Below the pieces are notes generated by a model. It searched no databases. It saw nothing but the letters and a program-made list of their open reading frames with translations, and was not told where the DNA came from. The translations under genes were made by a program, and so were the position numbers. Positions 1 through 64,000 of a stretch of 64,000 nucleotides of DNA are shown piece after piece (the first letter of the stretch is position 1; each line of letters opens with the position of its first letter). Source of the stretch: Variovorax sp. YR216 (GTDB lineage Bacteria > Pseudomonadota > Gammaproteobacteria > Burkholderiales > Burkholderiaceae_C); contig NZ_FNRO01000012.1 in assembly GCF_900107745.1 (NCBI RefSeq), forward strand, positions 1 through 64,000, in the 5' to 3' direction.

Positions 1-591
1 ACCAAGGTGGACAGCGCCGACACCTTCGAGCGCCCGATCTATGCCGGCAACGCCATTGCCACCGTGCAGAGCAGCGATGCGATCAAGGTCATCACCGTTC
101 GCACGACCGGCTTTGATGCTGCAGCAGCCACCGGCGGCAGCGCAGCCGTCGAGAACGCAGAAGGCGTCGCCGACAGCGGCAAGAGCGCCTTCGTGGGCCG
201 CGAAGTCACCAAGAGCGAGCGTCCCGAACTGACCGCCGCCAAGATCATCGTCTCCGGAGGCCGGGCTCTCGGCAGCGCCGAGAAGTTCACCGAAGTGATG
301 GCACCGCTGGCGGACAAGCTCGGTGCAGCACTGGGTGCCAGCCGCGCCGCCGTGGACGCCGGCTACGCACCGAACGACTGGCAAGTGGGCCAGACGGGCA
401 AGATCGTGGCGCCGCAGCTGTACATCGCAGCGGGCATCTCCGGCGCGATCCAGCATCTGGCAGGCATGAAGGACTCCAAGGTCATTGTCGCGATCAACAA
501 GGACGAGGAAGCCCCGATCTTCTCGGTGGCCGACTACGGCCTCGTGGCCGATCTATTCACGGCTGTGCCGGAACTCGCAACCGCTACGTGA
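1..591 (+). CDS. etfA: Electron transfer flavoprotein alpha subunit, 3' part (5' truncated by window edge)
   Basis: C-terminal two-thirds of an ETF alpha subunit, which with EtfB passes electrons from acyl-CoA dehydrogenases to the ETF:quinone oxidoreductase. The frame is open from base 1, so the gene starts outside the window; about 195 of the usual 310 residues are seen. The FAD-binding domain is recognisable from GGRALGS, the [16 protein letters not shown] segment, the [16 protein letters not shown] loop and the closing [11 protein letters not shown], all typical of EtfA/FixB. It is probably a housekeeping gene that marks the conserved left side of the region, although ETF is also the natural acceptor for the acyl-CoA dehydrogenases encoded further right. 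Confidence 0.95.
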
Positions 592-798
592 AGAAATCAC
601 ATCGCATCGGCTCGGCTCGGCGGATGTCACATGCCTTTGCGGCAATCCTTCTTTTGGAGGACAGCATTCCGTTCCGAACCCGTCACTGGTGAACGCCCGG
701 TTGAATGCCCGCTACCAGTCCAGTCTGAAGCGCACTTTGGGGACAGAGCGCCATGGCGAAGACGAGACCCCTCCTCGATCGCCAACGGCGCACGGCCG
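592..798. other. Gap between etfA and the kfrA-like gene
   Basis: About 200 bases between the end of etfA and the end of the convergent kfrA-like gene. No open frame with a start and ribosome-binding site, no convincing hairpin followed by a T-run, and no operator of the TGGT-N3-ACCA type was seen. Confidence 0.5.
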
Positions 799-1854
799 TC
801 AGGCAGGTCTGGATTTGGATCTCGCGGAGCGCTTTGAGACTCTCTCCCCCATCGCGGCAATTGCTCTTGATGGCGCGACGCGCGCTGCACCATGCGCGGC
901 CTTTTCTTCGGTCAGCTGCTGGGTTGCCGCCCCCAACCTTTCCTCAAGGCCTTGGCAAAGCGCCTGCGCTCTCGAAAGCTCCTCGCCCTTCCCCTGCAAC
1001 TCCTTTCGCAGCTCCCGCTCCACGCTCCGCGCCTCCTGCAACGCAGCGCCGAGGGACGCACGCTCCGCAGCCGATGCATCCTCGAGCTGCACGCGCCGCT
1101 TCTTCTCCTTGGCCATCTCCGCTTCAAGCGCCTTGGTACTTTGACGCGCGCGATCGACCTCAGCCAGGAAGCGCTTTTCGTGCGCCGCCTCGCGCGCCTG
1201 AACGCGTTCGCGCTCTTCTCGCCATGCCGCATCTCGCGCCTCGAGCACACGAGCGTGTTCATCACGCAGGGCCCCTTGGGCATGGCTCGTCTTGGCCACC
1301 TCGTCGCGCAGCTGATCGATTTGCTGCGTCGTGCGTGCGCGCAGATCGGCGAGTTCCTTCTGGGCCGCCGCGAGCTCAGAACGAAGCGCTTCCGAGACCT
1401 CCCGTGTCTCGTTCAACGCTTTTTCAATCGCGTCCTTGCTGCCGAGCCACTCTTTTTCGCGCGCCGCCAACGCTGCCTCGTCCGCAACGAGCTTCGCCAT
1501 GCCCTGCTCCAGCCTTGAATGCTCTTCCTGCAAAGCCTGGTTTGCGAGGGTGTGCGCTTCGTGCTTGGCGTGGTTCCAGGCGCTGCGCAGATCCGTCGGC
1601 AGGTCGTCGTCGGCCGGCACCGCGACACCCGCGACCCGCGCGGACAGCCCCACGTACCAGTCGTCGAGCAACGGGCTGATCGTGTTGGGCGAGCCGCCGC
1701 CGAGGTGCTGGCGCACGCGCTCGATGGTGGGTTTCAGCCCTCGCGCGAGCAGCGCATCGGCGGCTTCACAAACCTGTTCGAGCTGCACGCCGTGCGGACC
1801 GCGGCGCTTGGGGCTTGGAATGGGCGCTGGGACGCCGCTGGCGTGGAGTTGCAT
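799..1854 (-). CDS. KfrA-like DNA-binding coiled-coil protein
   Basis: 351-residue protein with an N-terminal KfrA-type DNA-binding domain (about residues 18-130, including the segment VQLEQVCEAADALLARG and the GGGSPNTIS turn) followed by a very long Glu/Ala/Arg-rich region with heptad character (about 130-320) that should form a coiled coil, and a short basic tail. KfrA proteins were described on plasmids as autoregulatory, structural DNA-binding proteins; chromosomal and island-borne homologues are common in beta-proteobacteria. It is convergent with etfA and lies next to an insertion sequence, so it may belong to a mobile or formerly mobile segment at the edge of the catabolic region. Its targets cannot be deduced. 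Confidence 0.8.
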   Translation of the reverse strand: MQLHASGVPAPIPSPKRRGPHGVQLEQVCEAADALLARGLKPTIERVRQHLGGGSPNTISPLLDDWYVGLSARVAGVAVPADDDLPTDLRSAWNHAKHEAHTLANQALQEEHSRLEQGMAKLVADEAALAAREKEWLGSKDAIEKALNETREVSEALRSELAAAQKELADLRARTTQQIDQLRDEVAKTSHAQGALRDEHARVLEARDAAWREERERVQAREAAHEKRFLAEVDRARQSTKALEAEMAKEKKRRVQLEDASAAERASLGAALQEARSVERELRKELQGKGEELSRAQALCQGLEERLGAATQQLTEEKAAHGAARVAPSRAIAAMGERVSKRSARSKSRPA

Positions 1855-2027
1855 CGACGGCCTCCGTTTTGGGGTCGATAAACGGTGACTATCGGCCGGT
1901 AGGACGTACAGGATTCGAACTTCCCAGACCGAGCCGTATGTTGGCTCCGGTCGACTCCGCTGGTAGGAAACTGAAATCTATCCTGAGCCAAACCACTGAA
2001 AAGTAGCTTGATCCAGACACGCGCTTC
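1855..2027. other. Non-coding junction with an imperfect inverted repeat
   Basis: Holds no gene. A stem GACCGAGCC (1927-1935) / GGCTC-C-GGTC (1943-1952) with one bulged C encloses a seven-base loop. The segment also contains the string GGATTCGAAC (1911-1920), which superficially resembles a tRNA T-arm on the minus strand but has no matching acceptor stem. Short ACTGAAA repeats at 1970 and 1995 precede the insertion sequence. This could be a relic of an older mobile-element end. Confidence 0.4.
1970..1987. repeat. Left copy of an 18-bp direct repeat flanking the IS
   Basis: ACTGAAATCTATCCTGAG at 1970-1987 is matched by ACTGAAATCTTCGCTGAG at 3350-3367 (15 of 18 identical, same orientation). 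Removing the insertion sequence would bring the two copies within about 70 bp, and a partial third copy (ACTGAAAA) lies at 1995. Several short repeats of this kind are typical of the ends of larger insertion sequences such as IS21-like elements, so this may be the remnant of one into which the IS5-type element jumped. That origin is an inference. Confidence 0.4.
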
Positions 2028-3342
2028 CTAGCAGGCTGCTGAAGTACTGAGCATGCCGAAGGCATCCTGCGCACGGTTTTGTGATTTCGACGTTCTGAGT
2101 TCGCGTCCAACGCGGTTTTCATCGCTTTGAGGCGCATTTGGGGCTCTCTGTGACCCTCTACGCGGCCAACGGACGGACTTCTGCCAAGGTCCGCATGCGC
2201 ACGAGGTTGTAGGCTGCCATCGTCAGCACGAACAACTGGTCGACCTTCTTGATGCCGCGCACCATGACCTGCCGGATGGGACCAACGAATTTGGCCCAGC
2301 CGAAGCCTTGCTCGATGAGCTTTCGCTTGCGCTGGGAGATCGCATAGCCCTCGCTCTGTGCGATCTCGTCGGCCACCGCCGAGCGACGCCCCGATTTGTT
2401 CTGCGCCACATGCGGCGTGACCTTCATGCGATGCAGCTCCTCGATGAACTCGCCCGCGTCATAGCCCTTGTCCGCGCCCAGCGTGACCTCGGCGTCCGCA
2501 CTCGCCGTTGCCTGACGTGCGTCCCAGATCATGGACTTGGCCGCTTCCCGTTCGGCAAAGCCGTCGGCCTGCGTGACCATGGCGTTGACCACCAGGCCGT
2601 GACGGTTGTCGGTGAGCGTGTGCCCCATGTAGCGCAGCTCGCTGCCGGTCTTGCCCTTGCGATACAGCTTCGAGTCGGGATCGGTCTTCGACTCGTGCGT
2701 GTCGTTGCTGCGGCGCTGCCCCTTGAAGTCCCCGCCGCCGCCGGCATCGTCGTCACCGTCCTTGCGAACGAAGCTCTTGTGTCCGGCCCAGGCCTGAATC
2801 AGCGTGCCATCGACGCTGAAGTGTTCACCCGACAACCAGTCCTTCTTCTCGGCCGTCTCCAGCACTTCGTTGAAGAAGGCGACCACCGCGTCGTGTTCGA
2901 TCAGTCGCTGGCGGTTCTTGCTGAACACCGTCGGCACCCACACCGCGTCGTCCATCGCCAGGCCGATGAACCAGCGAAACAGCATGTTGTATTGCGTCTG
3001 CTCCATGAGCTGGCGCTCCGAGCGGACGCTGAACAAGATCTGCAGCAGCATCGCGCGCAGCAGCTTCTCCGGCGCGATGCTCGGGCGGCCGCCCTTGATG
3101 TCGGCCTCGTACATCCGAGAGAACAGCTCGTCCATCTTGGCCAGCGCCTCGTTGACCATCACTCGGATGCGACGCAGCGGGTGATCGGCTGGAACGAAAT
3201 CGTCCAGCCGTCGCATCGTGAACAAACCTTCGGTGAATGTGTCAGCGCCGCGCATCGGAAAGGGTCTCGTGGGTCTGCAAAAACAACGCGCCACATCCAC
3301 CGACGGGGGACCTTTGAACGAAGTATTTCAGCAGCCTGCTAG
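2028..3342 (-). mobile_element. IS5-type insertion sequence
   Basis: Complete element of about 1.3 kb. The left end reads CTAG then CAGGCTGCTGAAGTACT (2028-2048); the right end, read on the minus strand, is CTAG then CAGGCTGCTGAAATACT (3342-3322), that is 16 of 17 matching terminal bases. The palindromic CTAG on each side is the likely 4-bp target duplication, as expected for IS5-family elements. A single transposase gene fills the element. Transposase and both ends look intact, so it may still be active. Confidence 0.85.
2158..3255 (-). CDS. IS5-family transposase
   Basis: DDE transposase of 365 residues from the ATG at 3255, which begins MRGADTFTEGLF as in close family members; an earlier in-frame ATG at 3300 would add 15 unconserved residues. 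An N-terminal helical domain (RRLDDFVPADHPLRRIR) typical of IS5/IS1182-like transposases is followed by the DDE core: first Asp in FSVDGTLIQAWAG, second in LGADKGYDAGEF, and the glutamate in the C-terminal region around KLIEQGFGWAK. It cuts and rejoins the element's own ends. No frameshift is visible. It has no role in the surrounding metabolism and only marks past rearrangement near the left edge of the catabolic region. Confidence 0.93.
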   Translation of the reverse strand: MRGADTFTEGLFTMRRLDDFVPADHPLRRIRVMVNEALAKMDELFSRMYEADIKGGRPSIAPEKLLRAMLLQILFSVRSERQLMEQTQYNMLFRWFIGLAMDDAVWVPTVFSKNRQRLIEHDAVVAFFNEVLETAEKKDWLSGEHFSVDGTLIQAWAGHKSFVRKDGDDDAGGGGDFKGQRRSNDTHESKTDPDSKLYRKGKTGSELRYMGHTLTDNRHGLVVNAMVTQADGFAEREAAKSMIWDARQATASADAEVTLGADKGYDAGEFIEELHRMKVTPHVAQNKSGRRSAVADEIAQSEGYAISQRKRKLIEQGFGWAKFVGPIRQVMVRGIKKVDQLFVLTMAAYNLVRMRTLAEVRPLAA

Positions 3343-3349
3343 GGGAGCC

Positions 3350-3367
3350 ACTGAAATCTTCGCTGAG
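3350..3367. repeat. Right copy of the 18-bp repeat flanking the IS
   Basis: ACTGAAATCTTCGCTGAG, same orientation as the copy at 1970-1987 and differing at three positions. See the left copy for interpretation. Confidence 0.4.
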
Positions 3368-3372
3368 TTCCT

Positions 3373-3402
3373 ACACGCACACACGCACGCACGCACGGCA
3401 CA
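3373..3402. repeat. Short ACGC/ACAC simple repeat
   Basis: About 30 bases made of ACAC and ACGC units, just downstream of the NIPSNAP gene that ends at 3407 on the minus strand. Low-complexity DNA; no function can be assigned. Confidence 0.6.
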
Positions 3403-3406
3403 ACCT

Positions 3407-3748
3407 TCAGGTGGGCGATCTCCAGCCGGGCATCGGGACCGCCTTGATCAGCCGCGTCTCCTGTGCGGTGATCAGGTGCTCGGACGCCTTCAGATAGGCT
3501 GGAAAGGCCGGGTGCGCATCGCGCGCCTGGCAGCGCCGTTCGTAGTCGGCGAGATCGTCATAACCCCACAGGTGAACAAACTGGTTGAGCGGGCCGACAT
3601 GGCTCACGTAGAAGCCCAGCGGCGTGCCCAGCGTCTCCATCAGGAACGGCAGCGCCATCCGGTTGAAGACCTCGAGGAACTCCGGCATCTTGCGCAGCCG
3701 GATCGTGTAGATGCGCTGATCGACCAGTGGCTTAGGCGGGAATGACAT
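3407..3748 (-). CDS. NIPSNAP-family dimeric alpha/beta-barrel protein
   Basis: 113 residues, the usual size of a single-domain NIPSNAP protein. It shows the family pattern: an opening IYTIR strand, a central VSHVGPLNQFVHLWGYDDL block with the conserved H-x-W-x-Y, and R/F-rich helices (DLADYERRCQARDAHPAF). Members fold as ferredoxin-like dimers; their biochemical role is mostly unknown and some act in small-molecule catabolism. Its start lies inside the end of the KstD-like gene (17-bp overlap), so the two are translationally coupled and probably work on the same compound. It is the last gene of the minus-strand operon that begins at 6448. Confidence 0.85.
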   Translation of the reverse strand: MSFPPKPLVDQRIYTIRLRKMPEFLEVFNRMALPFLMETLGTPLGFYVSHVGPLNQFVHLWGYDDLADYERRCQARDAHPAFPAYLKASEHLITAQETRLIKAVPMPGWRSPT

Positions 3749-5495
3749 CGGCTTGTCTTGCAGTGGTGGTGTGGGTCGCAGAAGAAAGCGCCGGCTCCAG
3801 CCCAGCCAGGTGGCGGCCGGTGATGTAGCCGAAGGTCATGATCGGCCCCAGCGTGATGCCGGCGCCCGGATAGTTGCCGCCCATCACGCTGGCGCGGTCG
3901 TTGCCTACCGCGTAGAGGCCCTCGATCGGTTGGCGCTGCGCATCGAGCACGCGCCCCACCACGTCAGTGCCGATGCCGTCGAAGGTGCCCAGGTCGCCCA
4001 TCACCACTCGCAGCGCGTAGTAAGGTCCCTGGCCGAGCGGCGCGACGCAGGGATTCGGCTTGTTGTCCGGGTCCGCGAGGTAGCGGTTGAAAGAGGTCGT
4101 GCCGCGGCCGAACTGCCGGTCCTCGCCGCGCACCGCGCCCTCGTTGTACTCGCGCACCGTCTGCTCCAGGCCGGCCGGGTCGATGCCGGCCTTCTGTGCC
4201 AGATCGCGCAGCGTCGCGCCCTTGACCAGGTAGCCGTTGCGCACCAGCGGCCCGAGCGGCATCGGCGCCGGCTTGGCATAGCCCAAGCCGTACTTGCCGA
4301 TCGTGGCCTGGTCGCAGATCAGCCACATGCCGGCGTCCGCCTCCTGCCCCGCGGCGACCATCGCTGCGCCCACGTCGTGGTACGAATTCGATTCGTTGGT
4401 GAACCGCCTGCCGTTCGACAGCACGCCGATGATGCCGGGCTTGTAGCGGTCAAGCAGATGCGGGAAGGCGCCGTACTCGCCGTTGCCCAGCGGGACTTTC
4501 GATGTGGGCATCCACGCCGCGGGGGAACTGAAGCGGATCTCCACGCGCCCGCCCACTTTCTCGGCCATGCGTGCGCCGTCGCCGGTGTTGCCGCGGGGCA
4601 CAGGCGAGAAATGCTCGCCTCCCGCACGCACGTGCGGATAGGCCTGCGCGATGCGCTGTCGGTCGTGCGAGAAGCCGCCGCCGGCCAGCACCACGCCCTT
4701 GCGGGCGATGATGCGCTGCAGTCCTTCCGGCCCCTTCACCAGAGCCCCGACGACGCGCCCGTTGTCGGTGATCAGCTCCTGCGCAGGCGTGCTCGTGCGG
4801 ATCGGGATCTTCAGGTCGAGCGCCGATTTCGCCAGCCGCGCGGCCAGTGCATTGCCGCTCGTCACGTTGATGCCGCGCCGATAGAGCGCCAACTCCTTCA
4901 CGTGGTTGAGCAGGCGCTTGACCACGTACCTGAACGAAGTGAAGGACTTGGTGAAACCGAAGAAATGCTTGAGGTCCGCGTTCGAGGAGTTGAACATCAT
5001 CCCGATGAAGGTGATGGTCGAAAGCGGTCGCCGCAGCCGCGCCATTTCCGGCCCGAGCCCGCGGATGTCGTAGGGCGCGGCGAGGATCGAGCGGCCGATA
5101 TCCACGCCGCCATCGGCATCAGGGTGGTAGTCGGGGTAGAGCGTGGGGATGAAGCGCACCTCCGTCTCGCGCTCGAAGAAGTCCACCATCTCGGGACCCT
5201 TCTCGATGAAGGCTTCCACCGCAGGCGCGTCGTACCAGCGCCCGGTCTCGGCCTTCATGTAGCGGATGACGGCCTCGCGCGTGTCGGCGTAGCCGGCCTT
5301 CTTTGCAGTCGATGACAGCGGGATCCAGAGCACGCCGCCGGAAAAGGCCGTGGTGCCGCCGAACACCGGCTCTTTCTCGACGACGACGACATCCAGGCCG
5401 TTCTTCCTGGCGGTGATCGCGGTCGAGAGGCCACCGGCACCAGCGCCGATCACCAGCACATCGCATTCCGTCGTGGGCAGTTCATTCATGTTCAT
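3732..5495 (-). CDS. FAD-dependent dehydrogenase, KstD / fumarate-reductase-like
   Basis: 587 residues, FAD_binding_2 superfamily. The N-terminal Rossmann motif is VIGAGAGGLSTAITARKNG with the acidic VVVEKEP strand end, followed by FGGTTAFSGGVLWIP. The C-terminus has the family signature YPGAGITLGPIMTFGYITG that closes over the FAD. Length and motifs fit the 3-ketosteroid delta1-dehydrogenase-like branch, which introduces a double bond next to a carbonyl in cyclic substrates; the true substrate is unknown. The 4-bp overlap with the flavin reductase-FCD gene upstream and the 17-bp overlap with NIPSNAP downstream show a tight three-gene operon. A paralogue lies at 38678-40426. Confidence 0.85.
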   Translation of the reverse strand: MNMNELPTTECDVLVIGAGAGGLSTAITARKNGLDVVVVEKEPVFGGTTAFSGGVLWIPLSSTAKKAGYADTREAVIRYMKAETGRWYDAPAVEAFIEKGPEMVDFFERETEVRFIPTLYPDYHPDADGGVDIGRSILAAPYDIRGLGPEMARLRRPLSTITFIGMMFNSSNADLKHFFGFTKSFTSFRYVVKRLLNHVKELALYRRGINVTSGNALAARLAKSALDLKIPIRTSTPAQELITDNGRVVGALVKGPEGLQRIIARKGVVLAGGGFSHDRQRIAQAYPHVRAGGEHFSPVPRGNTGDGARMAEKVGGRVEIRFSSPAAWMPTSKVPLGNGEYGAFPHLLDRYKPGIIGVLSNGRRFTNESNSYHDVGAAMVAAGQEADAGMWLICDQATIGKYGLGYAKPAPMPLGPLVRNGYLVKGATLRDLAQKAGIDPAGLEQTVREYNEGAVRGEDRQFGRGTTSFNRYLADPDNKPNPCVAPLGQGPYYALRVVMGDLGTFDGIGTDVVGRVLDAQRQPIEGLYAVGNDRASVMGGNYPGAGITLGPIMTFGYITGRHLAGLEPALSSATHTTTARQADVIPA

Positions 5496-6448
5496 GCGCT
5501 GGCCTCCTGCGCCACTGCACCGCGGCGAAGTTGATCGAAGTAGTTGCTCATTTCGGCTTCCGCCGCATCTGGATCGCGCTCGCGCATGTGCGTGAGGATC
5601 TTCCGGCGCACCGGCACCAGCTCGGGACGGGCCCGGAGCGTCGAATCGGTTTGCAGCACATGGCGCAGCAGCGTCGTGAGCGTCTCAGCCACGACCACCA
5701 GCACGTCGTTGTGCGCCGCCTTGGTCACCAGGCGGAAGAACTCGATGCTCGCCTGTGCGCGATGCGGCGCGTCGGCATAGTTCTCGATCTCCGCGATGTT
5801 GCGTTCGATGGCGTCGAAGTCTTCCGTTGCACCGTTCTGGCAGGCCAGGCGCAGCAGCATGCAGTTGACCAGTCGCCGCGCCTGGTCGAGGTGGAGCGAA
5901 TCGAGCTGTCCGCTGGCGGCCAGCTCGCGCAGCGACTGCGCCAGCATCATGTAGGCGCCCTTGTAGAACACCAGCGAGGCTTCCTGCCGGCCATGGTCGA
6001 ACTTCGCCACCTGGCCGAGGAAGAGCACATGATCGCCCGCGAGATGCTCGGCGAACTTGTCGCACTCGAACGTGGCGACGCTGCCGGCGATCACCGGCAG
6101 CCCGCGGTGGCCCGGCGCCCACGCCACGCCCTCGAATTTATCGGCGATGGCACCGCTGGCAAAGCGTGCCGACAGCTCCTTCTGGTCTTCGGCCAGGACA
6201 TTGATGGCAAAGGCACCACTCTGCCGGAAGGCCTCCAGGCTCTTGCTGGCCAGCCGCAGCCCCCAGGACACAAGAGGTGGTTCCAGCGATACGGAGCTGA
6301 ACGAGTTGCAGGTGAGCCCGATCGGATTTCCGTCGGGGCCCGTCGTGGTGATGATGGCCACGCCGGTGGGGAAGCTGCCGAGCGCGCTGCGGAAGGCCCG
6401 CACGTCGAAGGCGTTCTGTGTCTCGGTGGACGCGAGGTTCGGAATCAT
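5492..6448 (-). CDS. Flavin reductase domain fused to a GntR-type FCD ligand-sensing domain
   Basis: 318-residue protein from the ATG at 6448, chosen because GGAACGA lies just upstream and because any longer version would run back across the operator and promoter. Residues about 15-168 form a flavin reductase-like FMN-binding split barrel (SALGSFPTGVAIITT, GLTCNSFSSVSLEPPLV, GDHVLFLGQV, FYKGAYMML). Residues about 187-308 are an all-helical FCD domain, closest by eye to the one in the GntR regulator at 13187-13945 (both contain ARPELVPVRR-x-IL and a similar C-terminal helix). No winged-helix DNA-binding domain is present. I infer a reductase or flavin donor whose activity or partner binding is governed by an acyl-CoA or carboxylate ligand. 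First gene of its operon. Confidence 0.85.
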   Translation of the reverse strand: MIPNLASTETQNAFDVRAFRSALGSFPTGVAIITTTGPDGNPIGLTCNSFSSVSLEPPLVSWGLRLASKSLEAFRQSGAFAINVLAEDQKELSARFASGAIADKFEGVAWAPGHRGLPVIAGSVATFECDKFAEHLAGDHVLFLGQVAKFDHGRQEASLVFYKGAYMMLAQSLRELAASGQLDSLHLDQARRLVNCMLLRLACQNGATEDFDAIERNIAEIENYADAPHRAQASIEFFRLVTKAAHNDVLVVVAETLTTLLRHVLQTDSTLRARPELVPVRRKILTHMRERDPDAAEAEMSNYFDQLRRGAVAQEASA

Positions 6449-6466
6449 CACGTGTCGTTCCAAAAG

Positions 6467-6495
6467 TTGAATGGTTAGACCATTATAGATATACT
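6467..6495 (+). promoter_or_regulatory. Promoter with FadR-type operator in its spacer
   Basis: TTGAAT (6467-6472), 17-bp spacer and TATACT (6490-6495) form a good sigma70-type promoter for the thiolase-like gene at 6528. The operator TGGTTAGACCA (6472-6482) occupies the start of the spacer, a classic repressor position, and also sits in front of the minus-strand gene at 6448. Confidence 0.7.
6472..6482. promoter_or_regulatory. FadR-type operator TGGT-N3-ACCA (site 1)
   Basis: TGGTTAGACCA, perfect 4+4 palindrome around a 3-bp centre, between divergent genes starting at 6448 (-) and 6528 (+). It is one of fourteen such sites in the window. Confidence 0.8.
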
Positions 6496-6527
6496 GGCCT
6501 GCCATTACAACCAAGGGGACCCACCCA

Positions 6528-7721
6528 ATGACTCGTCGAGTTGCCATCATCGGCACCAGCGCGATCCCGGTCGGCCGCCACCAGACCAAGGCGGAAGAGC
6601 CGCTGCAGGTGCTGGAGCAGGAGATCATGACGAAGCTGGTGGTCGAGGCGGTCGCGGATGCCGGCGTCGATAAGAAGGACATCGGCAGCCTGGTGCTGAC
6701 GCTGCCCAGGCCCTACACGCTGCAGAAGTATTTCTCCACCTTCCTGGTCAGCCACCTGCGCCTGCAATGCACCGGCAGCGTGCTGGAGGTGATGGGCAAT
6801 GGAATGACAGGCGCCGTCTGCTTCGACCGGGCCTGCGACGAAATCCTGCTCGGCCGCACCGAGGTCGCACTCGCGCTGGGCGTCAACATGGAGGCGGCCA
6901 CGCCGGCCTCCGAGCATGCGATGAGCAGCATGCGAACCACGGGCGACGTGGACTTCCATGCCTCAGGCGGCTTCATCCCGATCAGCTGGTACGCCATGGA
7001 CGCCATGCGCTACATGCACGAATACGGCGCCACGCGCGAGCAACTCGGCGCGGTCGCGGTCAAGAACCGCTGGCATGCATCGATGAACCGCCTGGCGCAG
7101 TACCGCAAGCCGATCACCCTGCCGGAGGTGTTGGACCAGCGACCGATCGTGGAGCCATTGGGCCTCTACGACGTACCAGGCCGCAGCGACGGCGCGGCCT
7201 GCCTGGTGCTGGCTTCGGAGGAAGTCGCGAAGTCGCTGGGCCGCCCCTATGCGCTGGTGCGCGGGCGCGGCTTCTGCCACGACGGCTCGCACCAGATCAA
7301 CGAGGTGCCGAACGACATGACCGAGCTGATTGCCGCCAAGCAGGCGGCATCCACTGCATATGCGCAGGCCGGAATCTCCGCCAAGGACATCGACCTCGCC
7401 GAGTTCTATGCGCCCTGCACCATCGTCGAGGTGCTGGTGAGCGAGGCGGTGGGCTTCTTTGGGCGCGGGGAAGGTGCACCGGCCGCCGCCGACGGCCGCA
7501 CCAAGCTGGGCGGGCAGATCCCGATCTCGACCTCCGGCGGACTGACCTCGCGCGGCCATCCGGCGTACGTCACCTCGCTCTACAACTACTGCGAGATGGC
7601 AGACCAGCTGCGCGGCCGGGCCGGCGAACGCCAGGTCGCGAACGCGCGACTGGGCCTGACCACCGGCGAACTCGGCAACTACAACGCCGCCCTTGTCCAC
7701 GTGATGGAGGCCCAACGATGA
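6528..7721 (+). CDS. Thiolase-like protein without nucleophilic cysteine (Ltp2/SCP2-type, probable retro-aldolase subunit)
   Basis: 397 residues, thiolase superfamily, lipid-transfer/SCP2-thiolase branch. Where true thiolases have the nucleophile in a C-x-S-G motif, this protein has Gly92-Met-Thr-Gly95, so a normal thiolysis reaction is unlikely. A conserved tyrosine (Tyr294, in EFYAPC) stands where the steroid side-chain aldolase Ltp2 uses a tyrosine, and GHP is kept near residue 345. Ltp2 works as a complex with the DUF35 part of ChsH2 and splits beta-hydroxyacyl-CoAs by retro-aldol cleavage. The next gene is a DUF35 protein overlapping by ATGA, which supports the same complex here. First of four such pairs in the window. 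Confidence 0.82.
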   Translation: MTRRVAIIGTSAIPVGRHQTKAEEPLQVLEQEIMTKLVVEAVADAGVDKKDIGSLVLTLPRPYTLQKYFSTFLVSHLRLQCTGSVLEVMGNGMTGAVCFDRACDEILLGRTEVALALGVNMEAATPASEHAMSSMRTTGDVDFHASGGFIPISWYAMDAMRYMHEYGATREQLGAVAVKNRWHASMNRLAQYRKPITLPEVLDQRPIVEPLGLYDVPGRSDGAACLVLASEEVAKSLGRPYALVRGRGFCHDGSHQINEVPNDMTELIAAKQAASTAYAQAGISAKDIDLAEFYAPCTIVEVLVSEAVGFFGRGEGAPAAADGRTKLGGQIPISTSGGLTSRGHPAYVTSLYNYCEMADQLRGRAGERQVANARLGLTTGELGNYNAALVHVMEAQR

Positions 7722-8140
7722 CGCTCGAGATGATCCCCGTGGCGCGTGCGCGCGCCTATCCACCGCGCGTGTCGGCCTTCACGCAGACCTTCTGGGAAGG
7801 CCTGCGCGACGGCCGCTGGCAGAGCACCTGCTGCGAAGCCTGCGGCAAGTTCACCTTCCCGCCGAAGCCGGTGTGCCCGCATTGCTGGTCGCCGCGGATG
7901 CAATGGAAAGAGCTGGAACAGCGCGGCACGCTCTATTCGTGGACGCGCATCCATGCCGCACCCAAGGTGTTCGTGGACGAAGCGCCCTATGCCGTCTGCG
8001 TGGTCGACCTCGACATCGGCCTGCGCATCGCCACCCGACTCGTCGAACGCGAGGGCAAGCCGTTCGAGTGCGGCATGCCGATCGAGCTCGTCGTCCTGCA
8101 GTACGAGGACGGGCCGCTGCTCGCCTCGCGTCCGCTCTAG
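7718..8140 (+). CDS. DUF35 OB-fold protein with zinc ribbon (thiolase partner)
   Basis: 140 residues, starting at the ATG that overlaps the thiolase-like stop codon (ATGA). A rubredoxin-like zinc ribbon has four cysteines, Cys39-x2-Cys42 and Cys53-x2-Cys56, followed by an OB fold beginning near GTLYSWTRIH. Such proteins are obligate partners of SCP2-type thiolases and of the aldolase Ltp2, where they contribute to acyl-CoA binding and complex stability. The strict coupling to the thiolase-like gene predicts a two-protein enzyme. A downstream gene follows after 16 bp. Confidence 0.88.
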   Translation: MTLEMIPVARARAYPPRVSAFTQTFWEGLRDGRWQSTCCEACGKFTFPPKPVCPHCWSPRMQWKELEQRGTLYSWTRIHAAPKVFVDEAPYAVCVVDLDIGLRIATRLVEREGKPFECGMPIELVVLQYEDGPLLASRPL

Positions 8141-8156
8141 CAAAAGGAGTTGTCCC

Positions 8157-8483
8157 TTGTTCTACGAATTCCGAACCTATACCTGCGCTCCGGGCAAGCT
8201 GCCCGCCGTCCTCAAGCGCTTCGAGACGACCACCCTCGGGCTGTTCGAGAAGTACGGCATCCGCCGGGTGACGCCGGTCTTCACCGTGGCTGTCGGCGAG
8301 GACAACATGCAGGTCAAGTATGTGCTCCAGTGGGAATCGCACGAGGAGCGCGACCGCGCATGGGCGGCCTTCCGTGCCGACCCCGCCTGGCACAAGGCGG
8401 TGGCCGAGTCCGACAAGGACGGCCCGGCGGTCGTCAGGATCGCCAACGAACTGCTCGCGGCCGCGTTGCCGCTGGCCGGTTGA
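8157..8483 (+). CDS. NIPSNAP-family protein
   Basis: 108 residues, starting with TTG at 8157; the start is chosen because AAAGGAG (8143-8149) is correctly spaced and LFYEFRTYTC matches the family N-terminus. It carries the NIPSNAP pattern: the opening YEFRTYTC strand, KYGIRRVTPVFT, and YVLQWESHEERDRAWAAF with the typical Trp/Phe helix before DPAW. It is a second NIPSNAP in the cluster, distinct from that at 3407-3748, co-transcribed with the thiolase-like/DUF35 pair and the GntR gene. Its function is not established; a role as a small-molecule-binding accessory or isomerase-like factor is possible. Confidence 0.82.
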   Translation: MFYEFRTYTCAPGKLPAVLKRFETTTLGLFEKYGIRRVTPVFTVAVGEDNMQVKYVLQWESHEERDRAWAAFRADPAWHKAVAESDKDGPAVVRIANELLAAALPLAG

Positions 8484-8510
8484 ACGGGGCGAGGGGCTAG
8501 AATCCGCGCC

Positions 8511-9269
8511 GTGAGCCACGCCGACCTCCGCACGAAAGAAGCCTTCGAATCCTCCCTTGGGTTCGAGCCCATCGCACCCTCGCGCGCGTTCGAAGAGATC
8601 GCGGCGCAGATCCGCGACCTGGTGGCCACCGGCCGGCTCAAGCCCGGCGATCGCCTCCCGGCCGAGCGCGATCTTTCCGCCAAATTCAAGGTCAGCCGCA
8701 ACACCCTTCGCGAGGCGCTGCGCGCCCTCGAGTTGAGCGGAATGATCGAACTGCGCAAGGGCGCCGCCGGCGGCGCCTTCGTGCTTCCGGGCAACTCCGG
8801 CGTCGTCGTCAATGGCCTGCGTGATCTCTATCACCTCGGCGCCATCAAGCCCGAGCACCTCACGGAAGCGCGGGTGTGGCTCAGCGAGATCGTGGTGCGC
8901 GTGGCCTGCGAGCGCCTGACGGAAGAGGACCTGAAGGCACTCGAAGCCAACGTGGCGCAGGCCACCAAGGCCGACAAGGCCGGTAACTTCCAGGAACGCG
9001 CGGACCTGCACCGCGAGTTCCACAACCTGCTGGCCGCCGCCACCCGGAACCCCATCATCGAGATCACGATGGAAGGCGTGATGGAGGTGATGCGCGAGTT
9101 CGTCAAGGCCATCGGCCCAAGCGACAACCCCTATACCCTGCCCTCGCGCCGCCGGCTGATCAAGCACCTTCGTGCACGCGACGCCGATGCAGCGGTCGCC
9201 GAGATGAACAAGTTCCTGGAACGCCTGCAGGCGAACTACATGGAACTCTGGAACTCGCGCAAGCAGTAA
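8511..9269 (+). CDS. GntR-family regulator, FadR subfamily (FCD domain)
   Basis: 252 residues with a GTG start preceded by GAGGGG. The winged helix-turn-helix is at about 28-92 (GRLKPGDRLPAERDLSAKF, SRNTLREALRALELSG, GGAFV wing) and the all-helical FCD ligand-binding domain at about 110-240. FadR-subfamily members bind TGGT-N3-ACCA-type palindromes and let go when an acyl-CoA or carboxylate binds the FCD domain. It is the last gene of the operon from site 1, so it is probably autoregulated. Close in sequence to the regulator at 21687-22505 (both with REALRALELSG, a KAIGP segment and RLLKHLRARD/RLIKHLRARD). Confidence 0.92.
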   Translation: MSHADLRTKEAFESSLGFEPIAPSRAFEEIAAQIRDLVATGRLKPGDRLPAERDLSAKFKVSRNTLREALRALELSGMIELRKGAAGGAFVLPGNSGVVVNGLRDLYHLGAIKPEHLTEARVWLSEIVVRVACERLTEEDLKALEANVAQATKADKAGNFQERADLHREFHNLLAAATRNPIIEITMEGVMEVMREFVKAIGPSDNPYTLPSRRRLIKHLRARDADAAVAEMNKFLERLQANYMELWNSRKQ

Positions 9270-9270
9270 G

Positions 9271-10746
9271 TCACGCGGCTGCGGTCGCCGCGAATCGTCC
9301 CGCCCGCCTCCCCGACGTCACCGCCCAGCAGATGTGATGGCCGTTGCCGGCCAGAAGCACGCCGCCCTGCCCTGTGGCACCCGCCGCGTAGAGCCGGGGG
9401 ATCACGCTGTCATCCGATCGCAGCACCTGGTGCGAGGTATTGACCGCCAGCCCACCATCGGTGATCACGATCCTCGCTTCCAGTGGGCCGAGCGCATGCA
9501 GCGGTGACTGCCACCCTCTGTCCCGCAGGGTGCCTTCCAGCGCATCAGCCGGCAGGCCCATCGAACGGGCCAGGGCCGTTGGAGTCGCGCCAGTGCGATA
9601 GAGGTCCTTGCGATGCCGCCGGTAGTCCGCCAGGTACGCAAAGGCCACGCCCGGAGCGGTCGAGACATGGTGCGGCGGCCCCGAAAATTTGCGCGCGAGC
9701 GCATCGTCGAACAGCAGCCACGCCTGCCCACCCGGCTGCGCGGCAATGGCGAGGCCAGGTGCCTGCTGTTCATCCACGAAACGCTCGCCATCGCGGTTGA
9801 CCAGCAGGGCGCCGCTGCGCAGCAGGCTTGCCTCCGGCCCGAGCGACGCGGTCATGAAGGACATGACGAAGGGACGGAAGAGCGCGGGCGGCAGCGTCGC
9901 AAGCGCCAGCGCCATGAGCCTGCCGAGCGCCCATGAAGGCGGCAGCCGCTGCACGAGGCTCGGCTTCGCCGGCGCGCCGAAACGCAGGCCGGGGCCGAAG
10001 ACCACCTCGCCGTTGACGATGCGCGCGCCGATCGCTTCGGCCAGTCGATGGCCGTCGCCGGTCGCGGTCGGGTTGACACCCGGGATGTGTTCGAGCTCCG
10101 GCCGGAAGCGTGCCTTCAGCGCAGCGCCGTTGCTGTAGTCGCCCGAGCAGAGGACCACGCCACGCCGCGCGGCGATCTTCGTGCGCCGGCCGCCGACCAG
10201 CGCTTCGACGCCGCGCACTCCGCCGTCTTCCGCGCGGAGCAACTCGGTCACCTCTGCGCCGAGCAGTACTCGCTCGCCGCGGCGCTTTGCTTCCTTCGAC
10301 AGGTAGTACGGATACGCCCGCGAGTTTGGCAGCACGTTGTGCATGCGCGGATGGCGATGCGGCGGATCGGCGGTGGGCCCGTAGAAGCTCAACCCAAGGG
10401 ACATCAGCCAGTGCAGCGTATCGGCCGCGTTGTCCACGAGCAGACGCCGGAACGCACGATTCTCCTGAGAGGCGAACGGGCCCATGAAATGGTCCATGTC
10501 CTCGAAGTGTTCGTCGGGCGAATCGACGATACCGGCTCGCTGCTGCAGGCGGGAGCCGGCCGCATTGATGGAGCCAACGGACAGCCGGCTGCTGCCGCCC
10601 GGGATCGCGTTCTTCTCAAGCACCAGCACGCTGGCGCCCGCGGCTGCAGCCTCGATGGCAGCCGAGAGGCCGGAGGCGCCGCCGCCCATCACGACGACAT
10701 CGGCCGCCTCGACATCGCCCCCTTGGCGAGAGGACGGCCCGCTCAC
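9271..10746 (-). CDS. FAD-dependent oxidoreductase (fumarate reductase/KstD superfamily)
   Basis: 491 residues, shorter than the two KstD-like paralogues in the window and in a different subgroup. The Rossmann motif is VVMGGGASGLSAAIEAAAAG with VLEK, followed by PGGSSRLSVGSINAAG. The closing FAD-contact region is YAAGATGQGGVLLAGNGHHICWAVTSG. Probably a flavin-dependent dehydrogenase or enone reductase; the substrate is unknown. It is the last gene of the minus-strand operon amidohydrolase-cupin-EthD-FAD and overlaps the EthD gene by four bases (ATGA). It is convergent with the GntR gene, only one base apart. Confidence 0.82.
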   Translation of the reverse strand: MSGPSSRQGGDVEAADVVVMGGGASGLSAAIEAAAAGASVLVLEKNAIPGGSSRLSVGSINAAGSRLQQRAGIVDSPDEHFEDMDHFMGPFASQENRAFRRLLVDNAADTLHWLMSLGLSFYGPTADPPHRHPRMHNVLPNSRAYPYYLSKEAKRRGERVLLGAEVTELLRAEDGGVRGVEALVGGRRTKIAARRGVVLCSGDYSNGAALKARFRPELEHIPGVNPTATGDGHRLAEAIGARIVNGEVVFGPGLRFGAPAKPSLVQRLPPSWALGRLMALALATLPPALFRPFVMSFMTASLGPEASLLRSGALLVNRDGERFVDEQQAPGLAIAAQPGGQAWLLFDDALARKFSGPPHHVSTAPGVAFAYLADYRRHRKDLYRTGATPTALARSMGLPADALEGTLRDRGWQSPLHALGPLEARIVITDGGLAVNTSHQVLRSDDSVIPRLYAAGATGQGGVLLAGNGHHICWAVTSGRRAGRFAATAAA

Positions 10747-11420
10747 ACGATCTTCACTTCCTGCATCATGTACACGCCCACTGGCGCGAGCAGCGGGTCT
10801 TCGAAAACCAGCCGGTGCCCCGCGGCCGAAGCCAATGCCGCGCGCGCCGAGGCCTCATCGTCGAACCACAGCTCGCTCACCGCTTCGGCACCGGATGGAT
10901 CGCCCGACGGCACGCCAGCCGATACGGGATGGGCGCGGTCCACCACGAAGTTCTGAACGAAGCGGCAAGCGCCGGGCAGATCGCGGGCGGCGTCACGGTT
11001 CGTTGCCAGCCAGCGCTCACGCAAGCCGGCGGACGGGACATCGGCGCGACGGGTCGAAACCCACATCAGCTTGGTCGGCGCGACGGAGCCCGACATCAGT
11101 TCATCCGCTTCGATCACCAGGATGGTGATCCCGCCCTGGAACTTTGGAATGTCGAGCTTGCAGGCCGCGTACTCCGCCGAGGCGTCGGACACCTCCATCG
11201 CCGCGATGCTCGGAAAGGAGAGCTGCGCGATGCCGTCGATCGCCTGCACGGGCGAGTCCGGCGCCTCATGCAGCCGCTCGCGGATGTGGTTCTGACGATA
11301 GGTGCCAAGCCCGGGCAGTTTGGCCGCCAACGGCCCGTGCACGCCGAGCCAGTGGCTCGCGAACTGCGATGGCGTCACGTCCGCTCGCCGGCTGAACAAC
11401 GCACATCGATAGACCGTCAC
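10743..11420 (-). CDS. Duplicated EthD-domain protein
   Basis: 225 residues that divide into two ferredoxin-like EthD-type halves: residues about 1-105 (FSRRADVTPSQFASHWLGVH, GLGTYRQNHI) and about 112-222 (STRRADVPSAGLRERWLATN, LPGACRFVQNFV), each ending in a short strand with a conserved Glu-Leu-x-F-like segment. EthD was found in an ETBE-degrading cytochrome P450 operon and is required there by an unknown mechanism. Overlap of four bases with the flavoprotein gene and of four with the cupin gene marks translational coupling. A comparable EthD-type gene precedes the flavoprotein at 38678. Confidence 0.75.
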   Translation of the reverse strand: MTVYRCALFSRRADVTPSQFASHWLGVHGPLAAKLPGLGTYRQNHIRERLHEAPDSPVQAIDGIAQLSFPSIAAMEVSDASAEYAACKLDIPKFQGGITILVIEADELMSGSVAPTKLMWVSTRRADVPSAGLRERWLATNRDAARDLPGACRFVQNFVVDRAHPVSAGVPSGDPSGAEAVSELWFDDEASARAALASAAGHRLVFEDPLLAPVGVYMMQEVKIV

Positions 11421-11818
11421 TTGAGTTCCTTGCCCGCATGCTCCCCCTCGAGGAAGCGATTGGGCTTGAGGAAGAAAGACAGCACCAGCGCGCCGCCGGG
11501 CGAACGCGCCAGGTGCCGGTTGCCCTTGGGACGCCAGACGTAGTCGCCCTCGCGCACCTCGCCCTCGTCGTCGACGATGCTGCCCTCGAGCACGTAGGTC
11601 TGCTCGACCTCCACATGCTCGTGCAGCGGCAACTGCGTGCCCGGCTGCCAGCGGAACAGCGCCGTCAGCAGGCCGCTGGCGTCGTCCTGCATCAGCACCT
11701 TCATCTCGATGCCGGGCGTGGGTGTGGGCTTCCAGGGCAGGCCCGCCACGTCCACATAGCGTGAAGCATCCGTCGCCAGCCCATCGTGCCCGGGATGGAA
11801 GGGCGTGAAGGCCGTCAT
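11417..11818 (-). CDS. Cupin-domain protein (ChrR-like)
   Basis: 133 residues forming a single cupin barrel. The metal-binding motif 1 is visible as LPLHEHVEVEQTYVLEG (two His plus Glu) and motif 2 as GDYVWRPKGNRH. The N-terminal half (residues about 20-60, VAGLPWKPTPTPGIEMKVL) resembles the ChrR cupin branch. Members may be metal-dependent dioxygenases, isomerases or binding proteins; no substrate can be assigned. It sits between an amidohydrolase (7-bp gap) and an EthD gene (4-bp overlap) in one operon. Confidence 0.82.
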   Translation of the reverse strand: MTAFTPFHPGHDGLATDASRYVDVAGLPWKPTPTPGIEMKVLMQDDASGLLTALFRWQPGTQLPLHEHVEVEQTYVLEGSIVDDEGEVREGDYVWRPKGNRHLARSPGGALVLSFFLKPNRFLEGEHAGKELK

Positions 11819-11825
11819 CGCCCGG

Positions 11826-13058
11826 TCAGAACTGGTAGCCGTACTTGGCGGCGACTTCCTTGAAGCCGAACACGCGCGCGGCGTTCTCGCCCAGCACCTT
11901 GCGGCGCGACACCTCGCTCATATGGCCCATCTGCCGTTCGATGGCCTGGGCCGAGTGCGGCCAGGTGCCTTCGTGGTGCGGATAGTCGTTGGCCCACATG
12001 AAGTTGTCCTGCAGGCCGTGCTCCTCCATCAGGCCGAGGCCTGCGCGGTCCTCGCCGAAGGTCGCGAAGCCGCGCGCCTTGAAGTAGTCGGAAGGCAGCA
12101 TCTTCAGCTTCGGGCGGACCCAGAAGTGGTGCTTCAGATAGGCCTCGTCCATTGCGTCGAGCATCCATGGCACCCAGCCGATCCCGGCCTCGACACTGCC
12201 GAAGCGCAGTTCGGGGAAGCGCTCCGCAACACCCGAGGCACAGATGTTCACCAGCGGTTCCAGCGTCGGCGACAGCGAGTGCACGACGTAGTTCACAACC
12301 GCACCGCCATTGCCGCGCGTGGTGCGCGGGTCCTTGCCGGTGGAAACGTGGAACGTGGCCGGCACGCCCGCCTCGACGAATCGGGCCCACATCGGGTCGA
12401 ATTCGACCTTGTTGTAGTTGAGCTCGTTGGTCTTGGGTGGGCCGAAGAGCGGCTTGCAAGGCAGCGTGAAGTGACGGAAACCGAGCTTCAGGCAACGGTC
12501 GATTTCCTTGAGCGTCGCCTCGATGTTGCCGGTGGCCAGCGCCGCGGCGGGCGACAGGCGTTCGACGTGGGGGCCGAAGTTCTCCCAGGCCCAGGTGTTG
12601 TAGACCTCGCACTGCGCATGGGCAAAGTCAGGGTCGAACGTGTACCACATGCCCAGGCCCTTGCCCGGGAAGATGATCTCGCCGTCGATGCCGTCGAGCT
12701 CCAGATCGTGCAGCCGCTGCTCGACGCTCGGACCGCGCTCGGATGCGGTGGCGCCTGCCTTGGAGCGGGCCAGGTCCTCGCCCTCCAGCTTGGCAAGGAT
12801 CAGGCGATCGGGCTGCTCCGACGCTTCCATCTTGCGCCACTGCACGCCCTTCTCGTCGATCCACACCTTGGGCAGGCGGTCGCGGTACTTGGCATCGATG
12901 CGCTCGGCCCACAGGTTGCCCGGCTCGTTGGCATGCGTGTCCGCCGAGATCATCAGGTACTTGTTGGCGGCTCCGGGCTGAGGCGACTTCTCCCAGCCGG
13001 CGGAGCCGGGGGTGTTCAGGCGCCATTGATTGGCTTCGTTGACGACGATCTCGGTCAT
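11826..13058 (-). CDS. Amidohydrolase-family metal-dependent hydrolase (TIM barrel)
   Basis: 410 residues from the ATG at 13058, preceded by a GAGGA box; an upstream in-frame ATG at 13121 falls inside the operator and is rejected. Amidohydrolase_2-type signature: ISADTHANEP at the N-terminus (Asp-x-His metal site), a histidine in TFHVST near mid-protein, and ANDYPHHEGTWPHS near the C-terminus, where Asp and His complete the site. Homologues hydrolyse or decarboxylate ring compounds, or open lactones. It is the first gene of the operon down to 9271 and the only one in the window preceded by two operators. Confidence 0.82.
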   Translation of the reverse strand: MTEIVVNEANQWRLNTPGSAGWEKSPQPGAANKYLMISADTHANEPGNLWAERIDAKYRDRLPKVWIDEKGVQWRKMEASEQPDRLILAKLEGEDLARSKAGATASERGPSVEQRLHDLELDGIDGEIIFPGKGLGMWYTFDPDFAHAQCEVYNTWAWENFGPHVERLSPAAALATGNIEATLKEIDRCLKLGFRHFTLPCKPLFGPPKTNELNYNKVEFDPMWARFVEAGVPATFHVSTGKDPRTTRGNGGAVVNYVVHSLSPTLEPLVNICASGVAERFPELRFGSVEAGIGWVPWMLDAMDEAYLKHHFWVRPKLKMLPSDYFKARGFATFGEDRAGLGLMEEHGLQDNFMWANDYPHHEGTWPHSAQAIERQMGHMSEVSRRKVLGENAARVFGFKEVAAKYGYQF

Positions 13059-13087
13059 GACGGGGGTCCTCGGTGGGATTGTGTGGA

Positions 13088-13098
13088 AGGTTGAACCA
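13088..13098. promoter_or_regulatory. FadR-type operator, one mismatch (site 2a)
   Basis: AGGTTGAACCA, a one-mismatch version of TGGT-N3-ACCA. Its centre is 22 bp (two helical turns) from that of site 2b, so two dimers would lie on the same DNA face. Confidence 0.6.
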
Positions 13099-13109
13099 CT
13101 AGATTTGAA

Positions 13110-13120
13110 TGGTTTGACCA
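13110..13120. promoter_or_regulatory. FadR-type operator (site 2b)
   Basis: TGGTTTGACCA, perfect half sites, upstream of the amidohydrolase operon and downstream of the GntR gene that ends at 13187. This pair is the only operator location that is not at a divergent gene junction. Confidence 0.8.
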
Positions 13121-13186
13121 TTCTAAACAGCGAAAAACCCCTGTCAAGCCCCGAAGCGAGGCGAGCCCACGTAAAGCGGGCCGGAA

Positions 13187-13945
13187 TCAGCGTGTCTTCT
13201 TGGGAGCCGGCGCCGGCTCTGCAGTGGGCACGGCGTCCATGCCCTCCTGCACGATCGTCAGGTATTCGTCCATGCCCTTGGCCGCGGCCTTCGCGTCGCG
13301 CGCCCGCATCGCCTTGAGGATGCGGCGGCGCACCGGGACCAGTTCAGGGCGCGCCTTGCGCCCGGTGCGGTCGATCACGTAGCGGATGATGTCCGACAGC
13401 GAATCCACCAGCATCGCGAGCACCTCGTTGCGCGTGGCGCGGGCGATCAGGCCGAAGAAGCGCACGCCCTCGTCGGCGCGCTGGAGAAGGTCCTCGCTCT
13501 TCTCGATCTCCGTCATGTTCTGCTCGATGGCGGCAAAGTCTTCCTCTGTGGCGCGCTCGCAGGCCAGCTCGATCACCATGCCATTGATCAGCCGCCGCGC
13601 TTCGGCCAAGCCAGCCAGCGACACGCGGCCGAGGATCATCAGGTCCTGCAGCGACTGGGTGAGCAGCGCCGGGTTGCCGTCACGGATGAAAGCGCCGCCC
13701 TTCACACCCTTCTGCAGGGAAACGACGCCGGAGATCTCGAGCGTGCGCAACGCCTCTCGCACCGCCGGCCGACTGACCTGAAACTCCACCGCCAGGTCGC
13801 GTTCGGCCGGCAGCTTGTCGCCGGGCTTGAGCACGCCGGAAGCGAGGCGCTTTCGGATCTGCTCGCAGATCTCCTCGAAGACGCGGCGCGTCTTCACCTC
13901 CTGGAAGGACAGCTGCGGAATGGGTTGCATGACTGGGCTCGACAT
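13187..13945 (-). CDS. GntR-family regulator, FadR subfamily (FCD domain)
   Basis: 252 residues from the ATG at 13945; an alternative ATG at 13930 would remove five residues. The winged helix lies at about 16-80 (RRVFEEICEQIRKRL, PAERDLAVEFQVSRPAVREALRTLEISG, GGAFIRDG) and the FCD domain at about 95-240. The C-terminal half, ARPELVPVRRRILKAMRARD, matches the FCD half of the flavin reductase fusion at 5492-6448 and suggests common ancestry of these sensor domains. It is transcribed away from the operon starting at 14037, with an operator in between, and stands directly upstream of the tandem operators, so both autoregulation and control of neighbours are likely. Confidence 0.92.
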   Translation of the reverse strand: MSSPVMQPIPQLSFQEVKTRRVFEEICEQIRKRLASGVLKPGDKLPAERDLAVEFQVSRPAVREALRTLEISGVVSLQKGVKGGAFIRDGNPALLTQSLQDLMILGRVSLAGLAEARRLINGMVIELACERATEEDFAAIEQNMTEIEKSEDLLQRADEGVRFFGLIARATRNEVLAMLVDSLSDIIRYVIDRTGRKARPELVPVRRRILKAMRARDAKAAAKGMDEYLTIVQEGMDAVPTAEPAPAPKKTR

Positions 13946-14012
13946 AGTTGTGTTGACCGAGGATAGCCCAAGGACACCAAGGGCCGGACTGCTCAATCTC
14001 ATGGACTTGCAA

Positions 14013-14023
14013 TGGACTGACCA
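14013..14023. promoter_or_regulatory. FadR-type operator, one mismatch (site 3)
   Basis: TGGACTGACCA between divergent genes at 13945 (-) and 14037 (+). It has one mismatch in the left half site. TTGCAA (14007-14012) precedes it like a -35 element. Confidence 0.65.
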
Positions 14024-14036
14024 TTACACTCCACTA

Positions 14037-14876
14037 ATGGCCACCCCTCCCCAGATCCACCAGACTCCCGCCGGCCGCGTGCTGGTCTTTGATTCCGCCA
14101 CCTATGTCGAAAGCCACGTGGCCCACGCACCCGACACCGGCGGCGACGTGGTCGTCAACGCCTCGTACAGCGGCGTGCTGTGCGCACGCATGGTGATGCT
14201 CGCGCGGCCGCAGGCCGTCATCGGGCTGGACTGCGCCATCGGCAAGGACGGCGCAGGCATCGCGGGCCTTTGGTACTACGAGGCGCTCGGCGTGCCCGCT
14301 GCCGCAGCCGACGTGATGACCGCCGAGATGGGCAATGGCGCCGACCTGTACGACCACGGCGTCGTCAGCCGCGCGAACGACGCGGCGCAGGCGCTGGGCA
14401 TCGTGCCGGGCATGGCGGTGCGCGATGCAGCGCGGTGCATGCTGACGGGCGAGAACAAGCCCGCGGCCTTCGATCCCGCGCGTCGCCTGGTGGTCCATAC
14501 GGCCGACAGCGGCCGCAGCATCGTGTGCACCGATTCCATCGCCTATGCGCTGCCGGAGGACCGCGAGCGCAATGTGCTGTGCACCGCCGGCCACACCGGG
14601 CGCAGCGTCGTCGGCTACTTCCGCGACTTCCGCCCGTGGGCCTTCATCTGCTCAGACGGCGGCGGCGGCAAGAACGACAGCGGCCTGAGTGCGCTCGAAG
14701 CTGTGGAACCCGACGGCATCGCCGGCGCGAGCGTGAGTGCGCTCACCGCACGCATGGGCGACGGCCAGAGCACGTATTTCGACGGCGTGATCAGCGCCGC
14801 CAACCGCATCGCCCGCGACAAGGGCGTGCGTGTCGGGCAGTCCGCCCGCGAGGCCGCCTTGCTGCTGCTGGCCTGA
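14037..14876 (+). CDS. Unrecognised protein made of two homologous halves
   Basis: 279 residues of a family I do not recognise. The protein is an internal duplication: residues about 38-135 and about 178-276 align along their length, for example SGVLCARMVML against TGRSVVGYFRD, IGKDGAGIAGL against GGKNDSGLSAL, AEMGNGADLYDHGVVSRAND against ARMGDGQSTYFDGVISAANR, and GIVPGMAVRDAA against GVRVGQSAREAA. No signal peptide or membrane segment is seen. It has conserved Asp, Asn and Gly runs that could form an active site between halves. It starts an operon with an alpha-methylacyl-CoA racemase and an MFS carrier, so a role in processing the same acid or its CoA ester is likely. Confidence 0.75.
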   Translation: MATPPQIHQTPAGRVLVFDSATYVESHVAHAPDTGGDVVVNASYSGVLCARMVMLARPQAVIGLDCAIGKDGAGIAGLWYYEALGVPAAAADVMTAEMGNGADLYDHGVVSRANDAAQALGIVPGMAVRDAARCMLTGENKPAAFDPARRLVVHTADSGRSIVCTDSIAYALPEDRERNVLCTAGHTGRSVVGYFRDFRPWAFICSDGGGGKNDSGLSALEAVEPDGIAGASVSALTARMGDGQSTYFDGVISAANRIARDKGVRVGQSAREAALLLLA

Positions 14877-14901
14877 ACTTTCCAACCCCTGGAGAAACTG
14901 G

Positions 14902-15999
14902 ATGAAGCCCGAATCCCCTTCCGGCCCCTTGCGCGGCCTGCGTGTCGTCGAATTCGCCGGCATCGGCCCCGGCCCGTTTGCCTGCATGCTGCTGTCCGAC
15001 ATGGGCGCGGATGTCGTCACCATCGACCGGCCCGGCAAGAAGCTGGGCGAGCCGCACAACATCACCGGCCGTGGACGCAGCGTGGTGCTGGCCGACCTGA
15101 AGGACGCCACCGCGCACGAGCAGGTCTTCCAGTTGCTGGAGAAGGCCGACGTGCTGATCGAAGGCTATCGCCCCGGCGTGATGGAGCGCCTCGGCTTCGG
15201 CCCCGATGCCGTGCTCGCGCGCAATCCGCGCATCGTCTATGGCCGCATGACGGGCTGGGGCCAGGAAGGGCCGCTCGCGCACGCTGCGGGGCACGATCTC
15301 AACTACATCGCCATCAGCGGTGCGTTGCACGCGATCGGCCCCAAGGACGGTGCGCCCGTGCCGCCGCTGAACCTGATCGGCGACTACGGCGGCGGCAGCC
15401 TCTACCTGATCGTCGGTGTGCTGGCCGCGCTGCGCGAAGCAAGCCTTTCCGGCCGAGGCCAGGTGGTGGACGCAGCGATGTCCGACGGAGCGGCCTCGCT
15501 CATGACCAATTTCGTGAGCCAGCAGATGCGCGGCGTGTTCGGCGAAACGCGGGGCAGCAACCTGCTGGACGGCGGCGCGCCCTACTACCGCGTGTACGAG
15601 ACCGCCGACGGCGAGCATGTCACCCTGGGCGCCATCGAGCCGCAGTTCTTCTCGGAGTTCTGCGAGCGCGTGGGCGTGCCGTCCGAGCTGCATCGCGCGC
15701 AGAACGATCGTGCGCAATGGCCGCGGCTGCACGATGAGTTCGCCCGCATCTTCCGGCAGAAGACGCAGGCGGAATGGACGGCCGCACTGGGGGGCACCGA
15801 TGTGTGCTTCGCTCCCGTGCTGCCCCTGTCGCGGGCGCAGGCGCATCCGCACAACCGCGCGCGCAACACCTTCGTCGAGGTCGAGGGCGTGCGCCAGCCC
15901 GCGCCCGCGCCGCGCTTCTCCCGCACGCCTTCGCAGATCCAGGGACCGGCGCCGAAACAGCCGACGCCATTGGCCGACGTGCGCGCACGCTGGCAATGA
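14902..15999 (+). CDS. Alpha-methylacyl-CoA racemase-like CaiB/BaiF protein
   Basis: 365 residues, CoA-transferase III fold. The ATG at 14902 follows CTGGAGAAA. The residues used by the mycobacterial racemase MCR are kept: His131 in GHDLNY, Asp161 in GDYGGG and Glu246 in GAIEPQF. This combination marks alpha-methylacyl-CoA racemases, which interconvert R and S 2-methylacyl-CoAs so that stereospecific beta-oxidation enzymes can act on isoprenoid and sterol side chains, rather than formyl-CoA-type transferases. The stop codon overlaps the start of the MFS gene. A second racemase lies at 36180-37328. Confidence 0.87.
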   Translation: MKPESPSGPLRGLRVVEFAGIGPGPFACMLLSDMGADVVTIDRPGKKLGEPHNITGRGRSVVLADLKDATAHEQVFQLLEKADVLIEGYRPGVMERLGFGPDAVLARNPRIVYGRMTGWGQEGPLAHAAGHDLNYIAISGALHAIGPKDGAPVPPLNLIGDYGGGSLYLIVGVLAALREASLSGRGQVVDAAMSDGAASLMTNFVSQQMRGVFGETRGSNLLDGGAPYYRVYETADGEHVTLGAIEPQFFSEFCERVGVPSELHRAQNDRAQWPRLHDEFARIFRQKTQAEWTAALGGTDVCFAPVLPLSRAQAHPHNRARNTFVEVEGVRQPAPAPRFSRTPSQIQGPAPKQPTPLADVRARWQ

Positions 16000-17162
16000 G
16001 CGCCGCGCCGGGCGCGCCGGTCCGACTGCTCGCGGCAGCCGCCTTCTTCAGCGCTGCGGCACTTCGAGTGTGCGATTCGCTGTTGCCGCGCTTCGCGCTT
16101 GAGTTCCAGCGCAGCCCGGGCGAAGCAGGCCGCCTGATCGTCGCCTTCGCCGTTGCCTATGGACTGATGCAGTTGTTGTCGGGTCCGCTCGCGGACCGCT
16201 TCGGCAAGCAGCGCCTGATGACTTTCGCGCTCGCTGGCTGTGGTCTTGCTTCGGCAGCAGCCTCGCTCGCAGGCTCGTTCGACACGCTGCTGGCCTGGCG
16301 CGCACTGTGGGGCATGGCCGCAGCCGGCATCGTGCCGCTCGCGATGGCCTGGATCGGCGACGCGGTCGCCTACGAGGCTCGCCAGGCCACGCTGGCTCGC
16401 CTGCTGCTCGGCACGCTGTCGGGCATGGTGATCGGCCAGCTGCTGGGCGGGCTGTTCGCGGAGACGGCGCTGGGTTGGCGCGGCGCCTTCGGGGTGCTCA
16501 GCGTCGGCTACTGGGTCGTGGGCGGGCTTCTATGGCGCGACGCGGCGCGAACGAAGACGATGCGTGCGCCCGCTGCAAGCCGCGGCGGCATCGGCGTCGT
16601 GATCGCGCAGCCGTGGGCTCGCGTCGTGCTCGTCGCGGTCTTCGTCGAAGGCGTCTTCCTGCTGGGCGCGCTGAGCTACCTGCCGACCTACCTGCATGCG
16701 CGCGAGGGCCTGACCCTCGCCGCTGCGTCCGCCGTCGCAGCGCTCTACGCAGTGGGCGGACTCGCATACGCGATCTGTGCGCGCCGTGTCGTCGGCACGC
16801 TCGGCGAGATCCGGATGGCCGCGGCCGGCGGCCTGCTGATGGCCACGGCGCTCGTCGGCCTGTGGCTGCTGCCGCACTGGTCGACCGCCGCGCCACTGTC
16901 GGTGCTGCTCGGATTCGGCACCTACCTGTATCACAACACCTTGCAAACCCATGCCACGCAGATGGCACCGGAAGCGCGCGGGAGTGCGGTCTCACTGTTT
17001 TCGTTCAGCCTGTTCGCCGGACAGTCGCTCGGCGTCGTGGCCTTCGGTGGCACGGTCGACCTGCACGCGTATGCGGCCCTCCTGCTGGTGCCTGCGGCAG
17101 CCCTCGCCATTGTGGGAACCGGCTTTGCCGCGCTGCTTCGGCGGCGCCTCAGCGTCGCCTGA
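15996..17162 (+). CDS. MFS transporter
   Basis: 388 residues, twelve predicted membrane segments; the ATG overlaps the racemase stop (ATGA). The MFS signature between helices 2 and 3 is GPLADRFGKQR and helix 4 starts at WRALWGMAAAG. A central loop near RTKTMRAPAASRGG separates the two six-helix halves. Probably an inner-membrane proton-coupled carrier for the substrate or a side product; direction cannot be read from the sequence. Its 3' end overlaps by 14 bp the convergent MFS gene at 17149-18306, which belongs to a different subgroup. Confidence 0.85.
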   Translation: MSAAPGAPVRLLAAAAFFSAAALRVCDSLLPRFALEFQRSPGEAGRLIVAFAVAYGLMQLLSGPLADRFGKQRLMTFALAGCGLASAAASLAGSFDTLLAWRALWGMAAAGIVPLAMAWIGDAVAYEARQATLARLLLGTLSGMVIGQLLGGLFAETALGWRGAFGVLSVGYWVVGGLLWRDAARTKTMRAPAASRGGIGVVIAQPWARVVLVAVFVEGVFLLGALSYLPTYLHAREGLTLAAASAVAALYAVGGLAYAICARRVVGTLGEIRMAAAGGLLMATALVGLWLLPHWSTAAPLSVLLGFGTYLYHNTLQTHATQMAPEARGSAVSLFSFSLFAGQSLGVVAFGGTVDLHAYAALLLVPAAALAIVGTGFAALLRRRLSVA

Positions 17163-18306
17163 TCGCAAAGGCACCGCCCGCCGCCAGCAGCACCGACACG
17201 GCCCAGAACACCGTGATCATCCCGACGGCCGAGCCCAGCGCGCCAAACAGCATCGGCAGGAAGGTCTGACTCGCGCTGGTGATGGTGGAGCGCACGCCGA
17301 CCGCCTCTCCGACGCGGTCCTCGGGCGAGTGGCTGTGCACGAGTGCCATCGACACGGGCTGGCCACAGCCAAGACTCATTCCGAGCAGGAAGGAGGCCAG
17401 CAGCAGCGGTCCGAAGGCGCCCAGGAGCGGGAACGCCAGGTAGCCCAGCGCCGTGACGAAGAGCGCGCCGCCCATGGTGGCCCATTCCCCGGCGCCGCGT
17501 GAGATGCGCGGCAGCAGCAGGCGGATCGCAAAGGTCCCGACGCCGAAGGCGCCCATCAGCACGCCCGTGCTGGTCGCGCTCAGTCCGGCCCGCACCCCCT
17601 GCAGAGGCGCAAGGAAGGTGAACAGGTCCCAACCCATCGAGAGCAGGCCGCTGACGAGGAACACGGCCCGCAGCGGCCGGTGGGCCAGCAGATCGACAAG
17701 TCGTGGCCGCGCTTTTGCGTCATCGACGGTCGACGCCAGTCGATACCGGCTTGCTGCCCGGCGCAACAGCGCCATGCTCGCGAACGAAAAGGCACACAGG
17801 GCCAGGAAGGCCCATCGATGCCCGGCGTGGTCGATGACCACGCCGGCGAGCATCGGCCCCGTGAGACCCGACAGCGAGAACGCGACGGCCATCGCGGAGA
17901 AAGCATCGGTGCGGCGTTCCGGCGTGCTGGCACGCCCGATCGCCAGGTTGATCGCGACGTGCGCCGACATATAGCCCGTGCCCGTGAGCACGCTCGCGGC
18001 ATAGAGCGAAGGCATCGAAGGCCATGCGCCAACCAGCAGGCCGCCCGCCAACAGCAGCGCGAGCCCGCCGGCCGCGAAGGGCACATAGCCGATGCGGTCG
18101 GACCAGCGTCCGATCTTCACCGCGGCCAGCATCGGCACGATCATCACGAGCCCCAGGAGGGTGCCGATCGCGAGTGGCGAAGCATGCAGCGCGACCGCAT
18201 GCAGCGTGATCGTGAAGCGGTTGCCGGAGAACGCCGCATGCCCGATCGCGAGCGCGACGATCAGTCCGAGCGGCAAGCCGTTCGAATCTAGGCCACGCAG
18301 CGCCAC
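17149..18306 (-). CDS. MFS transporter
   Basis: About 385 residues, multi-helix carrier with the MFS loop GRWSDRIGYVPFA between helices 2 and 3 and a charged central loop (RLASTVDDAKARPR) between the halves. The start is uncertain: no ATG fits, so GTG at 18306 is proposed, inside the end of the DUF35 gene; TTG at 18276 would remove ten residues. In either case translation is coupled to the DUF35 gene. Third gene of the thiolase-like/DUF35/MFS operon from 19912. Convergent and overlapping with the other MFS gene. Confidence 0.8.
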   Translation of the reverse strand: MALRGLDSNGLPLGLIVALAIGHAAFSGNRFTITLHAVALHASPLAIGTLLGLVMIVPMLAAVKIGRWSDRIGYVPFAAGGLALLLAGGLLVGAWPSMPSLYAASVLTGTGYMSAHVAINLAIGRASTPERRTDAFSAMAVAFSLSGLTGPMLAGVVIDHAGHRWAFLALCAFSFASMALLRRAASRYRLASTVDDAKARPRLVDLLAHRPLRAVFLVSGLLSMGWDLFTFLAPLQGVRAGLSATSTGVLMGAFGVGTFAIRLLLPRISRGAGEWATMGGALFVTALGYLAFPLLGAFGPLLLASFLLGMSLGCGQPVSMALVHSHSPEDRVGEAVGVRSTITSASQTFLPMLFGALGSAVGMITVFWAVSVLLAAGGAFAIRRR

Positions 18307-18734
18307 TGCATCAATGTATACGGCGGCTCGGCCTGCGGATGGTGCTCGAAGACGCCCTCCACCTCCGCGCCGATCACCACTTCCTGCATGGGATCGCCGA
18401 GCAGGTTGCCCAGCATGCGCACACCACCGGCCTGTGGCAGTTCTACCAGTACCACGAGGTACGGTCCCGCGCCCTTCAGGCAGGGATGCACCGGGTGCCA
18501 GACACGTTCCCAGCTGTAGATGCGGCCGCGCGGCGCGACCTCGACCCAATCTGGATCGAAACGATGGCAGCGGTGGCAGAGCCATTCCGGGCCGAACTGC
18601 CAAGTGCCGCAGGCGCCACACCGCTGCACCTGCAAGCGGTTGTCCTGCAGGCCGCTCCAGTAGGGCTTCGAAAGGCCGTCGGATTCAGGCACCGGGATCG
18701 GCAAGCCGGGCGGCAGGTAGGTTTCGGTTCTCAC
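18288..18734 (-). CDS. DUF35 OB-fold protein with zinc ribbon (thiolase partner)
   Basis: 148 residues starting at a GTG that overlaps the stop of the thiolase-like gene (GTGA). The zinc ribbon has Cys39-x2-Cys42 and Cys53-x2-Cys56 (QRCGACGTW, WLCHRCHRF), followed by the OB fold from GRIYSWERVWHP onward. It is the predicted partner subunit of the thiolase-like protein encoded just upstream. The gene's 3' end overlaps the start proposed for the MFS gene. Confidence 0.88.
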   Translation of the reverse strand: MRTETYLPPGLPIPVPESDGLSKPYWSGLQDNRLQVQRCGACGTWQFGPEWLCHRCHRFDPDWVEVAPRGRIYSWERVWHPVHPCLKGAGPYLVVLVELPQAGGVRMLGNLLGDPMQEVVIGAEVEGVFEHHPQAEPPYTLMQWRCVA

Positions 18735-19912
18735 AACACAGCCTCCGATCCGAGCATCAGGTTGCTGACGGGCGTGACCATGGGTCCGCCGATGACCAGC
18801 GCCACATCGTTGCGCGGCGCTTGTGCGGTCGAGGTGCCGCGCACCTGTCGCACCGCCTCCAGGACGAGCTCGAAGCCGTGCATGTAGCACTCGGCGAGGT
18901 TGCCGCCGCTGGTGTTGAGCGGCAGCTTGCCGTCGGGCGCCAGCAGGTTTTCGAGTCGCAGGAAATCGTTGGCTTCGTCCGGATGGAAGAGGCCGTGCTC
19001 GGCGAGTGCCATCAGCACCCCGCCAGTGAAGTTCTCGTAGCTCTGCACAACGCCCACGTCCTTGGGGGTGACGCCGGCCATCCGGTAGAGATTGGGCGCC
19101 ACCGTAGCGAAGCTGGAACTCGCGTAGTTCGGCGTGTTGTGCGGCACCGCGGCCACGCGTTCGTCCGATCCGGTGGCCGCACCGAGGACATACACCGGCC
19201 TGTTGGGGAAGTCCTTCGCCCGCTCTGCCGGAATCATGATCACTGCGGCCGCACCATCGTTCTCCATGCAGCAGTCGAAGAGGTGGAAGGGCTCGACGAT
19301 CCAGCGCGAATCGTCGTACTGCGCCTCGGTCAACGGCTTGCCGTGCATCACCGCACGCGGATTGCGCTGTGCATGCGCATAGGAGGCCATGGCAATCGCG
19401 CGCAGCGCCTCCTGCTTCACGCCGTGCTCATGCATGAAGCGACGTGCCTTCATCGCGAACTTCTGACCGGGCGAAAGCACGCCATAAGGAGCCTGCCAGG
19501 CCATGTCGCCGGAAATGGTGGGCGCGGTAGGCGCCTGTCCGAAGCGACCGAACTGCCCCTGCGCCAGCGCACGAAAGGCGACCACGCAATCCGACAGGCC
19601 CGACGCCACGGCGGCAGCGCCATTGGCAATCGCCGCGCAGTTGCCCCCGCCGCCGCCGCCCCACTGCATGGTGGTGGAGCGCAGTTGCCGCAGCCCGAGC
19701 GCCGCAGCCAGCCGCGAGGGATCGTTGCGATCGTTGCTGTACGAAGCAAAGCCATCGATGTCGCGCGGGTCCATTCCCGCATCCTGGCAAGCGGCGAGGA
19801 TCGCCTTGAGCGCCAGCTTGAACTCGGCATCGGGCGACTGCCCGTGGCGGTAGTAGGTCGTCTCGCCGATGCCGACGATGGCGACGCGACCGCGCAGTGT
19901 TCGGTTGTCCAT
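18731..19912 (-). CDS. Thiolase-like protein without nucleophilic cysteine (Ltp2/SCP2-type)
   Basis: 393 residues from ATG 19912 (a TTG at 19918 is also possible). Thiolase fold of the lipid-transfer branch with a glycine-rich stretch WGGGGGGNC in place of the nucleophile motif; by spacing to the helix AVASG the nucleophile position is Gly88. The conserved tyrosine is Tyr292 in QSYENFTGG, and a further tyrosine follows the C-terminal glycine motif (NTSGGNLAECYMHG). Together with the coupled DUF35 gene this predicts a retro-aldolase or related acyl-CoA lyase. Operon leader, opposite the SDR gene at 20012 with operator site 4 in between. Confidence 0.82.
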   Translation of the reverse strand: MDNRTLRGRVAIVGIGETTYYRHGQSPDAEFKLALKAILAACQDAGMDPRDIDGFASYSNDRNDPSRLAAALGLRQLRSTTMQWGGGGGGNCAAIANGAAAVASGLSDCVVAFRALAQGQFGRFGQAPTAPTISGDMAWQAPYGVLSPGQKFAMKARRFMHEHGVKQEALRAIAMASYAHAQRNPRAVMHGKPLTEAQYDDSRWIVEPFHLFDCCMENDGAAAVIMIPAERAKDFPNRPVYVLGAATGSDERVAAVPHNTPNYASSSFATVAPNLYRMAGVTPKDVGVVQSYENFTGGVLMALAEHGLFHPDEANDFLRLENLLAPDGKLPLNTSGGNLAECYMHGFELVLEAVRQVRGTSTAQAPRNDVALVIGGPMVTPVSNLMLGSEAVL

Positions 19913-19935
19913 GCTCAAAACATCTAAATGTTAAA

Positions 19936-19946
19936 TGGTTGGACCA
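19936..19946. promoter_or_regulatory. FadR-type operator (site 4)
   Basis: TGGTTGGACCA between divergent genes at 19912 (-) and 20012 (+). A TATACT box (19963-19968) to its right could serve the SDR gene. Confidence 0.8.
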
Positions 19947-20011
19947 ATGCTATCACAGTCCATATACTCGCGCGCTCTTCATTCACCGTTTTGCGAAGGA
20001 GTCCGCAATCC

Positions 20012-20767
20012 ATGCCCATCCAGAGATCCGTACTTGTCACCGGCGGTGCGGCCGGCATCGGCCTGGCCATCGCTCGCGGCTTTGCGGGGCTTGGGCACCG
20101 CGTGCTGCTGGCCGATGTGAGCGAGACCGTTCACGCCGCCGCGGAACGGCTGTCGACGCCGCAGGCACCGGTGCATTCGCAGCTGGCCGATGTTGGCGAT
20201 GAAGAACAGGTGCTTCGCGTCACGGCGCGCCTGCAGGATCTGTTCGGCGGATGCGACATCCTGATCAACTGCGCCGGCATCTCGAGCAAGCGCAACGGCC
20301 AGCCGGTTCCGCCCACCGAGGTGACCACTGCCGACTGGCAGCGCGTGTTGGGCGTCAATCTCACTGCACCCTTCCTGCTCTCTCGGGAGCTGATCCCGGG
20401 CATGCGGCAGCGGGGCTTCGGGCGCATCGTCAATATCGCTTCGCGCGCCGGGCGCACTTTCGTCGCACCGGCCGGCGTCGACTATGCCGCCTCCAAGGCG
20501 GCGCTGATCGGCCTCACGCGGCATCTTGCCGGCACCTATGCGCCGGACGGCATCACGGTCAACTGCGTGGCACCGGGCCGGATCGAGACCGCGCTTTCAT
20601 CGCTTTCCAGTCCTGAGGTCATCGCGGCGGCGACGCGAGCCATACCGATGGGGCGACTGGGGACGACCGACGAAGTCGCGGCTGCCGTGCTCTTCCTTGC
20701 GAGCGAGGCGGCGTCCTATGTCACCGGTGCATGCGTCGACGTGAACGGCGGCGTGTTCATGGCCTGA
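20012..20767 (+). CDS. Short-chain dehydrogenase/reductase
   Basis: 251 residues, classical SDR. The start at 20012 follows GAAGGAG. Cofactor motif TGGAAGIG (10-17), the NCAG strand end near 87-90, catalytic Ser144, Tyr158 and Lys162 (YAASK), and a C-terminal GACVDVNGG typical of FabG-like enzymes. An aspartate after the second strand (LLADVS) favours NAD(H) over NADP(H). Likely oxidises or reduces a hydroxy/keto group of an acyl-CoA or ring intermediate. Single-gene transcription unit opposite a thiolase-like operon; convergent with the next SDR. Confidence 0.88.
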   Translation: MPIQRSVLVTGGAAGIGLAIARGFAGLGHRVLLADVSETVHAAAERLSTPQAPVHSQLADVGDEEQVLRVTARLQDLFGGCDILINCAGISSKRNGQPVPPTEVTTADWQRVLGVNLTAPFLLSRELIPGMRQRGFGRIVNIASRAGRTFVAPAGVDYAASKAALIGLTRHLAGTYAPDGITVNCVAPGRIETALSSLSSPEVIAAATRAIPMGRLGTTDEVAAAVLFLASEAASYVTGACVDVNGGVFMA

Positions 20768-20785
20768 CACGGCGCAGGGGCAACC

Positions 20786-21622
20786 TCACGACGGCGTCAA
20801 AACCTGCCCGCCGCATACCGAGATGCATTGCCCCGTCACGTAGGACGACAACGGCGTCACCAGGAACTCCAGGACGTTCGCACAGTCCTCGACCTCGCCG
20901 AAGCGTCGCAGCGGGATGCGCTTGATTTCCTTCTCGTTCTGCATGCCGCGCTCGGCAGCTTGCTTGCGGATGCGCTCGGTCAACATCGAGCCCGGCGCGA
21001 TGCAGTTGACGCGGATGCCCTCCGGACCCAGTTCGTAGGCGAGATAGCGCGTCAGTGTGAGCACCGCGCCCTTCGCGACCGCGTAAGGTGCGAGACGCCC
21101 TGCGGCGCGCGATGGATCGAGCGCGGCCAGGGTGGCGATGTTGACGATCACACCACCGCCCTGCGCACGCATCGCTGGCAGTACCTCCTGGCTGCAGAAG
21201 AGCCCACTGCGATAGTTGACGTCCAGCATCGTTTCGCTGTCCTCGTCAGGCATCCGTGAGGCCGTGCTGCGCTCCACCGGCGTGAAGGCTCCGCCCGCGT
21301 TGTTGACCAGGATGTCGATGCGACCGAGCTCGGCCATCGTTCTCTCGACGAGGGCACGCGCACCCTCGCGCCGGCATAGATCGCCCTGCACACCGATGCT
21401 GCGGCGGCCGAGGGCGCGGATCTCCTCCGGCACGCTCGCTGCCGAAAGCGTCTCGCCGAACTCGCGAGCCGAGGAAAGGTCGATGTCGGCGATCACCACG
21501 TCGGCGCCGAGTTGCGCCAGGCGAAGTGCGTAGCCTCGCCCGAGGCCACGCGCCGCGCCCGTGACGATGGCCACCTGCCCCTGCAGCGCGGAACCGATAG
21601 CGTTCTTCATTGAGTTCATCAT
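20786..21622 (-). CDS. Short-chain dehydrogenase/reductase
   Basis: 278 residues, classical SDR with TGAARGLG cofactor motif (21-28), NNAGG, the YAVAK catalytic pair and a GQCISVCGG C-terminus. An Asp after the second strand (VIADIDLS) suggests NAD(H). The first residues are uncertain: ATG codons at 21622, 21619 and 21610 are all possible and none has a clear ribosome-binding site. It faces the GntR gene at 21687 with operator site 5 between them, a layout typical of a regulator and a direct target. Confidence 0.87.
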   Translation of the reverse strand: MMNSMKNAIGSALQGQVAIVTGAARGLGRGYALRLAQLGADVVIADIDLSSAREFGETLSAASVPEEIRALGRRSIGVQGDLCRREGARALVERTMAELGRIDILVNNAGGAFTPVERSTASRMPDEDSETMLDVNYRSGLFCSQEVLPAMRAQGGGVIVNIATLAALDPSRAAGRLAPYAVAKGAVLTLTRYLAYELGPEGIRVNCIAPGSMLTERIRKQAAERGMQNEKEIKRIPLRRFGEVEDCANVLEFLVTPLSSYVTGQCISVCGGQVLTPS

Positions 21623-21627
21623 ATTAT

Positions 21628-21638
21628 TGGTCCAACCA
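21628..21638. promoter_or_regulatory. FadR-type operator (site 5)
   Basis: TGGTCCAACCA between divergent genes at 21622 (-, SDR) and 21687 (+, GntR). It lies within a few bases of the SDR start codon. Confidence 0.8.
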
Positions 21639-21686
21639 TTAAGTCATTTTGACGCGAACAGGCTCGTTGCCGCTACGATCCGCCCC

Positions 21687-22505
21687 ATGCCCAGCCCCCT
21701 CGACCGCGGCGACTTCGACGTCGTCCCCATCAATCCGCAACGCATCTTCCAGGAGGTGGCCAACCAGTTGCGACGGCTGATCTCCGAAGGAAAGCTGCGT
21801 CCGGGCGACAAGCTCCCGCCCGAGCGGGAACTGGCCAAGCGCTTCGGCGTCAGTCGCAACACCATGCGCGAAGCTCTGCGCGCGCTGGAACTCAGCGGAC
21901 TCATCGAGCTGCGCCTCGGTGCGACCGGCGGTGCGTTCGTGCTGCCGGGCAGCTCCAACGCCGTGGTGGCGGGCATGCGAGATCTCTATTTCCTCGGCGC
22001 GATCACGCCGCAGCACCTCACTGAGGCACGCATCGCGGTGAGCGCCGCGGTGATCCGCGTCGCATGCGAACGCATCACCGATGAGGAGATCGATGCGCTG
22101 GAAGCCAACGTGGCGGCCGCCGCACAGGCAAAGCAAGCCGGCGATTTCGAAGAGCGCACCCGCCACCACCAGGCCTTCCACGTGATGCTCGCGCGGACCA
22201 CGCACAACCCCGTCCTGATCGCGACGACCGAAGGAATCATGGAGATCACTCGCCAGTTCGTGAAGGCGATCGGCCCGACCGACCAGCAGGACTACACGCA
22301 CCCTTCGCGCAAGCGCCTGCTCAAGCACCTGCGCGCGCGCGACACGGAGAAGGCGGTGGCCGAGATGAGCTCGGCCCTGACCAAGCTTCATCGCGGCTAC
22401 ATGGTGAATGCCGTGGCACCCGGAACTACCGCGCCAGCACCACCCCGGCCGCCTCGCGATCCCAAGCCTGCGAAAGCCCGGCCTCGAGCTCCTGGCGCAG
22501 CTTGA
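21687..22505 (+). CDS. GntR-family regulator, FadR subfamily (FCD domain)
   Basis: 272 residues: winged helix at about 22-84 (LRPGDKLPPERELAKRF, SRNTMREALRALELSG, GGAFV) and FCD domain at about 100-235. It ends in an unusual Pro/Ala/Arg-rich tail of about 35 residues (from MVNAVAPGTT on) that is encoded largely by DNA overlapping, on the opposite strand, the last 80 bp of the acyl-CoA synthetase gene. Close relative of the regulator at 8511-9269. Divergent from an SDR with an operator in between, so probably autoregulated. Confidence 0.92.
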   Translation: MPSPLDRGDFDVVPINPQRIFQEVANQLRRLISEGKLRPGDKLPPERELAKRFGVSRNTMREALRALELSGLIELRLGATGGAFVLPGSSNAVVAGMRDLYFLGAITPQHLTEARIAVSAAVIRVACERITDEEIDALEANVAAAAQAKQAGDFEERTRHHQAFHVMLARTTHNPVLIATTEGIMEITRQFVKAIGPTDQQDYTHPSRKRLLKHLRARDTEKAVAEMSSALTKLHRGYMVNAVAPGTTAPAPPRPPRDPKPAKARPRAPGAA

Positions 22506-24108
22506 ACTTCTCCACCTTCTGGCTCATGGTGGTGGGAAGCGCATCGCGGAACTGGATGTAGCGCGGCACCATGAAATAGGCCATGTTGCGCTGGCAATGC
22601 GCGACGAGCTGCAATTCGTCGAGGTTCGCGCCGGGCTTGGTGACGATCACCGCCGCAACCTCCTCGTCGTTGGTCGCCGTCGCCACCGGAAAGACCGCGG
22701 CATCGGCCACGCCCGGATGCGTGGCGATGATCTGCTCGACTTCGAAGGCCGAGATGTTCTCGCCGCGGCGGCGGATGCAGTCCTTCTTTCGATCCACGAA
22801 GTAGAGATAGCCATCGGCGTCGCGCATGCCCCGGTCGCCGGTGTGAAACCACAGGTTGCGGCGCGACGTGAGCGTGGCCTCGGGCATCTTGTAGTAGCCC
22901 ATGGTGCCGCGCCATGGCTCGTCGAAGCGCAGCACCATCTCTCCGGGCTCGCCAGGCGGCAGCTCGAAGTCGTCGTCGTCCACGATCTGCACTTGCACCC
23001 CGCGCCTTGGGCGGCCAATGGAACCGAGCTTCTCGCGCGGGTCCCACTGCGTGAAGGAAGTGACCATGCCGTAGTCAGACAGGCCGTAGTTGTTCATCGC
23101 CCGCAGGCCGAAGCGCTCCTCGAACTCGGCCGCGTACTTCGGCGTCGGCGCCATGCTGACCAGGCGCAGGCAGTTGTCGGCGTCAGCCGGCGACGGCGGC
23201 TGGCTCCAGAGAAAGCTCGACATCGCACCGAGGAAGTTGGTGATCGTCGCTTTCGATTCGCGGATCTCGTCCCAGAACCTCGACACCGAGAAGCGCCGCG
23301 ACATCACCACCGAGGCACCGCACACCAGTGCTGCGCCCGTGGCCGCCAGCAGTGCGTTGTTGTGGAACAGTGGCAGGCACACATAGAAGATATCCGAGGC
23401 GCGGTAGCCCTGCGCCTCGGCCGCGCTGGTGCCGTAGGTGAGCGCCGCGGCCTGGGAGAGCATGCTGCCCTTCGACGGCCCTGTGGTGCCCGAGGTGTAG
23501 GCGATCAGCACCAGATCGCAGAAGCGTGGTTCGATGGCAGGAACGAAGGGCGTGGCCGGGGCGCGCTCGACGAGTGCATGGAAGTCTTCGACCTCGAGCG
23601 CAGCCGTCCGCTCGATCTCCACGGCGCCGCCCTCGCCTTCTTCTCCTGTGCGCACGACGACCACGCGCTTGAGCTGCGGCAGCTGCGGCAGCACTTCCTG
23701 CAGGCGCGAGGCCAGAGACGCATCGACGATCACGGTTTCGCAATCGGACTGCCCGAGGTAGTAGCGCAGCAGCTCGCCGCGCGCGGCAGTGTTGACCGGC
23801 ACCGACACCGCGCCGATCTTGGCGATGGCGAGGAACACCGCCAGATGCTCTGCGGAGTTGCCCATCAGCAGGCCCGTGTGCCCACTGCGCCGCACCCCGA
23901 AGTCTTGCAACGCGTGCGCGACGCGGCCGGTCCACGCGTCGAGCTGCCCATAGGTAAAGGTGCGGCCGGTGGCCGTCTCGGTCAGGAACACCCTGTCGCG
24001 CGATCGTTGCGCGAATCGGGCGAGCACCTTCGGAAAGGTCAGCTCGCGCAAGGCGTAGGTGTCGGAGGCAACGGCGTTCGGTTCCATGACGGGGGTGTTC
24101 GAGCTCAT
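22426..24108 (-). CDS. AMP-forming acyl-CoA synthetase
   Basis: 560 residues, ANL superfamily. The ATP-binding loop is YTSGTTGPSKG, the hinge region is WFHTGDRGMRDADGYLYFVDRKKDCIRRRGENISAFEVE, and the C-terminal catalytic lysine is probably in MSQKVEKFKLR. The usual YG-x-TE adenine motif is altered to NNYGLSDYG, which suggests a divergent substrate pocket. It activates a carboxylic acid to its CoA thioester using ATP. Its start overlaps the Bug gene by ATGA, so a periplasmic receptor and a cytoplasmic ligase for probably the same acid are co-expressed. The 3' end overlaps the convergent GntR gene by 80 bp. Confidence 0.9.
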   Translation of the reverse strand: MSSNTPVMEPNAVASDTYALRELTFPKVLARFAQRSRDRVFLTETATGRTFTYGQLDAWTGRVAHALQDFGVRRSGHTGLLMGNSAEHLAVFLAIAKIGAVSVPVNTAARGELLRYYLGQSDCETVIVDASLASRLQEVLPQLPQLKRVVVVRTGEEGEGGAVEIERTAALEVEDFHALVERAPATPFVPAIEPRFCDLVLIAYTSGTTGPSKGSMLSQAAALTYGTSAAEAQGYRASDIFYVCLPLFHNNALLAATGAALVCGASVVMSRRFSVSRFWDEIRESKATITNFLGAMSSFLWSQPPSPADADNCLRLVSMAPTPKYAAEFEERFGLRAMNNYGLSDYGMVTSFTQWDPREKLGSIGRPRRGVQVQIVDDDDFELPPGEPGEMVLRFDEPWRGTMGYYKMPEATLTSRRNLWFHTGDRGMRDADGYLYFVDRKKDCIRRRGENISAFEVEQIIATHPGVADAAVFPVATATNDEEVAAVIVTKPGANLDELQLVAHCQRNMAYFMVPRYIQFRDALPTTMSQKVEKFKLRQELEAGLSQAWDREAAGVVLAR

Positions 24109-25079
24109 TCGGGGGTGATGTTGTTGCGCTTGATGACGTTGAGCCAGCGCTCGTTGTGTCGGGCCAGGAGGGCCGCGAATTCCTCTGGCGTGCTGCTGGT
24201 GGCGGTGACGCCGGCCTTCTCCATGGATTCGCGGTAGTTGGCGTCGGCAACCGCGACCTTCATGGCCGCGGCAAGCTTGTCCAGCAATGGCTTGGGTGTG
24301 CCGGCAGGCGCGACCAGGCCGAAGAAGATCTCGATCGTGAGGTCAGGCTGACCGACCTCGGCCATCGTCGGGAACTGCGGAAGCGCCGGCTCGCGCTTGG
24401 GCGTGGTCACCGCGTAGCCCTTGAGCTTGCCCGCCTTCACCTGCGGCGTGGCAGCCGATGTGGAAGTGAACATGAGATCGACCTGCCCGCCGAGCTGCGC
24501 ATTGACGCCCTCGATCTCGCCCTTGTACGGCACATGCAGCAGGTCGATGCCGGCAGACTGCTTGAGCATCTCGGCCAGCAGGTGCGGTGCGCTCCCGTTG
24601 CCCGAAGAGGCGATGCTGATCTTGCCCGGCGAGGACTTCGCCAGCTTCACCAGATCGCCGAAGTCCTTCGCGGGCAGGTCGGCCCTGGAGGTCAGCGTCC
24701 ACGACGAGATCGCTGCCAGACTCACTGGCGCGAACGCCTTGCGCGGGTCGTAGGGCGGGTTCCTCGTGACGTGGGGTGTGACGCTCATCGGGCTGTTGCC
24801 GCCCCAGCCCAGCGTGTAGCCGTCCGGCTGGGCGCGCGCGACGACATTCATCCCGATCATGCCGCCGGCGCCGGCGCGGTTCTCCACCACGAAGGGCTGG
24901 CCGAGCTGCTTCGACAGCAGCGTGGCGATCATGCGCGCAGACAGGTCGGTGGCACCGCCAGCGGAGAACGGCACGATGATCGTCACGGGCCTGGAGGGAT
25001 AGGCGTCGGGGCCCTGCGCGAACGAGGTCGCTGCGGCCACGAGCATCGCGGCGGCGGCGAAAAGGCGGGCGGTCTTCAT
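24105..25079 (-). CDS. Bug-family (TctC-like) periplasmic solute receptor
   Basis: 324 residues with an N-terminal signal peptide (MKTARLFAAAAMLVAAATSFAQ) and the Bug fold: YPSRPVTIIVPFSAGGATDL at the N-terminus, GQPFVVENRAGAGG, PDGYTL, the LLHVPYKGE strand and LFFGL-like C-terminal motif (IFFGLVAPAGTP). Bug proteins bind carboxylates and amides and usually serve a tripartite tricarboxylate transporter, but no membrane subunits are encoded in this window. First gene of a two-gene operon with the acyl-CoA synthetase. Confidence 0.93.
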   Translation of the reverse strand: MKTARLFAAAAMLVAAATSFAQGPDAYPSRPVTIIVPFSAGGATDLSARMIATLLSKQLGQPFVVENRAGAGGMIGMNVVARAQPDGYTLGWGGNSPMSVTPHVTRNPPYDPRKAFAPVSLAAISSWTLTSRADLPAKDFGDLVKLAKSSPGKISIASSGNGSAPHLLAEMLKQSAGIDLLHVPYKGEIEGVNAQLGGQVDLMFTSTSAATPQVKAGKLKGYAVTTPKREPALPQFPTMAEVGQPDLTIEIFFGLVAPAGTPKPLLDKLAAAMKVAVADANYRESMEKAGVTATSSTPEEFAALLARHNERWLNVIKRNNITPE

Positions 25080-25101
25080 GGGGTATGTCTCCTGGTTCTC
25101 A

Positions 25102-25130
25102 CTGGCAAAAGGTGCGCGTGTCCCTATAAT
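25102..25130 (+). promoter_or_regulatory. Plus-strand promoter for the double CoA-transferase (probable leaderless transcript)
   Basis: CTGGCA (25102-25107), 17-bp spacer, perfect TATAAT (25125-25130). Transcription should begin at about 25137, at or next to the ATG at 25138, and no ribosome-binding site precedes that ATG. The operator (25139-25149) would be transcribed as codons 1-4. Confidence 0.65.
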
Positions 25131-25154
25131 ATTCTAAATGGTCCAACCATTCAA
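25126..25154 (-). promoter_or_regulatory. Minus-strand promoter for the Bug/acyl-CoA synthetase operon
   Basis: Read on the minus strand: TTGAAT (25154-25149), 17-bp spacer, TATTAT (25131-25126). The operator fills the first part of the spacer exactly as at site 1. Its -10 overlaps that of the plus-strand promoter by five bases. Confidence 0.7.
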
Positions 25155-27693
25155 TCATTCAGATAATCCAGGCCTGATCGAGGGCCTGCGCGTTCTCGAA
25201 CTGTGCGAACCGGAGGCCGAGTACTGCGGCCTGCTCTTGGCCGGGCTCGGTGCCCACGTCACGAAGATCGAACCCCTCGCGGGCGCAGCCTCGCGGTGCA
25301 TGCCGCCCTTGTCGCAGGAGGGGCGTTCGCTCTATTTCCATGCCTACAACCGTGACAAGGACTCCGTGCTGCTGGACCTGCCCGGCTCGCCCGCACGTGC
25401 TTCGCTGCTGGCGCTGCTGGAGGAGGCCGATGTGTTCCTCTGCGGCAGCCTGTCTCAGTTGGAATCCGCCACGGGCCTTGCGCTGGCGGAAATCGCCCGC
25501 CGCTTCCCCGCTCTGATCACCGCGCGCATCACCCCGTTCGGCGACGACGGGCCCTGGAAGGACTTTCGCGGCAGCGATCTCATCCACCTGGCGCTGGGCG
25601 GCGTGATGATGAACACGGGCTACGACCCCGATCCGCAAGGCCGCTACGACCTGCCTCCCATCACGCCGCAGGCCTTTCACGCCGGGCACATCGCGTGCGA
25701 ACAGACGCTGATCGGCATCCTCGGCGCCTTGATGCATCGCGAACGTACCGGCGAAGGCCAGGACGTGAGTTGCGCAATACACACCGCGGTGTCGGTCTCC
25801 ACCGAGATGGACCTGATGTCCTGGGTCATGCGCGCCGCGCACCAGCAGCGACAGACTTGCCGGCACTCCGCCGAGTTGCCCAACATCACCACGCCGCTTG
25901 CGCAGACCAAGGACGGACGCTGGAACCTCGGCTGGATGGTGACTGCGGCGGACGAGAAGAAGCTCGTGGAGTTCCTCGCGTCCCGCGATATGGCCTACGA
26001 CCTCACGGGCCCCGACCCGACGCGCGATCCGAAGAAGCGCGACGTGCCGGGTGCCACGGCTTTCGACGAACACAAGGCCCATGTGTTCGAAGTGGTGCAG
26101 CGCTTCGTGCGCAGCTTCCGCTTCCGCGACCTGCCCTGGGAAGCGGCGCAGGCGCATGGCCTGATGTGGGCACCACTTCGCAAGCCGCACGAGAACCTCG
26201 ACGACCCGCACTGGGCCGCGCGCGGCACCTACGCATGGATCGACGGGCTGCCCTATCCGCGCAGCAAGTGGATCGGATCGACCACCGCATGGGTGGCCGA
26301 TCGCGCAGCACCGCAACCCGGCGAGCAGCGGCGCTCGCAAGCTCCGACCCCGAAGGACGAACCGGAGCCTGGTCGCAAGGCCCCGACGACCGACGGGCGA
26401 AGCGAACGCTCCGCGCGCGGCAGGCCTTTCGCACTGCAGGGCATCCGCATCCTCGACTTCTCCTGGTTCCTCGCATCCGCGGGCGGCACGCGCATGGTGA
26501 CGGCGCTCGGCGCGGAATGCATCAAGGTCGAGTGGAAGGACAACCTCGACAGCCGACTGGGCGCGATGGCGCCGGTCGGCGGTCGCGAGGCACGCCGGCA
26601 TGCGACAAGCCCGCTGCAAGGCGTCGACGACCCGACCATGGGCGGCCACTACAACCACAAGAACGCCGGGAAGCGCGGCCTCTCGCTCAACATTCGCGAC
26701 CCGCGAGGACTGGAGATCGCACGGAAGCTGGTGGCAGTCAGCGATGTGGTGGCCGAAGGCTTCTCGCCCGGCGTCATGGACCGCTGGGGGCTGGGCTACG
26801 AGGCGATGAAGCGCATTCGCCCGGACATCGTCTACGTGCAACAGTCGGGCATGGGCGCGCATGGACGCTATGGCCGCATGCGCACTGTCGGCCCGATCGC
26901 TGCCGCGTTCACCGGCATCAGCGAGATGTCCGGCCTTCCCGAGCCCGCGCCACCGGCGGGCTGGGGCTATTCGTACCTCGACTGGATGGGCGCCTATGGC
27001 TTCGCGCAGGCCATCCTCGCCGGCCTGGTGCACCGCGAGCGCACGGGGCAGGGTCAATGGATCGATGCCTCGCAATGCGAGTCCGGGCTGATGCTCACCG
27101 GCGTGCAGTGCCTGGAGTGGGCGCTGCATCGCAAGCCTTTCACGCGGACCGGCAATCGCTCGCCCTACGTGCCCGCGGCGCCGCATGGTGCCTATCGCTG
27201 CGCGGGCGAGGACCGATGGATCGCGATTGCCTGCTTCGACGATCGCGATTGGCAAGCTCTGGTGCGCGCCGCCGGCGAATCCGAGGCCTTGCGTGACCCC
27301 CGCTTCGCCACGCTTGCATCTCGCATTGCGCATCAGGACGCGCTGGACGAAGCGGTCGAGAACTGGACCCGCACGCAGGAGCGCTACGCCTGCATGGCGC
27401 TGCTGCAATCGCACGGCGTCGCGGCGGGCGTGTGCCAGACCGCGGAAGACCGCTGCGAGTTCGACCCGCAGCTCGCGCAGCAACAGTGGATGACCGAGGT
27501 GACGGCGCCGCGCATCGGCACCTGGCCGATCACCGAACTGCCTGCACGGCTGTCGAGAACGCCCACCCATGTCGGCGGCCTGCCGCAACGCGGCGCACCC
27601 GTCTATGGCGAGGACAACGAGTACGTGCTCGGTGAGCTCCTCGGCTATGCGAGCGCGGAGATCCGCGCCTTCGAGCGCGACGGCGTGATCTGA
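25138..27693 (+). CDS. Tandem (double-domain) CaiB/BaiF CoA-transferase
   Basis: 851 residues, about twice the normal length, made of two CoA-transferase III domains joined by a charged Pro-rich linker (about residues 395-425). Domain 1, residues about 15-390, opens GLRVLELCEPEAEYCG and contains HIACEQTLIGILGALMHRERTG. Domain 2, about 430-845, opens GIRILDFSWFLASAGGTRM and contains the fuller catalytic pattern SYLDWMGAYGFAQAILAGLVHRERTGQGQWIDASQ, where Asp in YLDW is the probable CoA-carrying residue; domain 1 has no obvious equivalent and may be structural. It would move CoA between carboxylates. The ATG at 25138 lies inside the operator and has no ribosome-binding site. Confidence 0.88.
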   Translation: MVQPFNHSDNPGLIEGLRVLELCEPEAEYCGLLLAGLGAHVTKIEPLAGAASRCMPPLSQEGRSLYFHAYNRDKDSVLLDLPGSPARASLLALLEEADVFLCGSLSQLESATGLALAEIARRFPALITARITPFGDDGPWKDFRGSDLIHLALGGVMMNTGYDPDPQGRYDLPPITPQAFHAGHIACEQTLIGILGALMHRERTGEGQDVSCAIHTAVSVSTEMDLMSWVMRAAHQQRQTCRHSAELPNITTPLAQTKDGRWNLGWMVTAADEKKLVEFLASRDMAYDLTGPDPTRDPKKRDVPGATAFDEHKAHVFEVVQRFVRSFRFRDLPWEAAQAHGLMWAPLRKPHENLDDPHWAARGTYAWIDGLPYPRSKWIGSTTAWVADRAAPQPGEQRRSQAPTPKDEPEPGRKAPTTDGRSERSARGRPFALQGIRILDFSWFLASAGGTRMVTALGAECIKVEWKDNLDSRLGAMAPVGGREARRHATSPLQGVDDPTMGGHYNHKNAGKRGLSLNIRDPRGLEIARKLVAVSDVVAEGFSPGVMDRWGLGYEAMKRIRPDIVYVQQSGMGAHGRYGRMRTVGPIAAAFTGISEMSGLPEPAPPAGWGYSYLDWMGAYGFAQAILAGLVHRERTGQGQWIDASQCESGLMLTGVQCLEWALHRKPFTRTGNRSPYVPAAPHGAYRCAGEDRWIAIACFDDRDWQALVRAAGESEALRDPRFATLASRIAHQDALDEAVENWTRTQERYACMALLQSHGVAAGVCQTAEDRCEFDPQLAQQQWMTEVTAPRIGTWPITELPARLSRTPTHVGGLPQRGAPVYGEDNEYVLGELLGYASAEIRAFERDGVI
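25139..25149. promoter_or_regulatory. FadR-type operator (site 6)
   Basis: TGGTCCAACCA between divergent genes at 25079 (-) and 25138 (+). It lies in the spacer of the minus promoter and just after the expected start of transcription of the plus promoter, so a bound dimer could block both. Confidence 0.8.
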
Positions 27694-27711
27694 GCCGCAG
27701 AGCCCACCGCC

Positions 27712-28683
27712 TCAGTCGAGGTGAATGTTCGTCGACTGGATGAACTTCTTCCAGCGCGCGCTGTCGGCCTGGATCGTCTTCTGCAGATAGGCCGCGCTAG
27801 TGTCCTCGGCTGGATCGACGCCCACGTCGCGCATTCGCCGGCGCACCGTGGGGTCGGCCAGCATCTTCGCGATCTCCGTGTTCAGCCGCTGCACCGCTTC
27901 GGGCGGCGTGCCTGCAGGCGCGCAGATGCTGTACCACGTATCGACCACGAAGCCCTTCACGCCTTCCTCCTCCATCGTCCGCAGCTCGGGTGCAGCGCCC
28001 AGGCGGGTGCGGCCGGTGACGGCCAGCGCACGCAGCTTGCCGCTGCGCACCTGCGGCAGCACCGAGGTGTCGACGAACAGGAAGTCGATTTGCCCGCCAA
28101 GCAGATCCACGATGGCCGGACCGGCGCCCTTGTACGGAACGTGCACCACCGGCGCACCGGTGAGCTGGCGGAACATTTCGCCCGAGAGGTGCGGCGTGGA
28201 CCCGTTGCCGGCCGAGCCGTAGTTCACCTTGCCCGGATTGGCCTTGGCGTAGGCGATCAGGTCCTTCACCGAGCGCACCGGGCTCGACGCATTGACCACC
28301 AGCACGTTCGCGTTGGTGAAGATCATCGACACCGGCGCGAAGTCCTTGACCGGATCGAAGGGCAGCTTCGAATACAGATGCGGATTGATGGCCATGGTGC
28401 TGTTGACCGCCATCAGCAGTGTGTAGCCGTCCGGCTGCGCCTTGGCCACGTAGGCAGCGCCGAGCGCGCCGTTGGCGCCGGCCTTGTAGTCGACCACGAC
28501 GTTCTCGCCCAGCTTGGGAGTGAGCGCCTCGCTGACGATGTTGCCGAAGGTGCTGCCCATGCCGCCCGGCGGATAGGGAACGATCAACATGACCAGCTTG
28601 TCGGGATAGGCGGCCAGCGCGGGCCACGCGGCTCCGGCAGCCAGCGCACCAAGGCCGAAGCGAAGGAATTCCTTTCGGTTCAT
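27712..28683 (-). CDS. Bug-family periplasmic solute receptor
   Basis: 323 residues from ATG 28683, which overlaps the stop of the SnoaL-like gene. The N-terminus MNRKEFLRFGLGALAAGAAWPALAA contains an R-x-F-L-R-like charged stretch and hydrophobic core, a Sec or possibly Tat-like signal. Bug motifs: LIVPYPPGGMGSTF, VVVDYKAGANGALGA, PDGYTLL, PVVHVPYKGAG and WYSICAPAGTP. Ligand unknown. Last gene of the six-gene minus-strand operon that starts with the nitroreductase at 32584, which contains a second Bug gene. Confidence 0.92.
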   Translation of the reverse strand: MNRKEFLRFGLGALAAGAAWPALAAYPDKLVMLIVPYPPGGMGSTFGNIVSEALTPKLGENVVVDYKAGANGALGAAYVAKAQPDGYTLLMAVNSTMAINPHLYSKLPFDPVKDFAPVSMIFTNANVLVVNASSPVRSVKDLIAYAKANPGKVNYGSAGNGSTPHLSGEMFRQLTGAPVVHVPYKGAGPAIVDLLGGQIDFLFVDTSVLPQVRSGKLRALAVTGRTRLGAAPELRTMEEEGVKGFVVDTWYSICAPAGTPPEAVQRLNTEIAKMLADPTVRRRMRDVGVDPAEDTSAAYLQKTIQADSARWKKFIQSTNIHLD

Positions 28684-29276
28684 GGTCGAATCCCCAACGC
28701 CTGGCGTTCCTGGAAGATGAAGTCGTCCTGGTTGCGGCGGCCCGTCTGTTGCGAGGCCGGCGGGTTCGGCTGATTGGCAGGCACCGGCACGAACTGTTTC
28801 CAGTCCGCGACCAGCGTGCGTCGCGCGATCTTCCAGCGACGGTCCTCGCGCCGCTCGAAACGGTCGACGTAGCGCGAGCAGGTCATGAGGTCCATGCCGC
28901 CACCATCGGCGCCTGCCTTGCCGCCGGCGAGCTGGTCCAGCGCAGCGCGCGCCTCGGCCGGGTAGCGCTGGGTGGTGCGAACGTAGGTCTCCACCAAGGC
29001 GAGGTCGGGGCCGGCGAACTCGATCAGCAGGTTGCTCACCGCATGCATCGAGAAAGGAATGGCCGCATGGCGGCTTCGAATCCAGTCGATCAGCCCATCC
29101 ACCGGGCCGTCGTAGGCACCATGCATGTCCGTCGCGTCGGGATGAAAGACATCGCGGATGCCGCTGAAGTCCAGCCGGTCCACTGCGCGGCACCAGCGGT
29201 ACATGCAGTCCTGGATCTGCATGCGATCGGCGATGCGCTCGGGCGAGTAGTCGTCGAGGGTGTTGCTCATCATCAT
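28680..29276 (-). CDS. SnoaL-like (NTF2-fold) protein
   Basis: 198 residues; three consecutive ATG codons (29276, 29273, 29270) overlap the stop of the upstream Bug gene. SnoaL_4-type NTF2-fold pattern: IQDCMYRWCRAVDRLDFSGIRDVFHPDATDMHGAY, a central HAVSNLLIEF strand and the closing RWKIARRTLVADW. Such proteins act as dehydratases, isomerases, aldol cyclases or small dioxygenase subunits; the pocket residues (Asp, His) are present but the reaction is not predictable. Located between two Bug genes in an operon with a thiolase-like/DUF35 pair. Extra C-terminal 40 residues are polar and likely disordered. Confidence 0.82.
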   Translation of the reverse strand: MMMSNTLDDYSPERIADRMQIQDCMYRWCRAVDRLDFSGIRDVFHPDATDMHGAYDGPVDGLIDWIRSRHAAIPFSMHAVSNLLIEFAGPDLALVETYVRTTQRYPAEARAALDQLAGGKAGADGGGMDLMTCSRYVDRFERREDRRWKIARRTLVADWKQFVPVPANQPNPPASQQTGRRNQDDFIFQERQALGIRP

Positions 29277-30247
29277 TCCGCCTCGATGCCTGCCTTGGTG
29301 ATCACGGCAGTCCACAGTGCATGATCGCGCGCCATCATGTCGCCGAAGCTCGCGGAGTCGCCGGGGTGCGGGAACATGCCCAGCACTTTGAGCTTGTCCT
29401 GCACCGCGGGCTCGGCGATCGACTTGTTCAGCGCGTCGTTGAGCTTCGCAATCACTGCGGGAGGCGTTCCCGCCGGTGCCGACAAGCCGAAGAAGGCGTT
29501 CACTGCGAAGTTGGGTAGGGTCTCGGAGATCGCGGGCACATCGGGCAGCAGCGGGCTGCGCTTTTCGCTCGACACCGCGAGCATGCGCACGCGGCCCGCA
29601 CTGACAAAGGCATTGATCGCATCCGACGGCGTGGTCAGCGCCACCTTCACGTCGCCCGCGAGCACCGCGTTGACCGCCTGCGACGCGCCCTGGTAGGGCA
29701 CGAAGACCATCTTCAGTCCGGCCGCCTGATTGAAGGATTCCGTCGCCAGATGCGCCAGCGACCCGCGACCGGCCGACGAGAACTCCAGCTTTCCGGGATT
29801 GGCCTTCGCGTAGTCGACGAGTTGCCTGATGTTGGTGGCCGGCACGACCGGGTTGAGAAGGAACACCATCGGCGTGGTGGCAATCAGCCCCACTGGCGCG
29901 AGATCCTTCTGCGAGTCGTAGTTGGCCGCCTTCTGCAGCATCGGCGTGGTAACGGTCGAGTTGCCCACCTGCAGCAGCGTGTAGCCATCGGCCTGCGAAT
30001 TCTTGACGAACACCGTGCCCATCGAGCCGCTTGCACCCAGGCGGTTCTCCACGATGATCGGTTGCCCGAGACGTCGCTGCAGAGGCTCCTGCAGCGTACG
30101 GATGAGCACGTCGCCGGTGCCGCCCGCGGCGAAGGGCACGATGATCTTGATCGGCCGGCTCGGAAAGGTGTCGGCCTGCGCGCTGCCCAGCGCCAACGCG
30201 GAAAGCGCGAGCGCCGACATGGCCAGCCATTGGCGTCGGAACATCAT
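29273..30247 (-). CDS. Bug-family periplasmic solute receptor
   Basis: 324 residues with signal peptide (RRQWLAMSALALSALALGSAQA). Bug motifs: FPSRPIKIIVPFAAGGTGDVL, GQPIIVENRLGASGSMG, ADGYTLLQ, FVPYQGASQAV and FFGLSAPAGTPP. Ligand unknown. The stop overlaps the first ATG of the SnoaL-like gene. A 51-bp gap separates it from the DUF35 gene upstream, and the RBS GGAGACAAACC lies just before its ATG. The sequence is clearly distinct from the neighbouring Bug gene, so this is an old duplication rather than a recent copy. Confidence 0.92.
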   Translation of the reverse strand: MMFRRQWLAMSALALSALALGSAQADTFPSRPIKIIVPFAAGGTGDVLIRTLQEPLQRRLGQPIIVENRLGASGSMGTVFVKNSQADGYTLLQVGNSTVTTPMLQKAANYDSQKDLAPVGLIATTPMVFLLNPVVPATNIRQLVDYAKANPGKLEFSSAGRGSLAHLATESFNQAAGLKMVFVPYQGASQAVNAVLAGDVKVALTTPSDAINAFVSAGRVRMLAVSSEKRSPLLPDVPAISETLPNFAVNAFFGLSAPAGTPPAVIAKLNDALNKSIAEPAVQDKLKVLGMFPHPGDSASFGDMMARDHALWTAVITKAGIEAE

Positions 30248-30298
30248 GGTTTGTCTCCTGGGATCGTGTAATGAAGAAACGCGAAAGCGGCGCGCCGT

Positions 30299-30694
30299 TC
30301 AGCTCGACGGCCTGAACACCGGGAAGGCGCGCCGCGAGTCGGGGTGGCTCCAGTCCACCTCCACCGCCTGGCCGATGGCCAGGTCGTCGTAGCGCGCATG
30401 GATGCGGGCGAGCATGCGCGGGCCTTCGGCCAGCTGCACCAGCGCCATCGGGTAGGGCACCGCGCCGGCCAGATGCGGCGGACCGACGCGACTCAGCGTG
30501 AGCGCGAAGATCACGCCGCGGCCGCTGGCCTCGCGCCATTCGGTGCCGGCTTCGCTCCAGAGGCTTTGCGGACGCGGATAGAACTGCGCGCGTCCGTTGC
30601 TGCGATCGAACTGCAGCATCAGGCGGCCGTCGCGCAGGCCTTCGATGAACGGAGCGCCCACATCTGGGGGCAGGTCGGTCATGGTCGTGCTCAT
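30299..30694 (-). CDS. DUF35 OB-fold protein that has lost its zinc ligands
   Basis: 131 residues starting at ATG 30694, overlapping the stop of the thiolase-like gene (ATGA). Alignment by eye to the DUF35 protein at 61799-62197, anchored on FYPR against WYPR and TEW against TEW, places the four zinc cysteines at Asp30, Asn33, Ser44 and Ser47, so the ribbon cannot bind zinc as usual. The OB fold from GRGVIFALTLSRVG onward appears intact. It should still be the partner of the thiolase-like protein encoded next to it. It is the only one of four DUF35 proteins here without cysteines. Confidence 0.8.
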   Translation of the reverse strand: MSTTMTDLPPDVGAPFIEGLRDGRLMLQFDRSNGRAQFYPRPQSLWSEAGTEWREASGRGVIFALTLSRVGPPHLAGAVPYPMALVQLAEGPRMLARIHARYDDLAIGQAVEVDWSHPDSRRAFPVFRPSS

Positions 30695-31872
30695 CGGCTT
30701 CGCTCCAGAAGCATCACCGTGCTGGTGCCCCAGGTACGGGCGTACTGGATCACACCGATGCCCGATAGCATCGCGTTGCTGGCATCGCGGACCTGTCGCT
30801 CGCCGGCCTCGCCGAACATCTGGCGGAGGCACTCGACCAGGTTGACACCGCCTCCGGCAAGTCCAGGTTGGCCTGCAGAGATCTGGCCGCCGCCCGTGTT
30901 CAGCGGCAACTCGCCACGCCAGGTCATGTCGTGCGCCTTGACGAACGCGCCGCCCTCGCCCGGGCCGCAGAAGCCGGTCTGTTCCAACTGCAGGATCAGC
31001 GCGATCAGGAAATCGTCATACCAGTGCAGCATCTTCACATCGGCGGGCTTCCATCCCACCGCATTGAATGCACGCGGCGCGACATCGGTGAAGCCAGTGC
31101 GCAGCATGTCGCCAGACGCCTCGGTCGGATCGAAGTTGATGCGCTCGGCGTACGCGACCGGATGCACCAGCTTCTGGAAGCCCATCTCTCGGGCACGGCG
31201 CGTGGACATCACCAGCACCGCGCTCGCGCCGTCGCAGCGCATCACGCAGTCGAGGATGCGCAATGGATCGGACACGATCTTTGAATCAAGGTACTCCTGC
31301 TCCGTCAACGGACGGCGCAGCGCGTCGCAGGCGTTCTCATTGAGCAGCGCGCCCTCGCGCTGGGTCACTGCCAGCTTCGCCAATGCGTCGTGCGGCAATC
31401 CGTAGCGCTGGTCGTACACGCTGGACAGCAGCGCGAAGGCCGACAACGGTCCCGCATAGCCCGCCGGGTCGCAGTACTCGGTGCGATGGCCCGACTGCAC
31501 CGAACGGTCGACGGTGGACACCGCGTCCGATGCAAGGCACAGCACGATGTCGCACAGCCCCGCCTGGATGGCGGCCGCCGCGCGCGCGATGTTGCCGCCC
31601 GAGGATGCGCCGCCGATCTCGGTCGCCTGGCACCAGGTGACCGACAGGCCCAGCCCTTCGGCCAGCAGGTTGCTGTAGAACGGGTTGCCGCCTTCGCTCA
31701 TGGCCAGCGTGGTGGCAAAGCCATCGATGCCTGCGCGCTCGATGCCGGTCTGCGCGATCAGCCGGTCGACGGCTTCGCCTGCCAGCGAGAGCGCGGTGCG
31801 TCCGCTGCGGCGCACCAGCCTGGTTTCGGCGTAGCCGACGATCGCGATGCTGCGGTCTGCGAGTGACTTCAT
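30691..31872 (-). CDS. Thiolase-like protein without nucleophilic cysteine (Ltp2/SCP2-type)
   Basis: 393 residues, lipid-transfer/SCP2-thiolase branch. By spacing from AAIQAG, the nucleophile position is Gly88 in EIGGASSGG. The conserved tyrosine is Tyr285 in LHWYDDF, and the C-terminal glycine motif reads LPLNTGGGQISAGQPG, lacking the thiolase GHP. The gene overlaps its DUF35 partner by ATGA and is separated by 4 bp from the nitroreductase. Predicted role: C-C bond cleavage of a hydroxyacyl-CoA as a heteromer with the DUF35 protein. Third of four such pairs. Confidence 0.82.
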   Translation of the reverse strand: MKSLADRSIAIVGYAETRLVRRSGRTALSLAGEAVDRLIAQTGIERAGIDGFATTLAMSEGGNPFYSNLLAEGLGLSVTWCQATEIGGASSGGNIARAAAAIQAGLCDIVLCLASDAVSTVDRSVQSGHRTEYCDPAGYAGPLSAFALLSSVYDQRYGLPHDALAKLAVTQREGALLNENACDALRRPLTEQEYLDSKIVSDPLRILDCVMRCDGASAVLVMSTRRAREMGFQKLVHPVAYAERINFDPTEASGDMLRTGFTDVAPRAFNAVGWKPADVKMLHWYDDFLIALILQLEQTGFCGPGEGGAFVKAHDMTWRGELPLNTGGGQISAGQPGLAGGGVNLVECLRQMFGEAGERQVRDASNAMLSGIGVIQYARTWGTSTVMLLERSR

Positions 31873-31876
31873 GCCA

Positions 31877-32584
31877 TCACGCGTCCACGAAATGGACCGC
31901 CTGCTCGACCGTCGCGCGTGAGGTTCGATAGCTGTTGGCAGGATGCGCGGTGTCCTCGTAGCCGAAAGAGATGCCGCACACCATCAGGCGTTCCTTCGCG
32001 ATCCCCAGTTCCTGCTTGACGAGTGCACTCTGGTGCGCGAGCGCGGCCTGCGGAATCGCCGCCAGCCCATGGGCCTGCATCGCGAGCAGCACCACTTGCA
32101 CATAGCCGCCCACATCGACCGCACCGTAGACACCAAGGCCCGGGTCGCTGGTCAGGATGGCGACGTGCGGCGCACCGAAGAGCCGGAAGTTCTCGAGTGT
32201 CTGGCGCGCATAGCCTTCCCTGTCCCCGCGCTCGACGCCGACCGCGCTGTAGAGCTGGAAGCCGCATTCGCGCCGACGCTCCAGGTAGACGCCGCGGTAC
32301 TCCTGAGGAAAAGGAAAGTCGGTGCCGCCGCCCCCGCCTGCGCGCTCCGCCGCGAGCAACTTTGCACGCAGGCGCTCGGTTGCCTCGCCCGAGGTCACGC
32401 TGACTTGCCAGGCCTGCGAGTTGCACCACGAGGCGGCGCGCTGCGCGGTGCGCAGGACCGATTCGATGGTGGCGCGCTCCACCGGTTTCTGCAGGAAGGC
32501 GCGACAGCTGTGTCGCTGCGTGAGCAGCGAATCCAGCACCTGGGCGGGCGTGGAGTGCATCGTGGATTCGATTATTGGTTGCAT
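31877..32584 (-). CDS. Nitroreductase-family FMN oxidoreductase
   Basis: 235 residues. FMN-binding nitroreductase fold: RHSCRAFLQKPVERATIE at the N-terminus (Arg and Ser contact FMN phosphate), AASWCNSQAWQV, the central VDVGGYVQVVLLAMQAHGLAAIPQAALA helix and C-terminal GISFGYED. Members reduce nitro groups, enones or flavins with NAD(P)H, and some dehalogenate or act as enoate reductases. It leads the operon with a thiolase-like/DUF35 pair, two Bug receptors and SnoaL. Its ATG at 32584 is close to operator site 7. An ATG eight codons later (32560) is an alternative start. Confidence 0.88.
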   Translation of the reverse strand: MQPIIESTMHSTPAQVLDSLLTQRHSCRAFLQKPVERATIESVLRTAQRAASWCNSQAWQVSVTSGEATERLRAKLLAAERAGGGGGTDFPFPQEYRGVYLERRRECGFQLYSAVGVERGDREGYARQTLENFRLFGAPHVAILTSDPGLGVYGAVDVGGYVQVVLLAMQAHGLAAIPQAALAHQSALVKQELGIAKERLMVCGISFGYEDTAHPANSYRTSRATVEQAVHFVDA

Positions 32585-32591
32585 ATTTGAA

Positions 32592-32602
32592 TGGTAGGAC
32601 CA
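32592..32602. promoter_or_regulatory. FadR-type operator (site 7) with adjacent -10 box
   Basis: TGGTAGGACCA between divergent genes at 32584 (-) and 32694 (+). A perfect TATAAT (32604-32609) lies two bases to the right, and TTGCAT (32579-32584) to the left at a 19-bp spacing could be its -35 element. Confidence 0.78.
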
Positions 32603-32693
32603 ATATAATGATATTTCCTGACCGAGTCAAACCAGCCCGGTTCGGCCGACGTTATCCGCGGGCCCATTCACCCATTCAACGAAGGAGACACCC

Positions 32694-33674
32694 ATGACCG
32701 AGTGCCGCATCCGGCGCCGCACACTGCTTGCCGCCGGCGCCGCCGCCATTGCTGCCCGGCCACTCTGGGCGGAGGAGCCGTTCCCGTCGCGCCCCATCAA
32801 GATCCTCGTGGGCGCCGGCGCCGGCGGCACCACGGATATCACCGCGCGCCTCGTGGGTGACAAGATGGGCAAGCTGCTCGGTCAACCCGTGGTGATCGAC
32901 AACAAGCCAGGCGCCTCGGGGACGCTCTCGGTGGCGCAGACGGTGCGTGCGCCGGTCGACGGCTACACGCTGGTGTGGGTCGGCAACAGCGTGATGGCGA
33001 TCTCGCCCTATCTCTACAAGAACCCCGGCTACGACGTGAAGACGCTGATCCCGGTGGGACAGGCCACCACCTCGGGCTTCATCCTGGTCGCTTCGCCGAC
33101 GCTCGGCGTCAACAACGTGAAGGAACTCGTGGCTTACGGCAAGGCGCATCCCGGACAACTCAGCTTCGGCTCCAACGGCGTCAACGGCAGCCTGCATCTG
33201 CTGGCCGAGTTGCTCAAGAGCGAGGCCGGCTTCGACGCGCTGCATGTGCCCTACAAGGGTGGGGCGGAATCGGCGAGCGCCATCCTGGGCGGCAACATCC
33301 AGTTCCTGTTCGACGCGTTGTCGTCCAACATTCCGCTCGTGCGCTCGGGCAAGCTCAAGGCGCTGGCCGTGACCGGACCCCAGCGCGAGAAGGAACTTCC
33401 CGAAGTACCGACCATGGCCGAGCAAGGCTACCCCGGCATGACGACGGAAGTGTTCTTCGGTCTCGTGGCGCCGCCCGGAACACCCCATGCAGTGGTGATG
33501 AAGCTCAACGAGACGATGGGCAAGGCGCTGGAGGACCCCGCCGTCCGCGAAGCCCTGCAGCGCTCGGGCAACGAACCGAAGTTCAGCACGCCGCAGCAGT
33601 TCCGCGCGCTGGTCGACAAGGAAGGCGCACGCTTCGGGGCCTTGCTGCAAGCGAAGGGCATCCAGCCGGAATGA
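32694..33674 (+). CDS. Bug-family periplasmic solute receptor
   Basis: 326 residues with an arginine-rich signal peptide (MTECRIRRRTLLAAGAAAIAARPLWA; possibly Tat-type). The start follows GAAGGAGAC. Bug motifs: FPSRPIKILVGAGAGGTTDI, GQPVVIDNKPGASGTL, VDGYTLVW, ALHVPYKGG and FFGLVAPPGTP. Ligand unknown. Single-gene unit facing the nitroreductase operon; convergent with DUF2889, with a strong hairpin between the stop codons. Confidence 0.93.
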   Translation: MTECRIRRRTLLAAGAAAIAARPLWAEEPFPSRPIKILVGAGAGGTTDITARLVGDKMGKLLGQPVVIDNKPGASGTLSVAQTVRAPVDGYTLVWVGNSVMAISPYLYKNPGYDVKTLIPVGQATTSGFILVASPTLGVNNVKELVAYGKAHPGQLSFGSNGVNGSLHLLAELLKSEAGFDALHVPYKGGAESASAILGGNIQFLFDALSSNIPLVRSGKLKALAVTGPQREKELPEVPTMAEQGYPGMTTEVFFGLVAPPGTPHAVVMKLNETMGKALEDPAVREALQRSGNEPKFSTPQQFRALVDKEGARFGALLQAKGIQPE

Positions 33675-33684
33675 GACCTGCGGC

Positions 33685-33706
33685 CCGCGGCGCTCAGGCG
33701 CCGCGG
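33685..33706. terminator. Perfect 9-bp hairpin between convergent genes
   Basis: CCGCGGCGC, loop TCAG, GCGCCGCGG, directly after the Bug stop codon and containing the stop codon of the convergent DUF2889 gene. No T-run follows on either side, so it may slow or block transcription from both directions without being a textbook intrinsic terminator. Confidence 0.45.
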
Positions 33707-34257
33707 TCGCCCCAGCGAATGATCGCGGGCTCACCACCGCGGCGCAGGCCGTGGCAGGAACCCAACAGGCGATCGGCGGACTTCGGGTCTTCGATCGGCT
33801 CTCCGCGCTGCACGCGGCGGCGTTCGAGCGCCGGATTGATCGCCTGGAATGCGGTCGTGGCCATGGGGCCGAGCAGTTCGGTCAGGTGCGTGCAGCCTTG
33901 CTCGCCTGAGAACAACGACTTCACCGCCTTGGTGAAGCCGCCCTTGATCTGCAGCCCGACCAATTGCTTGTAGGCGGCATTGATGCCGCTGCAGTCCGCA
34001 TAGGGCACCTGATGCGAGCAGGCTTCCGCCGCCACGATGGTGAAGCGATCGTCCAGCGTGATGCGCAGCGACATCAGGTGAACCGGATCGCCAGCCTGGC
34101 GCGGCGCATTGCCACGAGAACCGTCCTGGGCGAACTCGCGCACATCCGACAGGCGACCCTCGATGTCGAAGAGGCCGTCCTCGCGCTCCCACCCCGTGCA
34201 CTCCACCCGGCGCGTGTGCAGCAATGCGCGCGGTGCTGCGGGTGAGAGTTGCTTCAT
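33694..34257 (-). CDS. DUF2889 protein
   Basis: 187 residues matching the DUF2889 pattern: RRVECTGWEREDGLFDIEGRLSDVREF near the N-terminus, the MSLRITLDDRFTI strand, and GCTHLTELLGPMATTAFQA towards the C-terminus, where a Cys-x-His pair may bind metal. The biochemical function is unknown; the family often appears beside CoA-transferase and other acyl-CoA genes in proteobacterial catabolic clusters. Its ATG overlaps the end of the CoA-transferase gene (4 bp), so the two form an operon. Confidence 0.85.
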   Translation of the reverse strand: MKQLSPAAPRALLHTRRVECTGWEREDGLFDIEGRLSDVREFAQDGSRGNAPRQAGDPVHLMSLRITLDDRFTIVAAEACSHQVPYADCSGINAAYKQLVGLQIKGGFTKAVKSLFSGEQGCTHLTELLGPMATTAFQAINPALERRRVQRGEPIEDPKSADRLLGSCHGLRRGGEPAIIRWGDRGA

Positions 34258-35561
34258 CCCGCGGTCGCCTCCGCGGTAGCCGGCGCGGGCCGGCGCGCCA
34301 CGGCAGGTTCCAGCGCGCCACTGGCCTGCAACGCCGCGATGCGCGCGTCGTCGTAGCCGAGCACTTCAGTCAGCACCTCGTTCGTGTGCTGGCCCACCGC
34401 GGGCGCGGCCTTCGGGTCCGCCAGTGGTGTGCCCGAGTAGAGGATCGGCAGGCGTACGTTGGGAATCCAACCCAGCGTTGGATGCTCGACGCGCGTGACG
34501 AGGCCGCGCTCCTTCGCCTCGGGCGAGCGCAGTGCATCACCGACGCTGCGCACCTCGCCGCAGGGAATCTGCGCGGCGCGCATGCGCGGCTGCCAGTACG
34601 ACCATGGATGCTGCACGAACAGTTCCTCCAGCAGCTTGAAGATCTCGTCGCGCTTGCCCATGCGGCCGTTGCGATCCGAGTAGACGGGGTCGTTCGCCAG
34701 GTCCGGCCGCTCAAGCACCTGCGCCGCGAGGCGATGGAAGATCTTGTCGTTGCCGCAGTTGATGTAGAAGGGTTTGTCCTGGCTCATGAACACGCCCGAG
34801 GGGCAAGTGTCAGGGCTGGTGTTGCCGTGGCGCTGCGGATGCGCGCCGGTGTAGAGGTGCTGCATGGCGGCGTAGCCCGTCATCAGCACCGCGTTGTCGA
34901 ACAGCGCGATCTCGATCTGCTGCCCTTGCCCCGTCCGCGCACGGGCCAGCAACGCGCCCAGAATGGCATTGCAGGCCATCATCGCGGTGCTGATGTCGAC
35001 CACCGGCGACAGCGTGCGCACGCCCTGGCGGTCGGGATAGCCGTTCATCGAGATGAAGCCGCTTTCCGCCTGCGCGATCGGATCGAAGCCCAGGCGATCG
35101 CTGAAGGCGCCCTCGCGGCCATACGCCGAGACCGAGCAATAGATGATCTGTGGATTGATCTTCTTCACGCTGGCGTAGTCGAGTCCGAAACGTTCCATCA
35201 CGCCCGTCGAGAAGTTCTCGCACAGCACGTCGGCCTGCGCGATCAGTTCCTTCACGACGGCCACGCCTTCCGGGCTCTTGAGATTGAGCGCCACGCTGCG
35301 CTTGTTGCGGTTGCCCCATGCATAGGGCGCACCTTGCGCCGGTGCCTCGGCGGGAACCGGTGGGTAGTGGCGGAATTCATCCCCGCGTCCGGGCGTCTCC
35401 ACCTTGATGACATCCGCGCCCATGTCGCCAAGGATCATGGTGGCGAAAGGACCTGCAAGGAAGTGGCTGAAGTCGATGACGCGGATGCCCTCCAGCGCCA
35501 CGGGCGCATCGGCAGGGCGTGGCGTGTGAACCGGGAAGTCGTTTTCGAGGCGTTCGAACAT
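34254..35561 (-). CDS. CaiB/BaiF-family CoA-transferase
   Basis: 435 residues, canonical CoA-transferase III: GIRVIDFSHFLAGPFATMILGDMGADVIKVE at the N-terminus, GNRNKRSVALNLKSPEG, FSTGVMERFGLDYASVK, and PVVDISTAMMACNAILGAL with the catalytic Asp in VVDIS. It lacks the GHD-x-NY racemase motif, so transfer of CoA from an activated carboxylate to another acid is expected. Overlaps DUF2889 downstream. The C-terminal 20 residues are Ala/Pro-rich and probably unstructured. Its promoter is the strongest recognisable one in the window. Confidence 0.92.
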   Translation of the reverse strand: MFERLENDFPVHTPRPADAPVALEGIRVIDFSHFLAGPFATMILGDMGADVIKVETPGRGDEFRHYPPVPAEAPAQGAPYAWGNRNKRSVALNLKSPEGVAVVKELIAQADVLCENFSTGVMERFGLDYASVKKINPQIIYCSVSAYGREGAFSDRLGFDPIAQAESGFISMNGYPDRQGVRTLSPVVDISTAMMACNAILGALLARARTGQGQQIEIALFDNAVLMTGYAAMQHLYTGAHPQRHGNTSPDTCPSGVFMSQDKPFYINCGNDKIFHRLAAQVLERPDLANDPVYSDRNGRMGKRDEIFKLLEELFVQHPWSYWQPRMRAAQIPCGEVRSVGDALRSPEAKERGLVTRVEHPTLGWIPNVRLPILYSGTPLADPKAAPAVGQHTNEVLTEVLGYDDARIAALQASGALEPAVARRPAPATAEATAG

Positions 35562-35583
35562 GAGGGCGACCCTAAAGTATCAT

Positions 35584-35594
35584 TGGTAAGACCA
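35584..35594. promoter_or_regulatory. FadR-type operator (site 8)
   Basis: TGGTAAGACCA between divergent genes at 35561 (-) and 35655 (+). It lies across the expected +1 of the minus-strand promoter. Confidence 0.8.
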
Positions 35595-35623
35595 TTATAC
35601 TTACGCAATTCTCAAAGCGTCAA
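35594..35623 (-). promoter_or_regulatory. Minus-strand promoter overlapping operator site 8
   Basis: Read on the minus strand: TTGACG (35623-35618), 18-bp spacer, perfect TATAAT (35599-35594), for the CoA-transferase at 35561. The operator begins at the last base of the -10 box and covers the expected transcription start. Confidence 0.72.
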
Positions 35624-35654
35624 CGCATTCATCGCATTCATCGAAGGAGCACGC

Positions 35655-36173
35655 ATGCCAGAGACCGATCCGTCGCTTCAACGCCTGATGGCCGCGCAGG
35701 CCATTGCAGAGACCAAGGCACGCTATTGCCGGTACATCGACACCAAGCAGTGGTCGCGGCTCGCCTCGCTGTTCATGCCCGACTGCCGCTTCGAAGGACT
35801 TGGCTCCGCCCCCGCCGGCGCGGACGTGGCGACATTCGTGCAGGGCGTGTCGACGCGGCTCGCGAACACGATCTCCGTGCATCACTGCCACATGCCGGAG
35901 ATCCGCCTGCTGGGGCCCGCTCATGCGCGGGTGATCTGGGCGATGGAGGACTACGTCGACTGGACCGACGGCAGCACCGTGAAGGAGGCGCCGGGCAGCC
36001 GCGGGTTTCGCGGCTACGGTCACTACGAAGAGGAGTACCGCGAGGTCGACGGCGAATGGAAGATCAGCTTCCTGCGCCTCACCCGGCTGCGCATCGATCC
36101 TGTCGATGCATCGCAGCCGCCGGCCCTGAAGGGCCAACGGCAGGCAACGCCTGATTGGCTCGATACGGACTGA
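35655..36173 (+). CDS. SnoaL-like (NTF2-fold) protein
   Basis: 172 residues, start at 35655 after GAAGGAG. SnoaL_4-type pattern: AIAETKARYCRYIDTKQWSRLASLFMPDCRFEG, the HHCHMPEIRLLG strand, and EEYREVDGEWKISFLRLTRLRID at the C-terminus. These small alpha+beta-cone proteins are often isomerases, hydratases or cyclases, or lack catalysis. It is related in architecture to the SnoaL-like protein at 28680-29276 but not closely similar. Single-gene unit under operator site 8; convergent with the racemase gene with an overlapping stop-codon palindrome nearby. Confidence 0.83.
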   Translation: MPETDPSLQRLMAAQAIAETKARYCRYIDTKQWSRLASLFMPDCRFEGLGSAPAGADVATFVQGVSTRLANTISVHHCHMPEIRLLGPAHARVIWAMEDYVDWTDGSTVKEAPGSRGFRGYGHYEEEYREVDGEWKISFLRLTRLRIDPVDASQPPALKGQRQATPDWLDTD

Positions 36174-36183
36174 GGCGCCTCAG
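36170..36183. repeat. Perfect palindrome joining two convergent stop codons
   Basis: CTGAGGCGCCTCAG contains the TGA of the SnoaL-like gene and, on the other strand, the TGA of the racemase gene. A similar sequence with one mismatch (CTGAGGCGCTTCAG, 63003-63016) joins another convergent pair. Possibly a compact bidirectional end signal. Confidence 0.4.
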
Positions 36184-37328
36184 GAAATCACGCCGCGCGC
36201 AACCAGCGCATCAACCTCTTCCGCCGACAGGCCCCAGCCCCGAAGCGCAGCCTTTGCGTCCACCCCTGGCGCGACGCCAGCCTCCGGCGTGGCGCTCGGC
36301 GTTCGCGAGAAGCGCGGGGCAGGCGCAGGCTGCACATGCCCATCGATCTCGATGAAGGTGCGACGCGCCACGTTGTGCGGATGCGCCGCGGCCTCGCGCA
36401 GGTCGAGCACGGGCGCATAGCAGACCTCGGCCGATTGCAGCAGCGCGCTCCATTCGTCGCGGGTGCGTGTGCGGAAGATGGCGGCCAACCGCTCGCGCAG
36501 TTCGGGCCAGTTCGCGGGATCCGCGCGGTCCGGCACCGGGTCCCGGTCCAGTCCGGTGAGACGCAGCAGCTCCGCATAGAACTTCGGCTCGGCCGAGCCG
36601 ACGGAAACGTACTTGCCCTCTTTTGTCTCGTACACGCCGTAGTGCGGCGCCGCGCCGCCGAGCGTCGAGCGCCCGCGGCCTGGCCACTTGCCGCCGGCCA
36701 TGTAGCCGTAGAAGTAGGTCATCAGCGAAGCGGCGCCATCGACCATCGCGGCATCGACGACCTGGCCCTTGCCCGATCGCGCGGCCTCGATCAGTCCGCA
36801 GGCAATGCCGAAGGCGAGGTACATGCCGCCGCCGCCGAAGTCGCCCGCGAGGTTCAGCGGCAAGACGGGTGGGCCATCGGCAGGGCCGATGGCACCGAGC
36901 ACGCCGGCCAGTCCGATGTAGTTGATGTCATGGCCCGGCGCCTGCGCGAGTGGGCCCTCCTGCCCCCAGCCGGTCATGCGGCCGTAGACCAGGCGCGGAT
37001 TGAGTGCCAGGCATTCGTCTGGCCCCAGCCCCAGCCGCTCCATCACGCCGGGACGAAATCCTTCGATCAGCGCATCGGCCCCGCCAATGAGCCGCCGCGC
37101 CAGATTCACCCCATCCTCGGTCTTGAGGTCCAGCGCGATCGAGCGCCGGTTGCGATCGGTGAACCAATACTGCTGCGGCATGGGACGCGCGGCAGGGTCG
37201 GGCCGATCGATGCGCAGCACCTCTGCGCCCATGTCGGCCAGCATCATCGCGGCGAAGGGGCCGGGCGCGAGGCCCGCCATTTCCACGACCCGCAAGCCTG
37301 CCAGGGGGCCCTGTCGCGCGACCGCCAT
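36180..37328 (-). CDS. Alpha-methylacyl-CoA racemase-like CaiB/BaiF protein
   Basis: 382 residues from ATG 37328, overlapping the stop of the small upstream gene (ATGA). CoA-transferase III fold with racemase residues: His133 in GHDINY, Asp163 in GDFGGG and a Glu near 247 in GSAEPKF. These are the acid/base residues of alpha-methylacyl-CoA racemase and differ from the Asp nucleophile of true CoA-transferases. It is about 60 percent similar by eye to the racemase at 14902-15999, and both keep the same order of motifs. Predicted to epimerise a 2-methyl-branched acyl-CoA. Confidence 0.87.
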   Translation of the reverse strand: MAVARQGPLAGLRVVEMAGLAPGPFAAMMLADMGAEVLRIDRPDPAARPMPQQYWFTDRNRRSIALDLKTEDGVNLARRLIGGADALIEGFRPGVMERLGLGPDECLALNPRLVYGRMTGWGQEGPLAQAPGHDINYIGLAGVLGAIGPADGPPVLPLNLAGDFGGGGMYLAFGIACGLIEAARSGKGQVVDAAMVDGAASLMTYFYGYMAGGKWPGRGRSTLGGAAPHYGVYETKEGKYVSVGSAEPKFYAELLRLTGLDRDPVPDRADPANWPELRERLAAIFRTRTRDEWSALLQSAEVCYAPVLDLREAAAHPHNVARRTFIEIDGHVQPAPAPRFSRTPSATPEAGVAPGVDAKAALRGWGLSAEEVDALVARGVIS

Positions 37329-37639
37329 CAATGCGCCCCGGTGGCGCCGGCCGGCACGATGGTCTCCATCTGCCGCGACGCGCGGGTGCGGGTGCTGCCC
37401 GGCACTTCGCGCACGAAAGTGCCCGTGCCGTCGACGCAATAGCCGCCATCGGGCAGCTCATCCAGCAGGCCGCCGGTCGCGGTGAGCAGCATGTCCCACA
37501 GCTCGATCCAGGCGCCGTCGCGTTCTTCCTCCCACACGTAGCGGGTCACACGGTAGGTCCGGCCGCGCGCGTCCTCGACATCGAACTGGCGCTCAGCCAC
37601 GGTGCGGGTGGCGGGGGGTGTATTCATCGGCTCGATCAT
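37328..37639 (-). CDS. Small unrecognised protein
   Basis: 103 residues (99 if it starts at the second ATG, 37627); the start cannot be decided because neither ATG has a clear ribosome-binding site. Not recognised. It is rich in Glu, Arg and Thr, with a plausible beta-rich middle (GRTYRVTRYVWEEERDGAWIELWDMLL) and a GGYCVDGTGTFV segment, and has no signal peptide. It is coupled by ATGA to the racemase gene and is the first gene after operator site 9. It could be an accessory subunit of the racemase or act on the same intermediate. Confidence 0.65.
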   Translation of the reverse strand: MIEPMNTPPATRTVAERQFDVEDARGRTYRVTRYVWEEERDGAWIELWDMLLTATGGLLDELPDGGYCVDGTGTFVREVPGSTRTRASRQMETIVPAGATGAH

Positions 37640-37657
37640 ACGCCGCCCGTGGTCTTT

Positions 37658-37668
37658 TGGTAAGACCT
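37658..37668. promoter_or_regulatory. FadR-type operator, one mismatch (site 9)
   Basis: TGGTAAGACCT between divergent genes at 37639 (-) and 37723 (+). One mismatch in the right half site; it runs into a TATAGA box (37668-37673) on the plus strand. Confidence 0.65.
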
Positions 37669-37722
37669 ATAGACATTTAGGCCAATTCGGCCGATCATCC
37701 CGCCCCACAAGGAGACTGAGTC

Positions 37723-38691
37723 ATGTATCGCCGAACCCTCATCGCGGGCGCCCTGCTCGCCGCCGTGGCCGCAAGCGCGCCCGCACTGGCCCAGGATCGC
37801 TGGCCGGATCGTCCCATCAAGTTCATCGTGCCCGCCGCCGCGGGCGGCACCAACGACGTGCTCGGCCGCTATATCCAGGAGCCCCTGCAGAAGCTGCTCG
37901 GCCAACCCGTGGTGATGGATTACAAGCCCGGCGCCGGCGGCGCGATCGCCTCGCAGTATGTCGTACAGCAACCGGCCGACGGCTACACCTTCCTCCTGCA
38001 TGGCAGCGGCCTCGTGACGGTCCCTCTCGTGCAGCGCAAACCGAGCTACGACGCGCTAAAGGACTTCGTGCCGGTCACGTTGCTCGGCACCTCGCCAATG
38101 GTGCTGATGACGAATCCATCAATGCCCGACACACTTGCGAAATTCGTGCAGCAGGCTCGTGCCACCCCGGGTTCCCTCGAGTGGGGCGCCTCGGCGCTGG
38201 GCGGCGTCGGCCAGCTTGCAATGGAGGCCTTCCACGAGGCAGCCGGCATCCACAAGATGGTGATGGTGCCCTACCCCGGCGCGGGGCCGTCCGCCCAGGC
38301 GCTTCTCGCCGGCCAGACCAAATACATGCTCTCGACCCCGTCGTCCGTGACCTCCGGGTTCGTCAAGGACGGCAAGATGCGCATCCTTGGCGTGTCGACC
38401 GCCCAGCGCAGTCCGTTGCTGCCCGACGTGCCCAGCATCTCGGAAGTGGTTCCGGGCTACGACACCCAGACGTGGTTCGGCCTTGTCGCGCGTACCGGCA
38501 CACCGCCGCAAGTGATCTCGAAGATGGCTGACGCAATCGCCAAGGTGCTCGCGCAGCCGGACATGCAGGAGAAGTTCCGCGCGGTCTACGTGGTCCCGAA
38601 GAGCGGCACGAAGGCGCTGGGCGACATCATCGTGTCCGACCACACCTTGTGGGCCAAGGTGGTGAAGGACAACAACATCACGATGGACTGA
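37723..38691 (+). CDS. Bug-family periplasmic solute receptor
   Basis: 322 residues with a clear signal peptide (MYRRTLIAGALLAAVAASAPALA). Start at 37723 after AAGGAGAC. Bug motifs: WPDRPIKFIVPAAAGGTNDVL, GQPVVMDYKPGAGGAIA, ADGYTFLL, MVPYPGAGPSA and WFGLVARTGTPP. Ligand unknown. Single-gene unit opposite the racemase operon. Its last 14 bp overlap the convergent KstD-like gene. Confidence 0.93.
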   Translation: MYRRTLIAGALLAAVAASAPALAQDRWPDRPIKFIVPAAAGGTNDVLGRYIQEPLQKLLGQPVVMDYKPGAGGAIASQYVVQQPADGYTFLLHGSGLVTVPLVQRKPSYDALKDFVPVTLLGTSPMVLMTNPSMPDTLAKFVQQARATPGSLEWGASALGGVGQLAMEAFHEAAGIHKMVMVPYPGAGPSAQALLAGQTKYMLSTPSSVTSGFVKDGKMRILGVSTAQRSPLLPDVPSISEVVPGYDTQTWFGLVARTGTPPQVISKMADAIAKVLAQPDMQEKFRAVYVVPKSGTKALGDIIVSDHTLWAKVVKDNNITMD

Positions 38692-40426
38692 GCACCGCGG
38701 CCTCGCCCGGCGCCACCGTTGACGCGCCGGTGCGTCCCGCCATGAATTCGGCAGCGACGAAGCCGAAGGTCATTGCCGGACCGAGCGTGATGCCGCCGCC
38801 CGGGTAACCACCGCCCATCACGCTGGCGTTGTCGTTGCCTGCAGCGAATAGGCCCTCGATCGGGCGGCCCTGCCCGTCGAGCACCCGTGCATGCGCGTCG
38901 GTGCGAATGCCGGCGAAGGTGCCCAGGTCGCCCATCACGATCTTCACTGCATAGAACGGCCCCTCTACGACCGGTGCCACGCAGGGGTTGGGCTGATGTG
39001 TGCGGTCACCGAGGAAGCGGTTGTAGACGCGCCAGCCACGGCGGAACTGCAGGTCCTTGCCGTCGACGGCACCGGCGTTGTAGGTGGCCACCGTCTCCTG
39101 CAGTTGCGCCGAATCGATGCCCGCCTTTGCCGCCAGCTCGGCCAGCGTGGCGCCGCGAAGCAGATAGCCCGAGCGCAGGTGCGAACCGAGCGGGAGCGGG
39201 AAGGGCTTCACGAAGCCCAGCCCATACCGGCGGATCGTGCGGTGATCCGCAATCAGCCACGCTTCCACCTCGGCCCCGTCTGCACAGGCCTTTTGCATCT
39301 GTACGCCCACGTCGTGGTACGAGTCGGCTTCATTGACGAAGCGCTGGCCACGGCGGTTGACCGCGATCACGCCCGGCTTGTAGCGATCGATGAGGTGCGG
39401 GAACACGCCCGTGATGCCATTGCTGTGCGGCACCCGCGAAACCGGAATCCATGCCCCTGCGTTCGGCAGGTCGCGCGCGACTTGTCCGCCGACCGATTCG
39501 GCAAGCCGCAGGCCATCGCCGGTGTTGCCGGGCGGTGCGGGGGAATGATGCTCGTGGCCGGTGGGCGCATGCGGGAACAACTCGGCCCGGCGAGCCACGT
39601 CTTGCGGAAAGCCGCCGGCTGCGAGCACTACGCCGCGGCGCGCGCGCACCTGCACCTGCTGTCCGTCGCGGCGCCCCACCATCACGCCGCTGACGCGCTC
39701 GCCGTCGCGAAGCAACGCGACGGCAGGCGATTGCAGCCACAGCGGGATATCCAGTGCAAACGCGCTCTTGGCCAGGCGGGCGGCGAGCGCGTTGCCATTG
39801 GTCAGCCGCATCGCACGGCCGTGCACCAGCATCTCTTTCGCATGCGTGAGCAGACGTCGGGCCACGTACGCGGCCGAGTGCAGCGAGCGGGTCACGTTGA
39901 AGAAGTGCGAGATCTCCGCGCTGGAGTTGAACATCATCCCGACGAACGTGATCTCGCGTAGCGGCGGCCGCAACTGCCGGACGCGATCGCCCAACTCCCG
40001 GCCATCCATCGGCGCCGCCATGATCGAGCGCCCCGCCGTGCGGCCGCCCGGGCTCTCGGCGTGATAGTCCGGGTAATCGGGCAGCGGAATCAGTTGCACG
40101 TCCGTGTGACGCACGAAGAAGTCCACCATGCGCGGACCGTGCGTCAGGAAGGCATCCACACGCGGGGTGTCGTAGTACGCACCGCACTCGTGGCGAAGAT
40201 AGGTGCGCGCATCCTCCGGCGAATCCGGCTCCGGCCTGAAGGTGGAGATCGGGTTGTTCGGAATCCACAGCACACCGCCGGATCGCGCCGTCGTGCCGCC
40301 GTAGCAGGGCTCCTTCTCGATGACCAGCACTTCCAGCCCGAGCTTCTTCGCGGCCACGGCTGCGGCCAGGCCGCCGGCACCGCTGCCGACCACCACCACG
40401 TCCACTTCGTCGAGATGCTCATTCAT
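38678..40426 (-). CDS. FAD-dependent dehydrogenase, KstD / fumarate-reductase-like
   Basis: 582 residues, paralogue of the flavoprotein at 3732-5495. Rossmann motif VVVGSGAGGLAAAVAAKKLG with VLVIEKEP, then YGGTTARSGGVLWIP; both paralogues share EITFVGMMFNSS/TITFIGMMFNSS, NALAARLAKSA and the C-terminal GGGYPGGGITLGPAMTFG. These are hallmarks of the 3-ketosteroid delta1-dehydrogenase-like group, which dehydrogenates next to a ring carbonyl; actual substrate unknown. It overlaps the EthD-type gene upstream by ATGA, as does the flavoprotein at 9271. Confidence 0.86.
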   Translation of the reverse strand: MNEHLDEVDVVVVGSGAGGLAAAVAAKKLGLEVLVIEKEPCYGGTTARSGGVLWIPNNPISTFRPEPDSPEDARTYLRHECGAYYDTPRVDAFLTHGPRMVDFFVRHTDVQLIPLPDYPDYHAESPGGRTAGRSIMAAPMDGRELGDRVRQLRPPLREITFVGMMFNSSAEISHFFNVTRSLHSAAYVARRLLTHAKEMLVHGRAMRLTNGNALAARLAKSAFALDIPLWLQSPAVALLRDGERVSGVMVGRRDGQQVQVRARRGVVLAAGGFPQDVARRAELFPHAPTGHEHHSPAPPGNTGDGLRLAESVGGQVARDLPNAGAWIPVSRVPHSNGITGVFPHLIDRYKPGVIAVNRRGQRFVNEADSYHDVGVQMQKACADGAEVEAWLIADHRTIRRYGLGFVKPFPLPLGSHLRSGYLLRGATLAELAAKAGIDSAQLQETVATYNAGAVDGKDLQFRRGWRVYNRFLGDRTHQPNPCVAPVVEGPFYAVKIVMGDLGTFAGIRTDAHARVLDGQGRPIEGLFAAGNDNASVMGGGYPGGGITLGPAMTFGFVAAEFMAGRTGASTVAPGEAAVLSPS

Positions 40427-41094
40427 GATGCGCGGGTGCCCTGCACCAGCAGCGTGACGATGCCCGCCAGGAGCGCACGGCCATCGTCGCGGAGCGGCAG
40501 ACGCGCGTCGGTCGAATAGGATTCCAGCATCGCGCGCTCGCCGGCGAAGCAGACCTCGGCGATGCCGTCGACCTGCAGGCTGTCATATTCCGCTGGCTGG
40601 CCGTCGGCGCCGAAGCGTGCCGTCACCAGGTTCTGGACATAGCCATCGACCCGCGGCAGTTGCTTCACCAGATCGGCATGCCGTCCGAACCACGCGTCGC
40701 GGAAGGCGTCAGGCCTGGCCGCCGCACGGCGCAGCAGCATCCAGCGGCGGAAGCCGCCTTCGATTGCGCCATGCACCGGTGCAATCGGCACGTTGGAGCA
40801 AGCATCGAACGCATACAGGCGCTCGCCCGACTCTTCGACTGCGGCCATGAAAGCGCGCCATTGCGCTCCGGCTTGCGCCCGGGCCTGGGCGGCCGGATCG
40901 GCAAAGCTGGATTCGACGATGGTGTGGATGCGCTCGGCGTCCGGCACGATAGGCCGACGCGCCTGGTCCTCGGTCACCGAATCGGTCGGGATGTGCCGCA
41001 GCACGCGGTAGATGTGCGCCTGCGCATCCGGCAGGCGAGGCAATGCGGCGTGAACGGCGGCGTCGCCGGCGAGGCAAAGAATGTGAGTCGACAT
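40423..41094 (-). CDS. EthD-type dimeric alpha/beta-barrel protein
   Basis: 223 residues. The second half shows an EthD-like pattern (FRDAWFGRHADLVKQLPRVDGYVQNLVTARFG, DGIAEVCFAGERAMLES); the first half is more divergent and may be a second, degenerate repeat. Like the duplicated EthD protein at 10743-11420, it immediately precedes an FAD-dependent dehydrogenase and overlaps it by four bases. Function unknown; it may position the substrate or supply a product-release role. First gene of the operon; its promoter contains operator site 10. Confidence 0.7.
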   Translation of the reverse strand: MSTHILCLAGDAAVHAALPRLPDAQAHIYRVLRHIPTDSVTEDQARRPIVPDAERIHTIVESSFADPAAQARAQAGAQWRAFMAAVEESGERLYAFDACSNVPIAPVHGAIEGGFRRWMLLRRAAARPDAFRDAWFGRHADLVKQLPRVDGYVQNLVTARFGADGQPAEYDSLQVDGIAEVCFAGERAMLESYSTDARLPLRDDGRALLAGIVTLLVQGTRAS

Positions 41095-41120
41095 GACTGG
41101 CGGCCTATTTTGGTCGCATT

Positions 41121-41149
41121 ATTGTATGGTTCTACCATTTACATCACAA
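41121..41149 (-). promoter_or_regulatory. Minus-strand promoter with operator site 10
   Basis: Read on the minus strand: TTGTGA (41149-41144), 17-bp spacer, TACAAT (41126-41121), for the EthD-type gene at 41094. The operator fills the spacer next to the -10 box. Confidence 0.62.
41127..41137. promoter_or_regulatory. FadR-type operator (site 10)
   Basis: TGGTTCTACCA between divergent genes at 41094 (-) and 41158 (+). Perfect half sites; the only centre of the TCT type. Confidence 0.8.
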
Positions 41150-41157
41150 TGCCAGCC

Positions 41158-42141
41158 ATGAAAGCCATCGTCTGCCGCAATTTCGGGCCTGTCGACCAGC
41201 TCGACTACGCCGAGATCCCCGCCCGCCCGCTGCTGCCGCACGAAGTGCGTGTCCGCGTGCATGCCGCTGGCGTCAACTTCCCCGATTCGCTGAAGGTCGA
41301 GGGCCTGCACCAGATCAAGCCGCCGCTGCCCTGGGTGCCCGGCAGCGAGACGGGTGGCGTGGTCGAGGCAGTCGGCGCGGACGTCCGATCGGTCAAGGCC
41401 GGCGACCGCGTGATGGGCGTGTCCGACGCACGCGGCGGCGGCTTCGCCGAACAGATCGTGCTCGATGCGGCACGCGTGTTCGCGCTGCCCTCCGCCATGA
41501 CCTTCGAGGAAGCGGCTGCGACGCCAGTCGTCTACGGCACCACGCTCTACGCGCTCAAGCAACGCGGTCGCCTCGCCCCCGGTGAATGGCTTCTGGTGTT
41601 GGGCGCGGCCGGCGGCGTCGGCCTCGCTACCGTGCAGCTCGGCAAAGCCATGGGCGCGCGTGTGATCGCCGCCGCCAGCACGCCCGAGAAGCGCGCCCTG
41701 TGCCTCAAGCACGGCGCCGAACACGCCATCGACTACACACGGACCGATTGGCGCGAAGAGGTCAAGGCGCTCACCGGCGGACGCGGCGTGGACGTGGCCT
41801 ACGACCCGGTGGGCGGCGATGCTTTCGATGAGGCGGTGCGCTGCATGGCCTTCGACGGGCGCTACCTCGTGATCGGCTTCACCTCCGGCCGCATCCCCGA
41901 CATCAAGGTGAACTACCCGCTGGTGAAGGGCTTCGACATCCTCGGCGTGCGCTACGACGTGTGGCGCGACGGCAGTTGGACCGAGGCGCGCGCCAACCTG
42001 CAGCAGGTGCTGGACTACTACGAGCAGGGTTGCGTGCGCCCACTTGTCTCTGGCAGCTACCCGCTAGGACGCGCAGTGGAGGCGATGCGCAGCATCACCT
42101 CGCGAGGCACCACCGGCAAGGTGGTGCTGGTCACCGGCTGA
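41158..42141 (+). CDS. Zinc-free quinone oxidoreductase / enoyl reductase-like MDR protein
   Basis: 327 residues, medium-chain dehydrogenase/reductase fold. MKAIVCRNFGP is the usual start of the family; an ATG three codons earlier (41149) is an alternative and neither has a clear ribosome-binding site. The cofactor motif is VLGAAGGVGLATVQLGKAMG, with GVDVAYDPVGGDAFDEAVRC beyond it, and there are no zinc-ligand cysteines. NADPH-dependent reduction of a quinone or an enoyl/enone carbonyl is expected. Related to the protein at 55024-56019. Single-gene unit convergent with the GntR gene, 3 bp apart. Confidence 0.88.
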   Translation: MKAIVCRNFGPVDQLDYAEIPARPLLPHEVRVRVHAAGVNFPDSLKVEGLHQIKPPLPWVPGSETGGVVEAVGADVRSVKAGDRVMGVSDARGGGFAEQIVLDAARVFALPSAMTFEEAAATPVVYGTTLYALKQRGRLAPGEWLLVLGAAGGVGLATVQLGKAMGARVIAAASTPEKRALCLKHGAEHAIDYTRTDWREEVKALTGGRGVDVAYDPVGGDAFDEAVRCMAFDGRYLVIGFTSGRIPDIKVNYPLVKGFDILGVRYDVWRDGSWTEARANLQQVLDYYEQGCVRPLVSGSYPLGRAVEAMRSITSRGTTGKVVLVTG

Positions 42142-42144
42142 CCG

Positions 42145-42894
42145 CTATTTGGCAGCTCGCGTCGGGGGGCGCTTGTGTTTCTTGTCGCGCTCGCTGATGA
42201 GATATTCCGTCACCCTTCGCAGATGCTCTGCCATAGCGTCGGAGGCTGCCTGCGCATTGCGCTTTCGCATGAGGTCGAGCACGCGCTGGCGCACCACCAT
42301 GATGTCCTTGTTGGGGCGCGGGTCCACGGTGGCCAGCATCCCCCGGTACACCTCCGACAGGGCATCCACCATCATCAGCACCAGCGGGTTGTGCGTGGCC
42401 TGCGCGATGAGCCGGTAGAACTCGATCACCGACTGCGTATTGCGCGACGCGCGCCCCAGGCGAAACAGATCGGCGTGCAGGTCGATGTCGCGCTGGATCG
42501 CGTCGAACTCCTCGTTGGTCGCGCGCGGGCAGGCGAGACGGATCGCCACGCAGATGATCTCGGTGCGCGCCTCCATCACGTTCTCCAGAGAGGCCTGCGC
42601 GAGCGACACCATGTCCTGCACCGTCTGTGCAAGCCCGCCGCTGCCGCCGTTCCTGATGAAGAAGCCGCCCTGGATGCCCTTGCGCGCCTCCACCACGCCC
42701 GAGACCTCCAGGCTGCGCAACGCGTCGCGTGCCGCCGCGCGGCCGATGCCGAAGCGCTCGGCCAGCTCGCGCTCGCCGGGGAGCTGATCGCCCGGCTTCA
42801 GTTCGCCGCTCATCAACTGTTCACGAATGCGGTCGCACACGGCCTCGAAGCCACGGCGCGTGCGCACGGGTTGGAAGAGCGATTCGTTTGTCAT
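42145..42894 (-). CDS. GntR-family regulator, FadR subfamily (FCD domain)
   Basis: 249 residues: winged helix about 13-75 (RRGFEAVCDRIREQLMSG, LPGERELAERFGIGRAAARDALRSLEVSG, GGFFIRNG) and FCD domain about 90-235. The recognition helix differs (GIGRAAARDALRSLE, compared with VSRNTLREALRALE), so its half-site preference may differ slightly from the other three. It is transcribed away from the nine-gene acyl-CoA dehydrogenase operon with operator site 11 in between, the usual layout for a local repressor. Basic C-terminal tail (DKKHKRPPTRAAK). Confidence 0.92.
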   Translation of the reverse strand: MTNESLFQPVRTRRGFEAVCDRIREQLMSGELKPGDQLPGERELAERFGIGRAAARDALRSLEVSGVVEARKGIQGGFFIRNGGSGGLAQTVQDMVSLAQASLENVMEARTEIICVAIRLACPRATNEEFDAIQRDIDLHADLFRLGRASRNTQSVIEFYRLIAQATHNPLVLMMVDALSEVYRGMLATVDPRPNKDIMVVRQRVLDLMRKRNAQAASDAMAEHLRRVTEYLISERDKKHKRPPTRAAK

Positions 42895-42922
42895 GAAAGA
42901 TCCTTTTGAGGGTTCCGCAGTA

Positions 42923-42951
42923 TTGCATATTCATTGGTTGAACCATAAGAT
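42923..42951 (+). promoter_or_regulatory. Plus-strand promoter of the ACAD operon, operator in spacer
   Basis: TTGCAT (42923-42928), 17-bp spacer, TAAGAT (42946-42951). The expected start of transcription, near 42958, is only one or two bases before the ATG at 42960 and no ribosome-binding site is present, so this mRNA may be leaderless. Confidence 0.6.
42935..42945. promoter_or_regulatory. FadR-type operator (site 11)
   Basis: TGGTTGAACCA between divergent genes at 42894 (-, GntR) and 42960 (+, acyl-CoA dehydrogenase). It ends directly at the -10 box of the plus-strand promoter. Confidence 0.8.
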
Positions 42952-42959
42952 GATTCGCC

Positions 42960-44120
42960 ATGGACCTGGAACTCACACCTGAACAGCGCGCCTTCCGTGA
43001 CGAGGTGCGCACCTTCATCCGCGAAAACCTGCCTTCGGAGATCCGCGAACGCCTGCGCGCCGGCCATCCGCCGCGCAAGCAGGACACCGTGACCTGGCAG
43101 CGCATCCTCAACAAGCGCGGCTGGGCCGCGCCCCACTGGCCCAAACGCTACGGTGGCGCCGACCTCGGCCCGATGGAACGGCTGATCCTGCTCGACGAAA
43201 CCTATCGCGCCCCCGCTCCGCTGCCGCAGGTGTTCAACGTCGGCATGCTGGGGCCGGTGCTGATGAAGTTCGGCACGCCCGCACAGTGCGACTACTTCCT
43301 GCCGCGACTGGCAAATCTCGATATCTGGTTCTGCCAGGGTTTCTCGGAGCCCGGCTCCGGCTCCGACCTCGCGTCGCTGCGCACAGCCGCGCGCCGCGAA
43401 GGCGATCACTACCTCGTCAACGGCCAGAAGATCTGGACCACCACCGCGCATCTCGCCGATTGGGTATTCGCCCTGGTGCGCACCGATCCCGAAGCCCGCA
43501 AGCAGGAGGGCATCTCGTTCCTGTTGATCGACCTGCGAACCCCCGGCATCACGATCCGGCCGATCTACTCGATCGACGGGGAGCACCATCTCAACGAAGT
43601 CTTCTTCGACGAAGTGCGCGTGCCCGTTGCCAATCTGGTCGGCCAGGAAAACAAAGGCTGGGATTGCGCGAAGTTCCTGTTGTCGAACGAACGCACCGGC
43701 ATCGCCAACGTCGGCCTCTGCCGCGAACGACTCGACTACGCGCGCGAACTCGCCGGACGCTACACGCAGGCCGGCAAGCCGCTGCTCGACGACCCCAAGC
43801 TGCGCGCGGACATCGCCATGCTCGAGGCCGAGACGCGCGCACTGGAGATCACCAACTGGCGCTTCCTGCTCACCGACAGCGAACAGCGGCGCCTGCCCGC
43901 CTTCGCGTCGGTGCTCAAGCTCAAGGGCACCGAGCTGCAGCAGGAGATCAATGCGCTTCTCGCACGCATCGCCGGGCCGGGCGGGCTGGAGCGCCGTTCC
44001 GCGGACGAGGTCGCACACGGTCCGATCACACCGCGCTATTTCTATTCGCGCGCAGCGTCCATCTACGGCGGCACGACCGAAGTGCAGAAGGACATCCTGG
44101 CCAAGGCCATCGTCGGATAA
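42960..44120 (+). CDS. Acyl-CoA dehydrogenase, large subunit of a heteromeric type
   Basis: 386 residues, ACAD fold: N-terminal helical domain (LTPEQRAFRDEVRTFIREN), middle beta domain with CQGFSEPGSGSDLASL and GQKIWTTTAHLADWVF for FAD/substrate, and C-terminal helices ending YGGTTEVQKDILAKAIVG. Sequence and gene order (this gene, then a smaller ACAD eight bases on) match the two-subunit dehydrogenases such as PimC/PimD and FadE28/FadE29 that oxidise dicarboxylyl- or steroid-side-chain-CoA. It introduces the alpha-beta double bond and passes electrons to ETF. Leads a nine-gene operon. Confidence 0.9.
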   Translation: MDLELTPEQRAFRDEVRTFIRENLPSEIRERLRAGHPPRKQDTVTWQRILNKRGWAAPHWPKRYGGADLGPMERLILLDETYRAPAPLPQVFNVGMLGPVLMKFGTPAQCDYFLPRLANLDIWFCQGFSEPGSGSDLASLRTAARREGDHYLVNGQKIWTTTAHLADWVFALVRTDPEARKQEGISFLLIDLRTPGITIRPIYSIDGEHHLNEVFFDEVRVPVANLVGQENKGWDCAKFLLSNERTGIANVGLCRERLDYARELAGRYTQAGKPLLDDPKLRADIAMLEAETRALEITNWRFLLTDSEQRRLPAFASVLKLKGTELQQEINALLARIAGPGGLERRSADEVAHGPITPRYFYSRAASIYGGTTEVQKDILAKAIVG

Positions 44121-44127
44121 GGCAAAC

Positions 44128-45264
44128 ATGAATTTCGAACTGAACGAGGAACAGGCGGCGCTCACCGAGAGCCTTGCGCGCCTGCTGACCGACCGCTATG
44201 GCTTCGAGAAGCGTCGTGCGCTCACGGCCTCGGGCGCGGCGCATGACGAGAAGACCTGGGCTGGATTGGCCGAGCTGGGCCTGACGGCACTGCCGGTACC
44301 CGAGGCACTTGGCGGCTTCGGCGGCCGTGCGCGCGACCTGCTGCCGGTGATGCAGGCCTTCGGCCGCTCACTCTCGATGGAGCCGTTCCTGGCCAGCGCC
44401 GTGCTCGCAGGCACCGCGCTGCGCCTCGGTGCCGACGAGGCGATACAGACACAACTGCTCCCCCGCATGGCCAGCGGCGAGCTCGTGTCGGCCTGGGCGC
44501 ATGACGAACCCGCCGGCCGGCACGCGCCGCTGTGGGTGGAGACGCGTGCTGAACGCAAGGACGGCGGCTGGAAGCTCGATGGCATCAAGTCGAACGTGCT
44601 GGCCGGAGGACTGGCGAGGCACCTCATCGTGAGCGCGCGCGTCGCCGGTGCGCCGGCCGACGCGAATGGCTGCGCGTTGTTCCTCGTGGATGCGAAGGAC
44701 GCGGGCGTCGCGCTGCGCGAGTTCCGCCTGGTCGATGACACGATGGCGAGCGAACTGGTGCTGAAGCAGGCCGCAGCACAACCGTTGGCCAACCACGAAG
44801 ACTCGGCTCGCACCCGTCTTGCGATCGAAGGCACCGTGGCCGCAGGCATCGCCGCAGTGTGCGCCGACATGAGCGGGGCCGCACAGGCGGCCTTCGAACT
44901 CGCGATGGACTACCTGCGCACGCGCAAGCAGTTCGGCCGCCTGATCGGCGAGAACCAGGCGCTGCGCCACCGCGCTTCCGAGATGCTGGTCAGCCTCGAA
45001 ATGACGCGCAGCATGGCCATGGCGGCGGCCGTCGCGGCAGACGATGCCGGCGCGGTAGACAGCGCCCTCGACCTGCACCGCGCGAAGCTGTCCGTCGCCC
45101 GCAACGCACGCAACGTGGCGCACGGCGCAATCCAGCTCCACGGCGGCATCGGCATGACAGAGGAATACGCCGTCGGGCACTACCTGCGGCGCATCCACGT
45201 GCTCGATCAAATGTTCGGCGACGCCGACGCCCATGCCGCGCGCCTCGCGGCAGCCTTCCATTGA
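44128..45264 (+). CDS. Acyl-CoA dehydrogenase, small subunit of a heteromeric type
   Basis: 378 residues from ATG 44128. ACAD fold but with a weaker middle domain (VSAWAHDEPAGRHAPLW in place of the usual TEP-x-GSD loop) and a C-terminal part AMDYLRTRKQFGRLIGENQALRHRASEML, then AIQLHGGIGMTEEYAVGHYLRR. This asymmetry, in which one subunit keeps the FAD loop and the other the helical C-terminus, is expected of alpha2-beta2 dehydrogenases such as PimCD and ChsE. It should act only as a complex with the preceding gene product. Acceptor is ETF. Confidence 0.9.
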   Translation: MNFELNEEQAALTESLARLLTDRYGFEKRRALTASGAAHDEKTWAGLAELGLTALPVPEALGGFGGRARDLLPVMQAFGRSLSMEPFLASAVLAGTALRLGADEAIQTQLLPRMASGELVSAWAHDEPAGRHAPLWVETRAERKDGGWKLDGIKSNVLAGGLARHLIVSARVAGAPADANGCALFLVDAKDAGVALREFRLVDDTMASELVLKQAAAQPLANHEDSARTRLAIEGTVAAGIAAVCADMSGAAQAAFELAMDYLRTRKQFGRLIGENQALRHRASEMLVSLEMTRSMAMAAAVAADDAGAVDSALDLHRAKLSVARNARNVAHGAIQLHGGIGMTEEYAVGHYLRRIHVLDQMFGDADAHAARLAAAFH

Positions 45265-45275
45265 GATCTACACCG

Positions 45276-46808
45276 ATGAGCATCACTCCCATGATCTACC
45301 TCGACGGCCGCGGCGTGACGCGCGACGAGGTGCTGCGCGTGGCGCAGCAGGCAGCCACCGGCTTCGACGAGCTTGGCGTCAGCGAGGGCGACACCGTCGC
45401 CCTCCTGCTGCGCAACGACTTCGCCTTCTTCGAAGTGCAGCAGGCCGCAGCAGCAGTCGGCGCCTACGGCGTGCCGCTCAACTGGCATGGCCGCACGGAA
45501 GAGGTGATCTACGTGCTGGAAGACGCGAAGCCGAAGGTGCTGGTCGCGCATGCCGACCTGCTTGCACCGATCCGCGCACTCGTGCCCGCAGGCATCCGGG
45601 TCTTCGTGGTGCCGACACCCGAAGAGATCCAGCAGCGCTATGGCGTCCCGGCCGAACTCGCGCGGCCCCTGCCGGGCGACACGGTGTGGCGCGAATGGGC
45701 CGAGCGCTTCGAGCCGCTGCAGGCACCGCCGCGCCGCGCCCGCGCGACGATGATCTACACCTCCGGCACCACCGGGCATCCCAAAGGCGTGAAGCGCGAG
45801 CCCGCCACGCCCGAGGAAAGCAAGGCCTATGTCGAGCTGTTCGCCAGCGTGTACGGACTCAAGCCCGGGGTACGCGCGCTGGTGAGTGGCCCGCTCTACC
45901 ACGCATCCCCCAACGCCTACGGCCGGCAGGCGCTGATGACAGCAGACGTGCTGGTGCTGCAGTCCAAGTTCGATCCGGAAGAGACGCTTTCGCTGATCGA
46001 GAAGCACCGCATCGACAACGCGGTGATGGTGCCCACGATGTTCGTGCGCATGCTGAAGCTGCCGCCCGAGGTGCGCAACCGCTACGACGTGCGCTCGCTG
46101 CGATGGGTCACGCACACAGGCGCACCGTGTCCGCGCGAAGTCAAGAAGGAGCTGATGGACTGGTGGGGCCCGGTGGTCTACGAGACTTACGGCGGCACCG
46201 AAGTCGGCACCGCCACGCTCGCCACGCCTCAGGACTGGCTGGAACATCCCGGCTGCGTCGGCATGCCGACGCCCGGCACGCGCATGGCCTTCTACGACGA
46301 GGCGGGGCAGCGCCTGGCCGAGGGCGAGACCGGCGAGATCTTCGCCCGCGTCCCCGCCTATGCCGACTTCACCTATCTCAACCATGAGGAGAAGCGCAAG
46401 AGCGTGGAGCGGGACGGCCTCATCAGCCTGGGCGACGTGGGCTACATGAAGGAAGGCCGCCTCTACCTGTGCGATCGCCGATCGGACATGGTGATCTTCG
46501 GCGGCACCAACATCTACCCGGCCGAGATCGAGATGGTGCTGACCCAATGCCCCGGCGTGAAGGATTGCGCCGTGTTCGGCATTCCCGACGACGACTTCGG
46601 CGAATCGCTCGCAGCCGCGGTCGAGCGCATGCCCGGCGCAGAGGTCACGCCGGAGGACATCCGCGCCTACCTGCTCGAACGGCTCGCGAAGTTCAAGGTG
46701 CCCAAACGGATCGACTTCCACGACTCGCTGCCGCGCGAGGACAGCGGCAAGATCTTCAAGCGGCGATTGCGCGACCCGTTCTGGCAGAACGCCGGGCGCA
46801 GGATCTGA
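45276..46808 (+). CDS. AMP-forming acyl-CoA synthetase
   Basis: 510 residues, ANL superfamily, ATG at 45276. ATP loop MIYTSGTTGHPKG, adenine-site motif YETYGGTEVG, hinge SLGDVGYMKEGRLYLCDRRSDMVIFGGTNIYPAEIE, and C-terminal catalytic Lys in SGKIFKRRL. The N-terminal domain is short compared with other family members (about 50 residues fewer than the synthetase at 22426-24108). It produces the CoA thioester fed to the dehydrogenase pair encoded before it. Its substrate class resembles that of FadD3/FadD17-like or cyclohexane-carboxylate-CoA ligases, but this is only by general similarity. Confidence 0.9.
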   Translation: MSITPMIYLDGRGVTRDEVLRVAQQAATGFDELGVSEGDTVALLLRNDFAFFEVQQAAAAVGAYGVPLNWHGRTEEVIYVLEDAKPKVLVAHADLLAPIRALVPAGIRVFVVPTPEEIQQRYGVPAELARPLPGDTVWREWAERFEPLQAPPRRARATMIYTSGTTGHPKGVKREPATPEESKAYVELFASVYGLKPGVRALVSGPLYHASPNAYGRQALMTADVLVLQSKFDPEETLSLIEKHRIDNAVMVPTMFVRMLKLPPEVRNRYDVRSLRWVTHTGAPCPREVKKELMDWWGPVVYETYGGTEVGTATLATPQDWLEHPGCVGMPTPGTRMAFYDEAGQRLAEGETGEIFARVPAYADFTYLNHEEKRKSVERDGLISLGDVGYMKEGRLYLCDRRSDMVIFGGTNIYPAEIEMVLTQCPGVKDCAVFGIPDDDFGESLAAAVERMPGAEVTPEDIRAYLLERLAKFKVPKRIDFHDSLPREDSGKIFKRRLRDPFWQNAGRRI

Positions 46809-46818
46809 GGGCAGGTCC

Positions 46819-47697
46819 ATGGGCAAGTGGCTGCAATCCAGTGAACACCTCGTGTTCGAGGTGCGCGAGCGCGTCGCGCGCATCACCCTCAACCGGCCGG
46901 ACCGGCGCAATGCGCTGTCGTGGGAGTTGCTTACCGAGCTGCGCGCCGCGCTGCTCGAAGCGGATGACCTGCGCAGTGTGAGCGTGATCGTTCTCGAAGG
47001 CGCCGGTCCCGATTTCTGCGCGGGCTACGACATGAAGTCGGCTTACGCACGCTACGCCGCCGAAGGCGATGCTGCGCTCGACTACCGCAGCGGCAGCGGC
47101 TCCTTCGACGACGACGTCTGGAAGCTCGAGCGCTTCCAGGAACTGCTGCACACCGCCTTCGTGGTGCACAAGCCGGTGATCGCCAAGGTGCACGGCCATT
47201 GCGTGGCGGGCGGCACCGACCTCGCGCTCTACTGCGACATGGTGATCGCGGCAGACGACGCGCGCATCGGCTTCCCCGCGACGCGCGCCATGGGCTCGCC
47301 GCCCAACCACATGTGGATCTACAACGTCGGCCCGCAGTGGGCCAAGCGCCTGCTGTTGAGCGGCGACGTGGTGAGCGGCGCCGACGCGGCCCGCATCGGC
47401 CTGGTGGTTGCGAGTGCACCTGCGGCTAGGCTGGAGGAAGAGGTGTCGACGCTCGCGAATCGCCTCGCCACTGTCGACCCCGATCTGCTGGCGACCCAGA
47501 AGCGCATCGTCAACCTCGCACTCGAACTGGCCGGTGCCGGCACCCTGCCCCGTCTGGCAGCCGAGATGGATGCACGCGCCCATCTCTCGCGCGCGAAGAA
47601 GGACTTCGACGCCGAGGTCGCCGCGTTCGGATTCAAGGCTGCGGTGCGCAAGCGCGACGAGCCTTTCGGCGAGGGCGTCGCCCGGCCGAGCTGGTGA
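46819..47697 (+). CDS. Enoyl-CoA hydratase/isomerase-family protein with atypical active site
   Basis: 292 residues, crotonase fold: ARITLNRPDRRNALSWEL, DFCAGYDM for the oxyanion hole, HGHCVAGGTDLALYCDMVIAADDARIG and the GFPATRAMGSPPNHMW segment. In ordinary hydratases the latter two regions contribute two catalytic glutamates; here the second is replaced (PATRAMG), so a different reaction (for example isomerisation, hydrolysis or ring cleavage) is possible. The 30-residue C-terminal extension (KDFDAEVAAFGFKAAVRKRD) is typical of some crotonases in such operons. Fourth gene of the ACAD operon, 10 bp after the synthetase. Confidence 0.85.
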   Translation: MGKWLQSSEHLVFEVRERVARITLNRPDRRNALSWELLTELRAALLEADDLRSVSVIVLEGAGPDFCAGYDMKSAYARYAAEGDAALDYRSGSGSFDDDVWKLERFQELLHTAFVVHKPVIAKVHGHCVAGGTDLALYCDMVIAADDARIGFPATRAMGSPPNHMWIYNVGPQWAKRLLLSGDVVSGADAARIGLVVASAPAARLEEEVSTLANRLATVDPDLLATQKRIVNLALELAGAGTLPRLAAEMDARAHLSRAKKDFDAEVAAFGFKAAVRKRDEPFGEGVARPSW

Positions 47698-47725
47698 ATT
47701 TCCCCGGTCCTACAAGGAGACAAGC

Positions 47726-50698
<2,973 letters not shown>

Positions 50699-50711
50699 GG
50701 AGAACGACCCC

Positions 50712-51077
50712 ATGCCCGCCTTCGTCCCACCCGCCTCGACACTGCTGCAGGCCGCAGCCGACGACCTCGAACGCAATGTGCTGCCGGCACTCGCCGGATT
50801 CCCGCGCTTTCGCACGCGCGTCATCGTGAACGTGCTGCGACTGCTCACACGCGAACTCACGCTGGGCGATGCGGCCGATGCTGCCGAGCACGCGCGGCTG
50901 CAGGCGCTGCTCGACACGGACGACGAAGACCTGCCGGCGCTGCGCGCGGAACTGGCACGGCGCATCGAGTCCGGCGCAGCGGACCTCACTGACGACGCGC
51001 TGGTCCGGCATTTGCGCGAAAGCCTGCGCGAAGCATTGGCGATCGACAACCCCGCCTGGACCGCCGAACGCACGTGA
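50712..51077 (+). CDS. DUF6285 protein, small partner of the acyl-CoA kinase
   Basis: 121 residues, predicted all-alpha (PASTLLQAAADDLERNVLPAL, FRTRVIVNVLRLLTREL, RIESGAADLTDDALVRHLRESL). This small helical family sits almost always next to LvaA-type kinases, as LvaB does in the levulinate operon of P. putida, where it is needed for full kinase activity. The GAGGAGAACG box precedes its ATG, and the gene is 13 bp behind the kinase. Identification rests on size, helical pattern and position; no catalytic residue is evident. Confidence 0.78.
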   Translation: MPAFVPPASTLLQAAADDLERNVLPALAGFPRFRTRVIVNVLRLLTRELTLGDAADAAEHARLQALLDTDDEDLPALRAELARRIESGAADLTDDALVRHLRESLREALAIDNPAWTAERT

Positions 51078-51095
51078 ACTCCAAGTAGACAGAGC

Positions 51096-51790
51096 ATGCA
51101 TAACACCACCCGACGCAGGGCCCTGTGTGCCTTGGCCGCTGCCTCGCTCGCATTCGCCGGCGCTGCCAGCGCGCAGGACAGCACCCGCTGGCCCGACAGG
51201 CCGCTGCGCATCGTGATCCCCACGCCGCCGGGTGGCGCACTGGACGGCACCGCGCGCCTGATCGCCGAGCGCCTCGCAGGTTCACTCGGCCAGCCGGTGG
51301 TGGTCGACAACCGTGCCGGGGCCAACGGCACCATCGCCTATGGCGTGGTCGCCAAGGCGCCGCCGGACGGCTACACGAGGCGCCGGCCGTACAGGCGGCA
51401 CTTGGTGGACAGATCGCGGTGGTGATCGGCGCGGCCGGCACCCTCGCCGCCCAGGCACAGGCGGGTCAGATGAAGCTGCTGGCCGTCGCGCTGCCCAACC
51501 GGCTGAAGGACTCTCCGGACGTGCCCACTTTCGGTGAGCTGGGCTTTCCCGCGGTGAGTCTCTCGGGCTGGTCGGTGATGGCGGTCCCCTCGGGCACGCC
51601 CAAGCCGATCGTGGACCGGCTGTCGTCCGAGATCACCCGCATCGCTCAGACACCCGAGATATCGGCGCGAATCTTCGCCTACGGATTCCAGCCCGAGGGC
51701 GGCAGCTCCGACGCCGCCCGCCGCTTCGTGCAGGAAGAGACGACCCGCTGGACCGACGCCATCAAGGCGACCGGCATCACGATGGAGTGA
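51096..51790 (+). pseudogene. Bug-family solute receptor disrupted by an internal deletion
   Basis: The first 93 codons are a normal Bug N-terminus: a signal peptide, then WPDRPLRIVIPTPPGGALDGT, GQPVVVDNRAGANGT and PPDGYT. At about 51376 the sequence jumps straight to the part that should read GEAPAVQAALGGQIAVV, but in another reading frame; it then continues to a normal C-terminus (GYPAVSLSGW-like region, TGITME). About 110 residues are missing and the frame is broken, so translation ends after 109 codons at 51425. Last gene of the ACAD operon. Either a real inactivating deletion or an assembly error; reads across 51370-51385 would tell. Confidence 0.85.
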
Positions 51791-52611
51791 GAAGGCCCTC
51801 GCGGGCCCAGCGCCTGCCGGCCAGGCGCCCCGAGCGCGACAACGTGATGTACGCGTCGCACCCGTCGGCCCCACCGAAGCAGATGTTGGTGGTGGAGCGA
51901 TCCGGCATCGGAACCCGCTCGACCAGTGCGCCATTCGGGTCGACGCGGCGGCCCGCCGCATCGGCTTCGGCCCGCAAGACGGCATCGTTCAGGTCGAAGG
52001 CGCGGCGCGCGAGCGCAAGGCTGGCGCGCAACGCCAGCGGAGCATTGGCTGCCGCCAGCGCAGCGATACGCATCGCTTCGGGGATCAGGTGTTCAGGCGC
52101 CATCACTCGATTGACCAGGCCGAGGCGCAGTGCCTCGGAGGCGTCGATCGGCTCGCCGGTGGCGATCATCTCCAGCGCCGCGCCGCGCGGAATGCTGCGC
52201 GGCAGCCGCCACACGCCACCTGCGGTCGCAGCCAGACCGCGCTTGACCTCCGGCAGGGCGAACACTGCATCGACCGATGCGATCGCGAAGTCGCAGGCCA
52301 GCACGAGCTCGAACCCGCCGGCGACCGCCGCGCCGTTCACCGCCGCGATCCGCGGCTTCTCGCGCCGGGCATGCACGAAGCCAGCGAAACCGCCTTCGGA
52401 TGTGGAGCGTCCGCCGGGCGCGGAGCCGCTCGCCAGTTCCTTGGGATCGGCACCGGCGCAGAAGGCCTTGTCGCCGGCACCGGTCAGGATCGCAACCTGC
52501 ACCGAAGCGTCGCGCTCGACCTCGGCCACGATTGATCGCGTTTCGCGCCTGGGGCCGGTTGATCGTGATGAGCGCGACGCCGTCGTGGTGCTCGCGCAGC
52601 ACGACGCTCAT
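51777..52611 (-). pseudogene. Enoyl-CoA hydratase remnant fused to a gluconolactonase (SMP-30) C-terminus
   Basis: Three pieces can be read. From ATG 52611: SVVLREHHDGVALITINRPQ, a normal crotonase N-terminus. At about 52530 the frame shifts and some 15 residues are missing; the frame then continues VERDASVQVAILTGAGDKAFCAGADPKEL through AAVNGAAVAGGFELVLACDFAIA and on to AEADAAGRRV. At about 51942 it turns abruptly into DPNGALVERVPMPDRSTTNICFGGADGCDAYITLSRSGRLAG, which is the C-terminus of an SMP-30/gluconolactonase-type protein. So two deletions have merged parts of two genes. Product unlikely to be active. Overlaps the CoA-transferase stop by ATGA and the broken Bug gene by 14 bp. Confidence 0.85.
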
Positions 52612-53810
52612 TTCACGGCTCCGCCCGTGCGCAGGCGCGCGATCTCGTCCTCCGCATAGCCGGCTTCACTCAACACCTCGTCGGTGTGCTCGCCGATGCC
52701 GGGCGCATGGCGCGGATAGGTCTTGTCCGCGCCCTCGACCAGGAAAGGGCTGCTGACCGTCAGTCCAGTGCCCGGAATCCCTTCGCCCGGCACCAGTGCG
52801 CCGCAGAGGCGCATCTGTTCGTCACCAAGCGCATCGCCACTGCGCGCGACCACGCCGACCGTGAGCCCTTCGTCGCCGAAGCGCGAGGTCCACTCCGCGC
52901 TGTCGCGCGCCTGAAAGACATCGTCCAGTAGCGCGGCGAGCGTCGGTGCGTTCTCGCGTCGCGCCGGCGTCGCGGCGAAGCGCGGGTCCTGCGCAAGCGC
53001 GGGACGCTCGATCGCACGCAGAAAGGCCTCCCAGTCGCGCTCTTCGGTCACGAGGCTGAGGATGAACCAGCGGCCGTCGCGGCAGCGATAGAAGTTGGTG
53101 AGCGCGTTGCGCGGCTGGCTGCGCGGTTGCCGGTACACCAGCCGTCCGCCGACCAGCATGCCCTGGATCGCCATCGCATTGGCCCACGCGCCGTTGGCCA
53201 GCAGCGAGGTGCTCACCATGCCGCCTCTGCCGGTGCGCTCGCGCGCATACAGGCCGGTGACGATCGCCGCGAACAACGTGACTGCAGTGGGCTGGTCGCC
53301 CAGGCCATTGGCCGGATTCGCGGGCGGCCCTTCGGGGTCGGGCCGCGTCAGGTCTGCCAGACCGCTGCGTGCCCAGTAGGTGGTGGCATCGAAGCCCGGC
53401 TTGCCGGCCTCGGGGCCGGTTTCTCCGTAGCCGGTGAGCGATGCATACACGAGTCGCGGATTGAGCTCGCGAATCGTCTCCCAGGCCAGGCCCAGACGGG
53501 CACGCACAGGCAGCGGGTAGTTGGTGATGAGCACATCGGCCTCGCGCACGAGGCGATGCAGCACCGCCTGGCCCTCTGGCTTCTTGAGATCGAGCGCGAT
53601 GGCTCTCCGGCTGCGCGCTCCTTGCATCCAGAGATAGTTGTGCTCGGAGTACGCGAGATTCGGATTGAGGACCGTCTTGCGAAAGCCGTCGCCCTCGGGC
53701 ACCTCGATCTTGATCACATCAGCGCCGAAGTCGGCGAGGATCGTCGCCGCAGCAGGGCCGGCGATGAAGCTCGCGACGTCGAGGACCCTGAGGCCGTTGA
53801 AGACGCTCAT
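52608..53810 (-). CDS. CaiB/BaiF-family CoA-transferase
   Basis: 400 residues, start at ATG 53810 overlapping the stop of the lipocalin-like gene. Motifs: GLRVLDVASFIAGPAAATILADFGADVIKIE, RRAIALDLKKPEGQAVL, PRLVYASLTGYGETGPEAGKPGFDATTYWARSG. The nucleophile position after the GxGxQP region reads GLGDQPTAVTLFAAIVTGLYARERTG, with Asp in GDQP as the likely CoA-carrying residue. It lacks the racemase GHD motif. Predicted to move CoA to a pathway acid. Intact, although its neighbours on both sides show deletions. Confidence 0.9.
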   Translation of the reverse strand: MSVFNGLRVLDVASFIAGPAAATILADFGADVIKIEVPEGDGFRKTVLNPNLAYSEHNYLWMQGARSRRAIALDLKKPEGQAVLHRLVREADVLITNYPLPVRARLGLAWETIRELNPRLVYASLTGYGETGPEAGKPGFDATTYWARSGLADLTRPDPEGPPANPANGLGDQPTAVTLFAAIVTGLYARERTGRGGMVSTSLLANGAWANAMAIQGMLVGGRLVYRQPRSQPRNALTNFYRCRDGRWFILSLVTEERDWEAFLRAIERPALAQDPRFAATPARRENAPTLAALLDDVFQARDSAEWTSRFGDEGLTVGVVARSGDALGDEQMRLCGALVPGEGIPGTGLTVSSPFLVEGADKTYPRHAPGIGEHTDEVLSEAGYAEDEIARLRTGGAVK

Positions 53811-54856
53811 CGCGGTGCGTCCGCTCGCTGCTCCGAAATCGGCACGCCGTCGTTCATCAGGTCGCAGTACTCGGTCATTCCCAGCACGGTGCGGCCTTCG
53901 CAGGTGAACTCCGTCATGCTTTCCGTGATCCGCGTGTAGGTCTTGAAGTCGCTGGCCCCGACCTTCCGGTGCCGCAGCGGCACGGTGGTCACGGTCCGGC
54001 CCTTCATCACGTAGGTCTTGCGCTCGGTCGTGACCCATGCGGTGAGGCCCTTCGGAATCCATGCCTCGTCGTACTCGGTCTCGATGCGTCCGTCGATCAC
54101 CGACTCGTAGACACCGTCGCGAAGCACGTTGCCGCTGATGCGGTTCGGCCCACCCTCGGGGCGCCCCTTGATGGACAGCAGGATGCCGAAGTCGCGCGAG
54201 AAGGTGACGGGCAGCCATTTGTACCAAAAGAAGCTGTGCCAATGCCGGGGCCCCCAGGACTTGTCGCGATACCCGGTCCCGCCGATGAGATCGTGCTTCA
54301 CGCCGTCCACGGTGATGTGCCCGTTCACCGCCATGTTCTGCTCGGTATGCCCGCGATACACCGCGCGCTCGGGGTCGAGTTCGATCGGGCGCCCCTGCAT
54401 GTCGACGATCTCGCCGCCATGCATCGGCGAGACGCCTTCGAAGTCCAGCGCAATCGAAGCGGGCCGCTTGGGATAGCGCTTGAACGCTGCGCTCGGATCG
54501 GCCATCGCCAGCGGATCGTCCATCACCAGCAGGTCGCCTTCGTAGCGCACGCGATGCCGCTTGAACGGCTCGATCACCTCGAAGCTCATGCCCGCGGCTT
54601 CCATCCGCTCGTTGCCGGTGATGCCGGGGCGGGCAAACATGAAGCCCACCCGGCCGTCGGGCAGGTACACGCAGCAGGTCATCTCCGCATGGCCCTCGTT
54701 GGGCCGGTTGCCGACGCGAACCCATGCGCCGATGCGGCGCGCGGAATCGAAGGCATTGAAGTACATGCTCTCGTTGTAGTTGCCCACCGGCTCGGGCGGG
54801 TGCGTGTATTCGTCGCGTGGGTCCAGCTTGAGCCAGGTTTCGGGCGGCATGTACAT
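53807..54856 (-). CDS. CrtC/AttH-like lipocalin-fold protein (DUF7064-like)
   Basis: 349 residues from ATG 54856. It belongs to a family that shares the GTGYRDKSWGPRHW motif (about residues 195-208) with hydroxyneurosporene synthase CrtC and AttH, a tandem-lipocalin fold. The N-terminus (DPRDEYTHPPEPVGNYNESMYFNAFD) and the VNGHITVDGVKHDLIGG region are characteristic. Homologues cluster with terpenoid- and steroid-catabolic genes; the reaction (hydration of a double bond is possible) is not established here. ATGA overlap with the CoA-transferase. Only 14 bp separate it from the ACAD fragment. Confidence 0.7.
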   Translation of the reverse strand: MYMPPETWLKLDPRDEYTHPPEPVGNYNESMYFNAFDSARRIGAWVRVGNRPNEGHAEMTCCVYLPDGRVGFMFARPGITGNERMEAAGMSFEVIEPFKRHRVRYEGDLLVMDDPLAMADPSAAFKRYPKRPASIALDFEGVSPMHGGEIVDMQGRPIELDPERAVYRGHTEQNMAVNGHITVDGVKHDLIGGTGYRDKSWGPRHWHSFFWYKWLPVTFSRDFGILLSIKGRPEGGPNRISGNVLRDGVYESVIDGRIETEYDEAWIPKGLTAWVTTERKTYVMKGRTVTTVPLRHRKVGASDFKTYTRITESMTEFTCEGRTVLGMTEYCDLMNDGVPISEQRADAPR

Positions 54857-54870
54857 GAGGGGGAATCCTT

Positions 54871-55023
54871 TCAATGTGTCGCCAGTTCGAGGCGGGCGAT
54901 CTGGTTGCGATGCACTTCGTCGGGGCCGTCGGCGATGCGCAGGCCACGCGCCTGCGCATACGAGCGCGCAAGGATGAAGTCCTGGGACAGACCGAATCGG
55001 GGAAAGTACCGAGAGAGGCGCCG
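54871..55023 (-). pseudogene. C-terminal fragment of an acyl-CoA dehydrogenase
   Basis: Fifty codons read directly after the TAG of the quinone oxidoreductase gene, in the same frame, and match the end of ACAD10/11- or LvaC-type dehydrogenases: [20 protein letters not shown], then [18 protein letters not shown]. The N-terminal 350 or so residues are gone and no start codon remains. Deletion has joined this stub to the oxidoreductase gene. With the kinase fragment upstream it records a former LvaA-LvaC-like pair. Confidence 0.85.
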
Positions 55024-56019
55024 CTAATGCGGAACGCGAAGCCAGGCCTTGCCCACTGTGGAGCGGCCTTCGAGCGCGGCCAAGGCCGCCTGTGCGTCGT
55101 CGAAGTCGAACGAAGGCCCGGGCATGAGGCGGATGCGGCCTTCGGCATGCCAGCCATAGACCTCGCGCGTGAGCTGCGCGGCCAGCGCGATGTCGCGCTT
55201 GCGCACCTCTCCCCATAGCACGCCAACCGCACTGGCGTTGTGAAGGAGCAGCCTGTTCGCCGGCAACTGCGTGAGCGTGCCGGCCGCGAAGCCGATGACG
55301 AGGTAGCGCGCGCCAAAGGCAAGGCAGCGCAGGCTCTGCGCGCCGATCTCGCCGCCCACGGGGTCGTAGATCACGTCGGCGCCGCCGGGCGCGACCTTGC
55401 GAAAGGCATCGACCCAATCGGGATCGCCGTAGTCCAGCGCAGCATCCGCACCCGCATCGAGACACGCTTGCACCTTCCGTGGTCCGCCCGCGGTGGCGAT
55501 CACACGCGCGCCCATCAGCTTGCCGAGTTGCAGCGCCGCACTGCCGACGCCACCGGCCGCGGCATGCACGAGCAGCGTCTCGCCCGGCTGCAGGCGCCCG
55601 GCCATGCGCAGGGCGAACAGTGAAGTCGGATAGTTGCTGCGCAGCGCGAGCGCGTCGCCCGGGTCGATGTCCTGTGGAATCGCGACCGCTTCGCTGCACG
55701 GCACGAGGGCGTATTGCGCGAAGCCACCCTGCCGCGAAGAACTCGCGACGCGCGTGCCAACCGGGAGATCGCCGCCTTCCCCCGCCACGATGGTGCCCAG
55801 CACTTCGGAGCCGGGGGTGAAGGGCAATGGCGGCTTGACCTGATACTTGCCGCGCACGATCAAGGTGTCACCAAAGGCGAGGCCCGCGGCCTCCACGCGC
55901 ACCAGGTATTGGTCGGGGCCGGGTCGCGGCACCTCCACGTCGCGAAGATGCATCTCGCCACGGTCGCTGATTTCCTCGACGCGCCATGCACGCATCGAGA
56001 GGGGCAGGTTGTTTGTCAT
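55024..56019 (-). CDS. Zinc-free quinone oxidoreductase / enoyl reductase-like MDR protein
   Basis: 331 residues from ATG 56019, preceded by GAAGGAG. MDR fold without zinc ligands: PGPDQYLVRVEAAGLAFGDTLIVRG, TPGSEVLGTIVAGEGG, cofactor motif VHAAAGGVGSAALQLGKLMG, and GGADVIYDPVGGEIGAQSLRC. Full-length and apparently intact. Likely reduces an enone, quinone or enoyl ester with NADPH. Its ATG overlaps the stop of a decayed kinase fragment. About 40 percent similar by eye to the MDR protein at 41158-42141. Confidence 0.87.
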   Translation of the reverse strand: MTNNLPLSMRAWRVEEISDRGEMHLRDVEVPRPGPDQYLVRVEAAGLAFGDTLIVRGKYQVKPPLPFTPGSEVLGTIVAGEGGDLPVGTRVASSSRQGGFAQYALVPCSEAVAIPQDIDPGDALALRSNYPTSLFALRMAGRLQPGETLLVHAAAGGVGSAALQLGKLMGARVIATAGGPRKVQACLDAGADAALDYGDPDWVDAFRKVAPGGADVIYDPVGGEIGAQSLRCLAFGARYLVIGFAAGTLTQLPANRLLLHNASAVGVLWGEVRKRDIALAAQLTREVYGWHAEGRIRLMPGPSFDFDDAQAALAALEGRSTVGKAWLRVPH

Positions 56020-56231
56020 CGGGACTCCTTCGTCGCCGCCCAGCCCGCATCTGCAGTGGCTTGAACGCGCGCCGCCACGGCGGCTGCCCGGCTGTTGGCC
56101 GCGTTGCCGTCGAGTGCGCGCCGGGCCACGCCCTGCTGGATGGCCGCGAGGCGGAACATGTTGAATGCGAGGTGACAGTGCCAGTGCGCAATGCGCGCAT
56201 CGTCGCGACCGCTTGCGCGGCCGTAGGCGTA
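56016..56231 (-). pseudogene. C-terminal fragment of an LvaA-type acyl-CoA kinase
   Basis: An open stretch of 71 codons gives YGRASGRDDARIAHWHCHLAF, NMFRLAAIQQGVARRALDGNAA and a closing ADAGWAATKES, which is the C-terminal end of ACAD10/11- and LvaA-type phosphotransferases. An in-frame TGA lies immediately upstream (56234-56232). A short open stretch from a GTG at 56310 (VNNSSTPTFTAASGFDVAE) in another frame may be the original 5' end, so about 250 residues have been deleted. The stop overlaps the ATG of the oxidoreductase (ATGA), showing the original operon order. Confidence 0.8.
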
Positions 56232-56391
56232 TCAACCCATCGAGCGCGGTCGTCTCGGCCACATCGAACCCACTTGCTGCCGTGAATGTTGGGGTGGATG
56301 AATTATTCACTTTGTCGTTTAATCTATGGTTGAACCAATGATCACAACGAATCGTATAGCACTCGAATCCATCACACAAGGAGACATCGCA
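56232..56391. other. Intergenic region with operator site 12
   Basis: Contains the decayed 5' end of the kinase remnant (to 56310), operator site 12 and the leader of the Bug gene at 56392. No other gene seen. Confidence 0.55.
56327..56337. promoter_or_regulatory. FadR-type operator (site 12)
   Basis: TGGTTGAACCA between the decayed minus-strand operon and the plus-strand Bug gene at 56392. TTGTGA read on the minus strand (just right of the site) is a possible -35 element. Confidence 0.78.
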
Positions 56392-57363
56392 ATGAACTTC
56401 ACCCGACGCCAGACGCTTGCAGCAGCCCTCGGCTCGCTCGGTGCGGGCGTCCTGCCGCTCGCGCAGGCGCAGTCGCAGCCCTTCCCTTCACAGGTCATCA
56501 AGTTCGTGATTCCCACGCCGGCGGGCGGGGGCCACGACACCATGATGCGGCTCATCGGCCAGAAGCTGACCGATGCCTGGGGCCAGCCTTGCATCGTCGA
56601 ATCCAAGTCCGGCGCAAGTGGCGCCATCGCCGCTGCAACGGTGTCGCAGGCGCCGGCCGACGGATACACGGTGCTGATCGGCTACAGCGCGCTCCTCAGC
56701 AACACAGTGCTGATGCCGAAGCCCGGCTACCGGCTCGAAGACCTGCAGCCGGTGGGCATGCTGGCGCTCACGCCGATCGCGCTCGGCGTCCGCGAGAGCC
56801 TGCCGGTCTCCACGCTCAAGCAATACGTGGCGCTCGCGAAGACGCGGCCCGGCAAGCTCTCCTACGGCTCCTATGGCCAGGGCTCGGGCGGTCACTTCGT
56901 CGGCGAACTGTTCAACATGGCGGCCGGCATCGACACCGTGCACGTGCCTTACAAGGGCGAGACCCCTGCGCTTCAGGACCTGATCGGCAGCCAGATCGAT
57001 GCGGCAGTGACGTCGGTCGGCGGCGTGAATCGCTACCCCGGCAAGATCAAGCCGCTCGCCGTCGCGAGCGCCGAGCGCTTTCCCGTGTACCCCGACGTGC
57101 CGACCTTCGCCGAGCTGGGCTATCCCGAGGTCGACATGCCCGGCTGGGCCGCTGCCTTCGTGCCAGCGAAGACGCCGAAGGCGATCGTGGACAAGTTGAC
57201 CGCTGAAATGGGGCGCATCGTCGCGATGCCGGAGGTGCGCGCAAAGCTTCTTGAGCTAGGCTTCGAACCGGCGCCATGGAGCGCCGACAAGACGCGGCGC
57301 TTCATGAAGGACCAGCTTGCCCTCACGCAGAAGCTGGTCGATGCGGGGCGAGTGAAGCTCTGA
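56392..57363 (+). CDS. Bug-family periplasmic solute receptor
   Basis: 323 residues from ATG 56392 after AAGGAGA; an ATG at 56326 lies in the operator and is rejected. Signal peptide MNFTRRQTLAAALGSLGAGVLPLAQA (twin arginine, possible Tat export). Bug motifs: FPSQVIKFVIPTPAGGGHDTM, GQPCIVESKSGASGAIA, ADGYTVLI, TVHVPYKGETPA and GWAAAFVPAKTP. Ligand unknown. Single-gene unit; shares several features with the Bug at 47726-48709, including the AELGYP and PGW region. Confidence 0.93.
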   Translation: MNFTRRQTLAAALGSLGAGVLPLAQAQSQPFPSQVIKFVIPTPAGGGHDTMMRLIGQKLTDAWGQPCIVESKSGASGAIAAATVSQAPADGYTVLIGYSALLSNTVLMPKPGYRLEDLQPVGMLALTPIALGVRESLPVSTLKQYVALAKTRPGKLSYGSYGQGSGGHFVGELFNMAAGIDTVHVPYKGETPALQDLIGSQIDAAVTSVGGVNRYPGKIKPLAVASAERFPVYPDVPTFAELGYPEVDMPGWAAAFVPAKTPKAIVDKLTAEMGRIVAMPEVRAKLLELGFEPAPWSADKTRRFMKDQLALTQKLVDAGRVKL

Positions 57364-57373
57364 TCCTCAGCGG

Positions 57374-58099
57374 TCAGCGGTGGACAAGCAGGCGCGCACA
57401 CAACCTGCTGCGCGCCTGTCGATCAAGACCGAGCGGTCCTTCCAGATAGGCGTCCATCGAGCCCCAGCGGCTTTCGATTTCGTCGAATGCGCATTGCATA
57501 TAGTCGGCGCGGACCGAGGCGAGCAGTGCCCAGTCGGCCGAGACGCCCTGCATGGACCAGCGCCCGTTGCTTGCCAGGAAGTCATCGAGCACCGCTTCTC
57601 GCGGCACTCCGAGCGCAAGCAGCAACAACGCCGCCGCCCAGCCGGTGCGGTCCTTTCCGGCGGTGCAGTGAATCACCAAAGGAAGCGGCGTTGCCTCATC
57701 GGCGACCAGCCGCAGGAGCGAAGCGAAGACAGGCGCGTGCTCGTTCACGAAGCGGCGATAGACCTCGAACATGATGGCGGTCAGCGCGGACTGGTCGGGT
57801 TCCCCCGCCTCGCGCAGTTCGCGCAGCGCGCCCATCGCGCGCGGCTCGATCGCCAGATGCGACTCCCTGATCCCGAACTGCAACAGGCGGGAGGGCACGC
57901 GCATCCGCTCGTCCGTGCCTCGCAGGTCGATCACCGAACGGAATCCGATGGCGCGCAGCGCTTCCAGCTCGTCGTCCGCGACCGCGCCGAAATGGCTGGA
58001 ACGCCAGAGTCGACCGGGCGCAATGACATGACCCGACGCCGTGCCGATGCCGCCCAGGTCGCGCAGGTTCGGCACGCTGGCCGCGACCGGCGTGGCCAT
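57374..58099 (-). CDS. Tyrosine/serine phosphatase (IphP / Y_phosphatase3 type)
   Basis: 241 residues from ATG 58099. The phosphatase P-loop is HCTAGKDRTG with catalytic Cys145 and Arg151, and the N-terminus has NLRDLGG (substrate loop) and DLRGTDER, which hold the general-acid aspartate typical of this family. It could dephosphorylate a protein tyrosine/serine, a phosphoinositide or a small phosphoester. It is the last gene of a MaoC/crotonase/SDR operon with a one-base TGATG contact to MaoC, so a metabolic phosphoester is as likely as a protein target. Confidence 0.87.
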   Translation of the reverse strand: MATPVAASVPNLRDLGGIGTASGHVIAPGRLWRSSHFGAVADDELEALRAIGFRSVIDLRGTDERMRVPSRLLQFGIRESHLAIEPRAMGALRELREAGEPDQSALTAIMFEVYRRFVNEHAPVFASLLRLVADEATPLPLVIHCTAGKDRTGWAAALLLLALGVPREAVLDDFLASNGRWSMQGVSADWALLASVRADYMQCAFDEIESRWGSMDAYLEGPLGLDRQARSRLCARLLVHR

Positions 58100-58971
58100 C
58101 AGGCCCCCAGGACTGCGCGCCCGTTGGCAAGCACCTGCACGCCGCGCTCCTTCACGCTGGCACGGAAGGCGATCTCCTCGGAGCCCAGGCGCCAGCAATC
58201 GAGCACCAGCGTTTCGCCGGGGTAGACCGGGGACGTCAGTCGCGCACGGATCGACTTCATGCGCGAGGCATCGTGCCCGCAGAACCTCGCCAGGATGCCG
58301 CGGCATGCGTTGCCATAGGTTGCGAGCCCGTGAAGGATCGGCCGCGGAAAGCCCGCCTTGGCCGCCACTGCGGGATCGATGTGCAGCGGGTTGATGTCGC
58401 CGGAGAGCCGGTACAGCACCGCTGCATCTGCTTGGGTCGGCATCTCGATCGTCACCTCAGGCGCGGCGTCCGGTGTTGCGGGCGCAGCCGGTGCGGGCTC
58501 GTCGCCACCGCCGTTCTTCGAGAACCCTCCGTCGCCACGCAGGAACAGCACCATCTCCGACGTGGCGATCTGGCGGCCTGTCGCCTCGTCGGTGAGAGTC
58601 TTCTCCACATGCATCGTCGCGCCCTTGCCTTCGCCCTTGTCGACGATGCGCGTGACGCGGCTCTCGCCGATCAACGTGCCGGATGCGGGCAATGGCGAAT
58701 GGATCGTGACGCCCTGCTCGCCGTGCACCAGCTTCAGGTAGTCGATGCCGAGTTCCTTGCGATCGCGCATCCAGAAGCCCGGCGAGGCCAGGACCGCGGC
58801 CATCGTCGGCACGGCCTGGAGTTCCTTTTCGTAGACGAAGCGCAGTTCTTCCAGCGCCAGCGGATCGGCGGCGAAGCCAACCCCAAGGGCATAGAGGATG
58901 GTGTCGCGCTCGGTGTAGCTGTGGCGCACCGGATCGGAACGCCAAGCCTTGGTCTTCTCGTAGTCGATCAT
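58099..58971 (-). CDS. MaoC-type double hotdog (R)-enoyl-CoA hydratase
   Basis: 290 residues from ATG 58971. Two hotdog domains: an N-terminal MaoC-N-like half (residues about 1-150) and a C-terminal half with the hydratase-2 active site LYRLSGDINPLHIDPAVAAKAGFPRPILHG, containing the Asp and His of the D-x-N-x2-H motif. Architecture equals the 2-enoyl-CoA hydratase part of eukaryotic MFE-2 and of bacterial cholest-24-enoyl-CoA hydratases such as ChsH-like proteins. It adds water to enoyl-CoA to give the R-hydroxyacyl-CoA, the stereochemistry that a following retro-aldolase or SDR would use. Gap to the crotonase: 4 bp. Confidence 0.88.
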   Translation of the reverse strand: MIDYEKTKAWRSDPVRHSYTERDTILYALGVGFAADPLALEELRFVYEKELQAVPTMAAVLASPGFWMRDRKELGIDYLKLVHGEQGVTIHSPLPASGTLIGESRVTRIVDKGEGKGATMHVEKTLTDEATGRQIATSEMVLFLRGDGGFSKNGGGDEPAPAAPATPDAAPEVTIEMPTQADAAVLYRLSGDINPLHIDPAVAAKAGFPRPILHGLATYGNACRGILARFCGHDASRMKSIRARLTSPVYPGETLVLDCWRLGSEEIAFRASVKERGVQVLANGRAVLGA

Positions 58972-58975
58972 GCTT

Positions 58976-59773
58976 TCAATCCTTGTTCGGCCAGCGGAAC
59001 TGCGCCGGCTCCTTGCCCGCGAAGCGACGGATCGCCTCACGAAAGTACGCGCTGGACGAGGCAATCGCCTGCGAGGACGCCTCCATGTCCAGCATGGTCT
59101 CCAGATCGCTCTGCAGCGTCGAGGCCAGCGCGCGCTTGGAGAGGCTGAATGCGGTCGGCGACGCATTCGCGAGACTTCGGGCCAGCTCCATTGCACGCGG
59201 CATCAGGGCCTCCGGTGCGAGAGCCTCCAGCGCGAGGTTCATGCGCAAGGCCTCGTCGGCGCCGAACTCGCGCGCCGAGTAGATGAGGTCCTTGGCACGC
59301 TGCAGTCCCACTACGCGCGGCAACTGGTACCAGGCTCCGACATCGGGCACGAGGCCGATTCGATGGAACACCATGGCCAGCCGCGCGCGCGTGCTCACCA
59401 GCACGATGTCGGCATAGAGCGCCATGCTGAGGCCGGCACCGAATGCGACCCCATCGACTGCGGCAATCAGCGGCTTGTCCAGCGCCGCCAACGCGCGTGC
59501 CAGTTCGGCGTAGCGCGCCATGCCCGCACGTCGCTGCTCGACCGTGCGCGCGCCGCCGTCGGCCATGCCCTTGACGTCGCCGCCTGCACAAAAGTCGCCG
59601 CCCGCACCCGTCAGCACGACGGCGCGGATGTCATCGTCGGCACGCAGCGCCCGCAACGCGGCAACGAGCGCGTCGGTGGTCAGGATGTCGATCGCGTTCT
59701 TTGCCGACGGCCGGTTCAGCGTGAGGACGGCCACGCCGTCCGCGCGCTCCAGGAGGACGCTGTCGCCCGTCAT
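58976..59773 (-). CDS. Enoyl-CoA hydratase/isomerase family protein
   Basis: 265 residues, crotonase fold: VAVLTLNRPSAKNAIDILTT, DFCAGGDVKGM (oxyanion hole), AVDGVAFGAGLSMALYADIVLVSTRARLAMVFHRIGLVPDVGAWYQLPR. One of the two catalytic glutamates is replaced (FHRIGLVPD, with Asp at the position used by isomerases), which is the pattern of enoyl-CoA isomerases and the crotonase at 62209-63006. The two are sisters (GLVPDVGAWYQLPRVVGLQRAKD and GLVPDLGALYLLPRVVGLQRAKE). One base from the SDR stop. Confidence 0.9.
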   Translation of the reverse strand: MTGDSVLLERADGVAVLTLNRPSAKNAIDILTTDALVAALRALRADDDIRAVVLTGAGGDFCAGGDVKGMADGGARTVEQRRAGMARYAELARALAALDKPLIAAVDGVAFGAGLSMALYADIVLVSTRARLAMVFHRIGLVPDVGAWYQLPRVVGLQRAKDLIYSAREFGADEALRMNLALEALAPEALMPRAMELARSLANASPTAFSLSKRALASTLQSDLETMLDMEASSQAIASSSAYFREAIRRFAGKEPAQFRWPNKD

Positions 59774-59774
59774 G

Positions 59775-60548
59775 TCAGAGGCTGATGTGGAAGCCGCCGT
59801 TCACGCCCAGATGCTGGCCCGTGATGTAGCTCGATCCATCCGACAGCAGGTAGCACACGCTCTTCACCACCTCGCCCGGCGTAGACCAGCGGCCCAATGG
59901 AATCTGCGCGAGCATCTGGTCGCGGAACTTCTCGCCGCGCACGACTTCGGTCATCGGCGTTTCGACCACGCCGAAGCAGATCGAGTTGGTGCGGATGTTG
60001 TAGCGACCCCATTCGCGCGCGGCCGTCATGGTCATGCCCAGCATGCCGGCCTTGGCCGCCGCGTAGTTGATCTGGCCGATCGAACCCTTGCGGCCCGCGT
60101 CGGACGAGATGTTCACGATCGAGCCGCCCGTCTTGTCTCCGCCCTTGGCCCGCTCGACCATGTGCCGGCCCGTGGCGCGCATCCAGTAGAAGGAACCGGT
60201 GAGGTGCACATCGATCACCTCCTGCCACTGCTGGTCGGTCATCTTGTCGATCATGGCGGGGCGGATGATGCCGGCGTTGTTGACAAGGCCGTGCACCGCG
60301 CCGAACTTGGCGACCGCTTCTGCAACCGCGCGGTCTGCAACGGCCGGGTCAGCCACGCTGCCTTGCACCGCAAGCACGCGCGCTTGCGGCAGCGGCGAGA
60401 CAGCGGCATCGAGCGTCTGTCCATTGAGGTCGACGGCCACCACGTTGGCGCCGAGGTCGATGGCCAGTTCCACAATGCCCTTGCCGATGCCCTGGCCGGC
60501 CCCGGTGACGACGATGGTGCGCCCTTGCAGGCTGACGATGGGATCCAC
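59775..60548 (-). CDS. Short-chain dehydrogenase/reductase (FabG-like)
   Basis: 257 residues. Cofactor motif TGAGQGIG (15-22), an Asp after the second strand (VVAVDLNG) favouring NAD(H), NNAG, a Ser in NISSDAG, Tyr and Lys in YAAAK, and the C-terminal GQHLGVNGGFH. Probably a 3-hydroxyacyl-CoA dehydrogenase or ring alcohol dehydrogenase. First gene of the four-gene operon SDR, crotonase, MaoC hydratase, phosphatase, which together could carry out hydration and oxidation of an enoyl-CoA. Divergent from the thiolase-like gene at 60626 with operator site 13 in between. Confidence 0.9.
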   Translation of the reverse strand: MDPIVSLQGRTIVVTGAGQGIGKGIVELAIDLGANVVAVDLNGQTLDAAVSPLPQARVLAVQGSVADPAVADRAVAEAVAKFGAVHGLVNNAGIIRPAMIDKMTDQQWQEVIDVHLTGSFYWMRATGRHMVERAKGGDKTGGSIVNISSDAGRKGSIGQINYAAAKAGMLGMTMTAAREWGRYNIRTNSICFGVVETPMTEVVRGEKFRDQMLAQIPLGRWSTPGEVVKSVCYLLSDGSSYITGQHLGVNGGFHISL

Positions 60549-60568
60549 TTTTGCTGCTCCTTGTTAGC

Positions 60569-60597
60569 TTGTTCGATGGTTGAACCAATGATATCCT
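60569..60597 (+). promoter_or_regulatory. Plus-strand promoter with operator site 13 in spacer
   Basis: TTGTTC (60569-60574), 17-bp spacer, TATCCT (60592-60597) for the gene at 60626. The operator occupies most of the spacer. Confidence 0.58.
60577..60587. promoter_or_regulatory. FadR-type operator (site 13)
   Basis: TGGTTGAACCA between divergent genes at 60548 (-) and 60626 (+). The same 11 bases occur at sites 11 and 12. Confidence 0.8.
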
Positions 60598-60625
60598 ACT
60601 CGCGAACAGTGGCTGGAGCAAACAC

Positions 60626-61795
60626 ATGACCATCAAACGCAAGGCCTGCATCGCAGGCGCCTACGAACACCCGACACGCAGGGCCCCCGACAAGACCGTC
60701 GCGCAGTTGCACGCCGAATGCGCGCGCGGCGCGCTGGCGGACGCCGGGCTCACCCTGCAGGACGTCGACGGCTATTTCTGCGCCGGCGACGCGCCCGGCC
60801 TGGGTGCCAACAACATGGCCGACTACCTGGGCCTGACACGGCTGCGCCATGTCGACACGACCGACACCGGCGGATCGGCCTACCTGATCCACGTGTCGCA
60901 CGCTGCGCAGGCGATCGCCGCCGGCAAATGCGATGTCGCGCTGGTGACCCTGGCGGGTCGCCCGCGCAGCGAAGGATCGAGCGGCGTCGCGCCCCGGCTC
61001 GTCACGGCCAACACGCCGGACGTGCCCTGGGAGATGCCCTACAGCCCCGTCACGGTCAACATGTACGCGTTGGCCGCCGCCCGGCACATGCACGAATACG
61101 GCACCACCAGCGAGCAGCTCGCCTGGATCAAGGTGGCGGCCGCCGCCCATGCGCAGCACAACCCGAACGCGATGCTGCGCGAGCCGGTGACCGTGGAGGA
61201 AGTGCTGGCCTCACCGATGATTTCCGATCCGCTGCACAAGCTGGATTGCTGCGTGGTGAGCGACGGCGGCGGCGCACTGGTGGTGGTGCGGCCCGAGATC
61301 GCCGCACGTCTGAAGCGCCCGGTGATCAATATCCTCGGCGCAGGCGAAACCATCAAGGGCCAGCTCGGCGGCCAGGTCGACCTGACCTGGTCGGGCGCTG
61401 CGATCTCCGGCCCGATCGCGTTCAAGGAAGCGGGCGTGAGCCCGGCCGACATCCAGTACGCATCCATCTACGACAGCTTCACCATCACCGTGCTGATGCA
61501 GCTGGAAGACCTCGGCTTCTGCAAGAAGGGCGAGGGCGGCCGCTTCGTGGCCGACGGCAACCTGATCTCGGGCGTCGGCAAGCTGCCTTTCAACACGGAC
61601 GGTGGCGGCCTGTGCAACAACCATCCGGCCAACCGCGGCGGCATCACGAAGGTGATCGAAGCCGTGCGCCAGTTGCGCGGGGAAGCGCACCCGAAGGTCC
61701 AGGTGCCCGGCTGCACCCTGGCTCTGGCCCAGGGCACAGGCGGGTTGCTCGGCTCGCGCCACGGCAGCGCCACCCTGATCATGGAAAGGCAATAA
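60626..61795 (+). CDS. Thiolase-like protein without nucleophilic cysteine (Ltp2/SCP2-type)
   Basis: 389 residues, lipid-transfer/SCP2-thiolase branch. The nucleophile position is Gly83 (DTTDTGGSAYLIHV, counted from AAQAIAAG). The conserved tyrosine is Tyr282 in ASIYDSFTITVLMQL, and the C-terminal glycine motif reads PFNTDGGGLCNNHPANRGG. Three bp separate it from its DUF35 partner, and a crotonase follows. Predicted retro-aldolase-like acyl-CoA C-C lyase, fourth pair in the window. The operon lies opposite the SDR/crotonase/MaoC operon, so the two could supply successive steps of one side-chain degradation cycle. Confidence 0.83.
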   Translation: MTIKRKACIAGAYEHPTRRAPDKTVAQLHAECARGALADAGLTLQDVDGYFCAGDAPGLGANNMADYLGLTRLRHVDTTDTGGSAYLIHVSHAAQAIAAGKCDVALVTLAGRPRSEGSSGVAPRLVTANTPDVPWEMPYSPVTVNMYALAAARHMHEYGTTSEQLAWIKVAAAAHAQHNPNAMLREPVTVEEVLASPMISDPLHKLDCCVVSDGGGALVVVRPEIAARLKRPVINILGAGETIKGQLGGQVDLTWSGAAISGPIAFKEAGVSPADIQYASIYDSFTITVLMQLEDLGFCKKGEGGRFVADGNLISGVGKLPFNTDGGGLCNNHPANRGGITKVIEAVRQLRGEAHPKVQVPGCTLALAQGTGGLLGSRHGSATLIMERQ

Positions 61796-61798
61796 GCG

Positions 61799-62197
61799 AT
61801 GACCACTCAATACACCGACCGCCCACTGGCAGCCGTGACTGTCGACGCCGCCACCGAGCATTTCTGGGCAAAGGCCAAGGAAGGCCTTCTGTGCACCCGG
61901 CGCTGTACCAGCTGCGGCAAGGTCCACTGGTATCCGCGCGCACTCTGCCCCTTCTGCTTGGGCGACACCGAGTGGTGCAGCCTCTCTGGACTGGGCACGA
62001 TCTACAGCGTGAGCGTCACGCGCCGTGCCGGGCCCATTCCGTTTGCGATCGCCTACGTCACGCTCGATGAGGGCATCACGATGCTGACCAACATCGTCGA
62101 CTGCGATCTCGACGATCTGAAGATCGGCCAACGGGTCGAGGTCACGTTCAAGCCTGCAGAGGGCGGCGCGATGGTCCCGATGTTCAAGCCGGCCTGA
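61799..62197 (+). CDS. DUF35 OB-fold protein with zinc ribbon (thiolase partner)
   Basis: 132 residues. Zinc ribbon with Cys36-x2-Cys39 and Cys50-x2-Cys53 (RRCTSCGKV, ALCPFCLGD), followed by the OB fold from GTIYSVSVTRRAG. Partner of the thiolase-like protein encoded 3 bp upstream. Complete and typical, in contrast to the cysteine-free DUF35 at 30299-30694. Confidence 0.9.
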   Translation: MTTQYTDRPLAAVTVDAATEHFWAKAKEGLLCTRRCTSCGKVHWYPRALCPFCLGDTEWCSLSGLGTIYSVSVTRRAGPIPFAIAYVTLDEGITMLTNIVDCDLDDLKIGQRVEVTFKPAEGGAMVPMFKPA

Positions 62198-62208
62198 GCA
62201 CAGCACAG

Positions 62209-63006
62209 ATGGAGACGCTCGACTTCTCGGTGGAGAACGCGGTCGGCTGGATTCGCCTCACCCGCCCGGAGATCCACAACCCGCTGGACGTACCGCTGCG
62301 CACCGACCTCATGGCCGTGCTGGAGCAGGTGCGCAACGACCCTGCCGTGCGCGCGCTTGTCCTCACCGGCGGCGCGAGCGCCTTCTGCGCCGGCGGCAAC
62401 CTCCATGCGCTGCAGGAGCACGCGCATGCGGGCCCCGCCTACTGGCAGCGGCGCATCAACGCCGGGCTTCGCCTCACCGACGATCTGCTGAACGTGGGCT
62501 GCCCCCTGATCGCCGCGATCGACGGTCCCGCGATCGGTGCCGGCTTCGCGCTTGCGCTGTGCGCGGACATGATCATCGCCAGCCCGCGCGTGAAGTTCGC
62601 CATGGCCCACTTGCGGCTGGGCCTGGTGCCGGACCTCGGCGCGCTCTATCTCCTGCCGCGCGTCGTGGGACTGCAGCGCGCAAAGGAGCTGGTGTTTTCC
62701 ACCCGGGACGTTGGCGTCGAGGAAGCCCGCGAACTCGGCATCGTGATGGAAGTGCACGAGAGCGAAGCCCTCGAAGCGCGTGCGCGCGAAATGGCCGAGC
62801 GCATGGCCCAGGCCGCGCCGACCGCGGTGGCACTCGCCAAGGCGATGCTGAATGCCTCGCTCGACAGCGACAGGCAGAGCGCCTTCGCACTGGAAGCCGC
62901 GAGCCAGGCCGCTGCCTTCGCGGCGCCGGAGCCGGCCGCGCAGGTCGAGGCGATTCTCGGAAAGCGACGCCCGACCTTCGGCGGCCTGAAGTCCGCCCGC
63001 AACTGA
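62209..63006 (+). CDS. Enoyl-CoA hydratase/isomerase family protein
   Basis: 265 residues, crotonase fold: GWIRLTRPEIHNPLDVPL, AFCAGGNLHAL (oxyanion hole), AIDGPAIGAGFALALCADMIIASPRVKFAMAHLRLGLVPDLGALYLLPRVVGLQRAKELVF. Sister of the crotonase at 58976-59773; both carry the LGLVPD segment in place of the first or second Glu, as in isomerases. Third gene of the thiolase-like/DUF35 operon. Its stop is part of a near-palindrome with the convergent TIM-barrel gene. Confidence 0.9.
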   Translation: METLDFSVENAVGWIRLTRPEIHNPLDVPLRTDLMAVLEQVRNDPAVRALVLTGGASAFCAGGNLHALQEHAHAGPAYWQRRINAGLRLTDDLLNVGCPLIAAIDGPAIGAGFALALCADMIIASPRVKFAMAHLRLGLVPDLGALYLLPRVVGLQRAKELVFSTRDVGVEEARELGIVMEVHESEALEARAREMAERMAQAAPTAVALAKAMLNASLDSDRQSAFALEAASQAAAFAAPEPAAQVEAILGKRRPTFGGLKSARN

Positions 63007-63016
63007 GGCGCTTCAG
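63003..63016. repeat. Near-palindrome joining convergent stop codons
   Basis: CTGAGGCGCTTCAG contains the TGA of the crotonase and, on the other strand, the TGA of the TIM-barrel gene. One mismatch from the perfect palindrome at 36170-36183. Confidence 0.35.
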
Positions 63017-63849
63017 CCGAAGTGCGACGCGAAGAAGGCCGCGGCCTTCTCCGCTGCGCGCCGAGCGCGCTCGGCGGCCGGGAGCGCAGCGTCGGCGACG
63101 ACGGGCGTTTCCAGTTCGATCTCCGCGTCCGGCGACAAGGCCGCGACGAGCCCCTTCAGGTCAAGGCCGCCATCCCCCAAGTACATGCGACCCGACATCG
63201 CTTCGTCGAAGAGAGTCGTGTCCGGTGCACGCACCGCCGGTGCGTCGCACAGTTGCGTGAGGTAGATCGATCGGGGGTCGAGCGCACGCACCTCGGCAAC
63301 GTCCGCGCCTGAGCGCGCGAGATGGAGCGAGTCGATCAGCAGGCCCACGTTGCGGGCGTCGCTGTCCGCGATCACGCGCTGGGCGTCGCCGATCGTCTTG
63401 AGCGCGCTCATTGGCATGAACTCGAGTGCGATGCGCACACCGGCATCGGCTGCAGCGCGCGCGTAGCCGCGCAGCAGCTTCGACACGCGCGCCAGGTCGG
63501 GCTCGAAGCATCCCTGCAAGATCAGCGGTGCACCGGTGCGGTGCGCGGCTTCCACATTCGCGAGCAGGTGCGACAGGCTGGTCTTCTCCGAGATGTAGTA
63601 GCCAGAGATGCTGGAGATGCGGATCGACAGCGCTTCGGCCCGCGCACGCACCCGTTCCAGACCATCGCCCTCGGCATCTGGCTGCGGCCATGGATCACCG
63701 GGATGGCGACCGCTGATGCGCAAGCCCACGGCGCCGAAGCCGGCGTTGGCGGCCGCGGAGAGCACATCCAGCGGCGCCGCATTGGCACCGAGCGAGAGAA
63801 AGCCGAGTGTGAGCGCGCGGACTTCGCGATGCCGAGGATTGCTGCTCAT
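63013..63849 (-). CDS. Sugar phosphate isomerase/epimerase-type TIM-barrel protein
   Basis: 278 residues from ATG 63849, which overlaps the stop of the preceding gene (ATGA). AP-endonuclease-2/xylose-isomerase-like barrel: LTLGFLSLGANAAPLDVLSAAANAGFGAVGLRISG at the N-terminus, then IRISSISGYYI, GVRIALEFMPMSALKTIGDAQRVI with a metal-binding Glu, VGLLIDSLHLARSG with Asp and His, and IYLTQLCDAP. The metal ligands of the family are present. It isomerises or epimerises a small polyol or hydroxy acid, or cleaves a ring; substrate unknown. Convergent with the crotonase. Confidence 0.85.
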   Translation of the reverse strand: MSSNPRHREVRALTLGFLSLGANAAPLDVLSAAANAGFGAVGLRISGRHPGDPWPQPDAEGDGLERVRARAEALSIRISSISGYYISEKTSLSHLLANVEAAHRTGAPLILQGCFEPDLARVSKLLRGYARAAADAGVRIALEFMPMSALKTIGDAQRVIADSDARNVGLLIDSLHLARSGADVAEVRALDPRSIYLTQLCDAPAVRAPDTTLFDEAMSGRMYLGDGGLDLKGLVAALSPDAEIELETPVVADAALPAAERARRAAEKAAAFFASHFG

Positions 63850-64000
63850 GCAGGCAATACCTCGCTGGCCTGCAGTTCGCGCAGGCGCTGCACCAGCGTC
63901 GCATCGGTCTCGATGCAGTCGTGGAAGCCAGCGCGTCGGATCTTCGCTGTCGCCAGCACGATGTCGTGTGACTGGCGCAGCATGTAGTCCATCCATCGCC
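63846..64000 (-). CDS. C-terminal end of a gene cut by the window edge (unidentified)
   Basis: About 51 codons of the 3' end are visible (MLRQSHDIVLATAKIRRAGF, DCIETDATLVQRLRELQAS), ending in TGA that overlaps the ATG of the TIM-barrel gene. Too short to identify with certainty; the C-terminus is reminiscent of NAD(P)-binding oxidoreductases of the extended SDR type, but this is a guess. The 5' part lies outside. Confidence 0.5.
   Translation of the reverse strand, partial: RWMDYMLRQSHDIVLATAKIRRAGFHDCIETDATLVQRLRELQASEVLPA

Follow-up and report, generated by a model that had tools for sequence, protein, structure and literature searches.

A FadR-type palindrome at the divergent junctions of a 60-kb Variovorax gene cluster encoding four paralogous GntR-FCD regulators

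In the 64,000-nt stretch of Variovorax sp. YR216 DNA analysed here (the window), all twelve divergent gene junctions carry the palindrome TGGTNNNACCA (TGGT-N3-ACCA) or a one-mismatch version of it, and about 62 window genes, grouped into 25 inferred units, very probably make up a FadR-subfamily regulon or network. We grade this as very probable because of the match between sites and junctions, the scores of the flanked sites, the conservation of the palindrome arms, the common clade of the regulators encoded in the cluster, and the co-occurrence of that clade with the site in other genomes. Judged from sequence, a clade of GntR-FCD repressors, with four paralogues encoded in the cluster, likely uses the palindromes as its operators and so shuts some 25 transcription units, which would be switched on when the repressors are released.

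Palindrome distribution in the window

The exact palindrome occurs 11 times in the window, against a mean of 0.29 in 100 shuffles (largest 2). Palindromes with up to one mismatch number 21 against 10.8 expected, so that one-mismatch versions, taken alone, carry little weight. The candidate sites and the region that they head are as follows.

3407..63006: 62 predicted genes, grouped into 25 inferred transcription units that are each headed by a site
6472..6482: operator candidate, divergent junction between 5492-6448 (minus strand) and 6528 (plus strand); strong promoter-like elements overlap on both strands
13088..13120: a one-mismatch (13088) and an exact (13110) operator candidate at a distance of 22 bp, in the tandem gap ahead of the 13058-9271 operon
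14013..14023: one-mismatch operator candidate, upstream of GntR gene 13187 and the 14037 operon
19936..19946: exact operator candidate, divergent junction
21628..21638: exact operator candidate, between GntR gene 21687 and a short-chain dehydrogenase gene that diverges from it
25139..25149: operator candidate, overlapping what is probably the start codon of the CoA-transferase gene on the right
32592..32602: exact operator candidate, divergent junction
35584..35594: exact operator candidate, abutting a minus-strand TTGAC-N18-TATAAT-like promoter element
37658..37668: one-mismatch operator candidate, divergent junction
41127..41137: exact operator candidate, divergent junction; among relatives the arms are identical and the spacer varies
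42935..42945: exact operator candidate, separating GntR gene 42145 from an acyl-CoA dehydrogenase operon
56327..56337: exact operator candidate, divergent junction, 313 bp from the left-hand gene's predicted start
60577..60587: exact operator candidate, divergent junction, with G at one flank base

Based on codon-usage gene calls, which also supply the inferred gene starts and operon limits, and with the GntR gene at 21687 entered by hand, a palindrome is present at 12/12 divergent, 0/13 convergent and 1/39 tandem junctions. A preliminary description of this stretch had listed the 11 exact positions and one-mismatch versions at 13088, 14013 and 37658, all of them correctly, and had placed a site at every divergent junction and none at convergent ones. 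Our own gene calls agree on the convergent junctions and give a site at each divergent one, although at 14.0 and 37.7 kb this is a one-mismatch version, each variant recurring in relatives; the 13088/13110 pair, correctly located, lies in a tandem gap rather than a divergent junction. For the 51777-56019 unit the site stands 313 bp from the head, and if the CoA-transferase gene starts at ATG 25138, the 25139 palindrome forms its codons 1-4 (MVQP).

The cluster's products include CoA-transferases III, TctC binding proteins, thiolase/OB-fold pairs, KstD-like FAD oxidoreductases, an acyl-CoA dehydrogenase pair, ligases, hydratases and dehydrogenases. In an NCBIfam scan of 20 proteins, three exceeded the cut-off, all with general subfamily models (NF004789, NF009071, NF006010), and the other scanned proteins gave nothing or sub-threshold kin (KstD/ChcC-like, PimC/PimD-like, HsaB-like), leaving the substrate unclaimed; Rfam returned nothing in the window at the gathering threshold.

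Genome-wide spread and conservation of the site

The 7.37-Mb genome holds 48 copies of the exact core. With a matrix that includes the flanks and was trained on the 11 window sites, those sites score 30-35 bits and the best of the other 36 genomic cores 18.6, while a copy outside the training set, at contig position 66,035 (C8:66035), reaches 34.0 bits. The exact WW-flanked pattern occurs at 12 genomic places, 11 within 6.5-66 kb of this contig (C8) and one on contig C24. Past the window the series runs to position 66,035, with a further one-mismatch core at 65,948, and the first divergent junctions checked beyond it (near 77.3 and 80.0 kb) lack a site. The series ends at 66-68 kb and the cluster is about 60 kb long, compared to the 54 kb proposed earlier. 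The genome scan that the preliminary description had set as a test found no equal density of sites before unrelated genes, the flanked form being nearly confined to the cluster.

Comparison of five junctions with six relatives (29 comparisons) revealed changes at 1/232 arm bases, 1/116 of the flanking two bases, 13/87 spacer bases and 264/986 outer bases (arms versus outer bases p = 1.6e-26, arms versus spacer p = 2.5e-7, for close relatives and sites that are not independent). The 37658 variant is identical in 5/6 relatives, L053 having a different base there, and a one-mismatch counterpart of 14013 occupies the equivalent place in L065, L071, L074, L079 and L083 and is absent from the WDL1 plasmid L125. 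Both hexamer parts of the promoter-like element at 35584 are unchanged in 7 aligned sequences.

Four paralogous regulators and a sensor fusion

As the preliminary description had proposed, the cluster encodes four FadR-subfamily GntR regulators, each recognised by Pfam; the same FCD domain also occurs in a fifth protein.

8511..9269, plus strand: GntR-FCD regulator, last gene in the operon behind site 6472 (GntR 2e-19, FCD 2.3e-19)
13187..13930, minus strand: GntR-FCD regulator behind site 14013 (GntR 5e-19, FCD 4.8e-17)
21687..22505, plus strand: GntR-FCD regulator behind site 21628 (GntR 2.9e-20, FCD 8.2e-19)
42145..42894, minus strand: GntR-FCD regulator behind site 42935 (GntR 3e-18, FCD 3.6e-16)
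5492..6448, minus strand: flavin reductase fused to an FCD sensor domain, behind site 6472 (Flavin_Reduct 1.2e-41, FCD 3.6e-14)

All four regulators combine an N-terminal GntR winged helix-turn-helix (PF00392; E 2.9e-20 to 3e-18) with a C-terminal FCD domain (PF07729), and no FadR_C domain (PF07840) was found in them by the Pfam scan (E <= 0.001). This distinguishes them from E. coli FadR, whose effector domain is FadR_C. Among the genome's 39 FCD regulators, these four and 35 further ones, the four form one side of one branch (support 98/99) and share a common ancestry. They have also lost the third metal-binding histidine of the FCD domain: Arg takes its place in each of the four and in the two flavin-reductase fusions, compared to His in 33 and Trp in two of the 35 others; the first metal histidine, the other position compared, is kept in 2/4. 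Their metal site differs from that of metal-dependent FCD regulators of the TM0439 type, which have three metal histidines. The predicted model of 13187 is helical (mean pLDDT 77.7), with 2di3 as its best Foldseek match (E 4.5e-10, TM 0.52); Foldseek with this model and a PDB profile search matched FCD/FadR-type regulators and singled out no ligand class.

The register of base-contact positions 28, 38 and 59 was fixed by reference to the FadR sequence. On that register the residues are Arg, Arg and Gly, as aligned by eye with the table in PMC4494728. That survey gives the FadR-subfamily consensus operator as the A/T-rich TKGT-N3-ACMA, which the site fits, in line with the earlier statement that such regulators bind such palindromes. 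The four cluster proteins probably read the palindrome.

The FCD domain of the fusion groups in the clade of the four regulators (FCD tree 99/97); its AlphaFold model, built from a single sequence (mean pLDDT 44), was set aside. AbHpaC likewise joins a flavin reductase to the sensor domain of a transcription factor, there a regulatory C-terminal MarR domain according to PMC10816480, whereas the domain added here is an FCD from the clade of the cluster's own regulators. Searches of the open-access literature listed no paper on this cluster or on any flavin reductase-FCD fusion.

Co-occurrence of site and regulator clade

Across 61 genomes of the genus, the strict flanked pattern was found in 12, an 8511-like protein (E <= 1e-45) in at least 12 and both in at least 10 (Fisher p = 4.5e-8), with 44 first-look candidates scored in many genomes. 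The regulator is carried by 8/8 genomes with three or more sites. It occurs without the strict pattern in G211 (62% complete) and G222; conversely, G210 and G240 have the pattern and no 8511-like regulator among the candidates scored, although a protein related to 13187 (43%) is encoded close to the sites of G240. Of the 61 genomes, 49 have no strict flanked match. Flanked sites were also identified near clade members (42-64% identity) at 6/10 plasmid-borne loci examined, with 0.02 or fewer expected at each: Cupriavidus metallidurans, the sphingomonads Croceicoccus, Novosphingobium and Croceibacterium, and two Variovorax plasmids, one of the six (VAI-C) probably representing the same genome as G213. 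At the other four clade-regulator loci (Variovorax WDL1, Roseomonas, Paraburkholderia, Rhodococcus), the exact site is absent, and the Paraburkholderia locus has TGGTTCATCCA three times in its place.

Proposed mechanism and alternative explanations

We infer DNA binding, repression, the class of ligand and the common use of the sites by all four paralogues. A single dimer site between back-to-back promoters would allow one bound regulator to shut both, and the regulators' own genes stand behind sites of this type, so the network would be autoregulated. The preliminary description had inferred one or a few related acyl-CoA or carboxylate signals. A pathway intermediate, which gene content suggests may be an alicyclic or steroid-like acid or its CoA thioester, would enter the FCD pocket and release the repressors, turning on about 25 transcription units. 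Activation instead of repression, as by some FadR-subfamily members, has a precedent in CitO, described as an FCD activator in PMC6608401; however, the majority of the sites fall within short divergent gaps, and in several junctions they overlap strong promoter-like elements, which would fit blocking better and makes activation unlikely. A fixed promoter geometry, with a -10 or -35 hexamer ending at the first T of TGGT, was rejected (any-offset P = 0.28 with block-shuffled flanks); two offsets chosen afterwards gave P = 0.056 and 0.016, and the apparent instances at 6472, 13110, 25139, 32592 and 35584 are kept as anecdote.

The sites were first described as one operator; spacer sub-types at 6-38 and 41-66 kb hint that there may be two overlapping ones. 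The corresponding pair of overlapping regulons, in which 13187 and 21687 would read the 6-38 kb sites (C beside one TGGT arm) and 42145 those at 41-66 kb (A/T), is possible, if somewhat doubtful. The C is present in 9/9 main sites of the former group and 0/5 of the latter, and among 108 distinct flanked sites assigned to the nearest clade GntR within 8 kb (flavin-reductase FCD matches left out), the C : A/T ratio is 11 : 1 for the 13187 type, 10 : 0 for 21687, 3 : 11 for 8511 and 13 : 16 for 42145. At no more than 300 bp from the gene end these become 6 : 0, 5 : 0, 0 : 5 (all 55%-identical relatives of 8511) and 0 : 9, in rows that include close orthologues and with the nearest gene a poor guide to the binder. 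Furthermore, the pattern was noticed in hindsight, two secondary sites, 13088 (A/T) and 65948 (C), do not follow it, the 41.1-kb site switches to C in L055 and L056, and a C site precedes the window's own 8511 operon whereas A/T sites adjoin the distant relatives of 8511. Helix-turn-helix position 39, which has a published link to these bases, was rejected as the cause of the spacer types, as Asn39 proteins stand beside both. More tentative still is a shared-operator, multi-input network, a rather unlikely arrangement in which locally duplicated repressors of differing ligand preference would compete for about 14 operators, with the sensor also placed on the flavin reductase: several successive intermediates could then switch the 60-kb pathway, and transcription and enzyme activity would answer the same metabolites. 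Control by one FadR-subfamily protein encoded elsewhere could draw on the 35 further FCD regulators, two of which adjoin weaker bare cores (C24:73333, C20:527258), but the near-confinement of the flanked site to the cluster, and the clade tracking the site across genomes and orders, render this very improbable. The near-perfect coincidence of site and divergent junction would suit a generic promoter or chromosome-architecture element unrelated to regulators; its absence from the junctions at 77.3 and 80.0 kb and from 49/61 genus genomes in strict flanked form leaves that reading barely credible.

Relation to known systems and significance

In the mycobacterial KstR regulon of cholesterol degradation, one palindrome precedes most units of a single large catabolic cluster, which shares thiolase, KstD-like and acyl-CoA dehydrogenase genes with the present one; KstR, however, is a single TetR protein with an unrelated site, in place of four GntR-FCD regulators. 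The cluster resembles the FadR-subfamily regulons covered in PMC4494728 in its winged helix-turn-helix with an all-helical effector domain, its A/T-rich TKGT-N3-ACMA palindrome, and its single sites inside divergons with regulator genes behind them. It differs from them in having Arg for the third FCD metal histidine and, where that survey assigns about 2.7 operons to each regulator (1740 operons, 634 regulators), in joining some 25 adjacent units, one site type and four paralogous regulators. The kinds of regulator and site were thus already known; the scale, tidiness, paralogue set and sensor fusion are unusual, and moderately surprising.

If the proposed regulon is real, almost all promoters of this uncharacterised catabolic island bear one short palindrome, and the island's borders and gene membership would be readable from sequence in other genomes. 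The flavin reductase with its matching sensor domain suggests parallel control at the enzyme level, and the island would be a natural setting in which to study whether paralogous repressors use one operator in common or split it among themselves.

Sites at divergent junctions

The 64-kb window contains 11 copies of the palindrome TGGTNNNACCA, against 0.29 expected from dinucleotide shuffles. With up to one mismatch allowed there were 21 matches against 10.8 expected, so the one-mismatch sites among them needed other evidence. Genes were called from codon usage within the window, and the GntR gene at 21687 was entered manually. On this map every one of the 12 divergent gaps holds a site, none of the 13 convergent gaps does, and a single one of the 39 tandem gaps does, through a double site at 13.1 kb. 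This bears out the preliminary description, which had placed a TGGT-N3-ACCA site at every divergent junction and none at the convergent ones checked, and whose 11 exact copies and three one-mismatch sites were all recovered. In total 25 inferred units, comprising 62 of the window's 65 called genes, stand behind a site. Beyond the window, a thirteenth divergent gap (contig 65.9-66.1 kb) carries an exact site at 66035 and a one-mismatch core at 65948; the divergent gaps that follow, near 77.3 and 80.0 kb, carry none. The series is bordered on the left (7-3159) by a partial ETF alpha gene, with which the contig opens, and an IS transposase (DDE).

Apart from two cases, site centres are 19-97 bp away from predicted starts: the 25139 site overlaps a predicted start codon, and the 56327 site is 313 bp from the start on its left. 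The site-bearing gaps are 58-133 bp wide (372 at 56 kb). This spacing would suit a single dimer blocking two promoters at each divergent gap. Strong promoter-like elements overlap some sites, and that at 35584 is conserved; a test for a fixed offset between such elements and the sites failed overall. The site at 25139 likely contains the ATG of the following gene:

25138-27693, + strand, protein with two CoA-transferase III stretches

Its MVQPFN start is kept in three compared loci of relatives (L065, L074 and L079), the L074 reading diverging after about a dozen codons, and three of the four sequences, window included, have a TATAAT-like element just upstream. Its message would possibly be nearly leaderless.

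Genome-wide distribution and conservation

The 7.37-Mb assembly (49 contigs) contains 48 exact cores, and the window, at 0.87% of the genome's length, accounts for 11 of these (binomial 3.6e-13); context was also inspected for all cores outside it. The 11 window sites served to train the scoring matrix, which makes the 30-35 bits that they score circular; site 66035, absent from training, scored 34.0 bits. The remaining 36 cores reached 18.6 bits at best, 31 of them scoring under 7. The flanked form WWTGGTNNNACCAWW occurs exactly at 12 places in the genome, 11 in this cluster and one on contig C24, and with up to one mismatch at 37 places, 15 in this cluster, against 11 for a reversed control pattern. 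Equal site density before unrelated genes, the result that the preliminary description had named as counting against its regulon, was not seen. Weaker TGGT-N3-ACCA cores at C24:73333 (18.6 bits) and C20:527258 (10.2 bits) adjoin two other FCD regulator genes, which points to wider use of the bare core.

Five junctions were compared with the window as reference across six relatives (four Variovorax, one a MAG; one Xenophilus; one Pseudomonadota MAG), giving 29 comparisons. Changes affected 1/232 positions in the arms, 1/116 in the two flanking bases on each side, 33/348 in the flanks beyond these out to eight bases, 13/87 in the spacer and 264/986 in the outer bases. At two junctions with one-mismatch sites only, one-mismatch sites were seen again in relatives.

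An associated regulator clade

Four GntR-FCD genes (8511, 13187, 21687 and 42145) are encoded in the window, each within a unit behind a site. In a tree of the genome's 39 FCD regulators these four are grouped together by one branch (98/99), and in an alignment they show an invariant G..GG.F wing. Across 61 genus genomes, the strict site pattern was present in 12, a protein like 8511 (E <= 1e-45) in 12, and both in 10 (Fisher p 4.5e-8). Beyond this set, we examined ten of 11 plasmid records matching the 13187 protein at E <= 1e-40. Flanked sites number 2-3 each in Cupriavidus CH34, Croceicoccus, Novosphingobium and Croceibacterium, five in Variovorax VAI-C and six in PDNC026, with 0.02 or fewer expected; they are absent from the WDL1, Roseomonas, Paraburkholderia and Rhodococcus records.

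The Variovorax WDL1 plasmid (L125) encodes, at 20001-20759, a relative of the 13187 protein with 88% identity, and the exact core is absent from 40.7 kb; this regulator may be orphaned, or its site may have changed. A Paraburkholderia plasmid (L131) carries three copies of a related TGGTTCATCCA with A/T flanks, at 471, 615 and 2124, and an 8511-type regulator at 15010; this may be a variant code of the same clade.

Metal-binding histidines are described in PMC6608401 as present in most FCD domains. Arg occupies the third of the histidine positions in all four window regulators, while the genome's other FCD regulators have His in 33/35 and Trp in two. The clade also includes the sensor domain of a fusion (99/97):

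5492-6448, - strand, flavin reductase fused to an FCD sensor domain

Another flavin reductase-FCD fusion, encoded on contig 15, likewise has its FCD part in the clade (99/97), and both share the Arg. As homologues of the fusion (E <= 1e-45) occur in 26/61 genus genomes, it is not a peculiarity of this cluster. A comparable case, described in PMC10816480, is AbHpaC, in which substrate binding lets a MarR domain relieve flavin reductase self-inhibition; the added domain is MarR there, whereas here it is FCD.

Regulon structure and putative substrate class

The site series is a genuine, conserved set of predicted FadR-subfamily operators, occurring together with its regulator clade. The earlier regulon idea was largely right, with the acyl-CoA or carboxylate signals that it put forward as candidate ligands. 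Two regulons, split by site sub-type, may be present rather than one. In the source genome, C stands beside one TGGT arm in 9/9 main sites at 6-38 kb and 0/5 at 41-66 kb, a pattern that was noticed afterwards and that secondary sites break, and the class of the 41.1-kb site differs between species. Among the loci collected, regulator type cleanly separates the sites that lie within 300 bp of a clade gene, although counts over wider distances are mixed.

The window contains seven full-length genes for TctC binding proteins; TctA and TctB families were not reported among the window proteins scanned with Pfam, the small gene 3407-3748 lying outside that scan. Another TctC gene appears broken:

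about 51097-51790, + strand, 5' part with start codon, then C-terminal part (called at 51419, profile positions 162-273)

Cluster genes further comprise CoA-transferases, thiolase/OB-fold pairs, KstD-like oxidoreductases and PimC/D-like dehydrogenases, with a Rieske oxygenase gene past the window end. Judged by this gene content, the cluster may handle alicyclic or steroid-like compounds in the form of CoA thioesters.
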